From the NCBI RefSeq assembly GCF_018325905.1, contig NZ_AP021901.1:1922001-1986000 (forward strand): DNA of 64,000 nt, read 5' to 3'. Positions 1-64,000 of the stretch are shown piece by piece (within the stretch, counting starts at the first letter, position 1; every line of letters starts with the position of its first letter). The notes beneath the pieces are model-generated. The model did not search any database. It saw nothing but the letters and a program-made list of their open reading frames with translations, and was not told the DNA's origin. The stretch comes from Pseudomonas sp. St316. Lineage in GTDB: Bacteria > Pseudomonadota > Gammaproteobacteria > Pseudomonadales > Pseudomonadaceae. Both the position numbers and the translations under genes were made by a program.

Positions 1-1111
1 GCGCCAGCGCCGAAGCCACGGTATTCAAGCCCTGATGGACGCCAAACAGACGACCGTACTCGCGCAGGCCGAAGTAGCGGGCAATCAAAAAGGCGGCAAT
101 ATCGAATTCTGCCCCGGCGCCAAAGCCGATCAGTACGGCAGCCAGCATCAGCGGCGCAAATTCAGCGGTGGGGCTCAGGTAGATAAAACAACCGACGGCG
201 GGCAACACCAGGCTGAGCGCGGACACCGCCGGTGGCCACAGGCGATCGAGCAGATAGCCGATCAACATCCGGCCGAAGATCAGCGAAATACCAAAACCGC
301 TGAAAATGGTGGCGGCATCCGCAGCGGACAACCCCCTGGATTGCAGCATGGGCACGGTGCTCGTGACCATGCCAACGATCGAAGAAATCACCAGGCTGAG
401 CGCCAGGTTGCAGGTCCAGAACTTCAGCGAGCCCATACCCTCACGAAAGCCCATGCCGGGCAATCGCTCCAGTGCATGGCCGTCGTCTTGGCTACCCGCC
501 GCAGCGGGCAGCTTGAACCACAGCAGAATCAGAGGCAACAAAACCAGCAGGTTGAGCAGGGCGAGAATCACGAAGGCCGCGCGCCAGTCCCATTGTTCGA
601 TCCCCCATGCCATCAACCGGGGAATAGTGGCGGCGGTGAGACCGGTGCCGGACAGGCCGATGGCCAATGCCAGGCCGCGATTGCGGTCAAACCAAAGGCT
701 CAACAGTTGTGTCCAGGTCACCGCCAGTGCGCCCATGCCCACGATCGGCAGCACTGCAAAGGCGATGTACATCGACCAGATCGATTGGGTCAGTTGGGTT
801 GTCGCCAGGTAGCCGAGTGACAACAACAGCAGGGAAATGACCGTGACGCGCTTCATGCCATAGCGCAGGTTGAACCAACCCACCAGTTGCAGTGACACCA
901 CGGCGCCGCCAAACAGAAAGGTGATGCAGGCCTGCAGCTCGCTTCTGCTCCAGCCAAAGGCATCGCCGAGCGGCACGACCAATGTGCCGAAGCCATAGAG
1001 CAGGGCGGCATTGATGCTGATGGCAACACCGGCGACGGACAAAATGAGAATTTTCCAGCTCTGTCGAAATTCGCGCGGATCGATTGCGGCTTGGTTTGTA
1101 GACGGGTGCAT
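1..1111 (-). CDS. MFS transporter (C-terminus outside window)
   Basis: Reading the minus strand from the ATG at 1111 gives an open frame of 370 codons that runs off the window start. It has a short polar N-terminus followed by many hydrophobic segments typical of the major facilitator superfamily, with small-residue-rich helices and a basic loop (LRYGMKR) after the second helix. An AAGGAAG ribosome site lies about 8 bases upstream. It is divergent from the ferredoxin operon and probably imports an aromatic or organic acid used by the neighbouring catabolic genes; that role is inferred from position only. The long plus-strand frames over this stretch are antisense shadows. Confidence 0.82.
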   Translation of the reverse strand, partial: MHPSTNQAAIDPREFRQSWKILILSVAGVAISINAALLYGFGTLVVPLGDAFGWSRSELQACITFLFGGAVVSLQLVGWFNLRYGMKRVTVISLLLLSLGYLATTQLTQSIWSMYIAFAVLPIVGMGALAVTWTQLLSLWFDRNRGLALAIGLSGTGLTAATIPRLMAWGIEQWDWRAAFVILALLNLLVLLPLILLWFKLPAAAGSQDDGHALERLPGMGFREGMGSLKFWTCNLALSLVISSIVGMVTSTVPMLQSRGLSAADAATIFSGFGISLIFGRMLIGYLLDRLWPPAVSALSLVLPAVGCFIYLSPTAEFAPLMLAAVLIGFGAGAEFDIAAFLIARYFGLREYGRLFGVHQGLNTVASALA

Positions 1112-1463
1112 GGGGTTGGCTTCCTTATAGGTTTTGTTGAGCCAAGCATTGCTACAAGGGGGAAATGAATCCACCCTCAGCAGATTCTTTGAACAGAATC
1201 TGGTTTTTTATTCAGAATAAAATCAAAAATTCCGCTTTGTCCAGCCCAACCATCTGACTTATAGACAAACGAATTCCCTGCGTGGGGGCCTCCTTCGGAC
1301 CAATCTGGGCCTCTGGGAGCGAGCAAGTTCGCCCACATGGATCTTTGTCTGGCACGGCGATCGTCCCAGGTGACTGCCAGCATAGCCGTGCCAAATATTA
1401 ATTGCACATAAAATAAAATAGTGTTCATAATTTGCCGAGGCTGAACCTGATAAGGAGAAAAAA
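1112..1463. other. Divergent intergenic region, MFS / ferredoxin
   Basis: No convincing gene. The short minus-strand frames here are weak. The stretch is AT-rich near 1200-1230 and 1390-1430 and contains the cluster dyad at 1403-1427, so it most likely holds both divergent promoters. Confidence 0.6.
1403..1427. promoter_or_regulatory. 25-bp dyad operator, ferredoxin operon
   Basis: Half sites TGCACA and TGTTCA are separated by exactly 13 AT-rich bases. The same arrangement recurs upstream of six other operons of the cluster. It ends 36 bases before the ferredoxin start codon. It is probably the binding site of the TetR-family regulator encoded at 14861; the assignment is inferred. Confidence 0.7.
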
Positions 1464-1700
1464 ATGAGTTCAGAAAAAGCGCAATTCAAAGCCGTGGTAG
1501 ACCGTAGCCGCTGCTGTGGTTATGGTTTATGTGCCGCGATTTGCCCCAGCCTGTACAAGCTCGATGCCGATGGCCTGGTGTATTTCGACGACGCCCATAT
1601 CCCCCCGGAGTTGGAGGAGGAGGCCCGTGAGGGCGCTGCCGCCTGTCCCGCCGAGGCGATCTGGCTTGAACCCATCACCTCGGAAAACGAAGCCGTTTGA
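1464..1700 (+). CDS. Small 3Fe-4S-type ferredoxin, P450/oxygenase partner class
   Basis: This 78-residue protein has Cys17, Cys23 and a Cys61-Pro pair, while the position of the second cluster cysteine is Tyr20 (C-x2-Y-x2-C ... CP). That pattern is known from ferredoxins that serve bacterial P450s and usually hold a [3Fe-4S] or unusual [4Fe-4S] cluster. An extra Cys18 and Cys27-Pro flank the motif. It likely carries electrons to the P450 at 20574 or the Rieske oxygenase at 9125. No ferredoxin reductase is visible in the window. The start is supported by AAGGAG upstream. It is first in an operon with the SDR, ring-cleavage dioxygenase and FAA hydrolase. Confidence 0.85.
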   Translation: MSSEKAQFKAVVDRSRCCGYGLCAAICPSLYKLDADGLVYFDDAHIPPELEEEAREGAAACPAEAIWLEPITSENEAV

Positions 1701-1751
1701 CGGCATGAACGTTTGCCGCAATGTGATAACCACAGAGGTGAGGGTGTGCTG

Positions 1752-2510
1752 ATGGGACGTTTACAAGACAAAGTGGCGTTGATCACCGGTACCGGTGGTG
1801 GCCAGGGCCGGGCGGCGGCGCTGCGTTTTGCCCGCGAAGGCGCAATCGTGGTTGGTTGCGACGTGGTTGCCGAAGGTCATGAGGAGACGGCGGCCTTGCT
1901 GCGGGCCGAGGGCCATACCCTGTATGGCTCGGCGCCTGTGGACCTGGGCGATCATGAACAGGCCCAGGCCTGGATCGATGCCGCCGTCGCCGAACATGGG
2001 CGCATCGACATTCTCTACAACAATGCTTCCGCCGCTCGTTTCGGACTGGTCAGCGAACTGTCGATCGAGGATTGGCAGTACACCATGCGCAATGAAATCG
2101 ACCTGCTGTTCTATACCACAAAGTATGCCTGGCCCCACCTGGCCGAGCAGCGCGGGGTGATCATCAACGTATCGTCCACCGCAGCCTGGGGCGGCTCGAA
2201 AGTCGCCGGCATCAGCGCCCACTCGGCAGCAAAGGGGGCCGTGGTGTCGTTCACTCGCCAGCTGGCGGTGGAGGGCGCCCCGTTCGGCATCCGTGCGGTC
2301 AGCTTGAGTCCGGGATTTGTCGCCACCCCGGGTACCCGGCCGTTTCTGGAAGACCCGAAGATTCGCGCCATGCTGCTGGACGGCGTATTGATGGATCGCC
2401 CCGGCGAGCCTGAGGAAGTGGTGGCCATGGCGGTATTTGTCGCTTCGGATGAGGCCTCATTCATCACCGGTTCAGACTTCGTCATCGACGGTGGGTTGCT
2501 GGCTGTCTAG
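1752..2510 (+). CDS. Short-chain dehydrogenase/reductase with His at the catalytic Tyr position
   Basis: This is a 252-residue classical SDR with a Rossmann fold: TGTGGGQG cofactor motif near residues 12-19, NNAS near 86-91, and Ser141/Ser142 before the active site. The usual YxxxK reads His157-Ser-Ala-Ala-Lys161, so the catalytic tyrosine is replaced. It may be altered in activity, or the base may be a sequencing error. I chose the ATG at 1752, preceded by a GAGGTGAGGG ribosome site, over an upstream in-frame ATG at 1713. It would oxidise a diol or hydroxyacyl intermediate of the pathway; the substrate is unknown. Confidence 0.85.
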   Translation: MGRLQDKVALITGTGGGQGRAAALRFAREGAIVVGCDVVAEGHEETAALLRAEGHTLYGSAPVDLGDHEQAQAWIDAAVAEHGRIDILYNNASAARFGLVSELSIEDWQYTMRNEIDLLFYTTKYAWPHLAEQRGVIINVSSTAAWGGSKVAGISAHSAAKGAVVSFTRQLAVEGAPFGIRAVSLSPGFVATPGTRPFLEDPKIRAMLLDGVLMDRPGEPEEVVAMAVFVASDEASFITGSDFVIDGGLLAV

Positions 2511-2571
2511 CGCGGCGTCAGGGCGGGTGCCGCAGGCACCTTTCATCTCGAACAATAAAAAGGTGAATAAC

Positions 2572-3522
2572 GTGGACATCATCGGTATCGGTTACATGGG
2601 CTTCGAAACCCCCAATCTCGAGGCGTGGCGTGAGTACGGCCCGCAGGTAATGGGCTTTGGTATCGGCAAGAATCCCGAGAGTGACCCGGAGTCGCTGTAC
2701 TTCAAAATCGACGATCGACGCCATCGCTTCGCTTTTCATCCAGGCAAGGTAGACCGAATTGCCTACATCGGCTGGGAAGCGGTGGGGCGCATGGCGTTCG
2801 AAGAGGGCATCAGGAAGCTGGCGGCGGCGAATGTCGACTACAGCCGTGGCGACGCCCAATTGTGTGAAAAGCGCGGTGTGCGCGAATTGGTGCGCTTCCG
2901 CGACCCCGTGGGGTATCAGCACGAACTGTTTTACGGGCAGAAATGGCTGCCGCGCTCGTTCCAGCCAGGGCGTCCCCACAGTGGTTTCCTGGCTGACGAA
3001 CGGGGCGCGGGCCATGTGGTGCTGATCACCCCGGACTACACCCCGGAACTGGAAGACTTTCTGCTCAACGTGATGGGCTTCAGTTGGTATGGCGCGGGTG
3101 CGGGCAAAGGGCGAACCGGTTTCTTCCGCTCCAAACTCAACCATCACACCAGCCATGATATTGCCTATGGCCATGGGCCGGGACGCATGGGGGTGCAGCA
3201 TGTCGGGCTGTTCGTGCGCAATGTGCGGGATGTCGGGGAAACCTACGACATCGTGCGCCAGCGTGGGCTGCCGATGATGATGACCCTCGGCCAACATGCC
3301 CAGGACCCGCACCTGTCGTTCTACCATTTCAATCCGTCCGGTTTTGCCTTCGAGACCATTGCTGAAATCGAGCCATGGCAAGGCGATCCCTATGAGTTGA
3401 ACCCGGAAAAACTCAGCCTGTGGGGCCACGAAATGGTTGGCCCGATTCTCGGTCCCAGCGTCAAGACGCCGGAAGAAGTGCTCGATGCCGAGTACCTGAC
3501 GACGTACCTGGCCAAGCGCTGA
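2572..3522 (+). CDS. Type I extradiol ring-cleavage dioxygenase (VOC fold)
   Basis: The 316-residue protein has two vicinal-oxygen-chelate domains. His148, His210 and Glu261 fall where the Fe(II) ligands of BphC-type 2,3-dihydroxybiphenyl dioxygenases sit, and the stretch DPHLSFYHFNPSGF before the Glu carries the usual second-shell His and Tyr. It should cleave a catechol next to one hydroxyl (meta cleavage). Start is GTG at 2572 with an AAAAAGGTGA ribosome site; the frame extends further upstream but that part overlaps the SDR. It is followed after one base by an FAA-family hydrolase that could hydrolyse the ring-cleavage product. Confidence 0.9.
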   Translation: MDIIGIGYMGFETPNLEAWREYGPQVMGFGIGKNPESDPESLYFKIDDRRHRFAFHPGKVDRIAYIGWEAVGRMAFEEGIRKLAAANVDYSRGDAQLCEKRGVRELVRFRDPVGYQHELFYGQKWLPRSFQPGRPHSGFLADERGAGHVVLITPDYTPELEDFLLNVMGFSWYGAGAGKGRTGFFRSKLNHHTSHDIAYGHGPGRMGVQHVGLFVRNVRDVGETYDIVRQRGLPMMMTLGQHAQDPHLSFYHFNPSGFAFETIAEIEPWQGDPYELNPEKLSLWGHEMVGPILGPSVKTPEEVLDAEYLTTYLAKR

Positions 3523-3523
3523 T

Positions 3524-4408
3524 ATGCGTCTGGCGCGGGTCGAAGTCGCTGGGCAGGCGTTCTGGGCACTGTTGGATGGGCAAACCGAGCATTTGCGGCG
3601 GATTAACGCGCCGTTTTCCCACTGGGTCGGGCTGTGCGCGGATCTTGCGATAGACGCCCTGGACCTGGCAGGCCAATGGTTGCCGTTGTCAGCCGCGCGC
3701 CTGCTCGCGCCCTTGGAGCCGGGCAGCCGCGTCTTTGGTGTGGGCCTCAACTACCTCAGTCATCTCAAGCGCCTGGGCAGTGATGCGCCGGCGCACCCGC
3801 TGGCCTACATGAAGCCTGGGTCGGCGCTGGTCGGTGCCGATGACGATATCGACTACTCACCCTTAACCGCCCAACTTGACTATGAGGTCGAACTGGTCGC
3901 CGTGGTGGGCCGACCGTTGCTGGATGAACCCCATGCCAGCGATTGCCTGCTGGGGTACACGGTGGGCAATGACATCAGTGCTCGGGATGCCGGCAAGCAG
4001 ATTGGTCGCCTGGACCTGTTGACGCAGAAAGCCATGGATCGCACCACGCCGGTAGGTCCCTGGATCGTGACCACGGACGAAGTGGCCGTCAGGGGGCAAC
4101 CGGCTCTGGAGATGCGCCTGAGCGTCAACGATGAGTTGCGCCAGCAGGACAATACCCGGCAGATGATTTTTCCCTTGGACGAGTTGCTCAATTATTTGGA
4201 TGCGCGCATCAGCCTGCGCCCGGGTGACCTGGTGTTTACCGGTTCCACCCACGGCGTGGGGCTGGAAAGCGGGCGCTTTTTGCGCCCGGGTGACCGCGTC
4301 GAGGCCGAAATCGAAGGCATCGGCCGACTGCGCAATACCATTGCTGCGCCACGCCCGCTCAGCCCCGCCCGTGCGGTCGGGCGACTGGGCCTGCCGCTGG
4401 ATAAGTGA
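3524..4408 (+). CDS. Fumarylacetoacetate hydrolase family protein
   Basis: This is a 294-residue member of the FAH fold. GVGLNYLSHLKRLG begins the catalytic domain, and Glu121, Glu123 (EVE) and Asp150 (GNDISARD) match the divalent-metal ligands of the family. Such enzymes hydrolyse C-C bonds in acylpyruvates or tautomerise/decarboxylate meta-cleavage products. It starts one base after the extradiol dioxygenase stop codon, so it probably acts on that product. It is one of three FAH-family genes in the cluster (also 8012 and 16990). Confidence 0.88.
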   Translation: MRLARVEVAGQAFWALLDGQTEHLRRINAPFSHWVGLCADLAIDALDLAGQWLPLSAARLLAPLEPGSRVFGVGLNYLSHLKRLGSDAPAHPLAYMKPGSALVGADDDIDYSPLTAQLDYEVELVAVVGRPLLDEPHASDCLLGYTVGNDISARDAGKQIGRLDLLTQKAMDRTTPVGPWIVTTDEVAVRGQPALEMRLSVNDELRQQDNTRQMIFPLDELLNYLDARISLRPGDLVFTGSTHGVGLESGRFLRPGDRVEAEIEGIGRLRNTIAAPRPLSPARAVGRLGLPLDK

Positions 4409-4411
4409 AAG

Positions 4412-4690
4412 ATCCTGTACCAAGTGACGGCGCCAGAGCGCGATGAATTTGATCGCCGTGTACGCTGTAGGTAAGGCGCGACGGCGCAACGGTGCGCAAA
4501 ACTGGTGCCTTTACCGCGACATGGCGGACCCGCAACTCTACAGTGAGCGCTTTATTGTCGAGTCCTGGCTGGAGTATCTGCGCCAGCAGATGCGGGTGAC
4601 CCAGGCTGACCATGCCCAGGAGTGTCTCATTGAGCGTTTTCGTCGAGAGAACCTGCAAACCCGCCGGCTGATTTACCAGCCGTTAGAGAA
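4412..4690 (+). pseudogene. Frameshifted C-terminal remnant of an MFS_3-type transporter
   Basis: The translation reads ILYQVTAPERDEFDR in one frame and then VYAVGKARRRNGAQNW, CLYRDMADPQLYSERF and IVESWLEYLRQQ in another. This resembles the cytoplasmic C-terminal domain found in the transmembrane-secretion-effector MFS family. A frame change near 4455-4460 is needed to join the parts and no membrane segments remain. It appears to be a decayed fragment between the FAH gene and the IclR gene. The family match is from memory. Confidence 0.5.
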
Positions 4691-4791
4691 ATACTCCGTC
4701 TCAAGTGTTCGACTAATTCCCAGATAAAACTTTCACGTTGTCGTTCATTCTCAGGCTAGAATGCCGGCACTTTAAAGTGACGGGATCGGGC

Positions 4792-5576
4792 ATGGAATTC
4801 ACTGACGTCAATGACAGCACCAAATCGGCCGGCGTAACCCTCGTCAAGCCCGTTTCCAACGCCATTCGCATCCTGCGCTACCTCAGTCAGGTGGGCACAC
4901 CGGAACGTTCGGTGGATATCGCCCGGCAACTGAAGATCAATCCCAGCACCTGCTTCAATATCCTGCGCACCCTGGTCCAGGAGGAAGTGGTTGATTTCAG
5001 TCCCATGTCCAAGCGTTACTCCGTGGGCCTGGGGCTGGCGCGTTTAGTCGAGCAATTGGTCACCCAGGGCCACCGCGTACAGATGGCCAAACCCCTGTTG
5101 CAGAACCTGGCTGCACGCCTGCGAGTGACCATCACCCTGTGGCGCAAGATGAGCCCTGATCGCATCGTCATTGTCAGCTCCGCGGCCAGCCCGACCGATG
5201 TGCGCATCGACATGGCCGAAGGTCAGCGCCTGCCGATTCTGATGGGTGCCAGTGGCCGTCTGTTCGCCACGCAGATCGACCTTGACGACCCCGAGGTACA
5301 AAGCAGTTTCGAGACCATCCGCTGGGCTCAACCGCTGTCGCTGGAGGTTTACCGCAAGGAAGTGAGACAAGCTGCCGAGCGTGGTTGGGCGGTGGATGAT
5401 GGCCATTTCTCGGGGGGATTCTTGCCATTGCGGCGCCGGTCTACTCACCGACCAACAGCATCGACTTCACCGTTTCAGCGGTGATGTTCCGTGGACAACG
5501 GGATGAAGCGGGCCTTGCCGAACTGGGCAAGGCGCTGATCGAGTTCTGTAACGAAGTGGCTGGCGTTCTCTACTGA
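4792..5576 (+). pseudogene. IclR-family regulator, frameshifted in a poly-G tract
   Basis: The frame starts at ATG 4792 and encodes an N-terminal winged helix (KPVSNAIRILRYLSQ through STCFNILRTLVQEE) followed by an IclR effector domain. At the run of six G (5412-5417) the reading frame shifts: the conserved C-terminal part (ILAIAAPVYSPTNSIDF ... EFCNEVAGVLY, stop 5576) is in the next frame. One additional G restores a complete protein of about 260 residues. It is therefore a recent pseudogene, a phase-variable tract or a sequencing error. It could regulate the adjacent aromatic genes as IclR proteins often do. Confidence 0.78.
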
Positions 5577-5585
5577 GGCGCGCGG

Positions 5586-6776
5586 TCACTCGCGCACCAA
5601 CAGCAGGCTGCCTCCCAGCGGACCGCCGCCGGCGGCCACCGCACTGACGCGGTGTTCGCGGGTTTGTCGGCCTTCGGCACGCCCCCACAATTGCAGGCAG
5701 GCTTCGTGCACATAACCCAGGCCGTGGGTGCGCCCGCCAGACAGTTGCCCGCCATTGGTGTTGATGGGCAAGCTGCTCTCCAGCGCAATGCGCGTGCCAC
5801 CCTCGACAAACCCGCCACTTTCCCCGGTCGGGCACAACCCCAGGGCTTCCAGCCAGATAAGGGTCAAAATCGAAAAACCGTCATACAACTGCGCAGAGCC
5901 AACGTCCTGCGGAGTGTAGTCGGTGCGTGCCCACATCATCTGGCCGACATCGAAGGCGGCCATCCTGGTCAGGGAAATCTGGTCCCACGACCATGGCTGG
6001 TTCAACGCCGCGCCCATGGCCTCGATGCGGATCGGTGCGTTCGACAGATCCCGCGCGATATCGCGACGCGACAGGATGATGGCGGTGGATGCATCGCAAT
6101 GCACGTCGCAGTCGAACATGCGCAGAGGAGAGGAAATCATCCGCGACGCCATGTAGTCGTCCATGCTCATGGGCGTTCGGTACAGCGCTTTGGGGTTGCG
6201 CATGGCGTTCTGGCGACACGTCAGGGCGATTTGCGCCAGTTGCTCTGGCCGGGTGCCGTACTCATGGAAGTGACGTTGGGCATACAGCGCCATCAGGTTG
6301 ATGCCCGATTGCACATTGAAAGGGGTAAACCACTGCCAGGCGTAGCTGCTGTCGCGACCTTGAGTCTTGTTGGTGAGAGCGCCCGCTTGTTTGTTGACCC
6401 TGCGAGCCGACGCTTCGGTGATAGTACGAAACACCAGTACGTGATTACACAGGCCCGCCGCAATCGCCATGGCGCCATTGATCACGCCAGTGAGTGGGCC
6501 AGGTCCTTCATAACCGCCGCCGAACCAGTTGACGTTGAGCCCAAGGGCACTTTTCAGTGCGCTGGGGCCGACCGGGGAGAACGGGTCACCGTTATTGTTG
6601 TCGCCCGGCCAGCAGGCCACGCCGTCGATATCGCTGCGTTGCAGGCCAGCGTCGGCAATCGCTTCCAGGCAGGCATCCAGCGTCAGGCGCATCGCCGACT
6701 TGTTCGAGGGGCGCCCGACTTCCGATTGGCCGACGCCGGTGATGGCGACGTCTTTTTCATAACGATGATCGAACAT
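5586..6776 (-). CDS. SCP2-thiolase-like protein (Ltp2/IpfD-type lyase)
   Basis: This is a 396-residue protein of the sterol-carrier-protein-x thiolase group: DVAITGVGQSEVGRP at the N-terminus and GGRTHGLGYVHEACLQ with the conserved His near the C-terminus. The segment where true thiolases carry the nucleophilic cysteine (GGGYEGPGPLTGVINGAM) has none, as in Ltp2-type aldolases. Those enzymes work with a DUF35 partner and cut a CoA-bearing side chain by retro-aldol chemistry; ipfD of ibuprofen degradation is of this kind. Its ATG overlaps the stop of the DUF35 gene by one base, so the two are translationally coupled. Start with AAGGATC is preferred over an upstream GTG at 6806. Confidence 0.82.
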   Translation of the reverse strand: MFDHRYEKDVAITGVGQSEVGRPSNKSAMRLTLDACLEAIADAGLQRSDIDGVACWPGDNNNGDPFSPVGPSALKSALGLNVNWFGGGYEGPGPLTGVINGAMAIAAGLCNHVLVFRTITEASARRVNKQAGALTNKTQGRDSSYAWQWFTPFNVQSGINLMALYAQRHFHEYGTRPEQLAQIALTCRQNAMRNPKALYRTPMSMDDYMASRMISSPLRMFDCDVHCDASTAIILSRRDIARDLSNAPIRIEAMGAALNQPWSWDQISLTRMAAFDVGQMMWARTDYTPQDVGSAQLYDGFSILTLIWLEALGLCPTGESGGFVEGGTRIALESSLPINTNGGQLSGGRTHGLGYVHEACLQLWGRAEGRQTREHRVSAVAAGGGPLGGSLLLVRE

Positions 6777-7174
6777 CACTGATCCTTCTCGAACAGAGGT
6801 AACCACACATCCTCGACATTGAGGAAGCTGACCCGTACCGGCATGTCGATATGCACATCCGTGACCGGCATGCCCACGATGTTGCTTACGAACTGCAATC
6901 CGGACTGTTCGACCAGCTCGATGATTGCCACCACATAGGGCACCTCCAGGTCAGGAGCCCAAGGCTGGTGGTTGATGGTGTAACTGAGCACTTTTCCCTT
7001 GCCTGACACCGCCTGCGGTGCCACGTCAAAGCTTGCACAATGCGGGCAGAGCGGGGCCGGTGGATGGAAGTACCGGCTGCAGGCCGCGCAACGATGAACG
7101 AGCAGTTCGCCCCGTTCGCCACCTTGCCAGAAGGCGCGGTTGTCGGCGTTGAGTGCAGGTAGTTTTCTGGGCAT
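6776..7174 (-). CDS. DUF35 / OB-fold zinc-ribbon protein, partner of the thiolase-like gene
   Basis: It has a rubredoxin-like zinc ribbon (CAAC ... CPHC) in the N-terminal third and an OB-fold CoA-binding domain after it. DUF35 proteins bind acyl-CoA and assemble with SCP2-thiolase-like aldolases. I chose the ATG at 7174 (132 residues) because a GGAG ribosome site precedes it; an in-frame ATG at 7210 has no such site and lies only 11 bases from the operator. The gene is divergent from the SDR at 7314 and shares the 7222-7246 dyad with it. Confidence 0.85.
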   Translation of the reverse strand: MPRKLPALNADNRAFWQGGERGELLVHRCAACSRYFHPPAPLCPHCASFDVAPQAVSGKGKVLSYTINHQPWAPDLEVPYVVAIIELVEQSGLQFVSNIVGMPVTDVHIDMPVRVSFLNVEDVWLPLFEKDQ

Positions 7175-7221
7175 CAGCGCTCCGCAGGTGAGTATTTGAC
7201 TGGAAGTCATACGGTATCATT

Positions 7222-7246
7222 TGTACATATTTTCTAAAAGTGTCAT
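7222..7246. promoter_or_regulatory. 25-bp dyad operator between DUF35 and SDR genes
   Basis: TGTACA, 13 AT-rich bases, then TGTCAT. The second half site is weaker than the consensus TGTTCA but spacing and AT-rich centre are kept. It is placed to control both divergent transcripts. Confidence 0.6.
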
Positions 7247-7313
7247 ATATTTGTTCCGACGAAGGCACGAATCGACCGTTCGCGCCGTAAAACAACAACA
7301 AGAGGATTTTGCG

Positions 7314-8015
7314 ATGTCCCAGTCATTACTGGACAAGAGGGTAGTCGTTACCGGCGGGTTTGGTGCCCTTGGCAGCACACTTGGCAAATGCCTGCTGGCG
7401 CGCGGCGCCCGGGTCGCTTTGCTGGACCGTAGCCAGGCGCCAGCCGCCTTGCTGGATACAAAGAATCTGCTGTGCCTGGGCGGTGTCGACCTGACCTCGA
7501 CCGAGTCGGCCAGCGCGGCGTTCGAGCAGGTCGCGGCGCAGTGGGGCGGCATCGATGGTTTAGTCAATGTCGCGGGCGGTTTTGCCTGGGAGACCGTCGA
7601 AGGCGGCAGCCTGGAGACTTGGGATCGCCTCTATCAGATAAACGTGCGTACCGCGGTCATCAGTTCTCAATCGGCGCTGACGCACCTGTTGGTCTCCAAC
7701 GCGGGACGCATCGTCAATATCGGTGCGCTGGCGTCGGTCAAGGCCGAAACGGGGATGGGGGCTTATGCGGCCTCCAAGGCTGGTGTGGCCCGGTTGACCG
7801 AAGCCCTGGCCGAAGAGTTGAAGGAGCGTGGCGTGACGGTGAACGCCGTGCTGCCAAGCATCATCGATACCCCAGCCAACCGTGCCGACATGCCGGATGC
7901 CGACAGCAGCCGCTGGGTGACGCCAGAAGCGTTGTCGGCGGTGGTGGCCTTTCTGCTGTCGGATGATGCTGCCGCTGTAACCGGTGCGCTGTTGCCCGTG
8001 AGTGGTCGCGTATGA
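7314..8015 (+). CDS. Short-chain dehydrogenase/reductase
   Basis: This 233-residue SDR has a VTGGFGALG cofactor loop, NVAGG, a serine-poor IGALAS strand and an intact YAASK catalytic motif. The ATG at 7314 has an AAGAGGA ribosome site; an in-frame upstream start at 7221 would run through the operator. Its stop codon overlaps the next ATG (ATGA at 8012-8015), so it is coupled to the FAH gene. The substrate is unknown; a hydroxylated CoA ester or a diol would fit the pathway. Confidence 0.88.
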   Translation: MSQSLLDKRVVVTGGFGALGSTLGKCLLARGARVALLDRSQAPAALLDTKNLLCLGGVDLTSTESASAAFEQVAAQWGGIDGLVNVAGGFAWETVEGGSLETWDRLYQINVRTAVISSQSALTHLLVSNAGRIVNIGALASVKAETGMGAYAASKAGVARLTEALAEELKERGVTVNAVLPSIIDTPANRADMPDADSSRWVTPEALSAVVAFLLSDDAAAVTGALLPVSGRV

Positions 8016-9010
8016 GACTGGTGACCTATACCGACGCCGAAGGCTTTGACCGCGCAGGAGCCTTGCTCAACCAGGACCAGCAGGTGCTCGACCTGCAAAG
8101 GGCTTACCGCTTGCTGGAAAGTCGCGACAGTGTGGCACTGAGCAGCATTCTGGCCTTGGTGGAGGGCGGTGAGCCGGCGCTGGAATTGGCCCGTTCGCTG
8201 GTGGCCAAGGCACCCTCGGCGGCGGTGCTGGAACGTGCCAATGTGAAACTGCGCGCACCGATTCAGCCACCCCCACAGATGCGCGACTGTTCGTGCTTCG
8301 AATTGCATCTGCGCCAGAGCTTCGCTGCGGCCCGTCGCGCCCGTGCGCTAAGTACCGAAGATCCGGAAGCTACTTTGAAAGCGATGAACACTCGTGCCGA
8401 CGACCGGGTGATCGAGACCTTCAACCAGCAGCCCATCTACTACAAGGGCAACCGTTTCGCGGTGATTGGCATCGACGATGAATTCCAATGGCCGAGCTTT
8501 AGCCGGGCGATGGATTTCGAACTGGAGTTCGGTTGCTACATCGGCAAGCGCGGCAAGGACATCAGCCGTGAAGCAGCCCGTGGGCATATCGTCGGTTACA
8601 CCATCTTCAACGACATGAGTGCGCGCGACGCGCAGGCCCTGGAAATGCCCGGCATGCTCGGTCCGGCCAAGAGCAAGGATTTCGACACCGCCAACATCAT
8701 GGGGCCATGCCTGGTGACCGCCGATGAACTGGGTGATCCCCACGATCTGAATATGGTTGCCCGGGTCAATGGGGAGGAGTGGGGGCGCGGCAATACCCGT
8801 GATATGCGCTGGAGTTTTGAAGACGTGATTGCCCACGTGTCCCGTTCGGAAACCTTGTACCCCGGTGAGTTTCTTGGTTCCGGCACGGTCGGCAACGGCT
8901 GTGGCCTGGAGCAATTGCGTTATTTGAAACCCGGCGACGTGGTTGAGCTGGAGATCGATGGCATTGGCGTGCTGCGGACTCAAGTGGGCAAGGCGCCCGA
9001 CAGGGAATGA
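8012..9010 (+). CDS. Fumarylacetoacetase-like hydrolase, long form
   Basis: At 332 residues this FAH-fold protein is longer than its two neighbours and has an N-terminal domain like that of true fumarylacetoacetases (MRDCSCFELHLRQSF near residue 90). Metal ligands are visible as Glu170-Leu-Glu172 and Asp201 in FNDMSARD. GSGTVGNGCGLE near residue 290 matches the family's C-terminal loop. It likely hydrolyses a ring-cleavage-derived acylpyruvate. It overlaps the SDR by four bases. Confidence 0.88.
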   Translation: MRLVTYTDAEGFDRAGALLNQDQQVLDLQRAYRLLESRDSVALSSILALVEGGEPALELARSLVAKAPSAAVLERANVKLRAPIQPPPQMRDCSCFELHLRQSFAAARRARALSTEDPEATLKAMNTRADDRVIETFNQQPIYYKGNRFAVIGIDDEFQWPSFSRAMDFELEFGCYIGKRGKDISREAARGHIVGYTIFNDMSARDAQALEMPGMLGPAKSKDFDTANIMGPCLVTADELGDPHDLNMVARVNGEEWGRGNTRDMRWSFEDVIAHVSRSETLYPGEFLGSGTVGNGCGLEQLRYLKPGDVVELEIDGIGVLRTQVGKAPDRE

Positions 9011-9052
9011 CTATGATGCGAGGACGGAGACATTCACCGCTCGCGAATTAAA

Positions 9053-9077
9053 TGTACAGAAATATAGAAAGTGTCTT
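9053..9077. promoter_or_regulatory. 25-bp dyad operator, Rieske dioxygenase operon
   Basis: TGTACA, 13 bases, TGTCTT. It lies 47 bases upstream of the Rieske alpha start, in the 114-base gap after the FAH gene. Similar in bases to the 7222 site, which also has TGTACA on the left. Confidence 0.6.
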
Positions 9078-9124
9078 ATATTTTGTGGCGACCAACCGTG
9101 TAACGCTCTGATCAGGAGGCAATC

Positions 9125-10525
9125 ATGCTAACAAAAACAAGCCCCGTATTGTCCGATGGAACCAAGGTCTCGGACCTCATCTACCCCTCTAGCCGTGAAG
9201 TGCAAATGCGCGTGTTGTCTGACCGCGAAATTTACGAACTGGAGATGGAAAAGATCTTCGGCAAGATCTGGGTACTCCTGGGGCACGAGTCGGAAATTCC
9301 CAACTCCGGAGACTTCATGGTCCGAGACCTGGGGTCCGATTCCGTCATTGTGGCCCGTGGCAAGCAGGGCGAGGTGTTCGTGACCCTTAATGTGTGCCCG
9401 CACCGCGGGATGCGCATCAGCACCGCCGACTGCGGCAATACGCAAATTCATAAATGCATCTATCACGGCTGGGCGTTCCGCCCCAATGGCGATTTCATCG
9501 GCTCGCCCGTCGAACGTGAATGCATGCACGGCAAGATGTTGCCCAAGGAAGAACTGGGCCTGAAGAAGGCGCGGGTCACGCTGTATGGCGGCCTGGTATT
9601 TGCCACCTGGAATATCGATGGGCCCTCGTTCGACGAGTTCCTGGGCGATGCCAAGTGGTATTACGACATGCTGTTCTGTCGCTCCGACAAGGGCATGGAA
9701 GTCCTCGGCCCACCGCAGCGCTTTATCGTCAACGCCAACTGGAAAACGGCGGGCGAGCAATCGGCGGCGGACGGTTTCCACACGCTGACCCTGCACCGTT
9801 GGTTGGGTGAGGTGGGTAATTACGCCAAGAAAGGCGAGGGCGAGACAGCCGACCTCAGCCCGGAAATGATTGGCGTGGAAATCAGCTCGCCGCACGGTCA
9901 TGCACTGCGCTGCATCGACCTGGCGCGCAAGATCAAGCGCCTGACCGGCCTCGATCCGGCGGAGTTGACTGTGCAGCAGAAACTTGAAGCATTGCCGCCG
10001 GCCGGCATGACGGCCGACATGGTCGAGCAGTTGGCACGCAATCTGACCGAAGATCAATTGAACGTGCTCACCAGCATGCCGCCCCAGGTCGGTGGGATGT
10101 TCCCGAACATTCTTTTCGGCTTTGTCTACATTCCGCAGCCAGATGGCTCTGTCGTTGGCTCGATGACCCTGCATGCTTACGTACCGCAAGGCCCGGACAA
10201 GCTCGAGTTCGTCAACTGGGTGTTTGCCGAGAAAGACGCCTCCCCGGAACTGCGCGACAAGATGCTCAAGCAAACCATCCAGCTGTTCGGCACCTCTGGC
10301 ATGGTTGAGCAGGATGACTCCGACACCTGGCCGCACATGACCCTGGCCGCCAAAGGGGCAATGGGCCGCAAGAGCACGCTGAAATACCAGGCCTGCTTTG
10401 AAACCGGCGCACCTGAAGGCTGGCCTGGCCCCGGCATCGTCAATGAAGGCTTCACCAAGGACGATACCCAGTGGCACTGGTGGTTGTACTGGCATGAGCT
10501 GATGACGGCATCGGATGACCAGTAA
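9125..10525 (+). CDS. Rieske non-heme iron dioxygenase, alpha subunit
   Basis: The 466-residue protein has a Rieske motif Cys91-x-His93-x17-Cys111-x2-His114 and a mononuclear iron site with His219 and His224 (DGFHTLTLH) and an Asp in the EQDDSD stretch at 397-398. These are the hallmarks of ring-hydroxylating dioxygenase large subunits. A strong AGGAGG ribosome site precedes the ATG at 9125. In the ipf-like model it would dioxygenate the aryl-CoA formed by the ligase at 13045. Electrons would need a reductase and ferredoxin; only the small ferredoxin at 1464 is in view. Confidence 0.93.
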   Translation: MLTKTSPVLSDGTKVSDLIYPSSREVQMRVLSDREIYELEMEKIFGKIWVLLGHESEIPNSGDFMVRDLGSDSVIVARGKQGEVFVTLNVCPHRGMRISTADCGNTQIHKCIYHGWAFRPNGDFIGSPVERECMHGKMLPKEELGLKKARVTLYGGLVFATWNIDGPSFDEFLGDAKWYYDMLFCRSDKGMEVLGPPQRFIVNANWKTAGEQSAADGFHTLTLHRWLGEVGNYAKKGEGETADLSPEMIGVEISSPHGHALRCIDLARKIKRLTGLDPAELTVQQKLEALPPAGMTADMVEQLARNLTEDQLNVLTSMPPQVGGMFPNILFGFVYIPQPDGSVVGSMTLHAYVPQGPDKLEFVNWVFAEKDASPELRDKMLKQTIQLFGTSGMVEQDDSDTWPHMTLAAKGAMGRKSTLKYQACFETGAPEGWPGPGIVNEGFTKDDTQWHWWLYWHELMTASDDQ

Positions 10526-10614
10526 CGCCCGCTGTCAGGCCAGGTTCGACTGCGGTCCTCGGGCCGCCGTCGGCGGTAACAGCATTAACAAGAATAACAG
10601 TGAGGGAATGACTC

Positions 10615-11190
10615 ATGGCTCAGGTTCAACAGCGCGGCGTGGAAGATATCCAGCCGGGTTCCCCAGTCGGTACCAAGCGGGTGCCGGTGGGGTCGCCGAT
10701 ATACAACGACGTGGTGACCTTTTTGTACGAGGAAGCCACGCTGCTCGACCAGATCCGCCTACAGGAATGGGCCGAGCGCCTGGACACCGACCTGGTGTAC
10801 ACCGTGCCGCTGCGCCAGACGCGCCTGGCGGCGGAACTGAAAACCACCATCGTGCGCAGCGTTCAGCATTACCACGACGATTACCGCTCGATCATGGGCC
10901 GCATTTTGCGCCTGTCCGGCAAAAGCGCCTGGGCGGAAGACCCTCCCTCGCGTACCCGGCGTCTGGTGACCAACGTGTTTGTCGAAGAAACCGACAAGCC
11001 CGATGAGTTCGTGGTGACCAGTTACCTGCTGCTGACCCGCAGCCGTTTCAAAGACCACCACGTCGATATCATCAGTGGTGAACGGCGTGACGTGCTGCGT
11101 CTCGGCGGGGCGGGCTTCAAGCTGGCACGGCGCGAAGTCATTATCGATCAGGCGGTGCTCGGGACGCCCAACCTGGCTGTTTTCCTCTAG
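10615..11190 (+). CDS. Ring-hydroxylating dioxygenase, beta subunit
   Basis: This 191-residue protein has the NTF2-like cone fold sequence of ring_hydroxyl_B proteins: VVTFLYEEATLLDQIRLQEWAERL at the start and LLLTRSRFKDHHVDIISGERRDVLR in the sheet. It follows the alpha subunit by 89 bases in the same direction and has a TGAGGGA ribosome site. The beta subunit is structural in most alpha3beta3 dioxygenases. Confidence 0.92.
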   Translation: MAQVQQRGVEDIQPGSPVGTKRVPVGSPIYNDVVTFLYEEATLLDQIRLQEWAERLDTDLVYTVPLRQTRLAAELKTTIVRSVQHYHDDYRSIMGRILRLSGKSAWAEDPPSRTRRLVTNVFVEETDKPDEFVVTSYLLLTRSRFKDHHVDIISGERRDVLRLGGAGFKLARREVIIDQAVLGTPNLAVFL

Positions 11191-11275
11191 GGTGGTATCG
11201 GCGATCCGGCTCGCGTCCGGATCGCCAACCCTTGGAGGTATCGGCCGCACCGGTCTTTACGCCAGTGTCGCGCGG

Positions 11276-12016
11276 CTAGCGTTTCTGCCTGAGCCACGCC
11301 TGGTCCTGGTCACACAGCGCTGATGCTTGATAGCTGAAGTCCAGGGTCGAGCCCTTCATTCGCAGTGCCCGTTCGGCGCGCTCGGGTTGTTGGCTGTAGC
11401 ACCGGGCGGTGCTCGAGGCGTGAATCTGTTCGTCGAGGTTGTAGGCCCGTCCCATCGAAATTAGCGTGCAGCGGCGAAGTAGCAGGGCTGCCTCGGCGGC
11501 TTCCTCACTGAGGGTGTTGAGGGCCCAGCGGGCCATGCCTTCGCGAAGGTTGATGCCGGCATAGGGCGCAGGTCCTTCGATCAGGGTGCCGTTCACGTCC
11601 CAGGTCAGGTCTTGATTACCATCGCGTATCAAGATGGCGCGGGTACGGTTGTCGATGCGCCGGCCGATATTGATTTCGTAGCGACGTTGGTGAGTACCGC
11701 GCGCGGCGGCGGCAATGGCCAGGCCCGCCAGGTCGAACAAATGGGTGCATTGATGGCTGGCGTCGGTCTGCCGGGTGACGGAGTGGGCAATCCGATTCAA
11801 TGTCATGCCCAGCAACTGCTGTAACTGATCGCAAGCCTGTGGGCACAGAGAATAGGGGTAGCGCAACGCTTCACCGCCTATGGCGGTGACTTCACCTTCA
11901 TGGTGACGAACCCAGACGCGGAAGTGGTGGAAGTCGTCTTCCAGAGCGGCACGGACTTCCCCCGTGGCCTGGGCATGATGAGCAACGATGTCCACGCGGC
12001 GACGAAATACAGCCAT
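11276..12016 (-). CDS. DUF2889 family protein
   Basis: The 246-residue protein carries the pattern I associate with DUF2889: LEDDFHHFRVWVRHHEGEVTAI near the N-terminus, YPYSLCPQACDQLQQLLGM, and QCTHLFDLAGLAI. These proteins recur in aromatic and steroid-type catabolic clusters, but their function is not established. AAGGATAT precedes the ATG. It is convergent with the dioxygenase operon and divergent from the SDR at 12118, with a dyad operator between. Confidence 0.75.
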   Translation of the reverse strand: MAVFRRRVDIVAHHAQATGEVRAALEDDFHHFRVWVRHHEGEVTAIGGEALRYPYSLCPQACDQLQQLLGMTLNRIAHSVTRQTDASHQCTHLFDLAGLAIAAAARGTHQRRYEINIGRRIDNRTRAILIRDGNQDLTWDVNGTLIEGPAPYAGINLREGMARWALNTLSEEAAEAALLLRRCTLISMGRAYNLDEQIHASSTARCYSQQPERAERALRMKGSTLDFSYQASALCDQDQAWLRQKR

Positions 12017-12067
12017 TCTCGATATCCTTGTTCCGCTACTGTTCGGTCAGAAGAAATCAGCTATAGT

Positions 12068-12092
12068 TGAACACTATAAACAAAAATGTTCA
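12068..12092. promoter_or_regulatory. 25-bp dyad operator between DUF2889 and SDR genes
   Basis: TGAACA, 13 AT-rich bases, TGTTCA: a perfect inverted repeat of the six-base half site and the best copy in the window. It ends 25 bases before the SDR start and 51 bases from the DUF2889 start. Confidence 0.78.
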
Positions 12093-12117
12093 CTGAATAA
12101 CAAGAATTGGAGTGGCT

Positions 12118-12918
12118 ATGGCATTGCTAAACGAACAGGTTGCGCTGATTACCGGTGCAGGTGGCGGAATCGGTCGCGGCATTGCACTGAGTTTTGCCAA
12201 AGAAGGTGCTGCCGTGGTGGTCGCCGAGCTGGATGTTTCCAGTGGCGAGGCTGTAGTCGCCGAGTTGAAAGCGCTGGGCGCCCAGGCGGTATTCATCAAG
12301 ACCGATGTGTGCAGCAAGACCGATATCGAAGCCGCCGTGCAATTGGCCGTCGATCAGTTTGGTGGCCTGGACATCCTGGTCAATAACGCCTTCGCTCCCA
12401 CGCCCAATGTCCTTCTGGAAGAAAAAACCGATGCCATGCTCGAGCAGACCCTCGGCTCTACGGTATGGGCTGCCTGGTGGGCAATGAAAGCCGCGCTGCC
12501 CCATATGAAGGCGCGGGGCGGCGGCAAAATCATCAACTTCTATTCCATCGATATCGAGATCGGCGCCTGGCTGCACGGCGACTACAACACAGCGAAGTCA
12601 GCGATCGTCGGACTGACCCGCAGCGCGGCCTCTGAGTGGGGGCGCTTCAACATCCGCACCAATGCCATTGCCCCTACCGCGATGGGGGCCACCTTCCACA
12701 AACTCGCCGCGGAAAACCCCGGCTTTGCCGAAATGTCCGCTTCGATGCGGCCGTTGGGTCGTTGTGGCGAGCCTGAGGCCGACATTGGTCCGGTGGTGGT
12801 GTTCCTCGCGTCGGAGATGTCGCGGTTTATCACGGGCGAGACTATTCACGTCGATGGTGGCTTGCACCTTCCCGGCTACAACTCCCGCCCGAAAGGTGTT
12901 CCCGTGCGGGAGTACTGA
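12118..12918 (+). CDS. Short-chain dehydrogenase/reductase
   Basis: This is a 266-residue SDR with GAGGGIG at residues 14-20, VNNAF, and an intact YNTAK active site near residue 158. C-terminal FITGETIHVDGGLHLPGYN is typical of the family. A TTGGAG ribosome site supports ATG 12118 rather than the GTG six bases earlier. It is a single-gene unit, ending in a strong terminator and carrying its own operator. Confidence 0.88.
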   Translation: MALLNEQVALITGAGGGIGRGIALSFAKEGAAVVVAELDVSSGEAVVAELKALGAQAVFIKTDVCSKTDIEAAVQLAVDQFGGLDILVNNAFAPTPNVLLEEKTDAMLEQTLGSTVWAAWWAMKAALPHMKARGGGKIINFYSIDIEIGAWLHGDYNTAKSAIVGLTRSAASEWGRFNIRTNAIAPTAMGATFHKLAAENPGFAEMSASMRPLGRCGEPEADIGPVVVFLASEMSRFITGETIHVDGGLHLPGYNSRPKGVPVREY

Positions 12919-12990
12919 TTGAGCCCGTAAATGTGGGGGCGAGCTTGCTCGCTCCTGTGACCGGATACGGCGCCAGACCCAAAAAACGCG

Positions 12991-13014
12991 AAAGCCCGCT
13001 TCAAAGCGGGCTTT
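12991..13014. terminator. Bidirectional rho-independent terminator
   Basis: An 11-base perfect stem (AAAGCCCGCTT paired with AAGCGGGCTTT) with a tiny loop sits between the convergent SDR and ligase genes. On the minus strand it is followed by a CGCG then six T, and on the plus strand by TTTCTG, so it can stop both transcripts. Confidence 0.85.
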
Positions 13015-13044
13015 CTGTGTTGGCGCGTACCAAGCAAGAGGCCG

Positions 13045-14676
13045 CTAATTTTTGGACACTACGATCGATGTGGTTTCCAGATCCCAAGTGGTTTCGGTTT
13101 TTCCTTCATCGCGCAATAGATACTTCAACACCCGACCCTGCGGGTTTTTTGGCAAGCTGCTGCGAAACTCGATGTAGCGCGGCAGGGCGTAGTAGGGCAC
13201 CGAATCGGTGGCCCAATGGAACAATTGCTCCGGTTCAAGCGTTACGCCTTCATGCAGTACGGCAGTGACCTTCACATCGTCCTCACCCCGCTCTGACGGG
13301 ACGGCATGTACCGCCACTTCTGCCAGTGCCGGGTGAACAGCAAAAGCGGCTTCCATTTCAAAGCTGGAAATGTTTTCACCCCGGCGGCGCATGTAGTCCT
13401 TCTTGCGGTCGACGAAGTAGAAGAAGCCGTCGTCATCGAATCGGCCAATGTCGCCGGTGTGGAACCACATATTGCGCATCAATTTAAGGGTGTCCTCCGG
13501 ACGACGCCAGTAGCCCTGGAACATGATGTCCGGACGTAGCGGGCGTACGACGATTTCGCCCACGCAGTTGGGTTGTACTTCCTGATCCAGGTCATCGACG
13601 ATCCGTACGTCAAAATCCGCGATGCGTTTTCCCGACGAGCCGGGCGCGGCGTATTCCCCGGCCGCCAGCGAGGTGACGACACAGGCTTCGGTCAGGCCAT
13701 AGCCGTTGCCGCCTACCCGTTGGGTGCCGAAACGCTCGCGCCAGATTTTCTTGGTCTCTTCGGTGTAAGGGTTGCCACGTGCGGTATGAATCTGCCCGAC
13801 GCAGCGCAGCATCGCTTCATTGTCAGGCGCTTGAGCGAGAAGGCCGCCCATGCCGCCCAGGATCGAGGCGATGGTTGCGCCCGAGCGCTCCACTTCAGGC
13901 CAGAAATTCGAGACCGAGAAACGCGGGAGAATGGCGGCGCGCGCGCCCACCAGAATGCTGGCGATGATCGATACGCACAGTGCATTCATGTGGAACAGCG
14001 GCAGCGGGGTGATGGTCACGTCATCGGCACTGGCTGGACCGGCACGCAATTGCAGGCGCGCCAGATTGCACATGAAGTTGTAGCTGATCATGCAGCCCTT
14101 TGAGGGGCCGGTGGTGCCTGAGGTGTAGATCAGGCAAGCCAGGTCTGAAGGCTGTGGTTTCTTGACCAGCGGGGTCGTGTCATGTCCGCGCCATGCATCC
14201 AATGGCGCAATATGAATCGGGCAATCGGGGACTGTCTCCAGTGCGCCGCGATGGAGAATGTGCTGTACGTCGTGCAGTTGTCCGGCCAGTGGCGTTATGC
14301 GCGGCAGGTAGGCTGCTTCGCAGATCACCACCGAGGTGCCGGTATCGGCGATCTGATGGCGCAGGAACTCCCCTTTGAGGGCGGTGTTGATTGGCACGCT
14401 CACGGCGCAGAGCTTGTTAATGGCCAGCCAAGTGGTGACTGCGTCGATGTTGTTATCGAGCATTGTCAGCACCGTGTCACCGGTCTTGACGCCCAGCGAG
14501 ATCAAGGCATGCGCCATTTTTGTTGAGAGTGAGTCAATCTGTGAATATGTGTATAACTCTCCGCTGAAATCCAGCAGTATCTTGTCTGGATGCCTTGCTA
14601 CCGCCCGATCTAACGCATCGATAACAGTGTCTCGTTCTCCCACTGCCCACGTCTCTGGATTTCCACTGCTGCCCAT
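13045..14676 (-). CDS. AMP-forming acyl/aryl-CoA ligase
   Basis: The 543-residue ANL-superfamily enzyme has the P-loop YTSGTTGPSKG near residue 190, GYGLTEA, the HTGDIG hinge region and DRKKDYMRRRGENIS before the C-terminal domain. It would activate the starting acid or an early intermediate as a CoA thioester, the role of ipfF in ibuprofen degradation. I chose ATG 14676 because AAAAGGAGAA precedes it; the longer frame to 14790 would cross the promoter. A weak copy of the cluster dyad lies 64 bases upstream. Confidence 0.9.
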   Translation of the reverse strand: MGSSGNPETWAVGERDTVIDALDRAVARHPDKILLDFSGELYTYSQIDSLSTKMAHALISLGVKTGDTVLTMLDNNIDAVTTWLAINKLCAVSVPINTALKGEFLRHQIADTGTSVVICEAAYLPRITPLAGQLHDVQHILHRGALETVPDCPIHIAPLDAWRGHDTTPLVKKPQPSDLACLIYTSGTTGPSKGCMISYNFMCNLARLQLRAGPASADDVTITPLPLFHMNALCVSIIASILVGARAAILPRFSVSNFWPEVERSGATIASILGGMGGLLAQAPDNEAMLRCVGQIHTARGNPYTEETKKIWRERFGTQRVGGNGYGLTEACVVTSLAAGEYAAPGSSGKRIADFDVRIVDDLDQEVQPNCVGEIVVRPLRPDIMFQGYWRRPEDTLKLMRNMWFHTGDIGRFDDDGFFYFVDRKKDYMRRRGENISSFEMEAAFAVHPALAEVAVHAVPSERGEDDVKVTAVLHEGVTLEPEQLFHWATDSVPYYALPRYIEFRSSLPKNPQGRVLKYLLRDEGKTETTWDLETTSIVVSKN

Positions 14677-14739
14677 CAGTTTTCTCCTTTTAGGCGCCCA
14701 CGTTGGTAAGGGTTGCCTGATTTTATTTTGAAGAGAGAA

Positions 14740-14764
14740 TGAGATTCTAAATAGAAAATGTGAA
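14740..14764. promoter_or_regulatory. Weak candidate dyad operator upstream of the CoA ligase
   Basis: TGAGAT, 13 AT-rich bases, TGTGAA. Spacing fits the other sites but only seven of twelve half-site bases match the consensus. A separate TGAACA half site follows at 14784-14789. It lies between the divergent ligase and TetR genes, where a regulator could control itself and the ligase. Confidence 0.35.
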
Positions 14765-14860
14765 AATGTCTTTAGCAATAAGTTGAACATATCCTGTTAT
14801 TTATGCCCAGATCCTGTGGTAACGTTGCGCCATCTTTACTTTCCTTGAGCGCATCGATCC

Positions 14861-15592
14861 ATGCCAAAAGCCGCATCCCTGAAAACAGAAGCGCCTACGC
14901 CGGCCTCCAGAACGAAGAAAAAGGCGTTGCCTGATACAGGGGCGAGCCAGGTTAAACCGGTCGAGCGACGTATCGCTGCCAATGGAGGGGCAGGGATCAA
15001 GGTGAAGCCGAACCGACGTTCGGAAGAGACAATCGCCAATATCCTCAAGGCCACTGAAGAAGTGGTGTTGATGTCCGGTGCCGATCGTATTTCGATCCTG
15101 GATGTGTGTCAGGTCGCGGGTGTTTCGCGGGGGACCTTCTACCGCTATTTCGCCTCCCAAGAAGATCTGCTGGACACTTTTTCGCGGCACAAACGCGAAA
15201 GTTTCCACAGCTCGCTGTCCCAGGAGCTGGGGCATATCAGTGATCCGGAAGCGCGTCTGAATGCGCTGTTCGCTTATCTCGACAATTACCTTGAGCAAAG
15301 TCGGGCGCGGCGCCTTCTGGTGGTTGCCCCTGATTATGCGTTGGGTTTTTTCCGGCGGATTTTCCACGATTCGATCGTGCGTTTTCAGGATGGCTTGGGC
15401 ATTGTTTTCGACGATTGGGACGAGCGCCTGGGGGTACGTCTTGACCGTGAGTTGATCTGCGAAATGATCATTCGTTATGTGTTGAGCGAAATCCTGGTGC
15501 CGGAAGCCGCGGGGCGACGCTTGTTCCCGGTGCGGATGAAAAAACTGCTGGGTGCGCTGATCATGGGTTCCACATCCCGTACCCGCCGCTGA
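14861..15592 (+). CDS. TetR-family regulator with extended N-terminus
   Basis: The 243-residue protein has a typical TetR helix-turn-helix at about residues 55-105 (SILDVCQVAGVSRGTFYRYFASQEDLLDTF), preceded by a basic, proline- and alanine-rich tail of about 50 residues rare in the family. The C-terminal part is the variable ligand-binding domain. It is divergent from the CoA ligase and sits in the middle of the cluster. The recurring 25-bp dyads are the kind of long palindrome TetR proteins bind, so it is the best candidate for the pathway regulator; inducer possibly an acyl-CoA intermediate. Confidence 0.88.
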   Translation: MPKAASLKTEAPTPASRTKKKALPDTGASQVKPVERRIAANGGAGIKVKPNRRSEETIANILKATEEVVLMSGADRISILDVCQVAGVSRGTFYRYFASQEDLLDTFSRHKRESFHSSLSQELGHISDPEARLNALFAYLDNYLEQSRARRLLVVAPDYALGFFRRIFHDSIVRFQDGLGIVFDDWDERLGVRLDRELICEMIIRYVLSEILVPEAAGRRLFPVRMKKLLGALIMGSTSRTRR

Positions 15593-15621
15593 CCTTCGAC
15601 AAATCACCCATCGCTTGACTA

Positions 15622-15650
15622 AAGCCCTCGCATATCGAGGGCTTCGCGTT
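15622..15650 (+). terminator. Rho-independent terminator after TetR gene
   Basis: Nine-base stem AAGCCCTCG / CGAGGGCTT with a five-base loop, followed by CGCGTTT. It lies about 30 bases after the TetR stop codon. Confidence 0.7.
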
Positions 15651-15925
15651 TCCGGGCGCTAGTTTTTTCGCCGCTGCACTCCTCATTTTTCGAGCTTGGC
15701 TCGTGCTTTCCAATCCCTCGATGCGTTTCAAGACTTAGGTCGAAGGCCCTGCGTCAGGCTTCCTGGCGATTTTTCAAAATAAATTGAACAGTATTTTGAT
15801 TTCTGCTCAATTTAAATTTAAGCTCTGGTCCTGGTAGTAAGTCTTTTCGTGACGGGTCGATCCTGTCCATGTGAAGGCGCCGCGCTAATAAACCAACAAA
15901 AAGTGCCAACCTCGAGGTACCAGAC
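15651..15925. other. Leader region of the amidohydrolase operon
   Basis: No gene is seen between the TetR terminator and the amidohydrolase start. The region holds the 15786-15810 dyad and an AT-rich stretch after it (15811-15830) that may contain the promoter. Confidence 0.55.
15786..15810. promoter_or_regulatory. 25-bp dyad operator, amidohydrolase-thiolase operon
   Basis: TGAACA, 13 bases, TGCTCA; flanking bases extend the dyad to ATTGAACAG / CTGCTCAAT with one mismatch. It is 116 bases upstream of the operon of five genes starting at 15926. Confidence 0.72.
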
Positions 15926-16990
15926 ATGCTTATCGATCTACACGCCCACGCACCACACCCTGGCTATTACAACCAGCACCCTCACTGGGGGCCGTTCTTC
16001 GAACAACATGCCGACGGCGATATCAAGCTGCGTGTAGGTGATTGGATTCTCGGGCTTGGGTCGCCCGAGCGTAAGGCGGCCGTGCGCTCGGGCAACGGTC
16101 CCAAGCTTGAGGAGTATTTTGCTCGCTGGGCTGACCCGAAAACGCGTCTGGCCGGCATGGATGCCGCGGGACAGAATTTGCAGGTGGTTTCTGTCCCATC
16201 CCATTGCTACATGTACTGGACCGAAGCCGAATTTGCCGTACCGTTCGCCCGCACCGTCAATGAGACGCTGGCGCAATACTGCTCCGCCGCCCCTGATCGC
16301 CTGATGTTCTGGGCCCATGTACCGCTCAATGCTCCCGAAGCGGCGGCGGCTGAATTGCGCTACGCCTGCACCGAGCTGGGCGCCAAGGGCTTGGTCGCCG
16401 GAGGGGCCAACTTCGGCGGCCTGGAGTTCGATTCGCCGGAGCTCGACGTGGTATGGAGAACCCTCTGCGACCTGGATCTGCCGATGTTCATCCACGGCTA
16501 CAACCAGTCGGTCACGTGGGGTAAGAACGCCAATGATGACCGTTACGAAACCACTGCCATCGTAGGCATGCAGTACGACGAAAGCCGCTGTTTCTGGAAC
16601 CTGATTTGCGGCGGTGTGCTGGATCGTTTTCCCGATTTGAAGGTGTACATCACCCATGGAGGTGGTTATGTCCCGTACCAGCTCGGTCGCCTGGCCAAGA
16701 CCAACGAAAACCTCGACGTCAAATACAACAAAAAGCCGCTGCTCGAGTACATGAAGAACTTCTACTTCGACGTCGAGCTGCATGAAGTGCCGATGCGCCA
16801 GGCTCTGGTCGATATCATTGGGGCAGACCACGTGCTGTACGGCAGCAACTTCGGCGGCAGCGATGCCGTGCGTCACGACCTGACCCATGGTTTGAAGTTG
16901 TCCGACGCGGACCTGCGCAAGATTCGCTATGAAAACGCATGCCGCCTGCTGCACTTGGATCCCGCCAAGTTGGGCAAGGTAGGTGCCTGA
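15926..16990 (+). CDS. ACMSD-like amidohydrolase
   Basis: The 354-residue metal-dependent hydrolase-fold protein has the His6-x-His8 pair (DLHAHAP), His190 (FIHGY) and His244 (ITHGGG). These match the zinc ligands of the 2-amino-3-carboxymuconate-semialdehyde decarboxylase group, whose members decarboxylate or hydrate ring-derived acids. The final family aspartate region reads YGSNFGGSD, so Asn may occupy the usual Asp position. It heads an operon with FAH, 3-hydroxyacyl-CoA dehydrogenase, thiolase and a CMD-like gene and overlaps the FAH start by one base. Confidence 0.85.
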   Translation: MLIDLHAHAPHPGYYNQHPHWGPFFEQHADGDIKLRVGDWILGLGSPERKAAVRSGNGPKLEEYFARWADPKTRLAGMDAAGQNLQVVSVPSHCYMYWTEAEFAVPFARTVNETLAQYCSAAPDRLMFWAHVPLNAPEAAAAELRYACTELGAKGLVAGGANFGGLEFDSPELDVVWRTLCDLDLPMFIHGYNQSVTWGKNANDDRYETTAIVGMQYDESRCFWNLICGGVLDRFPDLKVYITHGGGYVPYQLGRLAKTNENLDVKYNKKPLLEYMKNFYFDVELHEVPMRQALVDIIGADHVLYGSNFGGSDAVRHDLTHGLKLSDADLRKIRYENACRLLHLDPAKLGKVGA

Positions 16991-17841
16991 TGAAACTGGC
17001 GCGTTGTGAGTATTTTGATACTGGGGTTTTTTGGGCGGTGGTTGATGTCGCTCAGAATCAGGTGACACCCATTTGCGGAGAGTTCAAAGACTGGGCACCC
17101 GCGGTGGCGGCCGGGCGCGGTATCAGTTCGGTACGTTTCGCCGGGCCCTCGTTGCCGCTCTCCAAAGTACGTTTGCTGCCGCCTATTGAGCCTGTCAACC
17201 GAGTGGTGGTGGCGGGAGCCAATTACGCCAAGCATCTGGTGGAGTTCGGCTTGCAGGCGCCGGCGCAGCCGGTTGCATTCCTCAAGGCCTATGGCGCGTT
17301 GATTGGCGCCAATGACCCTATCCGCTTTCCTCCGTTGACTGAGGAGCTCGATCACGAAGTCGAGTTGGTCGCGGTCATTGGCACCGATGAGATCGACCTG
17401 GAAAACCCGCTGGCTTGCGTGCTCGGTTACACGGTCGGCAACGACGTCAGTGCCCGAGACCTGCAACGCAGCGGGCCTGCGGGGATTGGCATGGACCTGT
17501 TCGCGGCGAAAAGCCAGGACCAGACCACCGGCCTCGGGCCCTGGATCGTCACCAAGGACGAGTTCCCGGAAGGTTCGCCGCGGCTGCGCCTGACCTTGAA
17601 GGTGAACGGTGAAGTACGTCAGGACGGATCGACAGCGGAAATGACCTGGGATGTCGGTCAACTGATCCGCTTCGTGCAGCAGCGTTCGAGTTTCGCCGGT
17701 GGCGACGTGCTATTCACCGGTTCGCCAGCGGGGGTGGGGATGGGCACCGGTGTGTTCCTCAAGGAAGGCGACGTGGTCGAAGCCAGCGTCGAGGGCATTG
17801 GCACGTTGCGCAATGTGGTCAGTAAAAAGAACTGCGCCTAA
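16990..17841 (+). CDS. Fumarylacetoacetate hydrolase family protein
   Basis: This is a 283-residue FAH-fold enzyme with AGANYAKHL leading into the catalytic domain and metal ligands Glu123, Glu125 (EVE) and Asp152 (GNDVSARD). It is similar in size and layout to the enzyme at 3524 and shares its short N-terminus (MKLARCEYF against MRLARVEVA), suggesting an old duplication. The ATG at 16990 overlaps the amidohydrolase stop codon by one base and is preferred over an upstream frame start at 16939. Confidence 0.88.
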   Translation: MKLARCEYFDTGVFWAVVDVAQNQVTPICGEFKDWAPAVAAGRGISSVRFAGPSLPLSKVRLLPPIEPVNRVVVAGANYAKHLVEFGLQAPAQPVAFLKAYGALIGANDPIRFPPLTEELDHEVELVAVIGTDEIDLENPLACVLGYTVGNDVSARDLQRSGPAGIGMDLFAAKSQDQTTGLGPWIVTKDEFPEGSPRLRLTLKVNGEVRQDGSTAEMTWDVGQLIRFVQQRSSFAGGDVLFTGSPAGVGMGTGVFLKEGDVVEASVEGIGTLRNVVSKKNCA

Positions 17842-17854
17842 TCGAGAGCCAAAC

Positions 17855-18757
17855 ATGAACGCCAATAAAGAAAAAGTAGTCGTCGTCGGTGCTGGCTTGA
17901 TGGGTACCGGTATTGCACATGCGTTCGCCAGCTCCGGGTTCAACACGTTGCTGGTCGATACCAATGCCGCCTCATTGACAAATGCCAGGGCGAGCATCGA
18001 AAAGATCCTTGCCGATGGTGTGCGCCTGGGCAAAGTCAGTGACGAAAAAGCCCAGCAGTCCCTGGCCAACCTGCTGACCTGCAGCGACCTGAGCGAAGCC
18101 GCGAGTGGCGCAAATTGGTTGGTGGAGACGGTGTCCGAGCAGTTGGCGGTGAAGAAAACCGTTATCGCTCAGGCGGCGCCACTGCTGGCACCGGACGCGA
18201 TTATCGCGACCAATACTTCGGCCCTCAGCGTGACCGAAATTGCTGCGTCGGTGGACTGTTCGGATCGCGTGATCGGCATGCACTTCTTCAACCCCGTGCA
18301 CAAGATGAAGCTGGTGGAGCTGGTGCGAGGGTTGGCCACTCGCGATGAAGTCGTGGCGCGTACGCGCACCCTGTGTGAGCAGATCGGCAAAACCTCTATC
18401 GTCGTCAATGAATCGCCAGGACTGACCACCAGCCGCATGTCTGCGCTCTTGGGTAACGAGGCGATGTGGATGCTCCAGGAGGGTACGGCGACCGCCGAAG
18501 ACATCGACACGGCGTTGCGCCTGGGCTTCAACCATCCGATGGGACCATTGGAGCTGGGTGACCTGACTGGTTGGGATACGCGGTTGTCGGTGCTGCGCTA
18601 TTTGCACCAGACCCTGGGCGAAAAATTCCGGCCTTGCCCGCTGATCATCAAAATGGTTGCCGCCGGGCGGCTGGGTCGCAAGTCGGGGCAGGGGGTCTAC
18701 CGCTATGAAGAGGGTAAACAAGTTCCGGGTTCGGGGCTCAAGGCGAGCGCGCTATGA
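17855..18757 (+). CDS. 3-hydroxyacyl-CoA dehydrogenase
   Basis: This 300-residue protein has the N-terminal Rossmann motif VVVGAGLMGTGIAHAF, the catalytic region GMHFFNPVHKMKLVELV and the C-terminal NHPMGPLELGDLTGWD of the PaaH/HBD family. It oxidises L-3-hydroxyacyl-CoA to 3-ketoacyl-CoA with NAD. Its stop codon overlaps the thiolase ATG (18754-18757), so hydroxyacyl oxidation and thiolysis are produced together. Confidence 0.92.
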   Translation: MNANKEKVVVVGAGLMGTGIAHAFASSGFNTLLVDTNAASLTNARASIEKILADGVRLGKVSDEKAQQSLANLLTCSDLSEAASGANWLVETVSEQLAVKKTVIAQAAPLLAPDAIIATNTSALSVTEIAASVDCSDRVIGMHFFNPVHKMKLVELVRGLATRDEVVARTRTLCEQIGKTSIVVNESPGLTTSRMSALLGNEAMWMLQEGTATAEDIDTALRLGFNHPMGPLELGDLTGWDTRLSVLRYLHQTLGEKFRPCPLIIKMVAAGRLGRKSGQGVYRYEEGKQVPGSGLKASAL

Positions 18758-19929
18758 AAGACATCGTCATCGTTGATGCCGTACGTACGCCAATCGGCAA
18801 GTTCCGTGGCGGCCTTGCCAGCGTGCGCGCCGATCATCTTGGGTCGCTGGTGCTCAACCGCTTGCTGGAGCGGGTCGATGTGTCGCCGAATCTGGTCGAT
18901 GATGTGATCTTCGGTTGCGTCACGCAAATCGGTGAGCAGTCCGCCAACATCGCCCGCACAGCCTTGCTCGGTGCCGGATGGCCAGTGACTGTTCCGGGGC
19001 TGACCATCGACCGCAAATGTGGTTCGGGTGAAGTGGCGGTGCATGTGGCTGCTGGCGCTATTGCTGCTGGCGCCGCTGATGTCGTGGTGGCGGGGGGCGC
19101 GGAAAACATGAGCCGCGTGCCCATGGGCAGCAATCGCGAAATTCACGGCGAGGCGTTTGGCTGGATGGTGGCGCAGCGTTATGAACTGACTGGTCAAGGC
19201 GAGGCAGCCGAGCGTATCGCCGACAAATGGGGGCTCAGCCGTGATGCCCTGGATGATTTTGCGTTCGCCAGTCATCAGCGCGCCGCCTCGGCGTCCGATG
19301 CCGGTTATTTCGATCATGAAATCGTGCCGGTTGCGGTCGAGGAGTTGTCTGAGCGGGTGCTGGCGGCGCCGGCCGCTGTGTTGCGTCAGGATGAAACCAT
19401 TCGTCGTGACACGTCGCGGGAAAAGCTGTCGACGCTTAAGACCAGTTTTCGTCCGGACACTGGACGCATTACGGCTGGCAACTCGTCGCAGATCTCCGAT
19501 GGTGCTGCGGCTTTATTGTTGATGAGTGCCGAAACCGCGAAAAAACTCGGGCTCAGGGCGCGCGCGCGGGTTGTGGCCTTCACCACGGTCGGTTCCGATC
19601 CGACGTTGATGCTCACAGGCCCCATCGATGCCACCTGGAAGGTATTGAGCAAGGCCGGGCTGAGCATCAACGACATCGACCTGTTCGAAGTCAATGAGGC
19701 GTTTGCCTCCGTGCCGCTGGCGTGGATGCGGGAAACCGGTGTGCCTCACGATAAGTTGAACGTCAACGGTGGCGCCATCGCCCTCGGTCATCCGTTGGGT
19801 GCCAGCGGTGCGCGATTGATGACGACTTTGTTGAACGAGCTCGAACGCCGTGGTGGTCGTTTTGGCCTGCAAGCCATTTGCTGCGCTGGCGGCATGGGCA
19901 CGGCGACCATCATCGAACGGCTCGATTGA
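18754..19929 (+). CDS. Acetyl-CoA acetyltransferase / 3-ketoacyl-CoA thiolase
   Basis: The 391-residue thiolase has the nucleophilic Cys89 in DRKCGSGE, NVNGGAIALGHPLGASG with the active His, and the second Cys in CCAGGMGTA. All catalytic elements are present, unlike the thiolase-like protein at 5586. It should cleave a 3-ketoacyl-CoA from the pathway to acetyl- or propionyl-CoA. Confidence 0.93.
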   Translation: MKDIVIVDAVRTPIGKFRGGLASVRADHLGSLVLNRLLERVDVSPNLVDDVIFGCVTQIGEQSANIARTALLGAGWPVTVPGLTIDRKCGSGEVAVHVAAGAIAAGAADVVVAGGAENMSRVPMGSNREIHGEAFGWMVAQRYELTGQGEAAERIADKWGLSRDALDDFAFASHQRAASASDAGYFDHEIVPVAVEELSERVLAAPAAVLRQDETIRRDTSREKLSTLKTSFRPDTGRITAGNSSQISDGAAALLLMSAETAKKLGLRARARVVAFTTVGSDPTLMLTGPIDATWKVLSKAGLSINDIDLFEVNEAFASVPLAWMRETGVPHDKLNVNGGAIALGHPLGASGARLMTTLLNELERRGGRFGLQAICCAGGMGTATIIERLD

Positions 19930-19930
19930 G

Positions 19931-20434
19931 ATGGCGCGCCTACCGCTGGTTTCGCTGGAGGCCATGCCGGTTGCGTTGCAGGACGCAGTCGAGCGTGGTC
20001 GGTACAGCCGCATGCTCAGTTCCACGACGCCGGTTCAGGTCTGGGCGCATCGACCGGCGGTAGCGCTGGCTTGGCTGGGCTTGATGGAGAGCTTGCACAA
20101 CGACAGTGTGCTCGATGAGCGCTTGCGCGAGCTGGTGCGGCTGAAGATTGCCAGCATCACCACCTGCAAGGCCTGCCAACTGGCGCGTAAGTCCGATGCG
20201 GTCACTGAGGAAGATATTGCGTGCATGGCAACGGACAGCGCGTCCTTCACGCCAGCCGAGCGCGCTGCGCTGCGTTATGCCGAGTTGTTTGCCGGCGACT
20301 ACCTGGCAATTGACGACACCGATTTCCTCCAGCTTGGGGACTTCTTCTCCACGGCCCAAGTGGTAGAGCTTGGGCTGTATTGCGCGCTGATGTTGGCTGG
20401 AGGTCGTATGACCCTGGTGCAGCAGGCCTATTGA
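19931..20434 (+). CDS. Carboxymuconolactone-decarboxylase/AhpD-like protein
   Basis: This 167-residue helical protein has LRELVRLKIASITTCKACQLARKSDA, the CxxC-bearing helix of the CMD/AhpD family (with Lys in place of the usual third-position aromatic). Members are small peroxidases or lactone decarboxylases. The ATG is at 19931, one base after the thiolase stop codon. It is the last gene of the 15926 operon. Its reaction here is unknown. Confidence 0.78.
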   Translation: MARLPLVSLEAMPVALQDAVERGRYSRMLSSTTPVQVWAHRPAVALAWLGLMESLHNDSVLDERLRELVRLKIASITTCKACQLARKSDAVTEEDIACMATDSASFTPAERAALRYAELFAGDYLAIDDTDFLQLGDFFSTAQVVELGLYCALMLAGGRMTLVQQAY

Positions 20435-20457
20435 TACCTTCGATGTCGAGGTATATA

Positions 20458-20482
20458 TGATCTATTTTTTAATAAGTGTCCA
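20458..20482. promoter_or_regulatory. 25-bp dyad operator, P450 gene
   Basis: TGATCT, 13 AT-rich bases, TGTCCA. The right half is near consensus, the left half is weak. It ends 91 bases before the P450 start. Confidence 0.5.
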
Positions 20483-20573
20483 ATAGTGTTCGGGCAAGGC
20501 CTATGATTGGCCGTAAAGTATGGCCTTAAGCGAGCTTTCTTGAAAAATAATGACAAAAATTACGGAGACGATC

Positions 20574-21851
20574 ATGTCCACACCCGCACAGAGTGACCTG
20601 GTCAAGGTTTTTACTGACGTAGCCAGTAATTATCGCGGCACCAGCGATATCGACTTGCACGCGGTCTACCGCGACATGCGCGCCAACTCGCCGGTGCTGC
20701 AAGACAATTTCATGGCCCGGCTGGGCGTGCCCTCGATTGCCGGGCTGGATGCCAGTCGACCGACCTTCACATTGTTCAAGTACGACGATGTCATGGCTGT
20801 CATGCGTGACGCCGGCACCTTCACGAGTGGTTTCATCGCGGAAGGGCTGGGTGCGTTTTTCGATGGCTTGATCCTCACGGCAATGGACGGGGATGCCCAC
20901 AAGAACATCCGTAACCTGTTGCAGCCGGTCTTCATGCCGGAGACGGTGAATCGCTGGAAAGAAACCAAGATCGACCGGGTGATTCGCGAGGAATACCTCA
21001 AGCCGATGGTGCAGGCCAAAGGCGCGGACCTGATGGATTTCGCGCTGTATTTCCCCATCCGGGTAATTTACTCGTTGATCGGCTTCCCCGAGGACCGTCC
21101 CGAGCAGATCGAGCAATACGCTGCCTGGGCCCTGGCCATTCTGGCGGGTCCGCAAGTCGACCCGGAAAAAGCCGCGGCTGCCCGGGGCGCCGCCATGCAA
21201 GCGGCGCAGTCCTTGTATGATGTGGTGAAAGTAGTCGTGGCCGAGCGTCGCGCAAGCGGGGCATCGGGCGATGATCTGATCAGCCGGCTGATTAACGCCG
21301 AATACCAGGGTCGCTCCCTGGACGATCATGAGATTGCCACCTTTGTGCGTTCGCTGCTTCCGGCTGCCAGTGAAACCACAACCCGAACCTTCGGCACCTT
21401 GATGTCCTTGCTTCTGCAAAATCCGGACGTACTGGAGCGGGTGCGCAATGACCGCAGCCTCGTGAACAAGGCCATCGATGAAGCGGTGCGCTTTGAACCG
21501 GTGGCTACTTTCAAGGTGCGTCAGGCCGCTAAAGACCTGGAGATTCGTGGCGTGCCCATCCCTAAGGGGGCGATGGTGCAATGCATTGTCACTTCCGCCA
21601 ACCGCGATGAAGAGGCGTTCGAAAATGCCGATCAATTCGACATCGACCGAAAACCCAAACCCTCGTTCGGCTTCGGCTTCGGTCCGCACATGTGTATCGG
21701 TCAGTTCGTTGCCAAAACCGAGATCAACTGTGCGCTGAATGCCATCCTCGACCTCATGCCCAACATTCGCCTCGACCCGAGCAAACCCGGCCCGCAAATC
21801 GTCGGCGCGCAGCTGCGCGGCCCGCACTACCTGCATGTGCAGTGGGACTGA
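20574..21851 (+). CDS. Cytochrome P450
   Basis: This soluble bacterial P450 has 425 residues. The heme loop is FGFGFGPHMCIG with thiolate Cys374, the ExxR pair is in DEAVRFEP, and the I helix reads LPAASETTTRTFG, keeping the acid-alcohol pair. ATG 20574 has an ACGGAG ribosome site; the frame also opens at 20550. It likely hydroxylates the substrate or a side chain, with the ferredoxin at 1464 as a possible electron donor. It carries its own dyad operator. Confidence 0.92.
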   Translation: MSTPAQSDLVKVFTDVASNYRGTSDIDLHAVYRDMRANSPVLQDNFMARLGVPSIAGLDASRPTFTLFKYDDVMAVMRDAGTFTSGFIAEGLGAFFDGLILTAMDGDAHKNIRNLLQPVFMPETVNRWKETKIDRVIREEYLKPMVQAKGADLMDFALYFPIRVIYSLIGFPEDRPEQIEQYAAWALAILAGPQVDPEKAAAARGAAMQAAQSLYDVVKVVVAERRASGASGDDLISRLINAEYQGRSLDDHEIATFVRSLLPAASETTTRTFGTLMSLLLQNPDVLERVRNDRSLVNKAIDEAVRFEPVATFKVRQAAKDLEIRGVPIPKGAMVQCIVTSANRDEEAFENADQFDIDRKPKPSFGFGFGPHMCIGQFVAKTEINCALNAILDLMPNIRLDPSKPGPQIVGAQLRGPHYLHVQWD

Positions 21852-21875
21852 TGGGCGCTTGGGTCTGATTTAATA

Positions 21876-21900
21876 TGAACACAAATAAAAAATGTGTTTA
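21876..21900. promoter_or_regulatory. 25-bp dyad operator, second amidohydrolase operon
   Basis: TGAACA, 13 AT-rich bases, TGTTTA. Eleven of twelve half-site bases match. It lies 64 bases upstream of the amidohydrolase start at 21965. Confidence 0.72.
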
Positions 21901-21964
21901 ATTAAATCAAGATGTGCACTATGATTCAGGCACAACAACAAGCCCGAATGCGAAGGGGAAAACA

Positions 21965-23272
21965 ATGAAAGTTGAAGATCTGATTCTCGTCAGTGTCGAT
22001 GACCACGCGATCGAGCCGCCAAATGCCTTTGCTCGTCACATGCCTGCCCGTTTCAAGGGGCGCGAGCCGCATGTGATCAAGAAAGGCGATCGCGATGTTT
22101 GGGTGTTCGAGGAGCAGGCCACTGGCTACATGGGCCTCAACTCCGTGGTCGGCCGACCCAAAGAGGAATACGGCATGGAGCCGCTGGGCTACGAGCAGAT
22201 GCGTCGTGGCACCTGGAGTATCAAGGACCGCGTCGACGATATGAACGCCAACGGCGTGCTCGGTTCATTGTGCTTTCCTACCTTCCCGGGTTTTGCCGGG
22301 CAACGTTTCCAGGTGCACGCTGACCGTGACGTGTCGATGGCGGCCATCCAGGCTTACAACGACTGGCATTTGCATGACTGGTGCAATGCAGCGCCAGGCC
22401 GTTTCATCCCGCTGATGATCGTGCCGTGGTGGGACATGAAGGCCGCTGCCGCCGAGGTCGAGCGCCTGGCCAAGCAGGGGGTGCACGCGCTATCGCTGTC
22501 GGATAACCCGGCCATTCACGGTTACCCGTCGATTCACAGCGATTACTGGGACCCGTTGTGGAAGGCCTGCAGCGATAACAAGGTGGTGATCTGCTGTCAC
22601 ATCGGTACCGGCGTAAAAGCCAACCACGCATCGGATTTGTCACCCATCGATGCCTGGATTACCTCCATGCCGATTTCCATCGCCAACTCCGCCGCCGACT
22701 GGATCTGGGCGCCCATGTGGAAAAAATTCCCGGACCTGCGCATGGCGCTTTCCGAAGGCGGTATCGGTTGGATTCCTTACCTGCTGGAGCGGGCTGACTT
22801 CACCCACCGTCATCACAACGCCTGGACCAACTCCAATTTCGACGGAAAAATGCCCAGTGACATTTTCAACAAGCACTTCATCACGTGCTTCATCGAAGAT
22901 AATTTCGGCCTGAAAAACCTCGATTACTTGAACGCCGAGATGGTCACCTGGGAAAGCGATTACCCGCACTCCGACTGCACCTGGCCAAACTCGCCGGAAA
23001 CCGCCTGGGAAGGGTTGCAGCACCTGCCCAAGGAGATGATCGACAAGGTCACTCACTTGAATGCCATGCGTGAGTTTTCCTTCGATCCGTTCTCCATCCA
23101 TGGCCGGGAAAACTGCACGGTCGGCGCGCTACGGGCTCAGGCCACGCACGTCAGCATCGAGCCTGCCCTGGGCCTGGGCGGCGCCGATCATGGTCGCCAT
23201 GACAACAAGCCGGTCACCTCCGGCGACATCAATGCGATGTTCGCCCAGGCTGACGCGCAAACCGCGTTGTAA
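21965..23272 (+). CDS. ACMSD-like amidohydrolase, long form
   Basis: At 435 residues this protein is longer than the amidohydrolase at 15926. Its N-terminus reads LVSVDDHAIEPP, the metal-site start common to large amidohydrolases of steroid- and aromatic-degrading bacteria. CHIGTG and LSEGGIGWIP supply the middle His/Glu elements, and WESDYPHSD the final Asp. AAGGGGAA precedes ATG 21965. It probably decarboxylates or hydrolyses a ring-opened intermediate. Confidence 0.85.
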   Translation: MKVEDLILVSVDDHAIEPPNAFARHMPARFKGREPHVIKKGDRDVWVFEEQATGYMGLNSVVGRPKEEYGMEPLGYEQMRRGTWSIKDRVDDMNANGVLGSLCFPTFPGFAGQRFQVHADRDVSMAAIQAYNDWHLHDWCNAAPGRFIPLMIVPWWDMKAAAAEVERLAKQGVHALSLSDNPAIHGYPSIHSDYWDPLWKACSDNKVVICCHIGTGVKANHASDLSPIDAWITSMPISIANSAADWIWAPMWKKFPDLRMALSEGGIGWIPYLLERADFTHRHHNAWTNSNFDGKMPSDIFNKHFITCFIEDNFGLKNLDYLNAEMVTWESDYPHSDCTWPNSPETAWEGLQHLPKEMIDKVTHLNAMREFSFDPFSIHGRENCTVGALRAQATHVSIEPALGLGGADHGRHDNKPVTSGDINAMFAQADAQTAL

Positions 23273-23382
23273 GTTGTCGCTGCTCCCACAGTCGCCGGCC
23301 AATGGCGGCTGTGGAGCGGTTGCCGTTCTGTGGTCGCTTCGTTCGAAGCGATTGCGCCTGTGTTGAGCGTGAGAGAGCGCAT

Positions 23383-24531
23383 ATGGCCATCAGTCAATTT
23401 TCCTACAGCAGTATTCCTCCCGAGGCGGAAGCGCTTCGCCCAGAGGTGCGAGCGTTCATTCACGACACGCTGGCCGATTATCCTCCCACCCTGAGTGCGC
23501 GGTCCTGGATGGGGTTCGACGCCGAGTTCAGCAAGAAACTCGGCGCCAGGGGCTGGGTCGGCATGGCCTTGCCCAACGCCTACGGCGGTGCACAGGCGAG
23601 CCCGTTTGCCCGCTATGTGATTATCGAAGAGTTGCTGGCTGCCGGTGCGCCGGTATCGGCTCATTGGATCGCCGACCGGCAAAGCGGGCCGCTGATCAAT
23701 CGTTTCGGCACCGAGCAGCAAAAACAGCATTACCTGCCGGCCATTTGCCGGGGTGAAAGCTACTTCTGCATTGGCATGAGCGAGCCCAATTCCGGTTCGG
23801 ACCTGGCGTCGATCAAAAGCACTGCGGTGCGTGAGGGCGATGATTGGCTGGTCAATGGCCAGAAGGTCTGGACCACCAACGCCCACCATTCGCACTACAT
23901 GATTGCCCTGGTGCGTACCGGTGAGAAACAGGCCGCCAGGCATGAGGGCATGTCGCAATTCATCGTCGATCTGAGCCTGCCCGGCATCACCATCCGACCG
24001 ATTCGCGACCTGGCCGGTGGCGAGCACTTCAACGAAGTGTTTTTCGACAATGTGCGGCTGCCCGCCGACGCCTTGATCGGCACTGAAGGCAAAGGGTGGG
24101 ACCAGGTCACCGCTGAACTGGCCTTCGAGCGCAGCGGCCCTGAGCGGTTCCTCAGTTGCATGGCCTTGTTGAAAACGCTGATTGACGCGGTGGGTAAGAC
24201 ACCCAATGCGCTACAGGCGCGGGAGATCGGGCGGCTTTCGGCCAAGTTGCTGACACTGCGCAATATGTCGTTGTCGGTCACGGCACAGCTGGCAGCGGGT
24301 GAGCATCCGGCCTGGGCGGCTTCCTGCGTGAAGGACTTGGGCAATGCCTTTGAGCAGGAAATTCCCGAGGTTGCCCAGCTGTTACTGGAAACCGAACCAC
24401 GGCAAGACGGCGGCAGCGAACATGCACGGGTGCTGGCCTACCTGACTCAGATGGCGCCCTCATTCTCACTGCGCGGGGGCACGCGCGAAATTCTACGCGG
24501 CATCATTGCCCGCGGGTTGGGGTTGCGATAA
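23383..24531 (+). CDS. Acyl-CoA dehydrogenase, alpha-like subunit
   Basis: This 382-residue acyl-CoA dehydrogenase has GMSEPNSGSDLAS, QKVWTTNAHHSHYMI for FAD and substrate binding, and LRGGTREILRGIIARGLGLR at the C-terminus. Its stop codon overlaps the next ATG by one base. Adjacent unequal ACAD genes often form alpha2beta2 heterotetramers in side-chain degradation (ChsE1-ChsE2 type). ATG 23383 follows GAGAGAGC. Confidence 0.9.
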   Translation: MAISQFSYSSIPPEAEALRPEVRAFIHDTLADYPPTLSARSWMGFDAEFSKKLGARGWVGMALPNAYGGAQASPFARYVIIEELLAAGAPVSAHWIADRQSGPLINRFGTEQQKQHYLPAICRGESYFCIGMSEPNSGSDLASIKSTAVREGDDWLVNGQKVWTTNAHHSHYMIALVRTGEKQAARHEGMSQFIVDLSLPGITIRPIRDLAGGEHFNEVFFDNVRLPADALIGTEGKGWDQVTAELAFERSGPERFLSCMALLKTLIDAVGKTPNALQAREIGRLSAKLLTLRNMSLSVTAQLAAGEHPAWAASCVKDLGNAFEQEIPEVAQLLLETEPRQDGGSEHARVLAYLTQMAPSFSLRGGTREILRGIIARGLGLR

Positions 24532-25604
24532 TGCGCGAGATATTTGAAACGACGATTGAACGCCTGTTTGCCGATGTGGCGACGCCGGCTTATGTGATGG
24601 GTTGTGAAGGCGGCGAATGGCCGGCCGAATTATGGGCCGCGCTGGACGAGTCGGGCTTTACCCAGGCGGGTGTCACCGAAGCGCTGGGAGGTGCTGAAGC
24701 CAGTTGGGCCGATATGTATGTGCTGGTCCGTGCCGCCGGGCGCTTTTCGGTGCCCGCGCCATTGGGTGAGGCCCTGCTCGCCAACTGGCTACTGAGCAAG
24801 GCCGGCCTGGAGGGCAGGGCAGGCGCCCTGAGCATGGCGGCCAGCGCTGATCTGGTGCTCGATGGCGAGCGCGTTCATGGCGCTGCCTATTCGGTCCCTT
24901 GGGGGCGCAATGTCGAAGCGCTGGTAGCGATTGCCAATAGCGTAACCGGTGTCCCACATGTGGTGTTGCTTGAGCGCAGTGCTGCCAGCGAACTCACGCC
25001 GAGCTTGAATGTGGCGGGCGAGCCACGGGATGACCTGGGGTTCACCAGTGCCCAGGTACTGGCGCAAGCGCCGCTACCCGCCGGGCTCGACGCCGATGTC
25101 CTGGAACTGGGCGGTGCGATGCTGCGTGCGGCGCAGACCGCCGGGGCTTTGCACGCGCTATTGGACATGACCGCCAACTACGCCGGCGAACGCAAACAGT
25201 TCGGGAAGGCCATTGGTTCGTTCCAGGCCATTCAACAGCAATTGGCGGTATTCGCCGAACAGGCTGCTGCCGCCGGCATTGCCGCCGAGGCCGCCTTTGC
25301 AGAGTCCCGTTGGGGCCTGGCCGCGCTGACCATTGCTGCCGCGAAAATCAGCACGGCAGAAGCGGCCAGTGTTGGCGCCGGCATTGCGCATTCCGTGCAT
25401 GGGGCTATCGGGTTTACCGAGGAGTACCCCCTGCATTTGCTCACGCGGCGGTTGTGGGCGTGGCGCAGCGAATTCGGATCGGCCAGCGTTTGGAGTCAAC
25501 GTTTCGGCGCTCAAATATGCCAGGGAGGCAGCGATGGATACTGGCCGTTGCTGACCAGCCACGGCCAGCAATCCTTAATCTGCCCTGCGAGTAACCCGGC
25601 ATGA
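24531..25604 (+). CDS. Acyl-CoA dehydrogenase, beta-like subunit
   Basis: The 357-residue protein is a divergent acyl-CoA dehydrogenase. It has TANYAGERKQFGKAIGSFQAIQQ, the conserved helix near residue 215, and SVHGAIGFTEEYPLHLLTRRLWAWRSEFG near the end. The N-terminal half lacks a clear FAD loop. It is most likely the partner of the gene at 23383, with which it overlaps. The C-terminal 30 residues are unlike the family, perhaps because of the overlap with the next gene. Confidence 0.85.
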   Translation: MREIFETTIERLFADVATPAYVMGCEGGEWPAELWAALDESGFTQAGVTEALGGAEASWADMYVLVRAAGRFSVPAPLGEALLANWLLSKAGLEGRAGALSMAASADLVLDGERVHGAAYSVPWGRNVEALVAIANSVTGVPHVVLLERSAASELTPSLNVAGEPRDDLGFTSAQVLAQAPLPAGLDADVLELGGAMLRAAQTAGALHALLDMTANYAGERKQFGKAIGSFQAIQQQLAVFAEQAAAAGIAAEAAFAESRWGLAALTIAAAKISTAEAASVGAGIAHSVHGAIGFTEEYPLHLLTRRLWAWRSEFGSASVWSQRFGAQICQGGSDGYWPLLTSHGQQSLICPASNPA

Positions 25605-26401
25605 GCAACTTTCTTCAGATCGAGCGCGAGGACGGCATCGTCACTGTGCGCATGAACCATCCCGATACCCGCAATGCGCTGACGACGCCCGAGCAGATTC
25701 AGGAGTTTGTCGACCTGTGTGCGGAACTGCGGCGCGACAAGTCGGCGCGGGTGATGGTGCTCACGGGCAATGGCAGCGCGTTCTGTGCCGGCGGTAACGT
25801 CAAGGATATGCACGAGCGTGGCGGTATCTTCGCCGGTTCGCCCTATGAGTTGCGCAATACCTACCGCGATGGCATTCAACGCATTCCCCTGGCGATTTAC
25901 GAGCTGGATATTCCAGTCATCGCGGCGGTAAACGGCCCGGCGATTGGCGCGGGTCTCGATCTGGCGTGCATGTGCGACATCCGCCTGGCGGCGCCCAAGG
26001 CGATCTTCGCCGAGAGTTTCGTGCGCCTGGGCATTGTTCCCGGGGACGGCGGTGCCTGGCTGTTGCCGCGCATCATCGGCATTCCCAAAGCCAGTCTCAT
26101 GGCGTTTACCGGCGATGCCATCGATGCCGCAAAGGCGCTGGAATGGGGCCTGGTGGAGCAAGTCTGCACGCACGAAACGCTCCAGACGGAAGCTCAGGCG
26201 CTGGCGCGACGAATCGCCAGTAATCCGGGGCATGCGTTGCGCCTGTGCAAGCGCCTGCTGCGTGAAGGCCAACATATGCGCCTGGATTCGCTGCTGGAAT
26301 TGTCCGCGGCGTATCAGGCGCTGGCGCATCACACCGAAGACCATCAAGAGGCGGTGGCGGCTTTTGTCGACAAGCGCGATCCCGATTATCAGGACCGCTG
26401 A
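25601..26401 (+). CDS. Enoyl-CoA hydratase/isomerase family protein
   Basis: This 266-residue crotonase-fold enzyme has GNGSAFCAGGNVKDM and AIGAGLDLACMCDIRLA forming the oxyanion hole, then FVRLGIVPGDGGAWLLPRIIG. The usual second catalytic Glu region carries Gly-Asp, so it may be an isomerase-like member. It overlaps the ACAD gene by four bases and precedes a third ACAD gene, giving a compact beta-oxidation operon. Confidence 0.9.
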   Translation: MSNFLQIEREDGIVTVRMNHPDTRNALTTPEQIQEFVDLCAELRRDKSARVMVLTGNGSAFCAGGNVKDMHERGGIFAGSPYELRNTYRDGIQRIPLAIYELDIPVIAAVNGPAIGAGLDLACMCDIRLAAPKAIFAESFVRLGIVPGDGGAWLLPRIIGIPKASLMAFTGDAIDAAKALEWGLVEQVCTHETLQTEAQALARRIASNPGHALRLCKRLLREGQHMRLDSLLELSAAYQALAHHTEDHQEAVAAFVDKRDPDYQDR

Positions 26402-26443
26402 TCACCCATTGCCCACAACAAGAATCGATCTGGAGTAAGCAAA

Positions 26444-27568
26444 ATGCGTGGCGTATTTCGAGAAGACCACAACATGTTCCGTGATCAGGCCCGCCGCTTC
26501 GTCGACCGCGAAATCGTGCCTTACCTGCATGAGTGGGAAAAGAACGGCATCGTTCCCAAGGAGGTTTGGCTCAAGGCCGGCGAGAACGGATTGCTGTGCT
26601 CCACGGTGCCAGAAGAATATGGCGGCCCCGGAGGTGACTTCGGTCATTCGGCGGTGATGATCGAAGAGCTGGCGCGAGCCAACGCCACTGCCGTGGGTTT
26701 CACCACCCACTCGGAAATCGTAACGCCTTATATCGTGGCCTACGGCAGCGAAGAGCAGAAGCAGCAATGGCTGCCGCGTATGGTCAGTGGTGAATTGATT
26801 GGCGTGATCGCCATGAGCGAACCGGGGATCGGCAGTGACCTGAGGGCCATGCGCACCTCGGCGCGGCGCGACGGTGACGACTACATTGTCAGTGGCCAGA
26901 AGACCTTTATCACCAACGGTGGGAATGCTGGCCTGGTGGTCACTGCCACCAAGATTGACCCCGCGGCCAAAGAGTTGACCTTGATCTGCGTCGAAGAAGA
27001 CCGTGCCGGCTTCGCCAAGGGACGCCTGCTGGAAAAGATCGGCCTGAAAGGGCAAGACACCGCCGAACTGTTTTTTGATGAAGTCCGGGTGCCTGTCGGC
27101 AATCGTTTGGGCGAGGAGGGCATGGGGTTCAAATACCTGACCCATCAACTGGCCTGGGAGCGCCTGATTATCGCGATCCGTGCCGCGCAATCGATCGACA
27201 CGCTGCTGGAGGAAACCATTGGTTATACCCGTGAGCGCAAGGTCTTCGGCAAACCGGTGCTCGACTTCCAGAACACCCGTTTCAAACTCGCTGAAGCCAA
27301 GGCCCAGGCCACCATGTTGCGGGTGTTCGTTGACGACTGCCTGACCAAGGTGATGCGCGGTGAGTTGACGCCTGAAATCGCCGCGATGGCCAAGCTACTG
27401 GGGTCGGAAATGCAGGGCAAGCTGCTCGACGAGTTCCTGCAATTGCACGGTGGTTATGGCTTCATGAGCGAATACAAGATCAGCCGTGCCTGGGTAGATG
27501 CTCGCGTTGCTCGGATCTACGGCGGCACCTCGGAAATCATGAAAGAAATTATCGGCCGTACCCTTTGA
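26444..27568 (+). CDS. Acyl-CoA dehydrogenase
   Basis: This 374-residue protein is a complete, conventional acyl-CoA dehydrogenase. It has AMSEPGIGSDLRAM, GQKTFITNGGNA, GYTRERKVFGKPVLDFQNTRF, LHGGYGFMSEYKISRAWVDAR and IYGGTSEIMKEIIGRTL. It is probably homotetrameric and uses ETF as acceptor. It follows the hydratase by 42 bases and should introduce the double bond in a side-chain CoA ester. Confidence 0.93.
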   Translation: MRGVFREDHNMFRDQARRFVDREIVPYLHEWEKNGIVPKEVWLKAGENGLLCSTVPEEYGGPGGDFGHSAVMIEELARANATAVGFTTHSEIVTPYIVAYGSEEQKQQWLPRMVSGELIGVIAMSEPGIGSDLRAMRTSARRDGDDYIVSGQKTFITNGGNAGLVVTATKIDPAAKELTLICVEEDRAGFAKGRLLEKIGLKGQDTAELFFDEVRVPVGNRLGEEGMGFKYLTHQLAWERLIIAIRAAQSIDTLLEETIGYTRERKVFGKPVLDFQNTRFKLAEAKAQATMLRVFVDDCLTKVMRGELTPEIAAMAKLLGSEMQGKLLDEFLQLHGGYGFMSEYKISRAWVDARVARIYGGTSEIMKEIIGRTL

Positions 27569-27592
27569 AGTACTGCCGCAGGAGGCAATCAG

Positions 27593-28144
27593 ATGAATAA
27601 CTCCCTTTATGACATTCCTTTGAAAAAAAACGATGGCAGTGCCAGCCGCCTGGGCGACTACCAGGGCAAAGTTCTGCTGGTGGTCAACGTCGCTTCAAAA
27701 TGCGGCCTGACCCCGCAATACGAGGGGTTGGAAAAGCTGTACCAAAGTAAAAAAGACCAGGGGTTTGAGGTGTTGGGTTTCCCGGCCAATAACTTCAGGG
27801 AACAGGAGCCGGGGAGCGACGCGGAAATCGTCGAGTTCTGTTCGGTCAACTATGACGTCCACTTTCCGTTGTTCTCGAAAATCTCGGTGGTCGGCGCGGA
27901 TCAGCACCCTCTCTACACTCAACTGACTGGCTCGCAACCTGAAGCCATCGGTGACGGTCCGTTCCGTGAGCGGTTGAAGGGATATGGCATCGAGTCGGCC
28001 AACACCACGGACGTGCTGTGGAATTTCGAGAAATTTTTGATCGACCGCCACGGCGCGGTGGTTGCGCGTTTCGCTCCGGACGTTACGGCGGATGACCCTC
28101 GGTTGCTTGACGCGATAAATACACAGTTGGCCAAAGAGGCTTAG
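27593..28144 (+). CDS. Glutathione peroxidase-like (Cys type)
   Basis: This 183-residue thioredoxin-fold peroxidase has peroxidatic Cys37 in [25 protein letters not shown] with the catalytic Gln/Asn region, and WNFEKFLID with the Trp. Non-selenium bacterial members usually use thioredoxin. AGGAGGCAATC precedes the ATG. Its position at the end of an oxygenase/ACAD cluster suggests handling of peroxides made by uncoupled turnover; that is inference. Confidence 0.9.
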
Positions 28145-28146
28145 GC

Positions 28147-29007
28147 GTGCAGACGGTCGACACAGTGAGTGCACTTCGCGCGTTGGTAACCCGCGCGCGC
28201 AGTGAAAACAAGAAAGTCGCTCTGGTGGCAACCATGGGCAATTTACATGAGGGTCATATAGCCCTGGTTCATTGGGCCAGGCAGCGGGCTGATTATGTGG
28301 TCGCGAGTATCTTCGTCAATCCACTCCAGTTCGGGGCGAGTGAGGATCTGGCCGGCTATCCTCGGACGCCGGAGGCGGATCGAGAGAAACTGGTCGACGC
28401 TGGCTGTGATGCGCTATTTGTCCCGGCTGTCGAACAGATCTATCCCGAAGGAATGCTTAACCAGGCCATTGTTAGTGTGCCGAACGTCTCCGAAGGTTTG
28501 TGCGGTGCAGCGCGCCCAGGACACTTCGATGGCATGGCTACGGTCGTTGTCAAATTGCTGAATATCGTTCAGCCGAGCGTCGCGGTTTTCGGGGAGAAGG
28601 ACTATCAGCAGTTGGCGGTCATTCGTTCAATGGCCAGGGATCTCAATATGACAGTCGACATTGTCGCTGCTCCGACCATTCGAGCCCCGGATGGGTTGGC
28701 GTTATCTTCCCGCAACGGTTATCTGACCGATAGAGAGCGTGCCATTGCTCCAGTGCTTTATGCATGCCTGCAACAAATGGCGGCGTCTATCCAGGTTGAG
28801 GGTCGGGTGGCTGAGGGCCAGTTGATGGAATGTCGTCGACGTATAAGCGACGCCGGTTTTCAGCTGGAGTACTTTGAGGTCAGGAATGCCCAGAATTTAA
28901 ATCCTGTGACAAGCACTGATACTCATTTTGTGATCCTGGTGGCGGCGCGCATCGGTAAAACGCGACTCATCGATAATTTGACGGTGGATCTTCGCCTGGG
29001 TGACTGA
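28147..29007 (+). CDS. panC: Pantothenate synthetase
   Basis: The 286-residue ligase has [10 protein letters not shown] (HIGH-type motif), [18 protein letters not shown] and LSSRNGYL (KMSKS-like), so all ATP-binding motifs of PanC are there. It joins pantoate and beta-alanine to pantothenate, the CoA precursor. The start is GTG at 28147, two bases after the peroxidase stop codon. Standing at the end of a CoA-thioester catabolic cluster and without panB or panD, it is probably a second copy that raises CoA supply. Confidence 0.9.
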
Positions 29008-29095
29008 ATTAACCATCACGGAATGCATCACCACACAGTCCCAAGGGGGGCCTCAGTCCATCGTGAAAACAGAAAGATCACCAAAGGAAACGACA

Positions 29096-29953
29096 GTGGG
29101 CCTTTATCGAGCATTCGCTGCGCTTTGCCTGTGTTTTGTCTCTCTAGTCGGCGTTGCTCAGCAAGCCCCAGCGGATGCCTATGGTGCCGACACCCAGCGT
29201 GCCAAAGCCTTGCTGGCAAAAGCTGTCGCCGAGTACAAAGCCAAGGGCGACACAGCGTTAGCCGAGTTCAGCCGGCAGGGGGCCTATGTCGATGGTGAGC
29301 TGTACATCTACGTGGTAGATACCTCCGGTGTAATGCTTGCGAGCGGCGGGCCTTCAGTTTCACTGGTCGGCAAACCGGTGGTCAGCTTCCTGGACGACGA
29401 CCTCAAAGCTGTATTCCAGCAAGCCATTTCACAGCCAGATGACGGCGTTGTGCATAGCGCCGAATACCGCTGGTGGAACTGGCAACACGCCAAGGTCGAG
29501 CGCAAACGGGTGTTCTATCAGCGTGTGCAGGATCGGGTGATCTCCGTGGGTTACTACATGCCACGGTCGAGCCCGGAACAGGCACAACAACTGCTGCGCC
29601 AAATCTCGGGGCAAGTTGCCAACGACGCTAAAACCACCTTCAGCCTCATTAATCAGCACGATAAGCAGCTCACCCGGGATGATCTTTATGCCTTTGTGGT
29701 GGACCTGAAAACCCAGCGGTTTGTCGCTCACGGTTTTTCGCCCCGGTTGATCGGCACCGACTTCAAGTCATTGCGCTCAACCGACGGCAAGCCTATTGGC
29801 GAGGATATTCTCAAGCAGATGAGCGCCCATGAAACAGGGGAGATCGCCTATCTGTGGCGCAACCCTATGACCGGGCAGAACGAATACAAGAGGACTTTTC
29901 TGCAGCGGGTGAACGGGTACATCGTCGCCGTGGGCTGCTATGCAATCAAGTGA
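29096..29953 (+). CDS. Periplasmic tandem Cache-domain protein
   Basis: The protein (285 residues from GTG 29096, ribosome site AAAGGAA) starts with a signal peptide (LYRAFAALCLCFVSLVGVAQQ). It has two related modules: YIYVVDTSGVMLASGG ... YRWWNWQHAKVERKRVFYQRV ... ISVGYY at about 75-165, and YAFVVDLKTQRFVAHGF ... IAYLWRNPMTGQNEYKRTFLQRVNGYIVAVGCY at about 205-283. These are small-ligand-binding Cache folds without any signalling output domain, so it may be a binding protein for a sensor. The frame extends upstream to 29000, but that part overlaps panC and has no ribosome site. Confidence 0.8.
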   Translation: MGLYRAFAALCLCFVSLVGVAQQAPADAYGADTQRAKALLAKAVAEYKAKGDTALAEFSRQGAYVDGELYIYVVDTSGVMLASGGPSVSLVGKPVVSFLDDDLKAVFQQAISQPDDGVVHSAEYRWWNWQHAKVERKRVFYQRVQDRVISVGYYMPRSSPEQAQQLLRQISGQVANDAKTTFSLINQHDKQLTRDDLYAFVVDLKTQRFVAHGFSPRLIGTDFKSLRSTDGKPIGEDILKQMSAHETGEIAYLWRNPMTGQNEYKRTFLQRVNGYIVAVGCYAIK

Positions 29954-29956
29954 TCA

Positions 29957-31165
29957 ATGATGGGTGATATCGGTGTTTTGAGCCATGGCAGCGACAAGGC
30001 GACCCGTAGCCATTGGATGATTCTGTCCATTATCAGCTTCAACTTTATCTCGTACGTATGCAGTGGCTTGCCGCTTGCTGTGTTGCCGGGCTACGTCCTC
30101 AATGACCTGGGCCTGCCCTCGGTTTTCGCGGGTGTGGTGATCAGCTCGCAGTACCTGGCGACGCTCCTGACCCGCCCCTTGGCTGGTGGCGTGGCCGATC
30201 GCCTGGGTGCCAAATACGCGGTGGTGTGTGGGTTCAGTGGCTTGATGTTGAGCGGCACCCTGACTGCGCTCGCCATTTTCCTGCACACCCAACCCTGGTT
30301 GACCCTGACACTATTACTGCTGGGGAGGTTGGTGTTGGGGGCGTCCACAGCCATGATTTCCACGCCCTGCTGCACCTGGGCCATCGGGTTATGCGGTGCC
30401 CCTCGGGCAGCACAGGTCATGTCGTGGAACGGAATAGCGGCTTACGGCGGCACGGCTGTTGGCGCGCCACTGGGTGTGCTGCTGCACAATTCGTTGGGTA
30501 TCGCCAGTGTGGGGTTGAGCACCGTGTTGCTTGGCCTGATGTTCCTGCTTTTGGCTCTGGGCAAGCGGTCAGCTCCATTAGTGACAGGCGCCCGTCTGGC
30601 ATTTTATCGAGTCCTGTTCGCCGTCATGCCAAATGGCCTGGTCCTGGTTTGCAGTTCGGTGGGGTTTGGCGGGCTGACGGCGTTCGTCGCACTGTTCTTC
30701 GACAGTCTGGGCTGGGATCACGCCGCCTACTGTCTAAGTGGCTTCGGGGCAGGTTTTATCGTTGCCCGATTGTCGTCGCCGGGAATACTGCAGCGATTCA
30801 GAGGGTACAAGGTGGTGGGTGGGTGCCTGCTTGTACAGACCTTGGGCATGCTGCTGATATGGCTCGCGCCGTCTCCTGCGCTGGCCATTGCCGGCGGGGC
30901 GTTGACCGGGATAGGGGTGTCATGGGTCTATCCGGGGCTAGGCGTGGAGACATTGGCGAGCACTCCGGCCGCGAACCGTAACTCGGCGCTCAGTGCCCTT
31001 TCAATATTTTTTGATATTGCAGTGGGGATCGCCGGCCCGGTGATGGGCCTGGTTGCCTCAGGTTTTGGCTATGCTGCGATATTTCTCTGTGCTGCACTGA
31101 TGTCAGCAGGCGGGTTTCTAGTGGCGCTCTGCCTATGTTGGCGGAAGGGCCGCATACGCGATTGA
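29957..31165 (+). CDS. MFS transporter (YfcJ/YhhS-like)
   Basis: This 402-residue protein has twelve predicted membrane segments. The basic loop between helices 2 and 3 reads GGVADRLGAKYAV, the family A motif. It starts three bases after the Cache-protein stop codon, so the two may be co-transcribed. It resembles the YfcJ/YhhS group of arabinose-efflux-like exporters; the substrate is unknown. Confidence 0.88.
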   Translation: MMGDIGVLSHGSDKATRSHWMILSIISFNFISYVCSGLPLAVLPGYVLNDLGLPSVFAGVVISSQYLATLLTRPLAGGVADRLGAKYAVVCGFSGLMLSGTLTALAIFLHTQPWLTLTLLLLGRLVLGASTAMISTPCCTWAIGLCGAPRAAQVMSWNGIAAYGGTAVGAPLGVLLHNSLGIASVGLSTVLLGLMFLLLALGKRSAPLVTGARLAFYRVLFAVMPNGLVLVCSSVGFGGLTAFVALFFDSLGWDHAAYCLSGFGAGFIVARLSSPGILQRFRGYKVVGGCLLVQTLGMLLIWLAPSPALAIAGGALTGIGVSWVYPGLGVETLASTPAANRNSALSALSIFFDIAVGIAGPVMGLVASGFGYAAIFLCAALMSAGGFLVALCLCWRKGRIRD

Positions 31166-31337
31166 TACGGCTTGCTTAATGGCGTCCCTCTGTTTGACAT
31201 GACTGATGCGCAAGTAAGCCCTTCGACGCTCTGAGAGCGCAGCGATCCACAGGCTTCCTGTTCGCGGCCTGCCTGGCCGACGATGTGATCGACTGGACGC
31301 CATGCCATAATGGAAAGCCCTCTCGATTTTGAAGATC

Positions 31338-31982
31338 ATGACAGACTCACAGGCACCCGCCTCCCCGAGATACAAACGTCGTCCACAACAGATGCGTGGC
31401 CATGAGCGTGTCGAGATGATTCTGGATGCTTGTGCACGCCTCATGGTGGGGAAAGGTGTGCTCAGTCTGACCATGCATGGTATTGCCAAGGAAGCGGGTA
31501 CTTCCATTGGGTCGCTTTATCATTTTTTTAGGGATAAGGAGGAGGTCCTGAGCGCATTGGGCCGTCGCCATATTGATGCGCTAGGCAAAATTGCCAGTGA
31601 GCTTCTTCTTATTGAACCCGCCACCTGGATTGGATTTAGTACGGCGGATACAGTTAAACATTTAGTGCTTCCATTGCTGGAGTATGTTGAGAAAAATCCT
31701 GATTTTCTGCATATGATCAGCCCGAATTTCTCTGCTGGCCAGCTTCAGGCTTCTGATTTACAGGTACAGCTCAAAGAAATTTATAGTCATGTTGTTATGT
31801 TACGCATTCCTAATGTCAGTACCGAAATGTGTGAAGTGTATGCGGTTGCAATGTTGGCGTTACCTGCTGGTCTTTGTCGCGCAGCATTTGAAAATGATAA
31901 TTTTAAAAGTTTGCTTATTCTAAACGAGGCGCCACGCGCCTTGGTTGCATACCTTGAGGCAATAGAAAAGCAGGGCGCTTGA
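31338..31982 (+). CDS. TetR-family regulator
   Basis: The 214-residue protein has an HTH at about residues 20-70 (VLSLTMHGIAKEAGTSIGSLYHFFRDKEEVLSAL) and a C-terminal TetR ligand domain. AT content rises in its 3' half (31600-31980), unlike the genes before it, which hints at separate origin. ATG 31338 was preferred to a TTG nine bases earlier. It may control the MFS gene at 29957 or the efflux operon to its right; neither is shown by sequence. Confidence 0.85.
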   Translation: MTDSQAPASPRYKRRPQQMRGHERVEMILDACARLMVGKGVLSLTMHGIAKEAGTSIGSLYHFFRDKEEVLSALGRRHIDALGKIASELLLIEPATWIGFSTADTVKHLVLPLLEYVEKNPDFLHMISPNFSAGQLQASDLQVQLKEIYSHVVMLRIPNVSTEMCEVYAVAMLALPAGLCRAAFENDNFKSLLILNEAPRALVAYLEAIEKQGA

Positions 31983-32050
31983 TGAGATAGTCACCCCTGT
32001 AAAATCTAAACTTTCGCAGGGTGTTCTGTTTCGAAGGCCATTTCCTCGAT

Positions 32051-32563
32051 TCACTGTTCCAGCGAGGTGGCAGTGACCAGGACTGGGTAATGCTTGATCT
32101 GCAAGCGTGTTGCGATGCTGTTGCCATTGAGCGGGAGAATGGTGATCCCGGGAGCGGCTGCGCGAATCCGAGCCAGAGCTTTTAAATCAGCCACTTCGAC
32201 AGCCAGGCCAACTGTACCCAGCTCGCGCAGGACTGTGCCCCGCTCCTGAAGCCAAGCCAGTGACTTGGGATCGTCCCCCACCAGAAAGAAGGGCGGCAGG
32301 CCAGGCATGTCCAGGGTTCGAGGTGTGATCTTGCCTGGGCTCAACCGAGAACTGCTGATGGGTAGCATCCAGGCCTCATCAGATAGCAGGGAGACCTCGG
32401 CACGGAAAAGTCCGTTAGGTGTCCCTCCATTCATCTGAGCATCGAATACTCGAAGATCGGTTTGAGCGAAGTCGCCGGGCAGACCCTCAACAACTGTCAG
32501 TTCTGCTAGGGCGAAGGGTGTCAGTATCAGAATGAGACAAGAGGTGAGGGGGATTTGCTTCAT
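32051..32563 (-). CDS. Integrating conjugative element protein, PFL_4695 family
   Basis: The 170-residue secreted protein begins with a signal peptide (MKQIPLTSCLILILTPFALA). It ends with LSPGKITPRTLDMPGLPPFFLVGDD ... ALARIRAAAPGITILPLNG ... LQIKHYPVLVTATSLEQ, which I recognise as the TIGR03765-type protein of ICE conjugation modules. Normally it sits among many transfer genes; here it is alone behind an efflux operon. That makes it a likely remnant of an excised or decayed ICE. Start at 32563 was chosen for the signal peptide. Confidence 0.72.
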   Translation of the reverse strand: MKQIPLTSCLILILTPFALAELTVVEGLPGDFAQTDLRVFDAQMNGGTPNGLFRAEVSLLSDEAWMLPISSSRLSPGKITPRTLDMPGLPPFFLVGDDPKSLAWLQERGTVLRELGTVGLAVEVADLKALARIRAAAPGITILPLNGNSIATRLQIKHYPVLVTATSLEQ

Positions 32564-32609
32564 GGTGATGGGACCTGTTCGACCGCGGGGTTCATTGCTG
32601 GGACCCTGT

Positions 32610-33998
32610 TCATTTTTCCGGCACCCATCCCCCTCCAAGCGCCTGATACAGAGAAATCACGTTCTTAAGCTGGTTCTCCCGAATCTGAATGGCTGACAAT
32701 TCGGTGTTAAACAGATTGCGCTGAGCGTCCAGTACTTCAAGGTACGAAGAGTAGCCCCCTTGGTAACGATCCCTGGCGATTTCCAGTGAGCGAGCCAAGG
32801 TAACCCGGCGAGCATGCACTCGCGTTATCTGCTCCTCGAGGCGTTTGACGCCAGATAATGAATTTTCAACTTCACCAAAAGCTTTGAGCGCAGTGGCCCT
32901 GTACGAATAAGCCGCTTGATTGCGTTGGGCGGTGGCGACCCCGACTTGGGCTTCGAGTCGACCAGCGCTATAGATCGGTGCCAAGACGCTCGCCCCCAGA
33001 TCCCAAACTTTGACTGGATCGAAATCCAAGGCATTTACATAAAGCCGTCCTATGCCACTCGACAGTTGCACTTGGGGGAGGAATTCGTCACGCCGTGCAT
33101 CCAGCTTCAGGTCAGCAGCGGCGACCAACTGTTCGGCCTGCTGTATATCAGGGCGCCTGCGCAGCAATTGCGCGGGCAAGAGTCCTGGCACCGTGGGCGG
33201 TGTAAGGGTTTGAAGCTCTCGTCCCCGGTGTAGATCGCCCGGCAGCGTGCCGGTTAATAAACGAATGGCGTTCTCTTGCTGACGGATAGCCTGCTCAAGT
33301 TCGGGGATCATCTGTGCGGCAGATTCGTACTCAGACTGCGCCTGGGTAAGTTCCAGTTGCGAGGTGTAGCCTTCGTTTGCTCGATCCTCAGCGACACGCA
33401 ATGCGTCACGGCGTGATTGTGCGGTATCTCGGGTAACCTTTAGCTGGGTGTCCAGGGACACCAGTGAAATGTAGGCCCGCACGGTGGTACTGGCCACAGA
33501 CAGGCGAATGTTATCCCTGTCAGACTGGCTTGCCTGATAACTCATCTGCGCCGCGTTTTCCAAGGTGCGCAGGCGGCCCCAGAGGTCCAGTTCATAAGAC
33601 GCCTGCAGCTCCGGTTGTATGGACCGCGTATGGGTGATGCCGGTAGTCCCCAAACTGCGATTGGTTTGTCCGCCGACCGAACCGTCCAGAGTCGGCAACA
33701 GCGCTGAGTGGGACAGCCTGATCTGCTGTCGGGCTTCTTCAACTCTGGATATGGCCTCTAGAATGTCAGTGTTATGGGCCAGAGCAGCCTCAACCAGGTC
33801 ATTAATCGCTGGTTCATCGAACGTTTGCCACCACGTGCCGGATATCGGTGCGGGGACTCCGATGGGTGCGCGCCAGGCCGTCGGGGCAAATACTTTGGCC
33901 TCCTGGGGTGAGGCTGTTTTGACCGGGGCGCAAGCAATCAAGCCGAATGCGGCGCCTAACGACATCCACTGCAGGGCACCATACGCTTTGATATTCAT
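32610..33998 (-). CDS. Outer-membrane efflux lipoprotein (NodT/OprM family)
   Basis: This 462-residue TolC-type channel has a lipoprotein signal with Cys23 (FGLIAC) and two repeats of the OEP domain, ending YQALGGGWVPEK. It provides the outer-membrane exit of the tripartite pump with the membrane-fusion protein at 33995 and the MFS remnant at 35172. Its ATG overlaps the fusion-protein stop codon (ATGA). Confidence 0.92.
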   Translation of the reverse strand: MNIKAYGALQWMSLGAAFGLIACAPVKTASPQEAKVFAPTAWRAPIGVPAPISGTWWQTFDEPAINDLVEAALAHNTDILEAISRVEEARQQIRLSHSALLPTLDGSVGGQTNRSLGTTGITHTRSIQPELQASYELDLWGRLRTLENAAQMSYQASQSDRDNIRLSVASTTVRAYISLVSLDTQLKVTRDTAQSRRDALRVAEDRANEGYTSQLELTQAQSEYESAAQMIPELEQAIRQQENAIRLLTGTLPGDLHRGRELQTLTPPTVPGLLPAQLLRRRPDIQQAEQLVAAADLKLDARRDEFLPQVQLSSGIGRLYVNALDFDPVKVWDLGASVLAPIYSAGRLEAQVGVATAQRNQAAYSYRATALKAFGEVENSLSGVKRLEEQITRVHARRVTLARSLEIARDRYQGGYSSYLEVLDAQRNLFNTELSAIQIRENQLKNVISLYQALGGGWVPEK

Positions 33999-35164
33999 GG
34001 CGCCGAACTCCGCTTCGAGGTGTCGCTGGTATCGACATTGGTGATCACCGACATGCCTGGACGCAGCCGGTGCAACAAGGGTTGCTCTGGATCCAGGACT
34101 ATTCGAACGGGAATACGTTGTGCGACTTTAGTAAAGTTGCCTGTTGCGTTGTCCGGACGCAGGACGCTGAATTCCGAGCCGGTGGCTGGGGCCAAACGTT
34201 CGAGTCGCCCCGTCAGACGTGCGCCGTCCAGTGCGTCCACATCAAGGCTGACAGGTTGGCCCACTAGCATATGGTGAATCTGGGTTTCCTTATAATTGGC
34301 GATCACCCACAGTTGTTCCGGCACCAGGTAGAGCAGTTGCGAGCCCGCCGATACATATTGGCCAAGACGCACCGATACCTCGCTGAGAACGCCGTCGCGC
34401 GGCGCCCTGATCTGTGTATTGTCCAAATCGATCTCAGCCAGATGAAGAGCCGCTTGTGCGGTTCTGACCTGCGCCTGGAGCACCCCTCGTGAAACACGGG
34501 TGGACTTGACGGTCTCTTCTGCAATGTTGATGGCGGCTCGCGCTTTTTTGACGTTCGCACTGGCGGCCCGAGCGGTCGCGCGAATCTGGTCGCGTTCACG
34601 TACAGAGACCGACCCACGAGAGGCCAACTCGTTGACCCGCAGTTCGTCGGCCTGCGCACGGGCATATTCTGCTTGCGCCGAATAGAGTTCCGCCCCTCGA
34701 GAGGTGAGTGTCGCCTGGTCTGACGCCTGGGTTTGCACAGAGTTGTCCAGTTCTGCCTTCCGGGCGTCAAGGTCGGCCTGTGCTTGCTCGACTCGCTGGC
34801 GATAAATCCGATCATCGATTTGCAACAGGGTCTGGCCTCGACGCACAGCCTCGAAGTCGCGCACCAATACCTTTGCGACATAACCGTTGACCTGAGGTGC
34901 CATGACCGTTATCTGTCCCCGGACATAGGCGTTTTCAGTGGTGGTGATGGCGCTGTTGAAAGGCCAGAATTGCCAAGCGTAAAGAATCGCCAGAATACCC
35001 GCCAAAGCCACACCAATCATTATGAAAACCGTACCCCGTCGGGGCTTTATGATTTTTGGCGGGTCCTGGGCCGCACTGCCAGTATCTGCCACCGAGATGG
35101 AGTCTTGCGTCGCTGGATTCTGCGGGTTGGGCTGTCCGTTTCCGGCTTTGTCATTTCGGGTCAT
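33995..35164 (-). CDS. HlyD/EmrA-type membrane-fusion protein
   Basis: The 389-residue adaptor has a polar N-tail, one membrane segment (GTVFIMIGVALAGILAILYAWQF), then VMAPQVNGYVAKVLVRDFEAVRRGQ, a lipoyl half-motif, a long coiled coil rich in Ala/Gln/Arg, and the second lipoyl half IRAPRDGVLSEVSVRLGQYV. It bridges an MFS pump and the outer-membrane channel. It is seven bases from the end of the MFS remnant. Confidence 0.92.
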   Translation of the reverse strand: MTRNDKAGNGQPNPQNPATQDSISVADTGSAAQDPPKIIKPRRGTVFIMIGVALAGILAILYAWQFWPFNSAITTTENAYVRGQITVMAPQVNGYVAKVLVRDFEAVRRGQTLLQIDDRIYRQRVEQAQADLDARKAELDNSVQTQASDQATLTSRGAELYSAQAEYARAQADELRVNELASRGSVSVRERDQIRATARAASANVKKARAAINIAEETVKSTRVSRGVLQAQVRTAQAALHLAEIDLDNTQIRAPRDGVLSEVSVRLGQYVSAGSQLLYLVPEQLWVIANYKETQIHHMLVGQPVSLDVDALDGARLTGRLERLAPATGSEFSVLRPDNATGNFTKVAQRIPVRIVLDPEQPLLHRLRPGMSVITNVDTSDTSKRSSAP

Positions 35165-35171
35165 AAGAGGG

Positions 35172-36305
35172 TCACACAGTCACAGGATGGGTAATGTCGG
35201 GCTTGGGCTGTTCGGCCTTCTTTGCCGCCCGTGCGGCACGCACGGTGTGGAATAGCGACCAACTCAAGAAGCTGATGGTCAGCAAGCCGATAACACGAAA
35301 GACGTCATTGAATGCCAGCACATTGGCTTCACGGCTGGCTGCCTGGCTCAGTTGCGAGATGCCCTGGGCCTGACGTAGAACAGGGTCGGTCTGGGTCGCG
35401 CTGTAGATCTGGTTCTGGATCTGCAACCGCTGAGCCACCACAGGATTGGTCGGGTCGAGATGGCCATTGATCTGGCTCGAATGGAATTTTTCGCGCATCA
35501 CCTGGAAAGAGCCGAAAGCAGCGGGGCCCGCCAACCCACCTATGCTTTGGGTGAGAGAGAACAGCACGGCAAAACTGACCATGTACTGCGGCCCGTTTTT
35601 CAAGGCGCTCATTACGCCAATCAGCATCAGCGGCCCCATGAACATCCCGGCTGCAAACGAGAGCAGTCCCTGGCTGAGGAACATATCGTGTGGACGCGTC
35701 AGATTGGTTGCGTCGGCGTCCATGAAGCTACCCAGGCCTATCAGGACGATGGACGTCAGGATCTGCGGAATCACCGCCTTCTGACTGAACGTCAGAGCGC
35801 TGGTGCACATACCTCCCAGCAAACCTGCAAGCATGACTGCATACAACGAATGCAGTTGGTCTGCGCCCATACCAAGTGTCTGTAGTAGTCCGACGGCGCC
35901 GAAGTTCTGTTCTGAGAGGATGAAGCGCAACATCATTGCGCCCATGGCGAAACGCAAAGTCTCCAATGATCCCAGCCAGCGAGTTTGCAGCAATGGGTTC
36001 TTGCGGTTGTACTCGATGATGAAGGCAGCGGTCAGCAAAATGACCGATGCGAGCAGCGCATACCCCATCCATAGCTGGCTGTTCCACCATTGCACGCGGC
36101 CCTGGGCCAGCACCGCAGCTATCAATGCCAGCCCCGGAGCAAGTAGCGCGAAGGTTACGAAGTCCAGCGATTCAAAGATTTTGATCCGCTCTCCCGGAGG
36201 CAGTTTGAGAACGACGACGGCGGCGAGACTGCACAGCGCCAGGCCTGCTTCAAAGACGTACAGTCGATGCCAGAACAGTGGTCCCTGGAATCCGCTCTCT
36301 ATGGC
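35172..36305 (-). pseudogene. EmrB/DHA2-type MFS pump, 5' end deleted
   Basis: The open frame covers about 378 codons. It keeps the C-terminal two thirds of a 14-helix drug:H+ antiporter: AIESGFQGPLFWHRLYVFEAG, then helices to TISFLSWSLFHTVRAARAAKK. Immediately upstream, at 36306-36308, the frame meets a stop codon and the sequence changes character, so roughly 130-150 residues with the first helices and promoter are gone. The pump operon (MFS, fusion protein, channel) is thus probably inactive unless rescued elsewhere. The break abuts mobile-element debris. Confidence 0.82.
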
Positions 36306-36457
36306 TTAAATCGCCATTCATTAGGACTTGCTGAGGAGGGCGGGCTTCTGTGGGGTGTCGGTGGTTCCGTAGAAGGTTTATGCGGCGTCGACGGCCAAAC
36401 GCCTTGCGTGCATCCCAAGGAAGGGCGGCACTTGTCCCGGAACGCAGAAATGACACG

Positions 36458-36742
36458 ATGGCTGGCTCCTTGCTGGCCTTGGATGTGGTTCTCATTATAA
36501 ATGACAACCAACCGTTGTGTGATGAACTGGTGAGCCGGCTGGAGGAGAAAATTCCAGCGATGGCGAAAGGCACGATTAATGCGGCCTATATCAATACGCT
36601 GGCGGCCGGACTCAGTGTGATGGAAGTCATGAATGGCGTGCTCGTTGATACAACGGCCGATGGTCAGCACAAGGTTATTCGAGTGGCCAAGCCCAAGCAT
36701 AAGATAGCTTCGGGCAGGATTATCAAGGTGCGCCGCTTTTGA
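36458..36742 (+). CDS. Small hypothetical protein
   Basis: An open frame of 94 residues (MAGSLLALDVVLIIND ... GTINAAYINTLAAGLSVMEVMNGVLVDTTADGQHKVIRVAKPKHKIASGRIIKVRRF). The middle part has regular helix-like character and the tail is basic. I do not recognise the family. It sits directly beside the deletion point of the MFS pump. It may be an accessory island gene. No clear ribosome site, so the start is uncertain. Confidence 0.42.
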   Translation: MAGSLLALDVVLIINDNQPLCDELVSRLEEKIPAMAKGTINAAYINTLAAGLSVMEVMNGVLVDTTADGQHKVIRVAKPKHKIASGRIIKVRRF

Positions 36743-36891
36743 TAACGAAAGATTGAGAGGGCCCGTATCTTCACGATGTCGCCGTGCAACACGCGGGAAG
36801 TCTGACACTTCGGCAAGTCCAGCCTTCCTGCTGAGCAGGATAACCGCCAAGCTCGCCGGTGCGTTGGGTCCGCTAATCAGTGCCTGGGCTC

Positions 36892-37086
36892 TCAGCTTAG
36901 CCAAGCCTGTTTGATGTGTCCGGCGTTCTCGCCGATCGTGTGAAGTGCCCCTCGGACGTTGGCGCCAATATCTGTTGTACTTTGGTTTTCTACCTTCAAG
37001 GTCAGTTCCATCACCGCAGCCTCCAGGGCTAGCTTATTTTGATATAGCCGCTCAAGAACATCAGAAAGTGAATATTCGCTGGGCAT
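36892..37086 (-). CDS. Small conserved hypothetical protein
   Basis: A 64-residue protein (MPSEYSLSDVLERLYQN ... NVRGALHTIGENAGHIKQAWLS). The pattern LERLYQNKLALEAAVMEL resembles a small acidic helical protein that I have seen beside integrated elements in Pseudomonas. Function unknown. The longer minus frame to 37455 is not needed and runs antisense through the integrase fragment. Confidence 0.5.
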   Translation of the reverse strand: MPSEYSLSDVLERLYQNKLALEAAVMELTLKVENQSTTDIGANVRGALHTIGENAGHIKQAWLS

Positions 37087-37167
37087 CGTTTTGGCTCCAA
37101 TCGAGGACTCAAGAGCGTAGCAGCGGAAGGGGTGGAAACAAAGTGCGGTTGAATAAGCGAGCGGTAG

Positions 37168-37363
37168 GCGATGCTCGCGCTCTGCGTGATATAGCAAGGG
37201 CGCTGGTCGCGAAGGGTATCGATCCCCGCGATCAGCGGTGCCTTGAGCGCAATGCCAAGCTGTTGAACCGCAAAACACCTCCTGAGCGTCGTAATAGCGT
37301 TGATGTGCTGCAGATCCTCGGCCCTTGGGAGAGGGGCGCGGCACCACCCGAAGATGTTGCCGT
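37168..37363 (+). pseudogene. IntB13-like integrase fragment (first copy)
   Basis: The translation GDARALRDIARALVAKGIDPRDQR ... ERNAKLLNRKTPPERRNSVDVLQILGP matches the integrase piece at 63490-63650 almost residue for residue. It corresponds to the end of the N-terminal arm-binding domain (DUF4102) of P4/ICEclc-type tyrosine recombinases; no catalytic domain follows. It is debris of an integrase and the left member of the direct repeat that brackets the nos-nor block. Confidence 0.72.
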
Positions 37364-37602
37364 CGTGCGCTGGGGTTCAAGCAATGCTGAATCGGGTTAT
37401 GCCAACACCGTCGGTCTACCGTCGCCGGGCTTGAGAACGATCGCCCGTAACACATCTGAATGCTAACTTTGTGCCCATAGACTCACACCTCTACGCCATT
37501 GCACTGACCGATGGCACCGCGTGCTCCCTTAACCCTATCTATGCATCGGGATGAGTGGAGGGCCGGAGAGGTGCATTCTGCCGTCCAGGTTAGCCAGCCA
37601 CA
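37168..37602 (+). repeat. Direct repeat copy 1 (integrase plus RES-gene fragment)
   Basis: 37168-37363 and 37521-37602 match 63490-63758 in the same orientation with scattered substitutions. The matched part includes integrase codons, a GC-rich linker with GGCGCGGCA, and the start of an RES-domain segment (VHSAVQVSQP). This copy has about 157 extra bases (37364-37520) absent from the second copy. The two copies lie about 26.3 kb apart and flank the denitrification genes. Confidence 0.75.
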
Positions 37603-37604
37603 AC

Positions 37605-37814
37605 CGCCGGCTTAGCCGAATCCGATTCGTGACCCCGGCCGAACGCCACCAAGGGTTGGACCGAAAGATCCTGGCGCGGCGTCATGTAGTGTACAAGCAG
37701 GCGAGGGAGAAAAATCCGGAGCGCTGGCCTGGCCAGACACGCAACTGGGAGCCGATAGGCACGGTGCTGCTGAACCCAGACCGGGAGCAGCCAGCTGAGA
37801 AAAGAGCTGCATAA
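37605..37814 (+). mobile_element. IS3-family transposase C-terminal fragment
   Basis: The frame encodes IRFVTPAERHQGLDRKILARRHVVYKQAREKNPERWPGQTRNWEPIGTVLLNPDR, the C-terminus of an IS3-type orfB transposase after the catalytic DDE domain, ending at the TAA 37812-37814. No upstream transposase sequence or inverted repeat is seen; the insertion interrupts the RES-gene fragment just before it. Confidence 0.72.
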
Positions 37815-38410
37815 TTAGACGGTGACGCGACAACTACCTTGAAAAACGCCGGGAATGTGAGCGTGTCGTTAGCTTCCATGCCACAAAATGCTTAGCGTGC
37901 ATGGGGCAGGTTTGGTTTCGCCACGAACATCATCGGTTTTGATCCGTCAGCTTTGACTGGCAATGAGTTATTTCCTAATCGTCTGAATATCGGTCTGATT
38001 CGCTATTTTCGGCATAGTGTCCATCTACGAATTTCTTGCGCACTGCAATTGAGCGGCTAATAGCTTGTAGGAACGAACCGCAAGAAGGGTTTATTTACCG
38101 CCTTAGTCAAAAATGCGATAAAAAATGTTCGAATTAGTGCTTTTGAGTACTCGCGTGTTGTCGTACGAAAGTGACTGTCGCGGGGGCTATAGGTGCTTCT
38201 TTGACGGATGACGCATCTTGCGTGGGTAACCTATTGTTTTGTAAATATTTTTTTTATATTTTTAGGGGAGCGCTGATAATGCGTTGTTTATTAAGCAACA
38301 AACTTGAAATGTTCATGTCTCTAGTCTAAGGTCAAGAAAAACTAGAGTAGAATAGTGCGGTGGAAAAGCGTGTTTTATACTTAATGCAAATTGGATGGCG
38401 CCGTTGTCGC
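37815..38410. other. AT-rich leader region of nosR
   Basis: No gene is seen. Base composition falls sharply compared with the flanks (for example 38230-38270 is almost all A/T). The nosR promoter must lie here. I looked for an FNR/Dnr box (TTGAT-N4-ATCAA) and found no good match; TTGAAATGTTCA at about 38309 is only a loose resemblance. Confidence 0.5.
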
Positions 38411-40600
38411 ATGGATAATTATAAAAAATTCGTCTCCAAATTCGTCTTGCTTTTCAGTCGTTTTGCCGTGCTTATGTGCATATTGCTATGCATTAGTTTT
38501 GTTACCTTGCAAGCTAAGGATTACGGTGGGATGGAGCAGCAGCGCATCAGCGAAGTGTTTGCAGGTAATGTAGATATTTCCGCGCCGGTGGATGAGTTTA
38601 AGGTGCGCGTCGTAAAGTCTGAAGGAAAAATCAAAGGTTACGTATTCCAAAGCCAAGATGTCGTAGATATACCCGCATATTCGGGTAAACCCATTAATAT
38701 GCAGGTCATTCTTGACACTCAAGGCGTAATACTGGATGCATATGTATTGGAGCACCATGAACCAATTCTGTTAATCGGAATTCCAGTGGCGAAGCTCCAC
38801 GCATTTGACGATAAATACAAGGGCATCAAAGCTGATCGACGGGTAGTCGTGGGTCGTTCCAGCGATCCAGAGACGGTGACAGTTGACGGGATCGCCGGAG
38901 CCACAGTAACCGCCATGGTGGTGAATGAAATCATCATGCGTGCGGCACATAAAGTGGCGGTGTCGTTGCAACTGATCGAGGACAACAGCGGCGTTAAGCA
39001 GAAACCTGCTGCCGTGCGTGAAGATTTTTTTAAGCCTGCCACCTGGGAGCAACTGACCGGCAACGGCGCAATCCGCCGGTTAAGCCTAACCCGCGGTCAA
39101 GTCGACGCTGCATTCAAGGGTACTGAGGCCGAGGGGGTTGACAATGCTCCGCCCGGACAGGAAGACGATACTTTCATAGAACTATACACCGCCGATCTGA
39201 ACCCACCCGCCATTGGTCGAAACCTGCTGGGCGATAATCAATATCGCTTCTTGATGCAAGACCTCAAGCCAGGTGAGCACGCCATCGTAGTGCTAGGTCG
39301 TGGCCTCTATTCCTACAAGGGCTCCGGTTATGTGCGAGGAGGAATTTTCGATAGGGTGCAATTGCGTCAGTTCGGCAACATCATCAGCTTTCGCGACATG
39401 GACCATCAACGTTTGTCCGACGTGTTCGCAACGGGCATGCCCGAGTTCAATGAAATGTCCATTTTCATTGTTCGTGAGCCCGTCCGGTTCGATCCAGGAT
39501 CGCCCTGGACCTTGGAATTGCTGGTGCGTCGCCAGACCGGCGCTGTCGGTGGTACCTTCAGCAGCTTCGAACTGCCTTACCAATTGCCAGAACAATACCT
39601 TTTGCGTCCGCCACCCACCGCTCAAGAGCTGGAGGCTATCGAGGTTGCCAATAGACCGACATGGGTCAATATCTGGTATCAGAAAGCCTTTCAGATCGGG
39701 GTTCTTTGCACGGCTCTGGCTGTATTGATGATTATCTTGTTCCTGCAAGATACCTTCACCAAGTACCCGCGTTTTCTCCACTGGTTGCGTCGGGCTTACC
39801 TGATGTTCACCGTCGTGTTCATCGGCTGGTATGCACTGGGGCAGATTTCTGTGGTTAATGTACTGACCTTCGCCCATGCTCTGTTCGATAACTTCCGTTG
39901 GGAATTGTTTCTTACCGACCCGATTGTGTTCATTCTTTGGACGTTCACCGCCGCCAGTATTCTGCTGTGGGGAAGAGGAGTTTTCTGTGGTTGGTTGTGT
40001 CCCTTCGGCGCGTTGCAAGAGTTGATCAACGAAGCCTCCCGCAAGCTGAAGATTCCCCAATATGAGCTGCCTTTTGCATTACATGAGCGCCTATGGGCGG
40101 TGAAGTACATCGTTTTGTTAGTGCTGTTCGGCATCTCGCTTGAGTCGATGACTACCGCCGAGCAATTTGCTGAGGTGGAGCCGTTCAAGACCGCCATCAC
40201 CCTAAAGTTCGACCGCCAATGGTGGTTTGTGGCTTACGCAGGGGGGCTGCTGATCATCAACATTTTTACCCGCAAGATCTATTGCCGCTACGTCTGCCCG
40301 TTGGGCGCTGCATTGGCCATTCCTAGCAAGCTGCGTCTGTTCGACTGGCTTAAACGACGCAAGGAATGCGGCTCGCCCTGCCAACTATGCGCCAAGGAAT
40401 GTGAAATCCAGGCGATTCACCCGGACGGTCATATCAACGTCAACGAGTGTCATTACTGTCTGGATTGCCAGATGACTTACCACAACGAAAACAAATGCCC
40501 GCCGTTGGTGCTCAAGAATAAGCGCAAGACGCGGGACAAACCGGCGCCGGTGCCAGAACACACTGAGTTGATTCCGGTGGTGCAGGTATTCAAGCCATGA
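38411..40600 (+). CDS. nosR: NosR, regulator/electron donor of nitrous-oxide reductase
   Basis: The 729-residue polytopic protein has an N-terminal membrane anchor, a periplasmic FMN-binding domain with DGIAGATVTAMVV (flavin attachment region), several membrane helices, two CxxxCP motifs (GWLCPFGA is one, CRYVCPLGA the other) and a C-terminal double [4Fe-4S] domain (CGSPCQLCAKECE and CHYCLDCQ). NosR passes electrons to NosZ and is needed for its expression. ATG 38411 gives a sensible N-terminus; a GTG at 38360 is also in frame. Codon use near the start is more AT-rich than in flanking genes. A decayed second nosR lies at 55381. Confidence 0.93.
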   Translation: MDNYKKFVSKFVLLFSRFAVLMCILLCISFVTLQAKDYGGMEQQRISEVFAGNVDISAPVDEFKVRVVKSEGKIKGYVFQSQDVVDIPAYSGKPINMQVILDTQGVILDAYVLEHHEPILLIGIPVAKLHAFDDKYKGIKADRRVVVGRSSDPETVTVDGIAGATVTAMVVNEIIMRAAHKVAVSLQLIEDNSGVKQKPAAVREDFFKPATWEQLTGNGAIRRLSLTRGQVDAAFKGTEAEGVDNAPPGQEDDTFIELYTADLNPPAIGRNLLGDNQYRFLMQDLKPGEHAIVVLGRGLYSYKGSGYVRGGIFDRVQLRQFGNIISFRDMDHQRLSDVFATGMPEFNEMSIFIVREPVRFDPGSPWTLELLVRRQTGAVGGTFSSFELPYQLPEQYLLRPPPTAQELEAIEVANRPTWVNIWYQKAFQIGVLCTALAVLMIILFLQDTFTKYPRFLHWLRRAYLMFTVVFIGWYALGQISVVNVLTFAHALFDNFRWELFLTDPIVFILWTFTAASILLWGRGVFCGWLCPFGALQELINEASRKLKIPQYELPFALHERLWAVKYIVLLVLFGISLESMTTAEQFAEVEPFKTAITLKFDRQWWFVAYAGGLLIINIFTRKIYCRYVCPLGAALAIPSKLRLFDWLKRRKECGSPCQLCAKECEIQAIHPDGHINVNECHYCLDCQMTYHNENKCPPLVLKNKRKTRDKPAPVPEHTELIPVVQVFKP

Positions 40601-40665
40601 ATATCTAAGCTGGACGAAACATTGCGATTCTTGTTTTTTCACCCGCATCCAATGGAGCAGCAACC

Positions 40666-42603
40666 ATGACTGACAACAAAACGAATGCTGATCATGAACC
40701 TAAGGAGGCAACGCAGGAATTTAAATCGCCCGGCCTTAGCCGTCGCGGTTTTCTCGGTACCAGTGCGCTTGCCAGCGCTTCGCTAGCCGGTGCATCGGCA
40801 CTTGGCAGCGTGGTCTTCACCCGCGAATCCTGGGCGGCTGCGGCTAAGGATGCGCAGTCGAAAATTCACGTGGCGCCGGGTGAACTGGACCAGTATTACG
40901 GTTTCTGGAGCGGCGGCCATCAGGGCGAAGTGCGGATCATGGGGGTTCCATCGATGCGCGAGTTGTTACGCATACCGGTATTCAACGTCGACTCTGCCAC
41001 CGGTTGGGGGCTGACCAACGAAAGCAAGCGGATACTGGGTGATAGCGCAAGATTCATGAATGGCGATTGCCACCATCCACACTTGTCCATGACTGACGGT
41101 AAGTACGACGGCAAGTACCTGTTCATCAATGACAAGGCCAACTCCCGGATCGCGCGCATTCGCCTAGACATTATGAAGTGCGACAAGATGCTTACTGTGC
41201 CCAACGTACAGGCGATCCATGGCCTACGGCTGCAAAAGGTGCCCCATACTCAGTATGTGTTCGCCAACGCTGAGTTCGTTATTCCGCATCCCAACGACGG
41301 TAGCACCTTCGACTTGCAGGATAAGAACAGCTTCACAATGTTCAACGCTGTCGATGCCGAGAAAATGGAGATGGCCTTCCAGGTGATCGTCGACGGCAAC
41401 CTGGACAACACCGACGCTGACTACACCGGCAAATACGCCGCCAGCACCTGCTACAACTCCGAGAAGGCCTACGACCTGGGCGGTATGATGCGCAACGAGC
41501 GCGACTGGGTGGTGGTGTTCAACATCCCTCGCATCGAAGCGGCGATCAAGGCCGGCAAGTTCATCACCCTGGACGGTTCTAAGGTCCCTGTGGTGGATGG
41601 GCGCAAAAGCGACGGCAAGGATTCTGAATTTACCCGCTATATCCCTGTGCCGAAAAATCCTCATGGGCTCAATACCTCGCCTGACGGCAAATATTTCATC
41701 GCCAACGGCAAGCTCTCGCCTACATGCACAATCATTGCAACTGCCAAGCTCGACGATTTATTTGATGACAAGCTCAAAGACCCACGGGACGTGGTAGTCG
41801 GTGAGCCTGAACTGGGACTGGGGCCGTTGCACACCACCTTCGACGGCCGCGGTAACGCCTATACCACCTTGTTTATCGATAGCCAGGTAGTGAAATGGAA
41901 CATGGAAGAGGCGATCCGCGCCTACAAGGGAGAGAAGGTCAACTACATTAAGCAAAAACTCGACGTGCAGTACCAACCCGGACATAACCACGCGTCGCTG
42001 ACCGAAACCCGTGAGGCCGACGGCCAGTGGCTGGTGGTACTCAGCAAGTTTTCCAAGGATCGCTTTCTGTCGACCGGTCCGCTGCACCCGGAAAACGACC
42101 AGTTGATCGATATTTCCGGTGACGAGATGAAGCTGGTGCACGACGGCCCGGCCTTCGCTGAACCACATGACTGCGTCATGGCCCGTCGAGATCAGATCAA
42201 GACTAAAAAGATCTGGGACCGCAACGATCCGTTTTTTGCAGAAACCGTGGCTATCGCTGCGAAGGACGGAATTAAACTGGAGACTGATAACAAGGTTGTC
42301 CGAGAGGGCACGAAAGTTCGTGTCTATATGACTTCTATGGCCCCTGCCTATGGAATGCAAGAATTTACCGTAAAACAAGGCGATGAGGTTACTGTGACGA
42401 TAACTAATATCGATAAGATTGAGGATGTCTCTCACGGCTTTGTCATGACTAATCATGGTGTAAGTATGGAGATTAGCCCGCAACAAACATCGTCGATAAC
42501 TTTCATTGCTGACAAGCCCGGTCTGCATTGGTACTACTGCAGTTGGTTCTGTCATGCACTGCACATGGAAATGGTTGGGCGTATGAAAGTCGAGCGAGTT
42601 TAA
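40666..42603 (+). CDS. nosZ: Nitrous-oxide reductase
   Basis: The 645-residue periplasmic enzyme has a Tat signal with SRRGFLG at 25-31. A seven-bladed propeller domain follows, with the DCHHPH stretch near residue 128 supplying CuZ histidines. A cupredoxin domain carries the CuA ligands Cys625, Trp627, Cys629, His633 and Met636 (CSWFCHALHMEM). It is a clade I (Tat-exported) NosZ reducing N2O to N2. It follows nosR by 65 bases. The last 360 bases are richer in A/T at third positions than the body of the gene. Confidence 0.96.
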   Translation: MTDNKTNADHEPKEATQEFKSPGLSRRGFLGTSALASASLAGASALGSVVFTRESWAAAAKDAQSKIHVAPGELDQYYGFWSGGHQGEVRIMGVPSMRELLRIPVFNVDSATGWGLTNESKRILGDSARFMNGDCHHPHLSMTDGKYDGKYLFINDKANSRIARIRLDIMKCDKMLTVPNVQAIHGLRLQKVPHTQYVFANAEFVIPHPNDGSTFDLQDKNSFTMFNAVDAEKMEMAFQVIVDGNLDNTDADYTGKYAASTCYNSEKAYDLGGMMRNERDWVVVFNIPRIEAAIKAGKFITLDGSKVPVVDGRKSDGKDSEFTRYIPVPKNPHGLNTSPDGKYFIANGKLSPTCTIIATAKLDDLFDDKLKDPRDVVVGEPELGLGPLHTTFDGRGNAYTTLFIDSQVVKWNMEEAIRAYKGEKVNYIKQKLDVQYQPGHNHASLTETREADGQWLVVLSKFSKDRFLSTGPLHPENDQLIDISGDEMKLVHDGPAFAEPHDCVMARRDQIKTKKIWDRNDPFFAETVAIAAKDGIKLETDNKVVREGTKVRVYMTSMAPAYGMQEFTVKQGDEVTVTITNIDKIEDVSHGFVMTNHGVSMEISPQQTSSITFIADKPGLHWYYCSWFCHALHMEMVGRMKVERV

Positions 42604-42635
42604 CGGCCCCCCGCGCTGCCAAGAAGGAAAATGCA

Positions 42636-43931
42636 GTGTCTAGGCATCTCTTGTTCAAGATGCGATGGGCGTTAACTCTATTTTCATTGATGTTAACGTC
42701 CCTCGCATATTCGTCGCCTCGGCCCATCACTGAATTGTTAATGCATGCAGAGGGCGCCAACCGCTGGAGACTTCCTTTAGGAGAATACAAAGGCCAATTT
42801 ACTATTGAGCAATCTATGCAGATAGTTTGTGATAAAGGTGCGGTCTTTGACGCTGAAGGTGCTGGGAACGCGCTTTTTATCAGTGCGCCCGATGTGCGCG
42901 TCGAAGGCTGTACTTTGCTTAACTGGGGGCGCGATATGACAGCGATGAACGCTGCGATTTTCATCGGCCCTCAAGCGACAGGCGCGATGATACGCAACAA
43001 TACAATGAACGGGCCGGGATTTGGTATATGGGTGGATAGGGCGCATGACGTTAGCCTGATTGACAACGATATTGAAGGCGACCCGAGCATTCGCTCCCAA
43101 GACCGCGGCAATGGGATTCATCTGTATGCCGTGCACGGCGCCAAGGTTATCGGTAATCACGTGCGACAGACCCGGGACGGGATCTACATCGATACCTCGA
43201 ATGGCAACCTGCTGCAGGGCAATACTTTGGAAGACCTGCGCTATGGCGTGCACTACATGTACGCCAACGACAACCAGTTGCTGGGCAATACCACCCGCCG
43301 CACACGCACCGGTTATGCCTTGATGCAGAGCCGCAAGCTGACGGTGATTGGCAATCGCTCCGAGCAGGACGAAGGCTATGGCATCCTCATGAACTACATC
43401 ACCTATTCCGAGCTGCGCGACAACTTCGTCAGCGACGTGCGCAGTGGTTCCGCCGATGGCGGTATGGTCAGCGGTGCCGAAGGCAAGGCGCTGTTCATCT
43501 ACAACTCGCTGTTCAATGTCATCGAACACAACCACTTCGAGCGCAGTGCCGTGGGCATTCACCTCACCGCAGGCTCCGAAGACAACCGTATCGCCGACAA
43601 CGCCTTCGTCGACAACCAGCAGCAGGTCAAATACGTTGCCACCCGCTTGCAGGAGTGGTCGGCCGACGGTCACGGCAATTACTGGAGTGATTACCTGGGC
43701 TGGGATCGCAATAACGATGCGATTGGCGACGTGATCTATGAGCCCAATGACAATGTGGACCGCCTGCTCTGGTTGTACCCGCAGGTCCGTCTGCTGATGA
43801 ATAGCCCGAGCATTCAACTGCTGCGCTGGGTGCAGCAAAGTTTCCCGGTGACCAAGTCGCCAGGGGTCAAGGACAGCTATCCGTTGATGAATCTTCCGAC
43901 CATGCCCCAGACACAGCAGCCGAACTTATGA
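42636..43931 (+). CDS. nosD: NosD, copper-chaperone-linked maturation protein
   Basis: The 431-residue secreted protein (signal [20 protein letters not shown]) is a right-handed beta-helix of CASH-type repeats ([52 protein letters not shown]), as in NosD. With NosF and NosY it forms the complex needed to build the CuZ centre. GTG 42636 with AAGGAAA is the likely start. The first 500 bases are AT-rich and the remainder GC-rich, a mosaic also seen at the end of nosZ. It overlaps nosF by four bases. Confidence 0.93.
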
Positions 43932-44851
43932 ACGCAGTCGACATTGAAGGGGTTAGCCAGCGCTACGGCAGCATGACCGTGCTGCACGATCTGACCCTGA
44001 GTCTGGGCGAAGGCGAGGTGCTGGGCTTGTTTGGCCACAACGGTGCGGGCAAGACCACGGTGATGAAATTGATCCTTGGCCTGCTCAAGGCCAGCGCCGG
44101 CCAGGTGCACGTACTGGGCTGCCGACCCGCACAAGCCGACGTGCGTCGCCAACTCGGTTACCTGCCGGAAAACGTGACGTTCTACCCACAACTCAGTGGT
44201 CGCGAGACCCTGCGCTATTTCGCCCGCCTCAAGGGCGCCGCGTTGACACAAGTGGACGAGCTACTGGAGCAGGTCGGTCTTGCCGGCGCCGCAGACCGTC
44301 GGGTGAAAACCTACTCCAAAGGCATGCGCCAGCGTCTAGGGCTGGCCCAGGCGGTTCTCGGTGAACCTCGCCTGTTGCTGTTGGACGAACCCACGGTGGG
44401 TCTTGACCCTATCGCCACCCAAGAACTTTACCTGTTGATCGACCGTCTGCGCCAACAGGGCGCGAGCATCATCCTCTGTTCCCATGTGTTGGCAGGTGTC
44501 GAAGTGCATATCAACCGTGCGGCCATCCTGGCCAATGGCTGCTTACAGGCGATCGGGAGTCTGTCCAGACTGCGAGAAGACGCCGACTTGCCGGCGCGAA
44601 TCCGGGCCAGTGGTCTTTGCCGACGCGAGCAATGGTTGCAGCGCTGGAATGCCGCCGGGCACACCGCCACAGCGGTGGGCGGCAACGGGATCGAGGTGAT
44701 GGCCGTCAATGGCTACAAAGTTGATCTACTGCGCCAGTTGTTCCACGAGGATCAACCGCAGGACATCGAGATACTGCAACCGTCCCTTGAGGACCTTTAC
44801 GGCTATTACATGAGCCATGCAAGCGCCGCCACTGAAGGCACTCATTCATGA
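43928..44851 (+). CDS. nosF: NosF, ABC-type ATPase
   Basis: This 307-residue ATP-binding protein has Walker [10 protein letters not shown] at 38-46, signature [13 protein letters not shown] and Walker [14 protein letters not shown]. It powers the NosDFY complex. Start and stop codons overlap nosD and nosY by four bases each, so translation is coupled. Confidence 0.95.
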
Positions 44852-45678
44852 CGCAGATTTGGAATATCGCCGCCAAGGAGTTCAGCGACGGCCTGCGTAA
44901 CCGCTGGCTGCTGGCAATCAGTCTGTTGTTCGCCGTTCTGGCGGTGGGGATCGCCTGGCTTGGCGCGGCGGCCTCCGGGCAAGTGGGCTTTACCTCGATT
45001 CCGGCAACCATTGCCAGCCTCGCCAGCCTGGCGACGTTCCTGATGCCATTGATTGCGCTGCTGCTGGCCTACGATGCCATTGTCGGGGAGGAGGAGGGTG
45101 GCACGCTGATGCTGCTGCTGACCTACCCGCTGGGTCGTGGCCAGATCCTGTTGGGCAAGTTTGTCGGTCATGGCCTGATTCTGGCCTTGGCCACCCTGAT
45201 TGGATTTGGTTGCGCCGCAGTGGCCATCGCCTTGCTGGTCGATGACGTCGAGTTGGGGCTGCTGCTCTGGGCGTTCGGTCGCTTCATGGTGTCTTCCACG
45301 CTACTGGGTTGGGTCTTCGTGGCGCTGGCTTATGTCTTGAGCAGCAAGGCCAGCGAGAAATCCAGCGCCGCCGGGATGGCATTGGGCGTGTGGTTTCTCT
45401 TCGTATTGGTATTCGACCTGGCACTGTTGGCGTTGCTCGTGCTCAGCAAGGGCCGGTTCAACCCGGACCTCTTACCGTGGCTTCTGCTGCTCAACCCCAC
45501 CGATATCTATCGCCTGATCAATCTCTCTGGTTTCGAGGGCAGCGGTAATGCCATCGGTCTCATGGCATTGAGCAGTGATTTACCGGTGTCGATTTCGGTG
45601 CTCTGGCTCTGCTTGTTGCTCTGGGTCGGCGCTTTGCTGTTGCTGGCTTATTGGATGTTTCGCCGTCGGCTGACTTGA
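44848..45678 (+). CDS. nosY: NosY, ABC-type membrane subunit
   Basis: The 276-residue protein has six membrane segments and the ABC-2 family start [18 protein letters not shown]. The cytoplasmic loop [31 protein letters not shown] would contact NosF. It is the membrane part of NosDFY. Confidence 0.95.
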
Positions 45679-45702
45679 TTCATTACGCTCGAGGCTATTG
45701 CG

Positions 45703-46212
45703 ATGAACACTCTGTACCTGATCGGAACCCGTGCCCTGGTCATCATTATCTGTTTGGGGTTGGCGGCTTGTAATGATCGCGCAGAAGAAAAGCAAACCCT
45801 TGCGCCGGTGGCTTTCCATCAGAGCGACGAGTGTCATGTCTGCGGCATGGTGATCGCCGACTTCCCGGGCCCCAAGGGTGAAGTCGTGGCAAAAGGTTCA
45901 GTCAAGAAGTTCTGTTCCACCGCAGAAATGCTTGGATGGTGGCTTCAGCCAGAGAATCACCTCACTGAGGCGAAACTGTATGTGCACGACATGGGTAAAA
46001 GTGCCTGGGAGAAACCCGACGACCATTACTTGATTGATGCCACCCAAGCCTACTACGTCGTCGGGACCCGGCTCAAAGGTTCCATGGGCGTGGTCCTTGC
46101 GTCATTTTCCGAGGAGGCCGCCGCGCGCAAGCTGGCCAGCGAGCAGGGCGGCAGAGTATTGCGATTTGAAGACATCGATTTAACGCTTTTACAGCAAACG
46201 CCTGCGCTGTAA
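45703..46212 (+). CDS. nosL: NosL, copper-binding lipoprotein
   Basis: This 169-residue lipoprotein has a lipobox LGLAAC with acylated Cys23, then HVCGMVIADFPGPKGEV, the Cys-x-Met copper site, and a C-terminal half with YVVGTRLKGSMG. NosL delivers Cu(I) to the NosDFY complex. It ends the nos operon, which has no nosX here, and a terminator follows. Confidence 0.93.
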   Translation: MNTLYLIGTRALVIIICLGLAACNDRAEEKQTLAPVAFHQSDECHVCGMVIADFPGPKGEVVAKGSVKKFCSTAEMLGWWLQPENHLTEAKLYVHDMGKSAWEKPDDHYLIDATQAYYVVGTRLKGSMGVVLASFSEEAAARKLASEQGGRVLRFEDIDLTLLQQTPAL

Positions 46213-46261
46213 CTGAGCCGCTTCCCTGAGTAGGGCTGTCTGAGGAACTTACCGAACCGAC

Positions 46262-46299
46262 TCGCAGAAGAGAGCTGGACCCACTTCTGCGATTTTATT
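46262..46299 (+). terminator. Rho-independent terminator after nosL
   Basis: A perfect nine-base stem (TCGCAGAAG / CTTCTGCGA) with a 13-base loop is followed by TTTTATT. It lies 50 bases after the nosL stop codon. Confidence 0.85.
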
Positions 46300-46334
46300 G
46301 GCGGTCGGATTGCGGTACCTTGCTTTAGCAAAAA

Positions 46335-46649
46335 TTATTTGAGCGTCAAGATCCAGTCCGCCAACGTTTTCGCTTCTTCGTCTGTTACTTGGTTGGCCGG
46401 CATTGGCGCGGCGCCCCATTTTCCGGAGCTACCTTCCTTGATGCTTTTTACCAGGGTGGCCGAGGCATCAGCTTGTCCGGCATATTTAGCTGCGATCTCC
46501 TTATAACTAGGCCCGACTAGTCTCGCTTCGATCATGTGGCAGCCTACGCAGGGTTTGCTCTTGAACAGTGCTTCACCATCAACGGCTTGGGCTGGTTGAA
46601 GGTTCAGCAAAGTGCCGAAGATAAAAAGATGCATAAGTTTTTTCTTCAT
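46335..46649 (-). CDS. Cytochrome c551-like electron carrier
   Basis: The 104-residue periplasmic cytochrome has a signal peptide, a CVGCH heme site at 34-38 and the methionine loop [21 protein letters not shown]. This is the small class I c551/c8 type that feeds electrons to nitrite, nitric-oxide and nitrous-oxide reductases in Pseudomonas (nirM-like). It is convergent with the nos operon. No nirS is in the window, so its partner here may be norCB or nosZ. Confidence 0.92.
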
Positions 46650-47388
46650 TTTTTATTTCCTCATCTGGGTGTGCTTTGCTAGTACCGCTTGTCAGTAATC
46701 TGTTCCGTTTTTTATCAATCAATACAGCATTCGCGCCGGTAAGCTTCGGATGCAGTGGAAAGTGTAGTTGAGGTTCCGAGATTTTCAAAAACTTCTGTCG
46801 GGATTTTCTGAGATATCGACTGCGGCATTCACTGAAGTATTTATGGTGTGATCGCTGCAATTGGTCGTTCAGATATGTGACATTTTAGCGAAACTCGATG
46901 TTCGGTACGATTTGTTAGTATTGTAAATGCCGCCCAAATTCACCATCCAGGATCTGGGCTTTTTCAGAAAAATATGCTTATAATTCAGTGGCTTGGATGC
47001 TAGCGTAACTCGAATTTCGCTTCGAATTTTGCGCTGAAAGTTCGGAGTTGTTCAAAAGGTTGTAATCAATGGCGTATGGTATAAATTCCAATTTTGCAGC
47101 TGTTTTTTATTTAAGGAGCTAAAATCCAGGCGAGCGCAGGGTGTTGAATTCAATGGCTGGTGTAATGACAGGAGTGATCAATTGCTGATAGGAGTTCTCC
47201 CATTGAACCCAACTGTTTTTTTTTTTTCACGCCATCTGAATTAACTGAAGGAGAAATGCATGGCGGTGGTATACGCTAGGCTCAATTAGCCGAGATGATC
47301 TATTGTTATTTTTCGAAGCCGATCTGGTGATTGCCACGCTGGTTTTCCTGGGTGCTGGATGGCGGACCGACTATCATGGTCGAAGACG
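46650..47388. other. Long AT-rich intergenic region
   Basis: No gene is supported. The right end of the cytochrome c551 promoter must lie near 46650-46720. A run of about 12 T occurs at 47216-47227. No CRISPR, tRNA or clear dyad was seen. Confidence 0.5.
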
Positions 47389-47700
47389 GCAGGGGCCGCC
47401 ATACGCCACGCCAGCACCTTACTGATGCGCGAAGCCAGCAGGAATAGTCTGCTATTGTTGATTTCCGATGGCAAACCTATGATATCGATCGATATGAGGG
47501 TCGTTATGGTGTAGAAGACATGCGCCAGGCAGTCACCGAAGCTGATTTGCAAGGCATCTATTCCTTCTGTTTGACTATCGACAGGCAAGCAGCAAACTAT
47601 CCGCCTGCGGTATTTGGCGCGTCAATACGCCTTATTGCCCAGACCCGAGTTGTTGCCCGGCGTGTTGCTGAAGTGGATCAAAAGGCTGGTGATGGCTTGA
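47389..47700 (+). pseudogene. norD 3' remnant, opposite orientation to intact norD
   Basis: The pieces AGAAIRHASTLLMREAS ... LLLLISDGKP, then YEGRYGVEDMRQAVTEADLQGIY ... FCLTIDRQAANYPPAVFG, and finally RPELLPGVLLKWIKRLVMA, in different frames, match the last 105 residues of the intact NorD at 48282. At least two frameshifts are needed. It is a decayed copy of a norD end on the plus strand, left from a former or rearranged nor cluster. Confidence 0.78.
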
Positions 47701-47737
47701 GCTTCCACAATTCGCCTTCTCTTTGGAGAATCCTTTT

Positions 47738-48094
47738 ATGCCTAGAGACAAGACCCCATCGTCGGTTGTTGCACAACAACTTCAGATGACGCTTTCGAGA
47801 TGGGACGCTGAAGACACATCAAAAGCTTTTCCCACCCAAGGCACTCATGAGCTTCCCGAATTATCAAATACCGAGTTGGTTCACCTTCGTGTTCGTGTGA
47901 TTGCTCTGGAAAATCTGGTTATCGCGTTGCTCGCCCAAGGGACGGATCAACAGCTTACGGTCGCCCGGGAAATGGCTGGCTACATTAGGCCTAGACCGGG
48001 TTTTACCCAGCACCCTTTGACGATTCATGCCGCATCCCAAATGGTCAACAGCGTCGACCGTGCAGTGAGATTTCGAAAGCTGTCGGAAATATGA
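47738..48094 (+). CDS. Hypothetical protein
   Basis: A 118-residue open frame with ribosome site TTTGGAGA. The sequence is mostly helical (ELVHLRVRVIALENLVIALLAQGTDQQLTVAREMAGYI) and ends ASQMVNSVDRAVRFRKLSEI, with no signal peptide or membrane segment. It follows the norD remnant by 37 bases. I do not recognise a function. The regular heptad-like helix suggests a coiled-coil or dimerising protein. Confidence 0.6.
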   Translation: MPRDKTPSSVVAQQLQMTLSRWDAEDTSKAFPTQGTHELPELSNTELVHLRVRVIALENLVIALLAQGTDQQLTVAREMAGYIRPRPGFTQHPLTIHAASQMVNSVDRAVRFRKLSEI

Positions 48095-48240
48095 GCACTG
48101 AGCGGCCTGGCCTGCGCGACAAAGCTTGCCCTGCATTCAAAGATTAGGTTTAGAAGTTATTGTGTGCGTCACCAATGGAATCAGGAAAGGCGCAGTCATG
48201 AAGTCATCTCCCCACTGACGGGAAACTCAGTCATGAGCCG

Positions 48241-48272
48241 AAAACCGCCTGCCATGAAAAACCTTGGCGGGC
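48241..48272 (-). terminator. Rho-independent terminator after norD
   Basis: On the minus strand GCCCGCCA pairs with TGGCAGGC (one G-T pair) and is followed by GGTTTTC. It lies 10 bases after the norD stop codon, at the end of the norCBQD transcript. Confidence 0.7.
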
Positions 48273-48281
48273 GTCTCTCGT

Positions 48282-50300
48282 TCACGCTGATACCAGTCGT
48301 TTGATCCAGTCCAGCAGCACCCTGGGTAGCAACTCGGGTCTGTGCAACAAGGCATATTGCCGCGAGCCGAATACCGCTGGCAGGTAGTTCGCCGCCTGGC
48401 GATCGATAGTCAAACAGAAGGGATAGATGCCTTGGAGCTTGGCTTCGGTTACGGCCTGACGCATGTCTTCGACGCCGTAGCGGCCTTCATACTGGTCAAC
48501 ATCGTTGGGCTTGCCATCGGAGATCAGCAATAAGAGACGGTGCGTGGCAGCTTCGCGCATCAGCAACGTGCTGGCGTGGCGCAGGGCGGCGCCGGCCCGG
48601 GTGTAGCGTTCCGGTTCGAGAGCCGCGATGCGCCGACCGACTTCAAGGCTGTAACGCTCATCGAAGGTTTTCAGAGTTCGGATCGTGACCCGCTGCGGCC
48701 CTTCGCCGGAAAACGCCATCACACTATAGGGCTCGCCCAGGCTCTCTAGCGCCAGGCAGACCAGCAGCAACGCTTCGCGCTCGACATCAATGACCCGACG
48801 ATGGCAGGACAGCCAGCTGTCGGTGGAGCCGCTGACGTCGATCAGCAACATGATCGCCATGTTGCGACGGCCACGACGCTGGGTCAGATACACCGCTTGC
48901 GGCATGCTCAGGCCAGCGCGGGCCTCGGCGCAAGCGTCGATATACGCTTCCAGATCGATTTCGTCGCCGTCCCATTGTTTGCGTAGCCTGACGCGTTGGG
49001 CCCGCAGACTTTCGAATTGCCGACGGATGGCATCCAGCACCGGACGATGAGCATCAAGGGTTCGCTCAACCCATTGCTGCGGACCTTCCCGAACAGGACT
49101 CAGTTGCAGGGTCGCCCCCGGATCACGGTACACCTGGTGGTGATAATCCCACTCGGGATAGCTGATCGTGTGGGTTGCGAGGTCCTGTGCACGGTGCTGA
49201 AATCGGGTCCGTGGCGGGTCGAGGGACAGCAGCACTTCTTTCGGGCGACCTGCCGTCACCACCAGCCGGGCTTCGTTGAGTTCGGACAAAGACTCAGCGA
49301 AATCAGCCGCAGGGGTATCGGTATCCCGGTCGGTCGGGCGCTGCATGCCCATGGGGTCTTCGGCTTTTTCCAGCGGTTCGGCGGGTTGCACCATCCATAG
49401 GCCTTGTTCCTGATCGTCCTCATCGGCACAGGCCTCGCGCGCAGTGGGCTGACGTGTGAGGCGGGCACTGCGTGGCAGGGCATCGTCGGTGTCGATTTCA
49501 CCGGGCGAGGGCGACACTTCCTCACCGGCCGACGGTTCGCGCAGGTCGCCGGTCCAGGCATCAAGGAGAAGCCTGTCTGCGCCGAGCCCGTGAGATTCTT
49601 CGCAGAGGAGGAGACGTTGCGCGAGTGCTTCTGACAGTTGCAGCGAATCGGCGGTGTGGGTGGGGGGCGCCAACTCTTCCAGAGGCGCGCCGCATTCACT
49701 GTTCAGCAGTAAACGCAGGAAGTTTTCCAGGGGGTGTCGCTGGCTGGGAAAGGCGTGAAGCGGTGGGCGGGTCGCCAGGGCATGCTGGCGCAAGTCATGG
49801 ATCGAGGGCGCCAATCCCGGCAACAGGCGTATCAAATCCGCATCAGCCGCCCAAGCTTCGAGAAGTAGATAGACGCTGCGCTGCATCGGGTTGTCGAGGG
49901 CTGACAGGGCATTGGCGCTGCCTCGTTGGGCGCGCATCGCCTGTTGCAAGGCCAGGGCTCTATAGCACTCCAGGGTGAGCGGATTCTCGCTGCTTCCCAA
50001 ATCCTGCGGTAGCCATATAGTCACGCCATCGGTCGCTGGGACGGCGCTTTGCTGACACGGCTTTTCGTGACGCACAAAAAGCTTCTTCAGCAGCGTAGGG
50101 GGCGAGGGCGGTTGCGCGACGCGCAGCGAATAGTGGGTGTTGAACACTGCCTTGATCAGCAAGTCGAGGTGTTGTGCGACATCCCCGAGGGTGACGATTT
50201 TTTCAGTTTCCGAGGGGGGGCGGTGACGACGCCACAACGCCTGTGCATACACCGTCGCGTGGCGTGCAACATCGGTAATGAGGTCCTCGGCTTCGGCCAT
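48282..50300 (-). CDS. norD: NorD, von Willebrand A-domain protein for NO-reductase activation
   Basis: The 672-residue protein has a long variable N-terminal half and a C-terminal VWA domain with the MIDAS motif DVSGSTDSW near residue 490 and LLLLISDGKPNDVDQYEGRYGVEDMRQAV. It acts with NorQ to activate the NorBC complex, probably for metal insertion. It is somewhat longer than the roughly 610 residues common in the family. It starts directly after the norQ stop codon. Confidence 0.93.
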   Translation of the reverse strand: MAEAEDLITDVARHATVYAQALWRRHRPPSETEKIVTLGDVAQHLDLLIKAVFNTHYSLRVAQPPSPPTLLKKLFVRHEKPCQQSAVPATDGVTIWLPQDLGSSENPLTLECYRALALQQAMRAQRGSANALSALDNPMQRSVYLLLEAWAADADLIRLLPGLAPSIHDLRQHALATRPPLHAFPSQRHPLENFLRLLLNSECGAPLEELAPPTHTADSLQLSEALAQRLLLCEESHGLGADRLLLDAWTGDLREPSAGEEVSPSPGEIDTDDALPRSARLTRQPTAREACADEDDQEQGLWMVQPAEPLEKAEDPMGMQRPTDRDTDTPAADFAESLSELNEARLVVTAGRPKEVLLSLDPPRTRFQHRAQDLATHTISYPEWDYHHQVYRDPGATLQLSPVREGPQQWVERTLDAHRPVLDAIRRQFESLRAQRVRLRKQWDGDEIDLEAYIDACAEARAGLSMPQAVYLTQRRGRRNMAIMLLIDVSGSTDSWLSCHRRVIDVEREALLLVCLALESLGEPYSVMAFSGEGPQRVTIRTLKTFDERYSLEVGRRIAALEPERYTRAGAALRHASTLLMREAATHRLLLLISDGKPNDVDQYEGRYGVEDMRQAVTEAKLQGIYPFCLTIDRQAANYLPAVFGSRQYALLHRPELLPRVLLDWIKRLVSA

Positions 50301-51134
50301 TTAGATAAATGTCAGGTCGACGAGGTCGCGCATGGCAGCGACCAGTACCGCGTCGTCGGACAGCGGCGAGATCAATGCGACCCGACAGGCGATGGGCGCA
50401 GCAATGCCGCTGGTAATCAGTCGCGCAGTGGCAATCAACAGACGGGTACTGGGGACTTCCGCCAGGCCCCGGTCCTGCAGGGCGCGTAGTCGCTGGGCGA
50501 GGGTGACCAGCGCGTGGGCGATGGCGTAGTCGGTTCCACCTTCATGGATGACAATGGCGATTTCGCGCTCGGCCGGCGGGAAATCGAAATCCAGCGCCAC
50601 AAAGCGCTGTCGAGTGCTCGGCTTCAAATCCTTGAGTATTCGTTGGTAGCCGGGGTTGTAGGACACCACCAATTGAAAGTGTGGCGAGGCTTCAACGATT
50701 TCGCCAATTTTGTCCAGGGGCAGAATGCGTCGGTGGTCGGTCAGCGGGTGCAGGACGACAATGGTGTCTTGCCGCGCTTCGACCACCTCATCCAAGTAAC
50801 AGATAGCGCCTTCGCGCACCGCCCGGGTCAGCGGGCCTTCCGTCCAATGGGTACCTTGGTGACCGATCAGGAAACGCCCGACCAGGTCGCTGGCACTCAA
50901 GTCGTCATGGCAGGAAATAGTGATCAGCGGGCGCTTGAGACGCCAGGCCATGTGTTCGACAAAACGGGTCTTGCCACACCCGGTGGGTCCTTTGAGCATG
51001 ACAGCCAGCTGCTGTGCATGGCATTGATCGAAGATCGCCACCTCGTCGCCGCTGGGCTGGTAATAGGGTTCAGCTTGCGGCGATGCGGGTTCTGCGGCCG
51101 ACAGGTTCTGCTGCATTCGTGAACGATCAATCAC
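50301..51134 (-). CDS. norQ: NorQ, MoxR-type AAA+ ATPase
   Basis: This AAA+ protein has Walker A GPTGCGKTR, sensor-type CHDDLSASDLVGRFL, Walker B ICYLDEVVEA and arginine-bearing STRQRFVALDFDFP. MoxR ATPases pair with VWA proteins such as NorD. Two starts are possible: GTG 51134, overlapping the norB stop codon by four bases, or ATG 51116. I list the former for its coupling. Confidence 0.93.
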   Translation of the reverse strand: MIDRSRMQQNLSAAEPASPQAEPYYQPSGDEVAIFDQCHAQQLAVMLKGPTGCGKTRFVEHMAWRLKRPLITISCHDDLSASDLVGRFLIGHQGTHWTEGPLTRAVREGAICYLDEVVEARQDTIVVLHPLTDHRRILPLDKIGEIVEASPHFQLVVSYNPGYQRILKDLKPSTRQRFVALDFDFPPAEREIAIVIHEGGTDYAIAHALVTLAQRLRALQDRGLAEVPSTRLLIATARLITSGIAAPIACRVALISPLSDDAVLVAAMRDLVDLTFI

Positions 51135-52498
51135 AACGCTGCGCCCGACGCACGAGGCACCAGAACCGGATCGGATTCATCGACATTGAATTGCGGCGCA
51201 TGGCGGAAAAAATCGAAGATAAACAGCCCGACACCCAGGCTGAACATCGACGCCGTCGCCACCAGCATCAGGAAATGCACCTGAATCTTCAACTGCACAT
51301 CCAGATAGCCCATGCCAAGAATGCGTTCCAGGTACACCTGAGCAATGCCCGCAGTGGCAAATGACAGGGTCATGCCGAACATCCCTCCCAACTGCAGCCA
51401 AAATGCCCAATAACCGATACTGCTTTCTTCCACGGGACGACGGGTCATGCCTGGAAGTGCGTAGGTGATCATCGCCAGGACTATCATGGCATAGGCCCCA
51501 TAGAAGGCCGCATGGCCGTGCATTGCGGTAATCAGGGTGCCATGGGTCCATTTGTTGACGTCGGGGAAGGTATGAGCCAGACCGAGGAGGCCAGCGCCAA
51601 ACATGGTGAACAGGGCGCTGCCCATGGTCCAGTGCAAGGCCAGTTTATTGGGATGAGAGAGGCCGGAGCGGCGCATTGCGTTGTAAGCGTAGATCGCCAT
51701 ACCGACCAGCGCCATAGGCTCAAGTGCACTGAAGAAACCGCCCAATGGAAGCCAGTAATGGGGGACGCCGATCCAGTAATAATGGTGGGCGGTGCCAAGG
51801 ATACCGGCAATGAACACCAGGCCGACAATCACGTACAGCCACTTCTCCATGACCTCGCGATCAGCACCGGACAGTCTGATCAGCAGATAGGCCAGAAAGC
51901 CGCCCTGGATCATTTCCCAGACACCTTCGACCCACAGGTGAATCGTCCACCAGCGGTAGTAGATCGATACCACGTAGTTTTCATAGTGCAGCAGCGCCGG
52001 CAGATAAAGCACGGCGGCACTGGCCAGCCCCAACAAAAGAACGCCTTCGGTGGCAGTGAAGCGCCCGGCTTTCTTGATGGTCATGCCGATGTTGTAGAGA
52101 AACATCAGCATGCAGATCACGATCACGATCTTGTGCGGCAGCGGTTGTTCGAGCAATTTGTTCCCGGTGCCATAACCGAACAGATAGCCCAGCACGGCGG
52201 TGACGCCCATGGCCGTCCACAACCCGAGCTGGATATACGCCAGTTTGGTGCTGTGCAACTCGCCACGGGACTCGTCCGGCACCATCCAGTAGGTTGCCCC
52301 CATGAACCCGGTCAGCACCCAGACGATCAACAGATTGGTGTGTATCGCCTTGGTGACATCAAAGGGCAACACGTCCAGCAGGGGATCCGGTCCGAGGTAT
52401 TTAGCCGCCGAGAGCAAGCCGAATACCAGTTGCAGACCGAATAGCGCCATGGCGACGGCGAAGTACCAGTAAGCGACGGATTGAGATCTGTAACGCAT
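51131..52498 (-). CDS. norB: NorB, nitric-oxide reductase catalytic subunit
   Basis: This 455-residue heme-copper-oxidase-type protein has twelve membrane helices. WTIHLWVEGVWEMIQGG contains the FeB/heme region Glu residues, HHYYWIG the metal-binding histidines, and MHGHAAFYGAYAM the heme b/b3 histidines. It reduces NO to N2O with electrons from NorC. ATG 52498, with AAAGGGG six bases upstream, is preferred to the ATG at 52504. Confidence 0.95.
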   Translation of the reverse strand: MRYRSQSVAYWYFAVAMALFGLQLVFGLLSAAKYLGPDPLLDVLPFDVTKAIHTNLLIVWVLTGFMGATYWMVPDESRGELHSTKLAYIQLGLWTAMGVTAVLGYLFGYGTGNKLLEQPLPHKIVIVICMLMFLYNIGMTIKKAGRFTATEGVLLLGLASAAVLYLPALLHYENYVVSIYYRWWTIHLWVEGVWEMIQGGFLAYLLIRLSGADREVMEKWLYVIVGLVFIAGILGTAHHYYWIGVPHYWLPLGGFFSALEPMALVGMAIYAYNAMRRSGLSHPNKLALHWTMGSALFTMFGAGLLGLAHTFPDVNKWTHGTLITAMHGHAAFYGAYAMIVLAMITYALPGMTRRPVEESSIGYWAFWLQLGGMFGMTLSFATAGIAQVYLERILGMGYLDVQLKIQVHFLMLVATASMFSLGVGLFIFDFFRHAPQFNVDESDPVLVPRASGAAL

Positions 52499-52513
52499 GG
52501 TCATCCCCTTTGA

Positions 52514-53371
52514 TTACTGGAACGACGCCAGATAGGCGACCAGTTGATCGATCTGTTCGGGCGTTAGCGATTTGGCGAAGGTGTCCGGCATGAAAGACAT
52601 GCCATTGGCGGAATACATGTCGCCCGGATGCAGGTACGCGCTTGGCGTGACGATGGATTCGCGGATGAAGCCTTCGACGTCCTTGGCCTTGCCCTTGTAG
52701 TCAGGCGAGGCAATGACCTGTTTGGCCCGAGCAGCCAACCCGGCCAGTGTCGGTCCGGCGAGATTGACTCCCGGTGCAATCGAATGACAAGCGCTGCACA
52801 CCGGTGTGGCCGTGGTTCGAAACAGCGCCTCGCCCAGGGCGATCGGGTCTTCCTTGTCGGACACCGGGCGTGCGGCGGGTGGCTGGTTGCCACCGGCGAC
52901 ATTCTGTTGCGCAACGGTGAGGTCCATGCCGGGAATCGACGTGCCGGTCACCAGGATCGGCCGCGGCGGCCAGCCTTGATTGTCGACCTTGCTCACCCAA
53001 TCCATAAAGGCGATCAACGCCGCGATTTCTTCGTCGTTGAGTTTTAGGTTCGGCATCAACCGGCGATGACGTTGCTCGTCATAAAACTTTGAGGGGTCTT
53101 TGAGGAACGCGGTGAGATAGGGGGTGCCGCGCTGCTGGGTGATTTTCGTAAGGTCCGGAGCGTAATACGCGCCTTCACCAAACAACGTATGGCAATTGAT
53201 GCAATTGTATTCATGCCATACATCCTTGCCGCGAGTGACTTCTGGCGTGATCTGTTGAGCGTTGGTCAATTTTGGAAACTGCCGGTGACTATCAACCGTC
53301 ATGCCAAGAAACACAATGGCGGCGATGGCCGTCGATATCAGCGCGAACGAGCGTGTCTGGCGTTTGTTCAT
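52514..53371 (-). CDS. norC: NorC with a second cytochrome c domain
   Basis: The first 145 residues are a usual NorC: a membrane anchor (FALISTAIAAIVFLGM), heme site Cys57-Ile-Asn-Cys60-His61, Met106 (LMPNL) and KVDNQGWPPRPI. Instead of stopping there, it continues through a Pro/Ala/Gln-rich linker into a second cytochrome c domain with Cys192-Ser-Ala-Cys195-His196 and an MYSANGMSFMPDTFAKSL methionine region, total 285 residues. The usual NorC has one heme c and about 146 residues. The extra domain may accept electrons directly from a carrier. AGGGAG precedes ATG 53371. Confidence 0.92.
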   Translation of the reverse strand: MNKRQTRSFALISTAIAAIVFLGMTVDSHRQFPKLTNAQQITPEVTRGKDVWHEYNCINCHTLFGEGAYYAPDLTKITQQRGTPYLTAFLKDPSKFYDEQRHRRLMPNLKLNDEEIAALIAFMDWVSKVDNQGWPPRPILVTGTSIPGMDLTVAQQNVAGGNQPPAARPVSDKEDPIALGEALFRTTATPVCSACHSIAPGVNLAGPTLAGLAARAKQVIASPDYKGKAKDVEGFIRESIVTPSAYLHPGDMYSANGMSFMPDTFAKSLTPEQIDQLVAYLASFQ

Positions 53372-53381
53372 TGCGAACTCC

Positions 53382-53492
53382 CTAGACGCCGATACCCGTC
53401 CAATAGGTGATGCCGATAACGCTGGCATAAACGACCGCGCTGGCCATCAGCACGAGCACGGCATAGCTGACTATCTTCAAAGCTTTTTGCAC
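53382..53492 (-). CDS. Small single-helix membrane protein upstream of norC
   Basis: A 36-residue frame starting at GTG 53492 reads MQKALKIVSYAVLVLMASAV then VYASVIGITYWTGIGV: a short basic N-tail, one membrane helix and a short outside tail. The stop codon is 11 bases before the norC ATG. GGGAT lies upstream. Small one-helix subunits or assembly factors are common beside heme-copper-type oxidases, so it may belong to the NorBC complex. It is short, and the start is uncertain because the frame is open further upstream. Confidence 0.5.
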   Translation of the reverse strand: MQKALKIVSYAVLVLMASAVVYASVIGITYWTGIGV

Positions 53493-53980
53493 GGCTGCAT
53501 CCCGAGTAGAAAGTGCAGTTGGAAAGTTCTTGGAAAAGCGCTCTGCCGGTTGGGTATTATTAACGATACCAAGCGCTGCATATTTGAGTGTGGTGGTTCA
53601 AGTTGTGAGAATGAATGATCTTGAGGGTAGTAGGCTTTGCATGGCTGTCAAGAAATTCTATGAAATTTTAACAAGTCGTAGTGACGGATACATAGAAGAA
53701 ATTGAAATAATCAGGTGAAGCAAATGATCAGCATATCTCTATTGAGGGCGGAGGCGCATGGCATTCAGTCATGGTCAACCGTAAGCTCGATGGCTTCATG
53801 ATATTTTGAGATCGGTATTTCGTCTCTTTTCATGATCCGGGATTCAAATTTCCGATCTAGATAGAGTCGATCGAGTAATCAAGGGCGGCGCAGCTCGAAA
53901 AAGTCCGAACGGTGGGAATCCATTTAGGAATCTGATCAAACATCGAATCGTTAATGATAGATATCAAAAACGACTTAAAA
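53493..53980. other. Region upstream of norC operon, no clear gene
   Basis: A weak plus-strand frame of 62 codons here (53530-53718) has no family features. AT-rich 53640-53720 may hold the nor promoter on the minus strand. I found no good TTGAT-N4-ATCAA box. Confidence 0.5.
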
Positions 53981-53998
53981 AGGCCCACAAGCGGGCCT
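53981..53998 (-). terminator. Rho-independent terminator after the glycine-zipper gene
   Basis: AGGCCC / GGGCCT stem with a six-base loop, flanked by five T on the minus strand downstream side. The A-rich left flank also makes it usable in the other direction. Confidence 0.78.
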
Positions 53999-54039
53999 AA
54001 AAAGGGGGGCTATTAGTCGCATGAAACTGTTCCGGCTTC

Positions 54040-54390
54040 TTACTCCTCAACTGCCACCAGTCGCGCACCTTTACGCGTGACCTGCTGCCCGACTTCAAAT
54101 CTGGCATTGGGTGAGCGCACTGTACTAGTCTCACCTTGTGTGTTTTTTACTTGATAAGCGGTTTCAGATTTACCAATCCCTGTTTGCACCGCACTGCCTG
54201 CGAAAAAACCGCCAGCTGCGCCGACTAATGCACCAATCGGCCCCCCTACCGCGCCAACCATCATTCCGGTCAAGGCGCCGAAACCCTTGCCGGCAGTTGT
54301 GTCGGGGACTTCACGGATTATCTGGTCTGCCAGGCATAGCGGAGACAGTAGAGTACACAGGGTAAAACTGAGCGCGATTGAACGAGTCAT
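54040..54390 (-). CDS. Glycine-zipper periplasmic/outer-membrane protein
   Basis: A 116-residue exported protein: signal peptide MTRSIALSFTLCTLLSPLCLA, a glycine-zipper core (GKGFGALTGMMVGAVGGPIG, ALVGAAGGFFAGSAVQ) and a soluble C-terminus (YQVKNTQGETSTVRSPNARFEVGQQVTRKGARLV). Glycine-zipper proteins of the SlyB/17-kDa group act at membranes. Upstream are three NorR-type sites and a weak sigma-54 element at the same spacing as in the norV promoter, so it may be induced by nitric oxide. Its function is otherwise unknown. Confidence 0.82.
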   Translation of the reverse strand: MTRSIALSFTLCTLLSPLCLADQIIREVPDTTAGKGFGALTGMMVGAVGGPIGALVGAAGGFFAGSAVQTGIGKSETAYQVKNTQGETSTVRSPNARFEVGQQVTRKGARLVAVEE

Positions 54391-54433
54391 GACATTGTCC
54401 CTTTGGGGTTTGCGTTAAGTTCAATACTCAATA

Positions 54434-54448
54434 CACAAAACGGGCCAA
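54434..54448 (-). promoter_or_regulatory. Candidate sigma-54 promoter of the glycine-zipper gene
   Basis: On the minus strand TGGCCC-N5-GTGT: the -24 element is good and the -12 is degenerate (GG-N10-GT rather than GG-N10-GC). It begins 43 bases from the nearest NorR site, the same distance as at norV. Confidence 0.45.
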
Positions 54449-54490
54449 GAATTTTATTCAACAATATCAATTAGTTAAGTATTTGAATGG

Positions 54491-54546
54491 TCATTACGAC
54501 CTAGTCCGGAAAGGGTCATAATGACAAAACAATAGTCAATATGACT
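54491..54546 (-). promoter_or_regulatory. Three NorR-type enhancer sites (GT-N7-AC)
   Basis: GTCATTACGAC (54491-54501), GTCATAATGAC (54516-54526) and GTCAATATGAC (54536-54546) all fit GTCA-like GT-N7-AC. Start-to-start spacings are 25 and 20, against 19 and 25 at norV; read toward the promoter, the order is 20, 25, then 43 to the -24, against 19, 25 and 43. The base composition matches the norV sites. Confidence 0.65.
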
Positions 54547-55380
54547 TCTCGACTGGTGGCTTATTCGGCGCCAGCTTACGGGACAGACGGTGAAGCGCCG
54601 CTAATAGACAATCCACCTCCTGAGAAGGTGCGACGCATCGGCGCGGGCAACAAGGGAGCAGCAGTAGAACTGCAATCATGGCGGCTACCGAGATTCCAGA
54701 GTTGTCGGGTGCCGAATCAGTCTGCCTTCAAAGCCGAGCTCTTGCCTTGGAAAAAGCTAGTAATCAAAGAGAGGGTAGTCCGCTACGATTCTGCGATGAC
54801 AACGCCACCAGACGGCCTCCCACATAGGATCGCATCGCTGGTCCTGACTGAGTTCTTGCAAACGCAAAAAAGCCTGTTCAAATTCTTCGGACGATGCATG
54901 GTCGCCATAGTTATGAAAACGTTATCTGATCCAGAGTCCATTAGTGTGGGCGCGGTTCGGATATGTAAGTTGCTGCAACTTGAATATTGCCTCGGTCCAA
55001 CAATACCAAAAGTGCTAACTATGACAATGAACATCGGGGGGTTGGCGCGGAAATTTCGGTCATGGTCAATAAATAATTTATTCAAATCTGTATTTTAGAC
55101 GAAAGGCGATAAAATCAGGCATGAATACCTGTCAGGAGAGGTTTTCGTGCAATGACGAAAAATATATCGACCTGTTGGAAGATGACTATTTATCTACTGG
55201 ATAATCTCTTAAATAAATATTGAACCACGGGTGCTGATAATTGGCTTGACCCGTTTATAGAATATGATTGCTATTTTCGTGAGTAAGGGGGAGTGTTGAT
55301 CACATAATTCAGTTAAGAGCGATTGAGCATAACCGTTACTCGACGGGTGTTTTTTCAGAGGTCGATCGCTCAGCGAACCC
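54547..55380. other. Region with no supported gene
   Basis: A plus frame of 185 codons (54541-55098) overlaps the last NorR site and has no recognisable domain, signal or codon pattern of a Pseudomonas gene. I see only AT-rich debris and a possible promoter region. The stretch runs into the nosR remnant. Confidence 0.55.
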
Positions 55381-55865
55381 ATGCGTGCTTCCAAACTCCC
55401 AATGCCCGGTGTCCGGCGGCCATTTCACTATGGGCTGATTATTTTGTTGTGCTTGGTGTTCGATGGTTTTTTCGGATTACAGGCGAAGGACTATGGCGGG
55501 TTCGAGCAGCAGCGTGTAGAAACCATATTTCCCGGTAGCGATGGACTTTCCGAGCCTGACGGCGAGTTTAAGGTTCGCACCATGCGCACCGGCAAAGAGG
55601 TGCTCGGTTACGTGTTTCAGAGTCAGAACGTGGTAGATATTCCGGCTTACTCGGGCAACCGATCAACATGCAGGTCATCCTCGATACCCACGGCGTCATC
55701 CAGGATGCCTACGTGCTGGAGCACCATGAGCCGATTTTGCTGATCGGCATTCCCGTGGAAAAGCTTCATGCCTTCGATGCCAAATACAAAGGGGTCAAGG
55801 CCGACCGAAGGGTGGTCGTTGGCCGGTCCCGTGTGGTTAATTGCCGCCCGTGGATAATTAACTGA
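55381..55865 (+). pseudogene. nosR 5' remnant (diverged second copy)
   Basis: The frame encodes a membrane start then AKDYGGFEQQRVETIFPGS ... KEVLGYVFQSQNVVDIPAYSG, after which one base is missing near 55657 (SGK lacks an A). It resumes as MQVILDTHGVIQDAYVLEHHEPILL ... YKGVKADRRVVVGRS before ending in unrelated sequence. It corresponds to about the first 150 residues of NosR at 38411 but differs at many codons. So it is a relic of an independent nosR lineage, not a recent duplication. Confidence 0.85.
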
Positions 55866-56206
55866 TGCTTGCTAAGTGTGTCGTGTTCGCAACTCCCGGG
55901 GTTGAGCGCTGATTATTTATCTTCATGGCTCTTCCTTTAAGTTGTGTTGTGTAAGTCGCTAAAATATATTGAATTAAAATAGGGCGTGGAGGGTATGCTG
56001 GACGTCAGCAAAGCCCTGTGTACGCTCGGCACTATATCCGCGGTGATTGAATTAAAATAGCTTCTCGAAAGAAAGAAAACATCATTGAGGTATGGCTTTG
56101 CTGAAATGATTGATGTTCTGACGATGAGGAGCTCGGAGTCAATCGTATCACCACCCACCTGCCACCCTATTCCTCCCGTAGGATTGAGGGCCCTGGTCAT
56201 TTGGGG
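55866..56206. other. Intergenic debris with a 15-base direct repeat
   Basis: No gene is seen. ATTGAATTAAAATAG occurs at 55968-55982 and again at 56046-56060. Such short repeats can be left by deletion or element excision. Confidence 0.5.
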
Positions 56207-56557
56207 TTAAAAAGGGAGCAGCAGGGGGTAGGCAATGGCATTAAGATGACCTAGGAAGAGAAAACCCGAAACCAATACCGCGTTGATCGACCACGCCACT
56301 GTGAGGAAACGAGCGATCTGACCCCAGATGGGGTCACGGACATTATCCGCATTGCGCCATACAGCATTGAGCATGCAAGCGGCGTAGGCCACGAAACCCA
56401 GCAGCATCAGACCAAACAGGGAGGGGGCAACCTTGTTGAAGGCGACCAGGATCAGGCCAAATAGTACATTGCTGAGCACTACGCCGTAGAGCCAGAACAC
56501 CACCCACAACGCAGTGCTACCCTGCGAGTTTAACCTGTGCTGAAGCTTACTCATCAC
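56207..56557 (-). CDS. Small four-helix membrane protein
   Basis: A 116-residue protein with about four membrane segments (VVFWLYGVVLSNVLFGLILV, LFGLMLLGFVAYAACML, FLTVAWSINAVLVSGFLFLG) and a polar central loop RNADNVRDPIWGQIAR. I do not recognise the family. It is divergent from the P450 at 56753 and lies in the NO-metabolism block. Confidence 0.72.
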   Translation of the reverse strand: MMSKLQHRLNSQGSTALWVVFWLYGVVLSNVLFGLILVAFNKVAPSLFGLMLLGFVAYAACMLNAVWRNADNVRDPIWGQIARFLTVAWSINAVLVSGFLFLGHLNAIAYPLLLPF

Positions 56558-56752
56558 GTCTCCCTGGCCAGCTAGTGACCCGATTTTCCCTACAAGCCCG
56601 TGCAGACTTCACCCGGATGATGCCGACGTAATGGACGTCGTGCATGGTTTCAGTCTAGCGGGCTTTTCGGACATGTCCCGACCGAGTGCGGCTAGTTCGA
56701 CTAACCTTGCTACCTTTTCCAGATTCACTTGGACGGGTTTATGGAGTAAACG

Positions 56753-57955
56753 ATGGACGAGAAATCACTACCTGATTGGGATCCGAGGTCAGAAGCTGTG
56801 TTAAAGGATCAGACGACAGCCTACGACGACATGCGCCGCCGTTGCCCGGTCGCATACAGTCAATATGGCTATACGTCCTTGTTCAGGCATGAGGATGTGC
56901 TGCGCGTACTTAAGGATCATGAATCCTTCAGTAATGCGGTCTCGCGTTTTCCCTCTGTTCCCAATGGCATGGATCCGCCCGAGCATACGGTGTACCGGAA
57001 CCTCATCGAGCCTTATTTCAGCCCGGAGCATATGGATGCTTTTGCCCCGGTGTGCCGGGATATAGCTGTTCGTTTGGTGCGGGCGTTACCGGATGAAGGC
57101 CCTTCGGAACTGATAGGGGAATTTGCTCAAATCTTTGCGTTGCGGATCCAGTGTGCCTGGCTGGGCTGGCCGGCTGATCTTCATGAACCGCTGCGCCTGT
57201 GGACACTGAAGAATCACGCGGCCACGCTGGCCAGAGACGACGCTGACCTGGCCGCCGTGGCCCTCGAGTTTGACGGTTATATCAAGGATTTGCTGGAGGT
57301 GCGCCGTACGGCCGGCGCTGCTGCGCCGAATGACATCACGACCATCTTGCTACGCGATCAGTCCTTGGGAAGGACTCTGACAGACGATGAAATCGTCAGC
57401 ATTTTACGCAACTGGACGGTCGGCGAACTCGGAACCATTTCCGCTTCAGTCGGCATTCTCGCGCATTATTTGGCCATCAACTCCGAATGGCAGCAGCAAT
57501 TACGCGAACAACCCGCTCTGCTACCTGCCGCCATCGATGAAATACTGCGTATTCATGCACCGCTGATTATGAACCGTCGGGTGACTACGAAACAGGTCAT
57601 GCTGGGCGGGCGCACGCAGGCAAAGGGGGCGCGTATCGCCCTCAACTGGGCGTCGGCCAATCGGGACGAAGCGGTTTTTGGAGATCCCGATGAAATGCGC
57701 CTCGATCGCGATCCCGAGCTGAACCTGCTCTATGGTGCCGGCATTCATGTCTGCCCCGGTGCACCGCTTGCAAGACTGGAACTACGGATCGTGATGGAAG
57801 AGCTGCTGGGCCGCACCAGTCGGATTGCACTAGCGATGGATAAGGAACCAGTGAACGCGTTTTTCCCTGCTAGCGGGTTTTCTTCTCTACCCCTGCGGAT
57901 TCAAAAACCGTCTTCCCAAGCTTTGGGAGCCTGCCTGCCCCCCGAGATCCCATGA
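56753..57955 (+). CDS. Cytochrome P450 without the usual I-helix acid/alcohol pair
   Basis: This 400-residue P450 has heme loop YGAGIHVCPG with thiolate Cys334 and the ExxR helix DEILRIHAP. The I helix reads RNWTVGELGTISASVG, where the canonical Asp/Glu-Thr pair becomes Leu-Gly. Fungal NO-reducing P450nor also lacks this pair, and the gene lies between nor and norR-norVW, so a role in NO handling is possible but unproved. A TGGAGTAA ribosome site precedes the ATG. It is convergent with norR. Confidence 0.88.
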   Translation: MDEKSLPDWDPRSEAVLKDQTTAYDDMRRRCPVAYSQYGYTSLFRHEDVLRVLKDHESFSNAVSRFPSVPNGMDPPEHTVYRNLIEPYFSPEHMDAFAPVCRDIAVRLVRALPDEGPSELIGEFAQIFALRIQCAWLGWPADLHEPLRLWTLKNHAATLARDDADLAAVALEFDGYIKDLLEVRRTAGAAAPNDITTILLRDQSLGRTLTDDEIVSILRNWTVGELGTISASVGILAHYLAINSEWQQQLREQPALLPAAIDEILRIHAPLIMNRRVTTKQVMLGGRTQAKGARIALNWASANRDEAVFGDPDEMRLDRDPELNLLYGAGIHVCPGAPLARLELRIVMEELLGRTSRIALAMDKEPVNAFFPASGFSSLPLRIQKPSSQALGACLPPEIP

Positions 57956-58078
57956 TCTCCAGACAGTCCTTTAATGCTGGATGGCTTGGCGGCGGGACCG
58001 ACGGCCTTGACTGACTGCAATCGGCCAGTCGATCAATGCTTGGTTCTGGTTGAATTGAGCCCTGATCGGCCGTGAGTG

Positions 58079-59602
58079 TTATTTCAAACCAAGCCGCTTC
58101 GCCAGTCGGTGCAGGTTAGCTACGTCCATATCCAGCATTCGAGCACAGGCAGACCATTTCCTTGCGCAATTATTCAGCGTGTTATCAATCAGCTGACGCT
58201 GGAAGTCATCCGTCGCATCCCGCAGGCCCTGTTCAACGCCGAGGAAAGATACATCCAGAGCAACAGGCGGCGCTACCATCTGCTCGGGTACTTGATTGAA
58301 ATGCTGTGCTTCAAGCAGCAGCTCGTCACTTTGCTGGGTCGCGCGAGCAATGATCGTCGCCCGATAAACAGCGTGCTCCAGTTCGCGAACGTTTCCTGGC
58401 CACGTGTACTGCTTGAGCAACGACAGACAGTTGGCAGCCAAAGCCACCCGTTTCAATCCCATGCGTTCCCGGCTCTGCTCGCAGAAAAAACCCGCTAGCA
58501 ACGTGATGTCCTGATCACGCTCACGCAGTGGTGGTACATGCACAGGGAATACGCTTAAACGGTGGAACAGGTCTGCACGGAACCGATTGTTCAACACCTC
58601 CTGCTTCAGATCACGATTGGTCGCGGCAAGCACCCGTACGTTGACCCGCAAGACGTTATCGTCACCAACCCGTTGCAGGTCGCCGTATTGCAGTACCCGC
58701 AACAGTTTTGCTTGCAGATTCAATGACAGTTCACCGATTTCGTCGAGAAACAGTGTGCCGTTATCAGCCATTTCGAACTTGCCGGTGCGATGATGGATTG
58801 CACCGGTAAAAGCCCCTTTGACATGGCCGAACAACTCACTTTCAGCCACTGATTCCGGTAGCGCAGCGCAGTTCAGATAAACCACAGACTGACCGGCGCG
58901 CGATGAACCTTCATGTATGGCCTTGGCGACCAGTTCTTTGCCGACTCCGGTTTCTCCAGTGATCAAGACGTTCAGGTCGGAACCTGCCACCATTTCGATC
59001 TCTCTCTTCAACTGTCGCATGACTTCGCTGAGCCCGACCATTTCGGTGCCGGGTTTGCCCGCCGGGATATTGCTGATGGAGAGAGGCGTAATTGTCTGAC
59101 TTTCCAGTTGCTCCACCAGCAATGCATTGGCCAAGGCAGCAGAAGCGAGGGCTCCCACAAGTCGCAGCTCTTCGTCGCTGAAGTGATCAAACTGTGCCGG
59201 GTCCATGCCATCGATCGTCAACGCACCAATCAGTGTCTGGTCCGCGAACAACGGCAATCCGATGCAGGCATGCACTTTGAGGTCCTGCCGGTTCGGTATC
59301 AGTCCGTCATAGGGATCAGGCAAATGACTCTCTGCCGGAAAGCGCACCACGTCACCGGCGCGAGCGATGGCTTCCAGTCGCGGATGTGCATCAAGGCTGA
59401 AGCGACGCCCCAGAACATCCGGTGCCAGGCCGTCAATCGCCAGCGGACGGAACTGTCGCTGTTCATAACGCAACAAGGCAGAAGCGTCGCAACCCAGCAA
59501 TTGGCGCAAGGTATTGATTAGACGTTGAAAGCGATCCTGATGGGAAATGCCGCTTTGCAACTGAATAGCGATGCGCGCCAAGGATTCAACGGACAGACTC
59601 AT
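58079..59602 (-). CDS. norR: NorR, NO-responsive sigma-54 activator
   Basis: This 507-residue regulator has an N-terminal GAF domain (about 20-175) that holds the NO-sensing iron in the family, a AAA+ domain with GETGVGKE, the sigma-54-contacting GAFTGA loop and [15 protein letters not shown], and a C-terminal Fis-type HTH ([34 protein letters not shown]). It is divergent from norV; the 156 bases between hold its three binding sites and the sigma-54 promoter. Confidence 0.95.
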
Positions 59603-59607
59603 GTTTT

Positions 59608-59662
59608 GTCACTTTGACAATGATTAGTCATAAAGACAGTAAACGGGTAATGTCATATTGAC
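59608..59662 (+). promoter_or_regulatory. Three NorR enhancer sites upstream of norV
   Basis: GTCACTTTGAC (59608-59618), GTCATAAAGAC (59627-59637) and GTCATATTGAC (59652-59662) match the known GT-N7-AC NorR core. Three tandem sites are the standard for norVW promoters. The last ends 43 bases before the -24 element. Confidence 0.88.
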
Positions 59663-59704
59663 AATATTTTTTTATTTGTCGTTTAAAATCAATGTCTTAT
59701 TATC

Positions 59705-59719
59705 TGGCACGAACATTGC
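59705..59719 (+). promoter_or_regulatory. Sigma-54 promoter of norVW
   Basis: TGGCAC-N5-TTGC, an exact match to the -24/-12 consensus, 40 bases before the norV ATG. Confidence 0.92.
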
Positions 59720-59758
59720 CATCTTCGGTGTAGAAATCATTTTTTACCGAGGTAGGTT

Positions 59759-61201
59759 ATGTCAATTCTCGTCAAGAACAACATCCATTGGGTCGGTCAG
59801 CGCGATTGGGAAGTGCGGGACTTTCATGGCACAGAATACAAATGCCACAAAGGTAGCAGTTACAACAGCTATCTGATCCGTGAAGAAAAGACCGTGCTGA
59901 TTGATACGGTTGATCACAGGTTCAGCCGGGAGTTCATACAGAACCTGGCGATGGAAATCGACCTGAACACGCTGGACTATATCGTCATCAATCATGCCGA
60001 AGAGGACCATGCAGGGGCGCTGACAGAACTGATGTCGCTGATCCCGAATACGCCGATCTATTGCACCGCCAATGGCGTGGACTCGATCAACGGTCATCAC
60101 CATCATCCAGAGTGGGATTTCCACGTCGTACATACCGGCGATACCCTAAATGTCGGCAATGGCAAACAGCTGGTTTTCGTGGAAACTCCGATGCTGCATT
60201 GGCCAGACAGCATGATGACGTACATAACCGGCGATGCCGTACTGTTCAGTAACGACGCCTTTGGCCAACATTACTGCGACGAACACCTGTTTAATGATGA
60301 AGTGGATCAAAACGAACTGTTCGATCAGTGCCAACGTTACTACGCCAATATCCTCACGCCATTCAGTCGTCTGGTCATTCCTAAGATTACCGAGATCCTC
60401 GGTTTCAATCTGCCGGTCGATATGATTGCCACCGCTCATGGCGTGGTGTGGCGTGATAATCCGACGCAGATTGTGCACCGCTATCTGGAATGGGCGGCGG
60501 ACTATCAGGAGGACCGCATCACATTGTTCTACGACACCATGTCGAATAACACCCGCATGATGGCCGATGCCATCGCACAAGGCATTCACGAAGTTGATCC
60601 GGGTGTGGCGGTGAAGATTTTCAACGTCTCGCGCCACGACAAGAATGAGATTCTGACCAACGTGTTCCGCTCAAAAGGTGTTCTGGTGGGCTCGTCCACC
60701 ATGAACAACGTCATGATGCCGAAAGTCGCCGCCCTGCTGGAGGAAATAACCGGGCTGCGTTTTCGTAACAAAAAGGCTTCGGCGTTTGGCAGTTACGGCT
60801 GGAATGGTGGGGCGGTAGACCGCATTCAGACACGCTTGATGGACGCTGGTTTTGAAACCACATTGACGCTCAAAGCCAAGTGGCGGCCAGACGGTGACTC
60901 GCTTGAGGTTTGCCGAGCTCATGGCCGTGAAATCGCTCGGCAATGGGCGCTGCAACCATCGACGCAAGCACAAGTCGCACGATCTGCCGCAGCCACAACT
61001 GCCCAGGCAGAACCAATCGCGGACAACGGCCCGCGCATGCAGTGCAGTGTCTGCCAATGGATTTACGACCCGGCGATCGGGGAACCAATGCAGGATGTGC
61101 AGGCCGATACGGCCTGGTGTGATGTGCCTGATTACTTCCTGTGCCCGGAATGTTCACTGGGTAAATCGGTATTCGATGAGCTTGCTTCGGAGGCGAAATG
61201 A
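59759..61201 (+). CDS. norV: Flavorubredoxin, NO reductase
   Basis: The 480-residue flavodiiron protein has the beta-lactamase-like diiron site HAEEDHAG and further His/Asp in the N-terminal domain, a flavodoxin domain ([34 protein letters not shown]), and a C-terminal rubredoxin with CSVC and CPEC. It reduces NO to N2O in the cytoplasm as detoxification. It overlaps norW by four bases. Confidence 0.96.
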
Positions 61202-62331
61202 ACAAGGAAATCGTCATTGTGGGCTCCGGCTTCGCTGCTCGTCAGGTGGTCAAGAACTTGCGCAGGCTCGATGCAGCGGTGCCCATTCGGCTGATTGCTG
61301 CAGACAGTTGCGATGAGTACAACAAGCCCGACCTGAGTCACGTCATCAGTCTCAATCAGACAGCGGACGACATGACTCGTCAGTCTGCGGCGGAGTTTGC
61401 CGAGATGTATCGGTTAACCCTGAATGCTGGTTGCCAGCTGACTGCAATTGATCGTGAAAACAAGCGTGTCAGCGCCGGCAGTGAGGCGTTCAGCTACGAC
61501 AAACTGATTCTTGCCACGGGTGCGCAAGCCATCGTTCCGCCAATTCCCGGACGGGAGTGGATGGTGACTTTGAATAGTCAGCAAGAATACCGTCATGCAC
61601 AACACGCTCTGAGAGCGGCAGAGCGCGTACTGATTCTGGGAGCCGGCTTGATTGGCAGTGAACTGGCAATGGATGTCAATCGTGCCGGAAAGCAAGTGGT
61701 ACTGATGGATAAGTCCTGCAGCCTGCTGGCATCGTTGCTGCCTGTTGAGGTGAGTAGCCGCTTGCAGCATCGGTTATGCCAGATGGGGGTGGAAATGGTG
61801 TTCAACCAGGCTTTGGAATCCATTGAAAAGAGAGACGATAGCCTGTTGGCGACTTTGTCCAATGGCCGGCAAATCACCACCGATGTGATCATTGCCTCAA
61901 TCGGATTGAAACCTGATACGACGTTAGCGGCGCAGGCTGGCCTACGGGTTGATCGTGGCATTGAAGTTGATGAACGCATGTGCACCTCTGACCCACACAT
62001 ATTTGCCGTTGGCGATTGCGCGCAAATCCAGGGCAAGCTGCTGCCGTTTCTACAACCCATTCAGTTAAGCGCCATGACCCTGGCGAGTAATGTGCTGGGT
62101 GGCGATGAGCAAGTGAAGTTCCCGGCGATGCTGGTGAAGATCAAGACCCCGGAAATGCCGCTGCACCTGGCCGGAGAAACCAACCGGAAGGACTTGCAAT
62201 GGCAGATCAACCTTGAGGCACAGGGGCTGGTAGCCAAAGGGCTGGACATGGCAGGGCAGCTGCGGGCGTTTGTCGTCAGTGAAGACCAAATGAAGCAGGC
62301 CTTTACATTACTACGGCAACTCTCGTTGTAA
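61198..62331 (+). CDS. norW: NADH:flavorubredoxin reductase
   Basis: This 377-residue FAD/NADH oxidoreductase starts [21 protein letters not shown] (Rossmann), has [18 protein letters not shown] (NADH-binding) and [22 protein letters not shown] (FAD). It passes electrons from NADH to the rubredoxin domain of NorV. Its start overlaps the norV stop codon. Confidence 0.95.
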
Positions 62332-63060
62332 ATAAAATTGGCAGGGCTCACCCGGATCGACCAATCGCGCTGAGTGTTTTGTTCTTCCTAGACTTATTAT
62401 CGACGTCAAGTCTGCAATCGCCAGATCGGCTTTGAGTAATTGACGTTAGACCGTCTTGCCGAACAAAAGCCGGACTTGTGTGATCGCGACTTGTATATCA
62501 TGCAACCGGCCTTGACCTGCGTTGGCATGGTTTACTATCAAGAGTTCCCGAGCAAAATGCAGCTGTACCGCTTGATGTGGGCCTCGTCAGCCTTCGAAAA
62601 CAGGAGAGCACAGTTCTAGGCCTAGGCTAGGCCGAACGGGTTGCGTTTCGTGCCGGGGGTGGCAGAAGGCGCGGATGGAGCAGCAGGTTCTTGTTTGGTT
62701 CGGTGGGTTCCGAGTTTCATCATCACCCTAGCCGCTCAATTCCTCAATCGTTGAGCCAGCGCAGCGCCATAAAGTTCTGTGTACTCATCGAACACGAGCC
62801 GCGCCCACTGGTTTTGGGAATGTATTGAGGTTGGGCGCGGTCAGGCGTTGCATCATGTTATTTACCGTTCTGGTAGGCTCACCGTTCGTAACGGCGGCGC
62901 GCGTTCGTCCAATTGGCTACGGATGTAATCCAGTAGCGCAGCTTGGAATAAACCCCTTTTTGACCGTTGAAGTACTTTAAAAACAAGTCCAAAATTAAGT
63001 CTTTTCCTGCTCCGGCAAGAAAAGAAACCCCTTATATTTCAATGGGTCGGACGCCAGATA
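62332..63060. other. Intergenic region with a possible ICE-gene remnant
   Basis: An open frame at 62440-62619 (TTG start) encodes LTLDRLAEQKPDLCDRDLYI, MQPALTCVGMVYYQEFPSKM and QLYRLMWASSAFENRRAQF. Its good codon use and lack of other features suggest the end of a larger gene, perhaps an element protein; I cannot name it. Minus-strand pieces around 62820-62940 may be similar scraps. No complete gene is present. Confidence 0.4.
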
Positions 63061-63063
63061 CGA

Positions 63064-63081
63064 GTCTCGTTTCCCGCTCCA
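63064..63081 (+). other. ICEclc-type att core (tRNA-Gly 3' end)
   Basis: The 18 bases GTCTCGTTTCCCGCTCCA are identical to the 3' end of tRNA-Gly(GCC), which is the attachment core used by ICEclc-family integrases. The three preceding bases CGA also fit the tRNA T-arm, but further upstream the tRNA is absent, so this is an att site and not a tRNA gene. An IntB13-like gene begins about 225 bases downstream, the standard layout. Confidence 0.8.
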
Positions 63082-63122
63082 ATTATTTTGCTATAGACTT
63101 CCATTGAAGTATGTAGAGATCA

Positions 63123-63148
63123 AAAAAAGAGGCTTAGGTCTCTTTTTT
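63123..63148. terminator. Rho-independent terminator between att core and integrase
   Basis: Nine-base stem AAAAAAGAG / CTCTTTTTT with an eight-base loop GCTTAGGT. It follows the att core as in other tRNA-integrated elements. Confidence 0.72.
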
Positions 63149-63305
63149 AGTTCCAGTAAAGTCTATTCTGTTACATTGGCATCCGCGATTTTTTAGTACA
63201 TTTTTTAGTACATCAATTCGACGCTTGGTAAATCAGTTTTTAGAGCTGCTTGGCACTCTGATGGCTGTACAACACTCCTTCATTCATATGAGTGGAGTTA
63301 GTACA

Positions 63306-63650
63306 ATGGTTCTTACCGATACGGCGGTCCGGCACGCCAAACCTAGCGCAAAAAACTACACCCTTTCTGACTTTGACGGCCTTGCGCTTTTCGTGAATAC
63401 GAAGGGCACCAAGAGCTGGCACTTCCGTTTTTCTTGGGCGGGCAAACAGCCTCGTATTTCGCTCGGTACTTATCCTGAAATAGGTCTACGCGATGCTCGC
63501 GTTCTGCGTGATATCGCCAGGGCGCTGATCGCGAAGGGTATCGATCCCCGCGATCAGCGACGCCTTGAGCGCAATGCCAAGCTGTTGACCTGCAAAGCGC
63601 CTCCTGAGCATCGTTTTAGCGTTGATGTGTTGCAAATCCTCGGTCCTTGA
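63306..63650 (+). pseudogene. IntB13-like integrase, truncated after the N-terminal domain
   Basis: The frame from ATG 63306 encodes MVLTDTAVRHAKPSAKNYTL, SDFDGLALFVNTKGTKSWHF and RFSWAGKQPRISLGTYPEIGLRDARVLRDIARALIAKGIDPRDQRR, the DUF4102 arm-binding domain of ICEclc/P4-type integrases. It stops at 63650 after 114 residues; the family has 400-650 and a catalytic domain with the R...H-R...Y residues, which is absent. The gene is therefore inactive. Confidence 0.85.
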
Positions 63651-63758
63651 GGGAGGGGCGCGGCATCATCCGAAGGCGTGCCTCTTAACCCTATTTATGC
63701 CTCGGGATGAGTGAAGGGTCGGACAGGTGCATTCTGCCGTCCAGGTTAGCCAGCCACT
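63490..63758 (+). repeat. Direct repeat copy 2 (integrase plus RES-gene fragment)
   Basis: This copy matches 37168-37602 in orientation and order: integrase codons, GC-rich linker and RES-domain start, without the 157 extra bases of copy 1. The two copies differ at scattered positions, so the duplication is not very recent. Confidence 0.75.
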
Positions 63759-64000
63759 ACACCTGGTTGATTTGTCCAGCGTGCCCCTGCGTAGGTTGGG
63801 CGTCACCAGCAAGCAATTGATCGACACTGAGAAAGATCAATGCCCCGCGTCGCGCAAATGGGCAGAGGCGACCCTCCGTCAATACCCTGATGTGCAATGG
63901 CTGTCGTGGGTGTCGGGACAAGATGACTCGGCACGTGCGGTGGTGCTTTTCGGTGACCGGATTTCTGAGGGTGCGTTCCATCCGCAGGGGGGCGTCACGC
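63727..64000 (+). pseudogene. RES-domain (NAD+ phosphorylase-type toxin) gene fragment, runs off window
   Basis: The frame reads HLVDLSSVPLRRLGVTSKQL ... CPASRKWAEATLRQYPDV ... LSWVSGQDDSARAVVLFGDR, which has the spacing of the RES domain of type II toxin-antitoxin modules. The N-terminal part is missing, replaced by the integrase fragment. The C-terminus lies beyond the window. No Xre-type antitoxin gene is visible upstream. A GTG at 63727 could start it but the truncation argues against function. Confidence 0.62.

Follow-up and report, generated by a model that had tools for sequence, protein, structure and literature searches.

The TetR-family regulator encoded at 14861 in the dit cluster of Pseudomonas sp. 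St316 is quite likely the repressor of the dit operons. It would act through a recurrent 25-bp dyad as its operator and be released by an inducer, and the IclR-type protein DitR would be a second, narrower regulator. The dyads themselves, how far they are conserved and confined, their geometry and their co-occurrence with the TetR gene were computed directly, and from these we infer the binding, the repression, the two dimers per site and the inducer.

Its sequence identifies the cluster as the known dit (abietane/resin-acid) cluster. DitA1 is 94% identical to that of P. abietaniphila ATCC 700689 (L027) and the neighbours match. The dit gene order was found, with a ditA1-type dioxygenase accompanied by ditA2, ditA3, ditB, ditD, ditR, ditF and ditH, and ditC and ditG were assigned by position and by eye. 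The ditC-like EDO and ditG-like SDR2 genes were not used in the promoter counts. The accessible part of the published gene list names the IclR regulator ditR (PMC12628601). Between ditD and ditR, the place of the ditE permease, L001 has a gap of about 1.7 kb, St316 one of about 330 bp and L002 one of 110 bp.

The dyads were then analysed in the window, which is the whole stretch of 64,000 nucleotides. A sequence-only reading had claimed seven 25-bp dyads and all of them were present, six at the coordinates given and the one placed at 15786-15810 one base off, at 15785-15809. Its consensus TGNACA-N13-TGTNNA was matched strictly at 1403, 12068 and 21876 and with one mismatch at 7222, 9053 and 15785, whereas the dyad at 20458 (TGATCT...TGTCCA) departs from it at two positions. 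The three strict places in the window correspond to 5 strand-matches versus 0.49 expected, a number reached by 0 of 100 shuffles. When one mismatch was allowed, 26 strand-matches versus 11.4 expected were obtained and 1 of 100 shuffles reached 26, showing that this search is blunt when used alone. Because both consensus searches were too blunt, matrices were used in their place. A held-out matrix was built from 71 sites of 22 distant loci with a DitA1 identity of 87% or less, none from the St316 genome. In the two-box scan of the window that the reading had proposed, the seven dyads occupied ranks 1 to 7 with 19.8-32.6 bits; the maxima of 50 local shuffles had a mean of 11.9 and a largest value of 21.2. 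Ranks 9 and 10 were AT-rich places outside the cluster, at 55070 and 38240. The constant spacer of 13 held up when TGAACA/TGTTCA was scored at spacers 0 to 30. Spacer 13 gave one place at 12/12 and four at 11/12 (by their match sequences 1190, 1403, 15785 and 21876), and each other spacer gave at most one place at 11/12 and none at 12/12.

The proposed weak eighth dyad at 14740-14764 was misassigned. It consists mainly of a second conserved palindrome, AGAAT-N3-ATTCT, and 14740 had matrix rank 183. Rank 8 of the held-out matrix was a possible dyad at 1190 that the reading had not listed. Dyads, stronger or weaker, lie near the equivalent position in many relatives; the assignment here is ambiguous, since a DitR-type palindrome at 1184-1199 overlaps. 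The weak dyad at 14748 retains its GACA half in Pseudomonas sequences, as judged by eye, and is a possible autoregulatory site of the TetR gene.

Table. Dyads, palindromes and regulator genes of the dit cluster, in window coordinates
Feature	Position	Strand	Remarks
DitR-type palindrome ATTCT-N6-AGAAT	1184..1199		upstream of ditA3 and divergent permease
Possible extra dyad TGAACA-N13-TATTCA, one good half	1190..1214		upstream of divergent permease-like gene (minus strand, ATG 1111)
ditA3 promoter dyad	1403..1427		ferredoxin ATG 1464; left box is a -35-like hexamer, followed by CATAAT
DitR-like IclR regulator	4738..5484	+	frame shifts near C-terminus in this genome
DitR-type palindrome ATTCT-N6-AGAAT	4747..4762		ditR promoter
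Dyad between divergent genes	7222..7246		ditG-like SDR (+), ditF-like OB-fold/thiolase genes (-)
ditA1 promoter dyad	9053..9077		overlapped by TGTACA-N18-TATATT
SDR promoter dyad	12068..12092		perfect TGAACA-N13-TGTTCA; start codon about 25 bp downstream
Ligase promoter palindrome AGAATGAGATTCT (AGAAT-N3-ATTCT), probable DitR operator	14736..14748		overlaps 14740-14764
Weak half-conserved dyad TAAATA-N13-TGTCTT	14748..14772		between ligase and TetR genes; rank 11
TetR-family regulator, proposed dyad-binding repressor	14861..15592	+	PF00440 36.2 bits, cut-off 24
Amidohydrolase operon dyad	15785..15809		upstream
P450 gene dyad	20458..20482		upstream; held-out matrix rank 7; same site before P450 in L089
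Second amidohydrolase/acyl-CoA dehydrogenase operon dyad	21876..21900		upstream; held-out matrix rank 1; L089 counterpart at 16544

Conservation was tested in the best 80 of 139 confirmed dit loci, 36 of which, at less than 90% DitA1 DNA identity, served as representatives. With L001 left out and the sites gathered by a matrix derived from this window, which introduces a selection bias, 119 of 215 orthologous upstream regions scored at least 18; 200 column-permuted matrices gave a mean of 1.4 (sd 3.0, maximum 35). When the spacer was changed from 13, the number of such regions was 0 at spacers 10, 12 and 16, 11 at spacer 11, 14 at spacer 14 and 37 at spacer 15, the last a value that we attribute to a single half-site and AT tracts still scoring. 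Exempt from the selection bias is a matrix-free de novo search, where ACA-N13-TGT was the top inverted pair and was found in 66 of 128 orthologous upstream regions in distant loci versus 6.5 expected. The conservation was uneven, as a score of at least 18 was reached in 18/35 ditA1 regions, 1/4 P450 regions and 0/3 regions of the second amidohydrolase, although dyads do precede the latter gene in L085, L086 and L102. Including its A/T flanks the dyad extends over about 33 bp, AAtw-TGnACA-N13-TGTnCA-waTT, with boxes that are reverse complements and symmetrical flanks, and it precedes most dit operons in bacteria ranging from Pseudomonas to Paraburkholderia, Thauera and Spongiibacter.

To follow the motif through the genome, a model was built from 62 of 67 sites plus 36 reverse complements. 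Among the best 150 of 372 candidates scored, 16 of 17 strand-hits fell within 47 kb of the 6.78 Mb, in line with the local regulon that had been suggested. These 47 kb contained 8 sites, namely 6 of the 7 listed and 2 upstream of the window, and the one other match had E=3. The scans scored the best 150 of 372 and of 361 candidates in this genome, where the weak sites 1190, 14748, 20458 and genome position 1901753 are missing. The regulon extends to further units upstream of the window, with up to three upstream dyads. When 38 genomes including this one were compared, several motif hits (13 and 12) were observed only in the two with a TetR ortholog, whereas 34 of the 36 TetR-less genomes had no hit and two had one marginal hit each. 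This co-occurrence links the dyad with the whole dit cluster.

Promoter-like -35/-10 pairs at 1403-1431, 7222-7251 and 9053-9082 begin on the left box of the dyad, a fit that is partly built in, as the dyad boxes resemble TTGACA. The left box served as -35 in only 7/15 scoring amidohydrolase sites and 1/2 SDR sites, and the opposite orientation outscored this one for OB and SDR. Overall the promoter scan was near chance (8 found versus 5.9 expected), and none was found in 15.5-27 kb versus 3.5 expected. In the SDR regions the median distance from the end of the dyad to the first aligned codon is 24 bp (25/34 regions lie at 15-26 bp), and the medians vary from 24 to 121 bp with the promoter. 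The dyad thus covers a promoter-like -35 to -10 interval at three promoters and adjoins the SDR start. Repression by occlusion fits best.

The protein encoded at 14861 has a TetR_N helix-turn-helix at its N-terminus, followed by an all-helical ligand-binding domain (11 helices predicted from residue 52 onward, with a mean pLDDT of 76). Among the top hits of a structure search were TetR-family structures, at modest scores (E 1e-4 to 1e-3). With the named NCBIfam TetR equivalogs (BetI, MtrR, FadR, AcrR, KstR and others), 14 families matched, all below cut-off, the best at 35.2 versus 201.3 bits. Of the 80 dit loci 74 contain an ortholog, and for 5 of the remaining 6 one was found in the genome (51-91% identity), L079 (4.4 kb) being left out of this check. 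All 14 genomes searched for an ortholog had one. Their helix-turn-helix is nearly invariant, and so are the ACA/TG cores of the dyads. The unusual basic N-terminal tail that the reading had remarked on is not what is conserved: it is variable, predicted to be disordered and about 14 residues long in one ortholog. Conserved are the helix-turn-helix and an N(R/K)RSE arm preceding helix 1. A dyad lies close to the start of tetR itself in some loci (L083, L084, L045 and other Paraburkholderia). Autoregulation is not general, because in the 220 bp that precede the aligned start of tetR 0 of 29 representative loci scored at least 16, and only 1 of 26 ligase upstream regions reached 18.

The runner-up of the de novo search, the inverted pair TCT-N6-AGA (23/128 regions), pointed to the ligase palindrome. 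AGAA-N5-TTCT was present in 25/27 ligase upstream regions, (A/G)TTCT-N6-AGAAT in 22/23 representative ditR upstream regions, and the ATTCT-N6-AGAAT type in 21/56 loci, including P. abietaniphila, at 268-342 bp before ditA3. At the dyad promoters such patterns were rare (ditA1 0/36, SDR 0/35, OB 2/32, amidohydrolase 2/31). The window holds only two copies of ATTCT-N6-AGAAT (1184 and 4747), and AGAAT-N3-ATTCT, when two mismatches are allowed, is no more frequent in the window by itself than expected by chance (20 matches versus 16.3 expected). A second perfect copy of AGAAT-N3-ATTCT lies at 60642. The assignment of the second palindrome as the operator of DitR is tentative, since neither form was found in L074 or in L086, a Colwellia genome with DitR (48%).

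In the mechanism that we propose, the 14861 TetR, probably as two dimers per dyad, would occupy or adjoin the dit operon promoters and block RNA polymerase. A resin acid or a derivative would act as the inducer, so that TetR is released and the dit units open together. A narrower second regulator would be DitR, whose separate palindrome marks the promoters of ditR and the CoA ligase and, in some Pseudomonas, also the region before ditA3. That DitR (4738) binds the dyad itself and activates the dit operons is unlikely. It is encoded within the cluster, and Martin and Mohn reportedly described in 2000 an IclR-type activator of ditA3 in strain BKME-9, which speaks for such a role, but the ditA3 activation could stem from the DitR-type palindrome upstream of ditA3 by itself. 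The St316 ditR gene carries a frameshift, the place of the dyad at the SDR promoter is one that suits a repressor, and it is the different palindrome that marks the ditR, ligase and some Pseudomonas ditA3 upstream regions. Moreover, a DitR ortholog is missing in 3 of the 14 genomes searched, and the dit loci of all three bear dyads: G010 gave no match, G011 only remote IclR matches (E 1e-5) and G014 a 28%-identical match on another contig (E 8e-28). Because these three keep the dyad and TetR was present in every genome checked, this co-occurrence makes TetR likelier than DitR as the binder.

The TetR genes found in all 14 genomes also argue against a regulator from outside the cluster, which is very unlikely even though AraC-like and LysR-like ORFs, classed by eye, occur close to the upstream dyads of L081. 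The coincidence of a -35-like hexamer with the left box at several promoters would suit a bipartite promoter element, either of an alternative sigma factor or a -35/-10 pair plus an AT-rich spacer, with no operator. We regard this as extremely unlikely, as each box is the reverse complement of the other and the A/T flanks are symmetrical, the 7222 dyad serves divergent genes, the distance to the gene varies as described above and the TetR-less genomes are nearly free of hits. A chance similarity among AT-rich promoters could account for the many matches obtained with one mismatch and for two unrelated AT-rich places that score 16-17 bits with the held-out matrix. It has a negligible probability and is refuted by the 119 regions as compared to the permuted matrices, the held-out ranks, the de novo count and the clustering of the hits in 47 kb.

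In one betaproteobacterial group (5 assemblies, L061, G005, G128, G147 and G163) three TetR copies are fused in one chain. The dyads were doubled at steps of 34-35 and 41-42 bp at 6 of 8 dyad promoters in L061 and L062 versus 5 of 121 elsewhere, counted with a matrix that includes sites from L061. A possible but doubtful explanation is that TetR covers the dyads as a dimer of dimers and the fused triple chain bridges neighbouring operators, regulator and operator array evolving together. No published account of the fused triple was found in the literature search.

A published dit operator or dit TetR was not found in the accessible parts of the literature (including PMC10710418, PMC13063091, PMC6891630, PMC12628601 and PMC3570484); most subscription papers were beyond the search, and this is no proof of absence. 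DitR is the only dit regulator named in these parts. The regulatory logic is known, and the dit operator itself is apparently undescribed. Resin-acid breakdown is relevant to pulp-mill effluent, bark decay and bark-beetle symbioses, and a conserved TetR-type operator offers a testable master switch for the pathway. Scanning for the dyad could reveal unlinked pathway genes, the operator could be used for a resin-acid biosensor, and the combination of a three-in-one TetR and doubled operators opens regulator-operator co-evolution to testing.

KstR of cholesterol catabolism is also a TetR-family protein with a local polycyclic catabolic regulon and was among the structural matches of the 14861 protein (3mnl, 5fmp). 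The 14861 protein was rejected as a KstR, its NCBIfam KstR score being 20.7 versus a cut-off of 280. DitR of BKME-9 is encoded in the same cluster but is of another family and probably has another operator, and three of the genomes that bear dyads are without an ortholog of it. The dimer-of-dimers operators of QacR, CgmR and CprB, as given in the accessible part of the source, are 22-32 bp long, similar to the 25-33 bp here but unrelated in sequence, with 37-38 A between the recognition helices of a dimer (PMC4150764). Two TetR dimers per dyad are likely, because this helix spacing is too close for boxes 19 bp apart. A close parallel is MbdR, the TetR repressor of the mbd 3-methylbenzoate cluster in Azoarcus sp. 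CIB (PMC4424350). Like the 14861 TetR, it belongs to a catabolic cluster with one long palindrome repeated at several promoters. The MbdR palindrome, ATAC-N10-GTAT, overlaps -35, -10 or +1 and also occurs at mbdR itself and the CoA ligase (PMC4424350). By this account the MbdR operator has 18 bp and a different sequence, and its inducer is known. The CoA ligase promoter carries MbdR's own palindrome in Azoarcus and a different palindrome here, and the seven dyads of the window, together with up to three more upstream of it, mark more units in the dit cluster than described there for MbdR.

The Rieske dioxygenase at 9125 was used as a query against named genomes and 139 loci were confirmed, the best 80 of which served for comparison. 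Among these 80, the top matches were in Pseudomonas umsongensis, P. mandelii and relatives (98% identity), and P. abietaniphila ATCC 700689 (94%) and Paraburkholderia xenovorans LB400 (75%) were also present. The window covers 1922001-1986000 of one 6.78-Mb contig and has the gene order ditA3, ditB, ditC, ditD, ditR, ditF, ditG, ditH, ditA1, ditA2, CoA ligase, which matches the dit gene list in PMC12628601. On these grounds, 1464-26401 is read as a dit (abietane diterpenoid, resin-acid) cluster, with gene names taken from order and similarity, those of ditC and ditG from place and eye only. The last ~40 codons of ditR (4738-5484) are shifted to another frame compared with the relatives, which is real or a sequencing error. 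The ditD-ditR interval (4409-4737) is short; in the related locus L001 it is about 1.7 kb long, probably with the ditE permease, and L002 also lacks that stretch.

The sequence-only reading had described a 25-bp dyad, TGNACA-N13-TGTNNA, at seven promoters. All seven sites were found, with 15786 corrected to 15785 and with the site at 20458 departing from the consensus by two mismatches. A strict consensus search of the window gave 3 places with 5 strand-matches (0.49 expected). When spacers of 0-30 were compared, a perfect TGAACA/TGTTCA pair occurred at 13 only, as did more than one pair with 11 of the 12 bases. With a held-out matrix built from 71 sites of 22 distant loci, the seven dyads took ranks 1-7 in the window, followed by 1190 (rank 8), two unrelated AT-rich places (9 and 10) and 14748 (11). 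The proposed weak eighth site at 14740 fell to rank 183 and overlaps another palindrome, AGAATGAGATTCT.

The relatives' sites were collected by scanning the 80 loci with a matrix from the seven window sites. Among the matches listed, orthologous promoters carried the dyad in Pseudomonas, Halopseudomonas, Paraburkholderia, Acidovorax, Thauera/Aromatoleum, Zoogloea, Colwellia and Spongiibacter. In 35 representative loci (<90% DitA1 DNA identity), 119 of 215 upstream regions reached at least 18 bits, compared with a mean of 1.4 and a maximum of 35 for 200 column-permuted matrices. A matrix-free count of inverted pairs without near relatives ranked ACA-N13-TGT first (66/128 regions, 6.5 expected, z 27.8 vs 11.0 for the runner-up). 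In L045 (9913/9932), L072 (8733/8752) and L079 (3043/3062), two dyads overlap in a common TGTACA or TGCACA box, which gives three boxes at 19-bp steps.

Features of the dit clusters and occurrence of the dyad in representative loci (pairs: best promoter-like pair with at least 8 matches)
Feature	Position	Regions with at least 18 bits	Best pair starts on left box	Remark
ditA3 promoter	1403	18/23	17/17 (of 23 sites)	
OB-fold gene promoter	7222	26/31	18/19 (of 30 sites)	
ditA1 promoter	9053	18/35	20/22 (of 23 sites)	
SDR promoter	12068	26/34	1/2 (of 29 sites)	
Amidohydrolase promoter	15785	29/30	7/15 (of 30 sites)	
P450 promoter	20458	1/4		
Second amidohydrolase promoter	21876	0/3		
Ligase promoter, AGAATGAGATTCT	14736-14748	1/26		overlaps the proposed weak eighth dyad
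tetR upstream region		0/29 loci		
Triple TetR, L062	15437-17560			
Triple TetR, L061	13581-16427			

The genome was searched with a sequence-only covariance model. Among the best 150 of 372 candidates, 16 of 17 strand-hits (8 sites) lay within 1896536-1943903, in line with the proposed local regulon, and the single hit outside had E=3. Three dyads lie upstream of the window, at genome 1896540 (26 bits), 1899585 (29 bits) and 1901753 (20 bits), corresponding to 14540, 17585 and 19753 of locus L081. They precede an oxidoreductase-like ORF, a gene for an amidohydrolase (43% to that at 15926) and an SDR. Between these genes is a second P450 (64%), which had no dyad of at least 11 bits. Judged by sequence comparison, the dyad is a real conserved operator of a local regulon, which spans about 47 kb and includes catabolic-type genes outside the window.

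An alignment of 105 dyads from ditA3, ditA1, SDR and amidohydrolase, picked at >=16 bits and hence biased upward in conservation, showed near-invariant ACA and TG cores, mostly A/T at positions 7-10 and 14-17, and symmetrical A/T flanks that extend the palindrome to ~33 bp. At 1403, 7222 and 9053 the left box is the start of a promoter-like pair whose second hexamer overlaps the right-box end or the adjoining bases; the pair scan found 8 pairs, with 5.9 expected. The opposite orientation scored better at 24/30 OB sites, which is the ditG direction, and at 12/29 SDR sites. Between the end of the SDR dyad and the first aligned codon lie a median of 24 bp (range 15-91, n=34; 25/34 at 15-26), and the dyad is often directly 3' of a TATATT-like hexamer by eye. 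Both placements suit a repressor.

Two regulators of the cluster could bind the dyad, the TetR-family protein encoded at 14861 and the IclR-type DitR. Of the best 80 of 139 loci, 74 contain a TetR ortholog and 56 a DitR ortholog. For five of the remaining six, TetR was found farther away in the genome (51-91%); the sixth is a 4.4-kb contig. A whole-genome DitR search of 14 genomes, which covered 12 of the 24 loci without DitR, found an ortholog in 11 (48-91%). Spongiibacter thalassae gave no match in its whole genome, Pseudomaricurvus alkylphenolicus only remote matches (E 1e-5) and Aestuariicella hydrocarbonica only a 28% relative on a different contig; all three retain the dyads. The tetR ORF is preceded by dyads at 34-44 bp in L083 and L084 (Spongiibacter, Aestuariicella), and in L045 (Paraburkholderia) a dyad lies within the longest tetR ORF, directly 5' of an internal ATG. 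The basic N-terminal tail, earlier taken as a mark of the binder, is not the conserved part: it differs between orthologs, is predicted to be disordered over residues 1-49, and is as short as 14 residues in L085. The SRGTFYRYF helix-turn-helix and the N(R/K)RSE ahead of it are near-invariant in 32 orthologs. Of 38 genomes, two including St316 have a TetR ortholog and gave 13 and 12 dyad hits (covariance model, E<=0.1), and two of the 36 TetR-less genomes gave one marginal hit each; this pattern links the dyad with the entire dit cluster and not specifically with TetR.

The second palindrome, of the form AGAAT-N3-ATTCT or ATTCT-N6-AGAAT, is read with moderate confidence as the operator of DitR. 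AGAA-N5-TTCT was found upstream of the ligase in 25/27 regions and (A/G)TTCT-N6-AGAAT upstream of ditR in 22/23. The N6 form has two copies in the window, 4747-4762 (ditR) and 1184-1199 (between ditA3 and the permease), and a palindrome of this type is also present ahead of ditA3, at a distance of 268-342 bp, in 21/56 loci, P. abietaniphila included, but in only 4/24 representatives. Several loci show a third half-site by eye, and palindrome plus half-site resemble the PcaU/PobR operators of the IclR family. L085, from a DitR-less genome, and L086 (Colwellia) have a TetR-type dyad in place of the palindrome upstream of the ligase. The assignment of the 1190 dyad is ambiguous, since the overlapping N6 palindrome 1184-1199 is read as DitR's operator. 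A perfect copy of the ligase palindrome lies at 60642-60654, outside the dit cluster. TetR as the dyad-binding regulator is well supported but unproved.

Three complete TetR domains are fused in one open frame in five assemblies (L061; G005, which is L062, G128, G147 and G163), and four of these proteins have 689-737 aa. Among 294 genomes of the G005 family, 7 had a match and 4 the triple form. Because the assemblies are related, the independent events may be few. In L061 and L062, 6/8 dyad-bearing promoters have at least two dyads, spaced 34, 41 or 66-67 bp, compared with 5/121 in the other representative loci. Promoters of the triple-TetR loci often have doubled dyads, 34-35 or 41-42 bp apart. 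The amidohydrolase promoters of L100 and L101 have pairs at 35 and 34 bp; at SDR, L101 carries a weak pair (42 bp), and at ditA1 a single dyad. No close pair was found in L102. P. xenovorans LB400 has two TetR copies (L070 and L088, chromosome 3; 56-57% to the window TetR), the second near a P450 with its own dyad.

In the absence of inducer, the TetR protein would occupy the dyads and cover the promoters. Two dimers per dyad are likely, because of the 19-bp step from box to box and the 31-38 Å between the recognition helices of one TetR dimer, as given in PMC4150764. By analogy with MbdR, the inducer would be resin acids or their CoA esters. Like the dyad, the MbdR palindrome is repeated at several promoters of its own cluster, as described in PMC4424350. 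This kind of system is already known; the member in the dit cluster is apparently undescribed.
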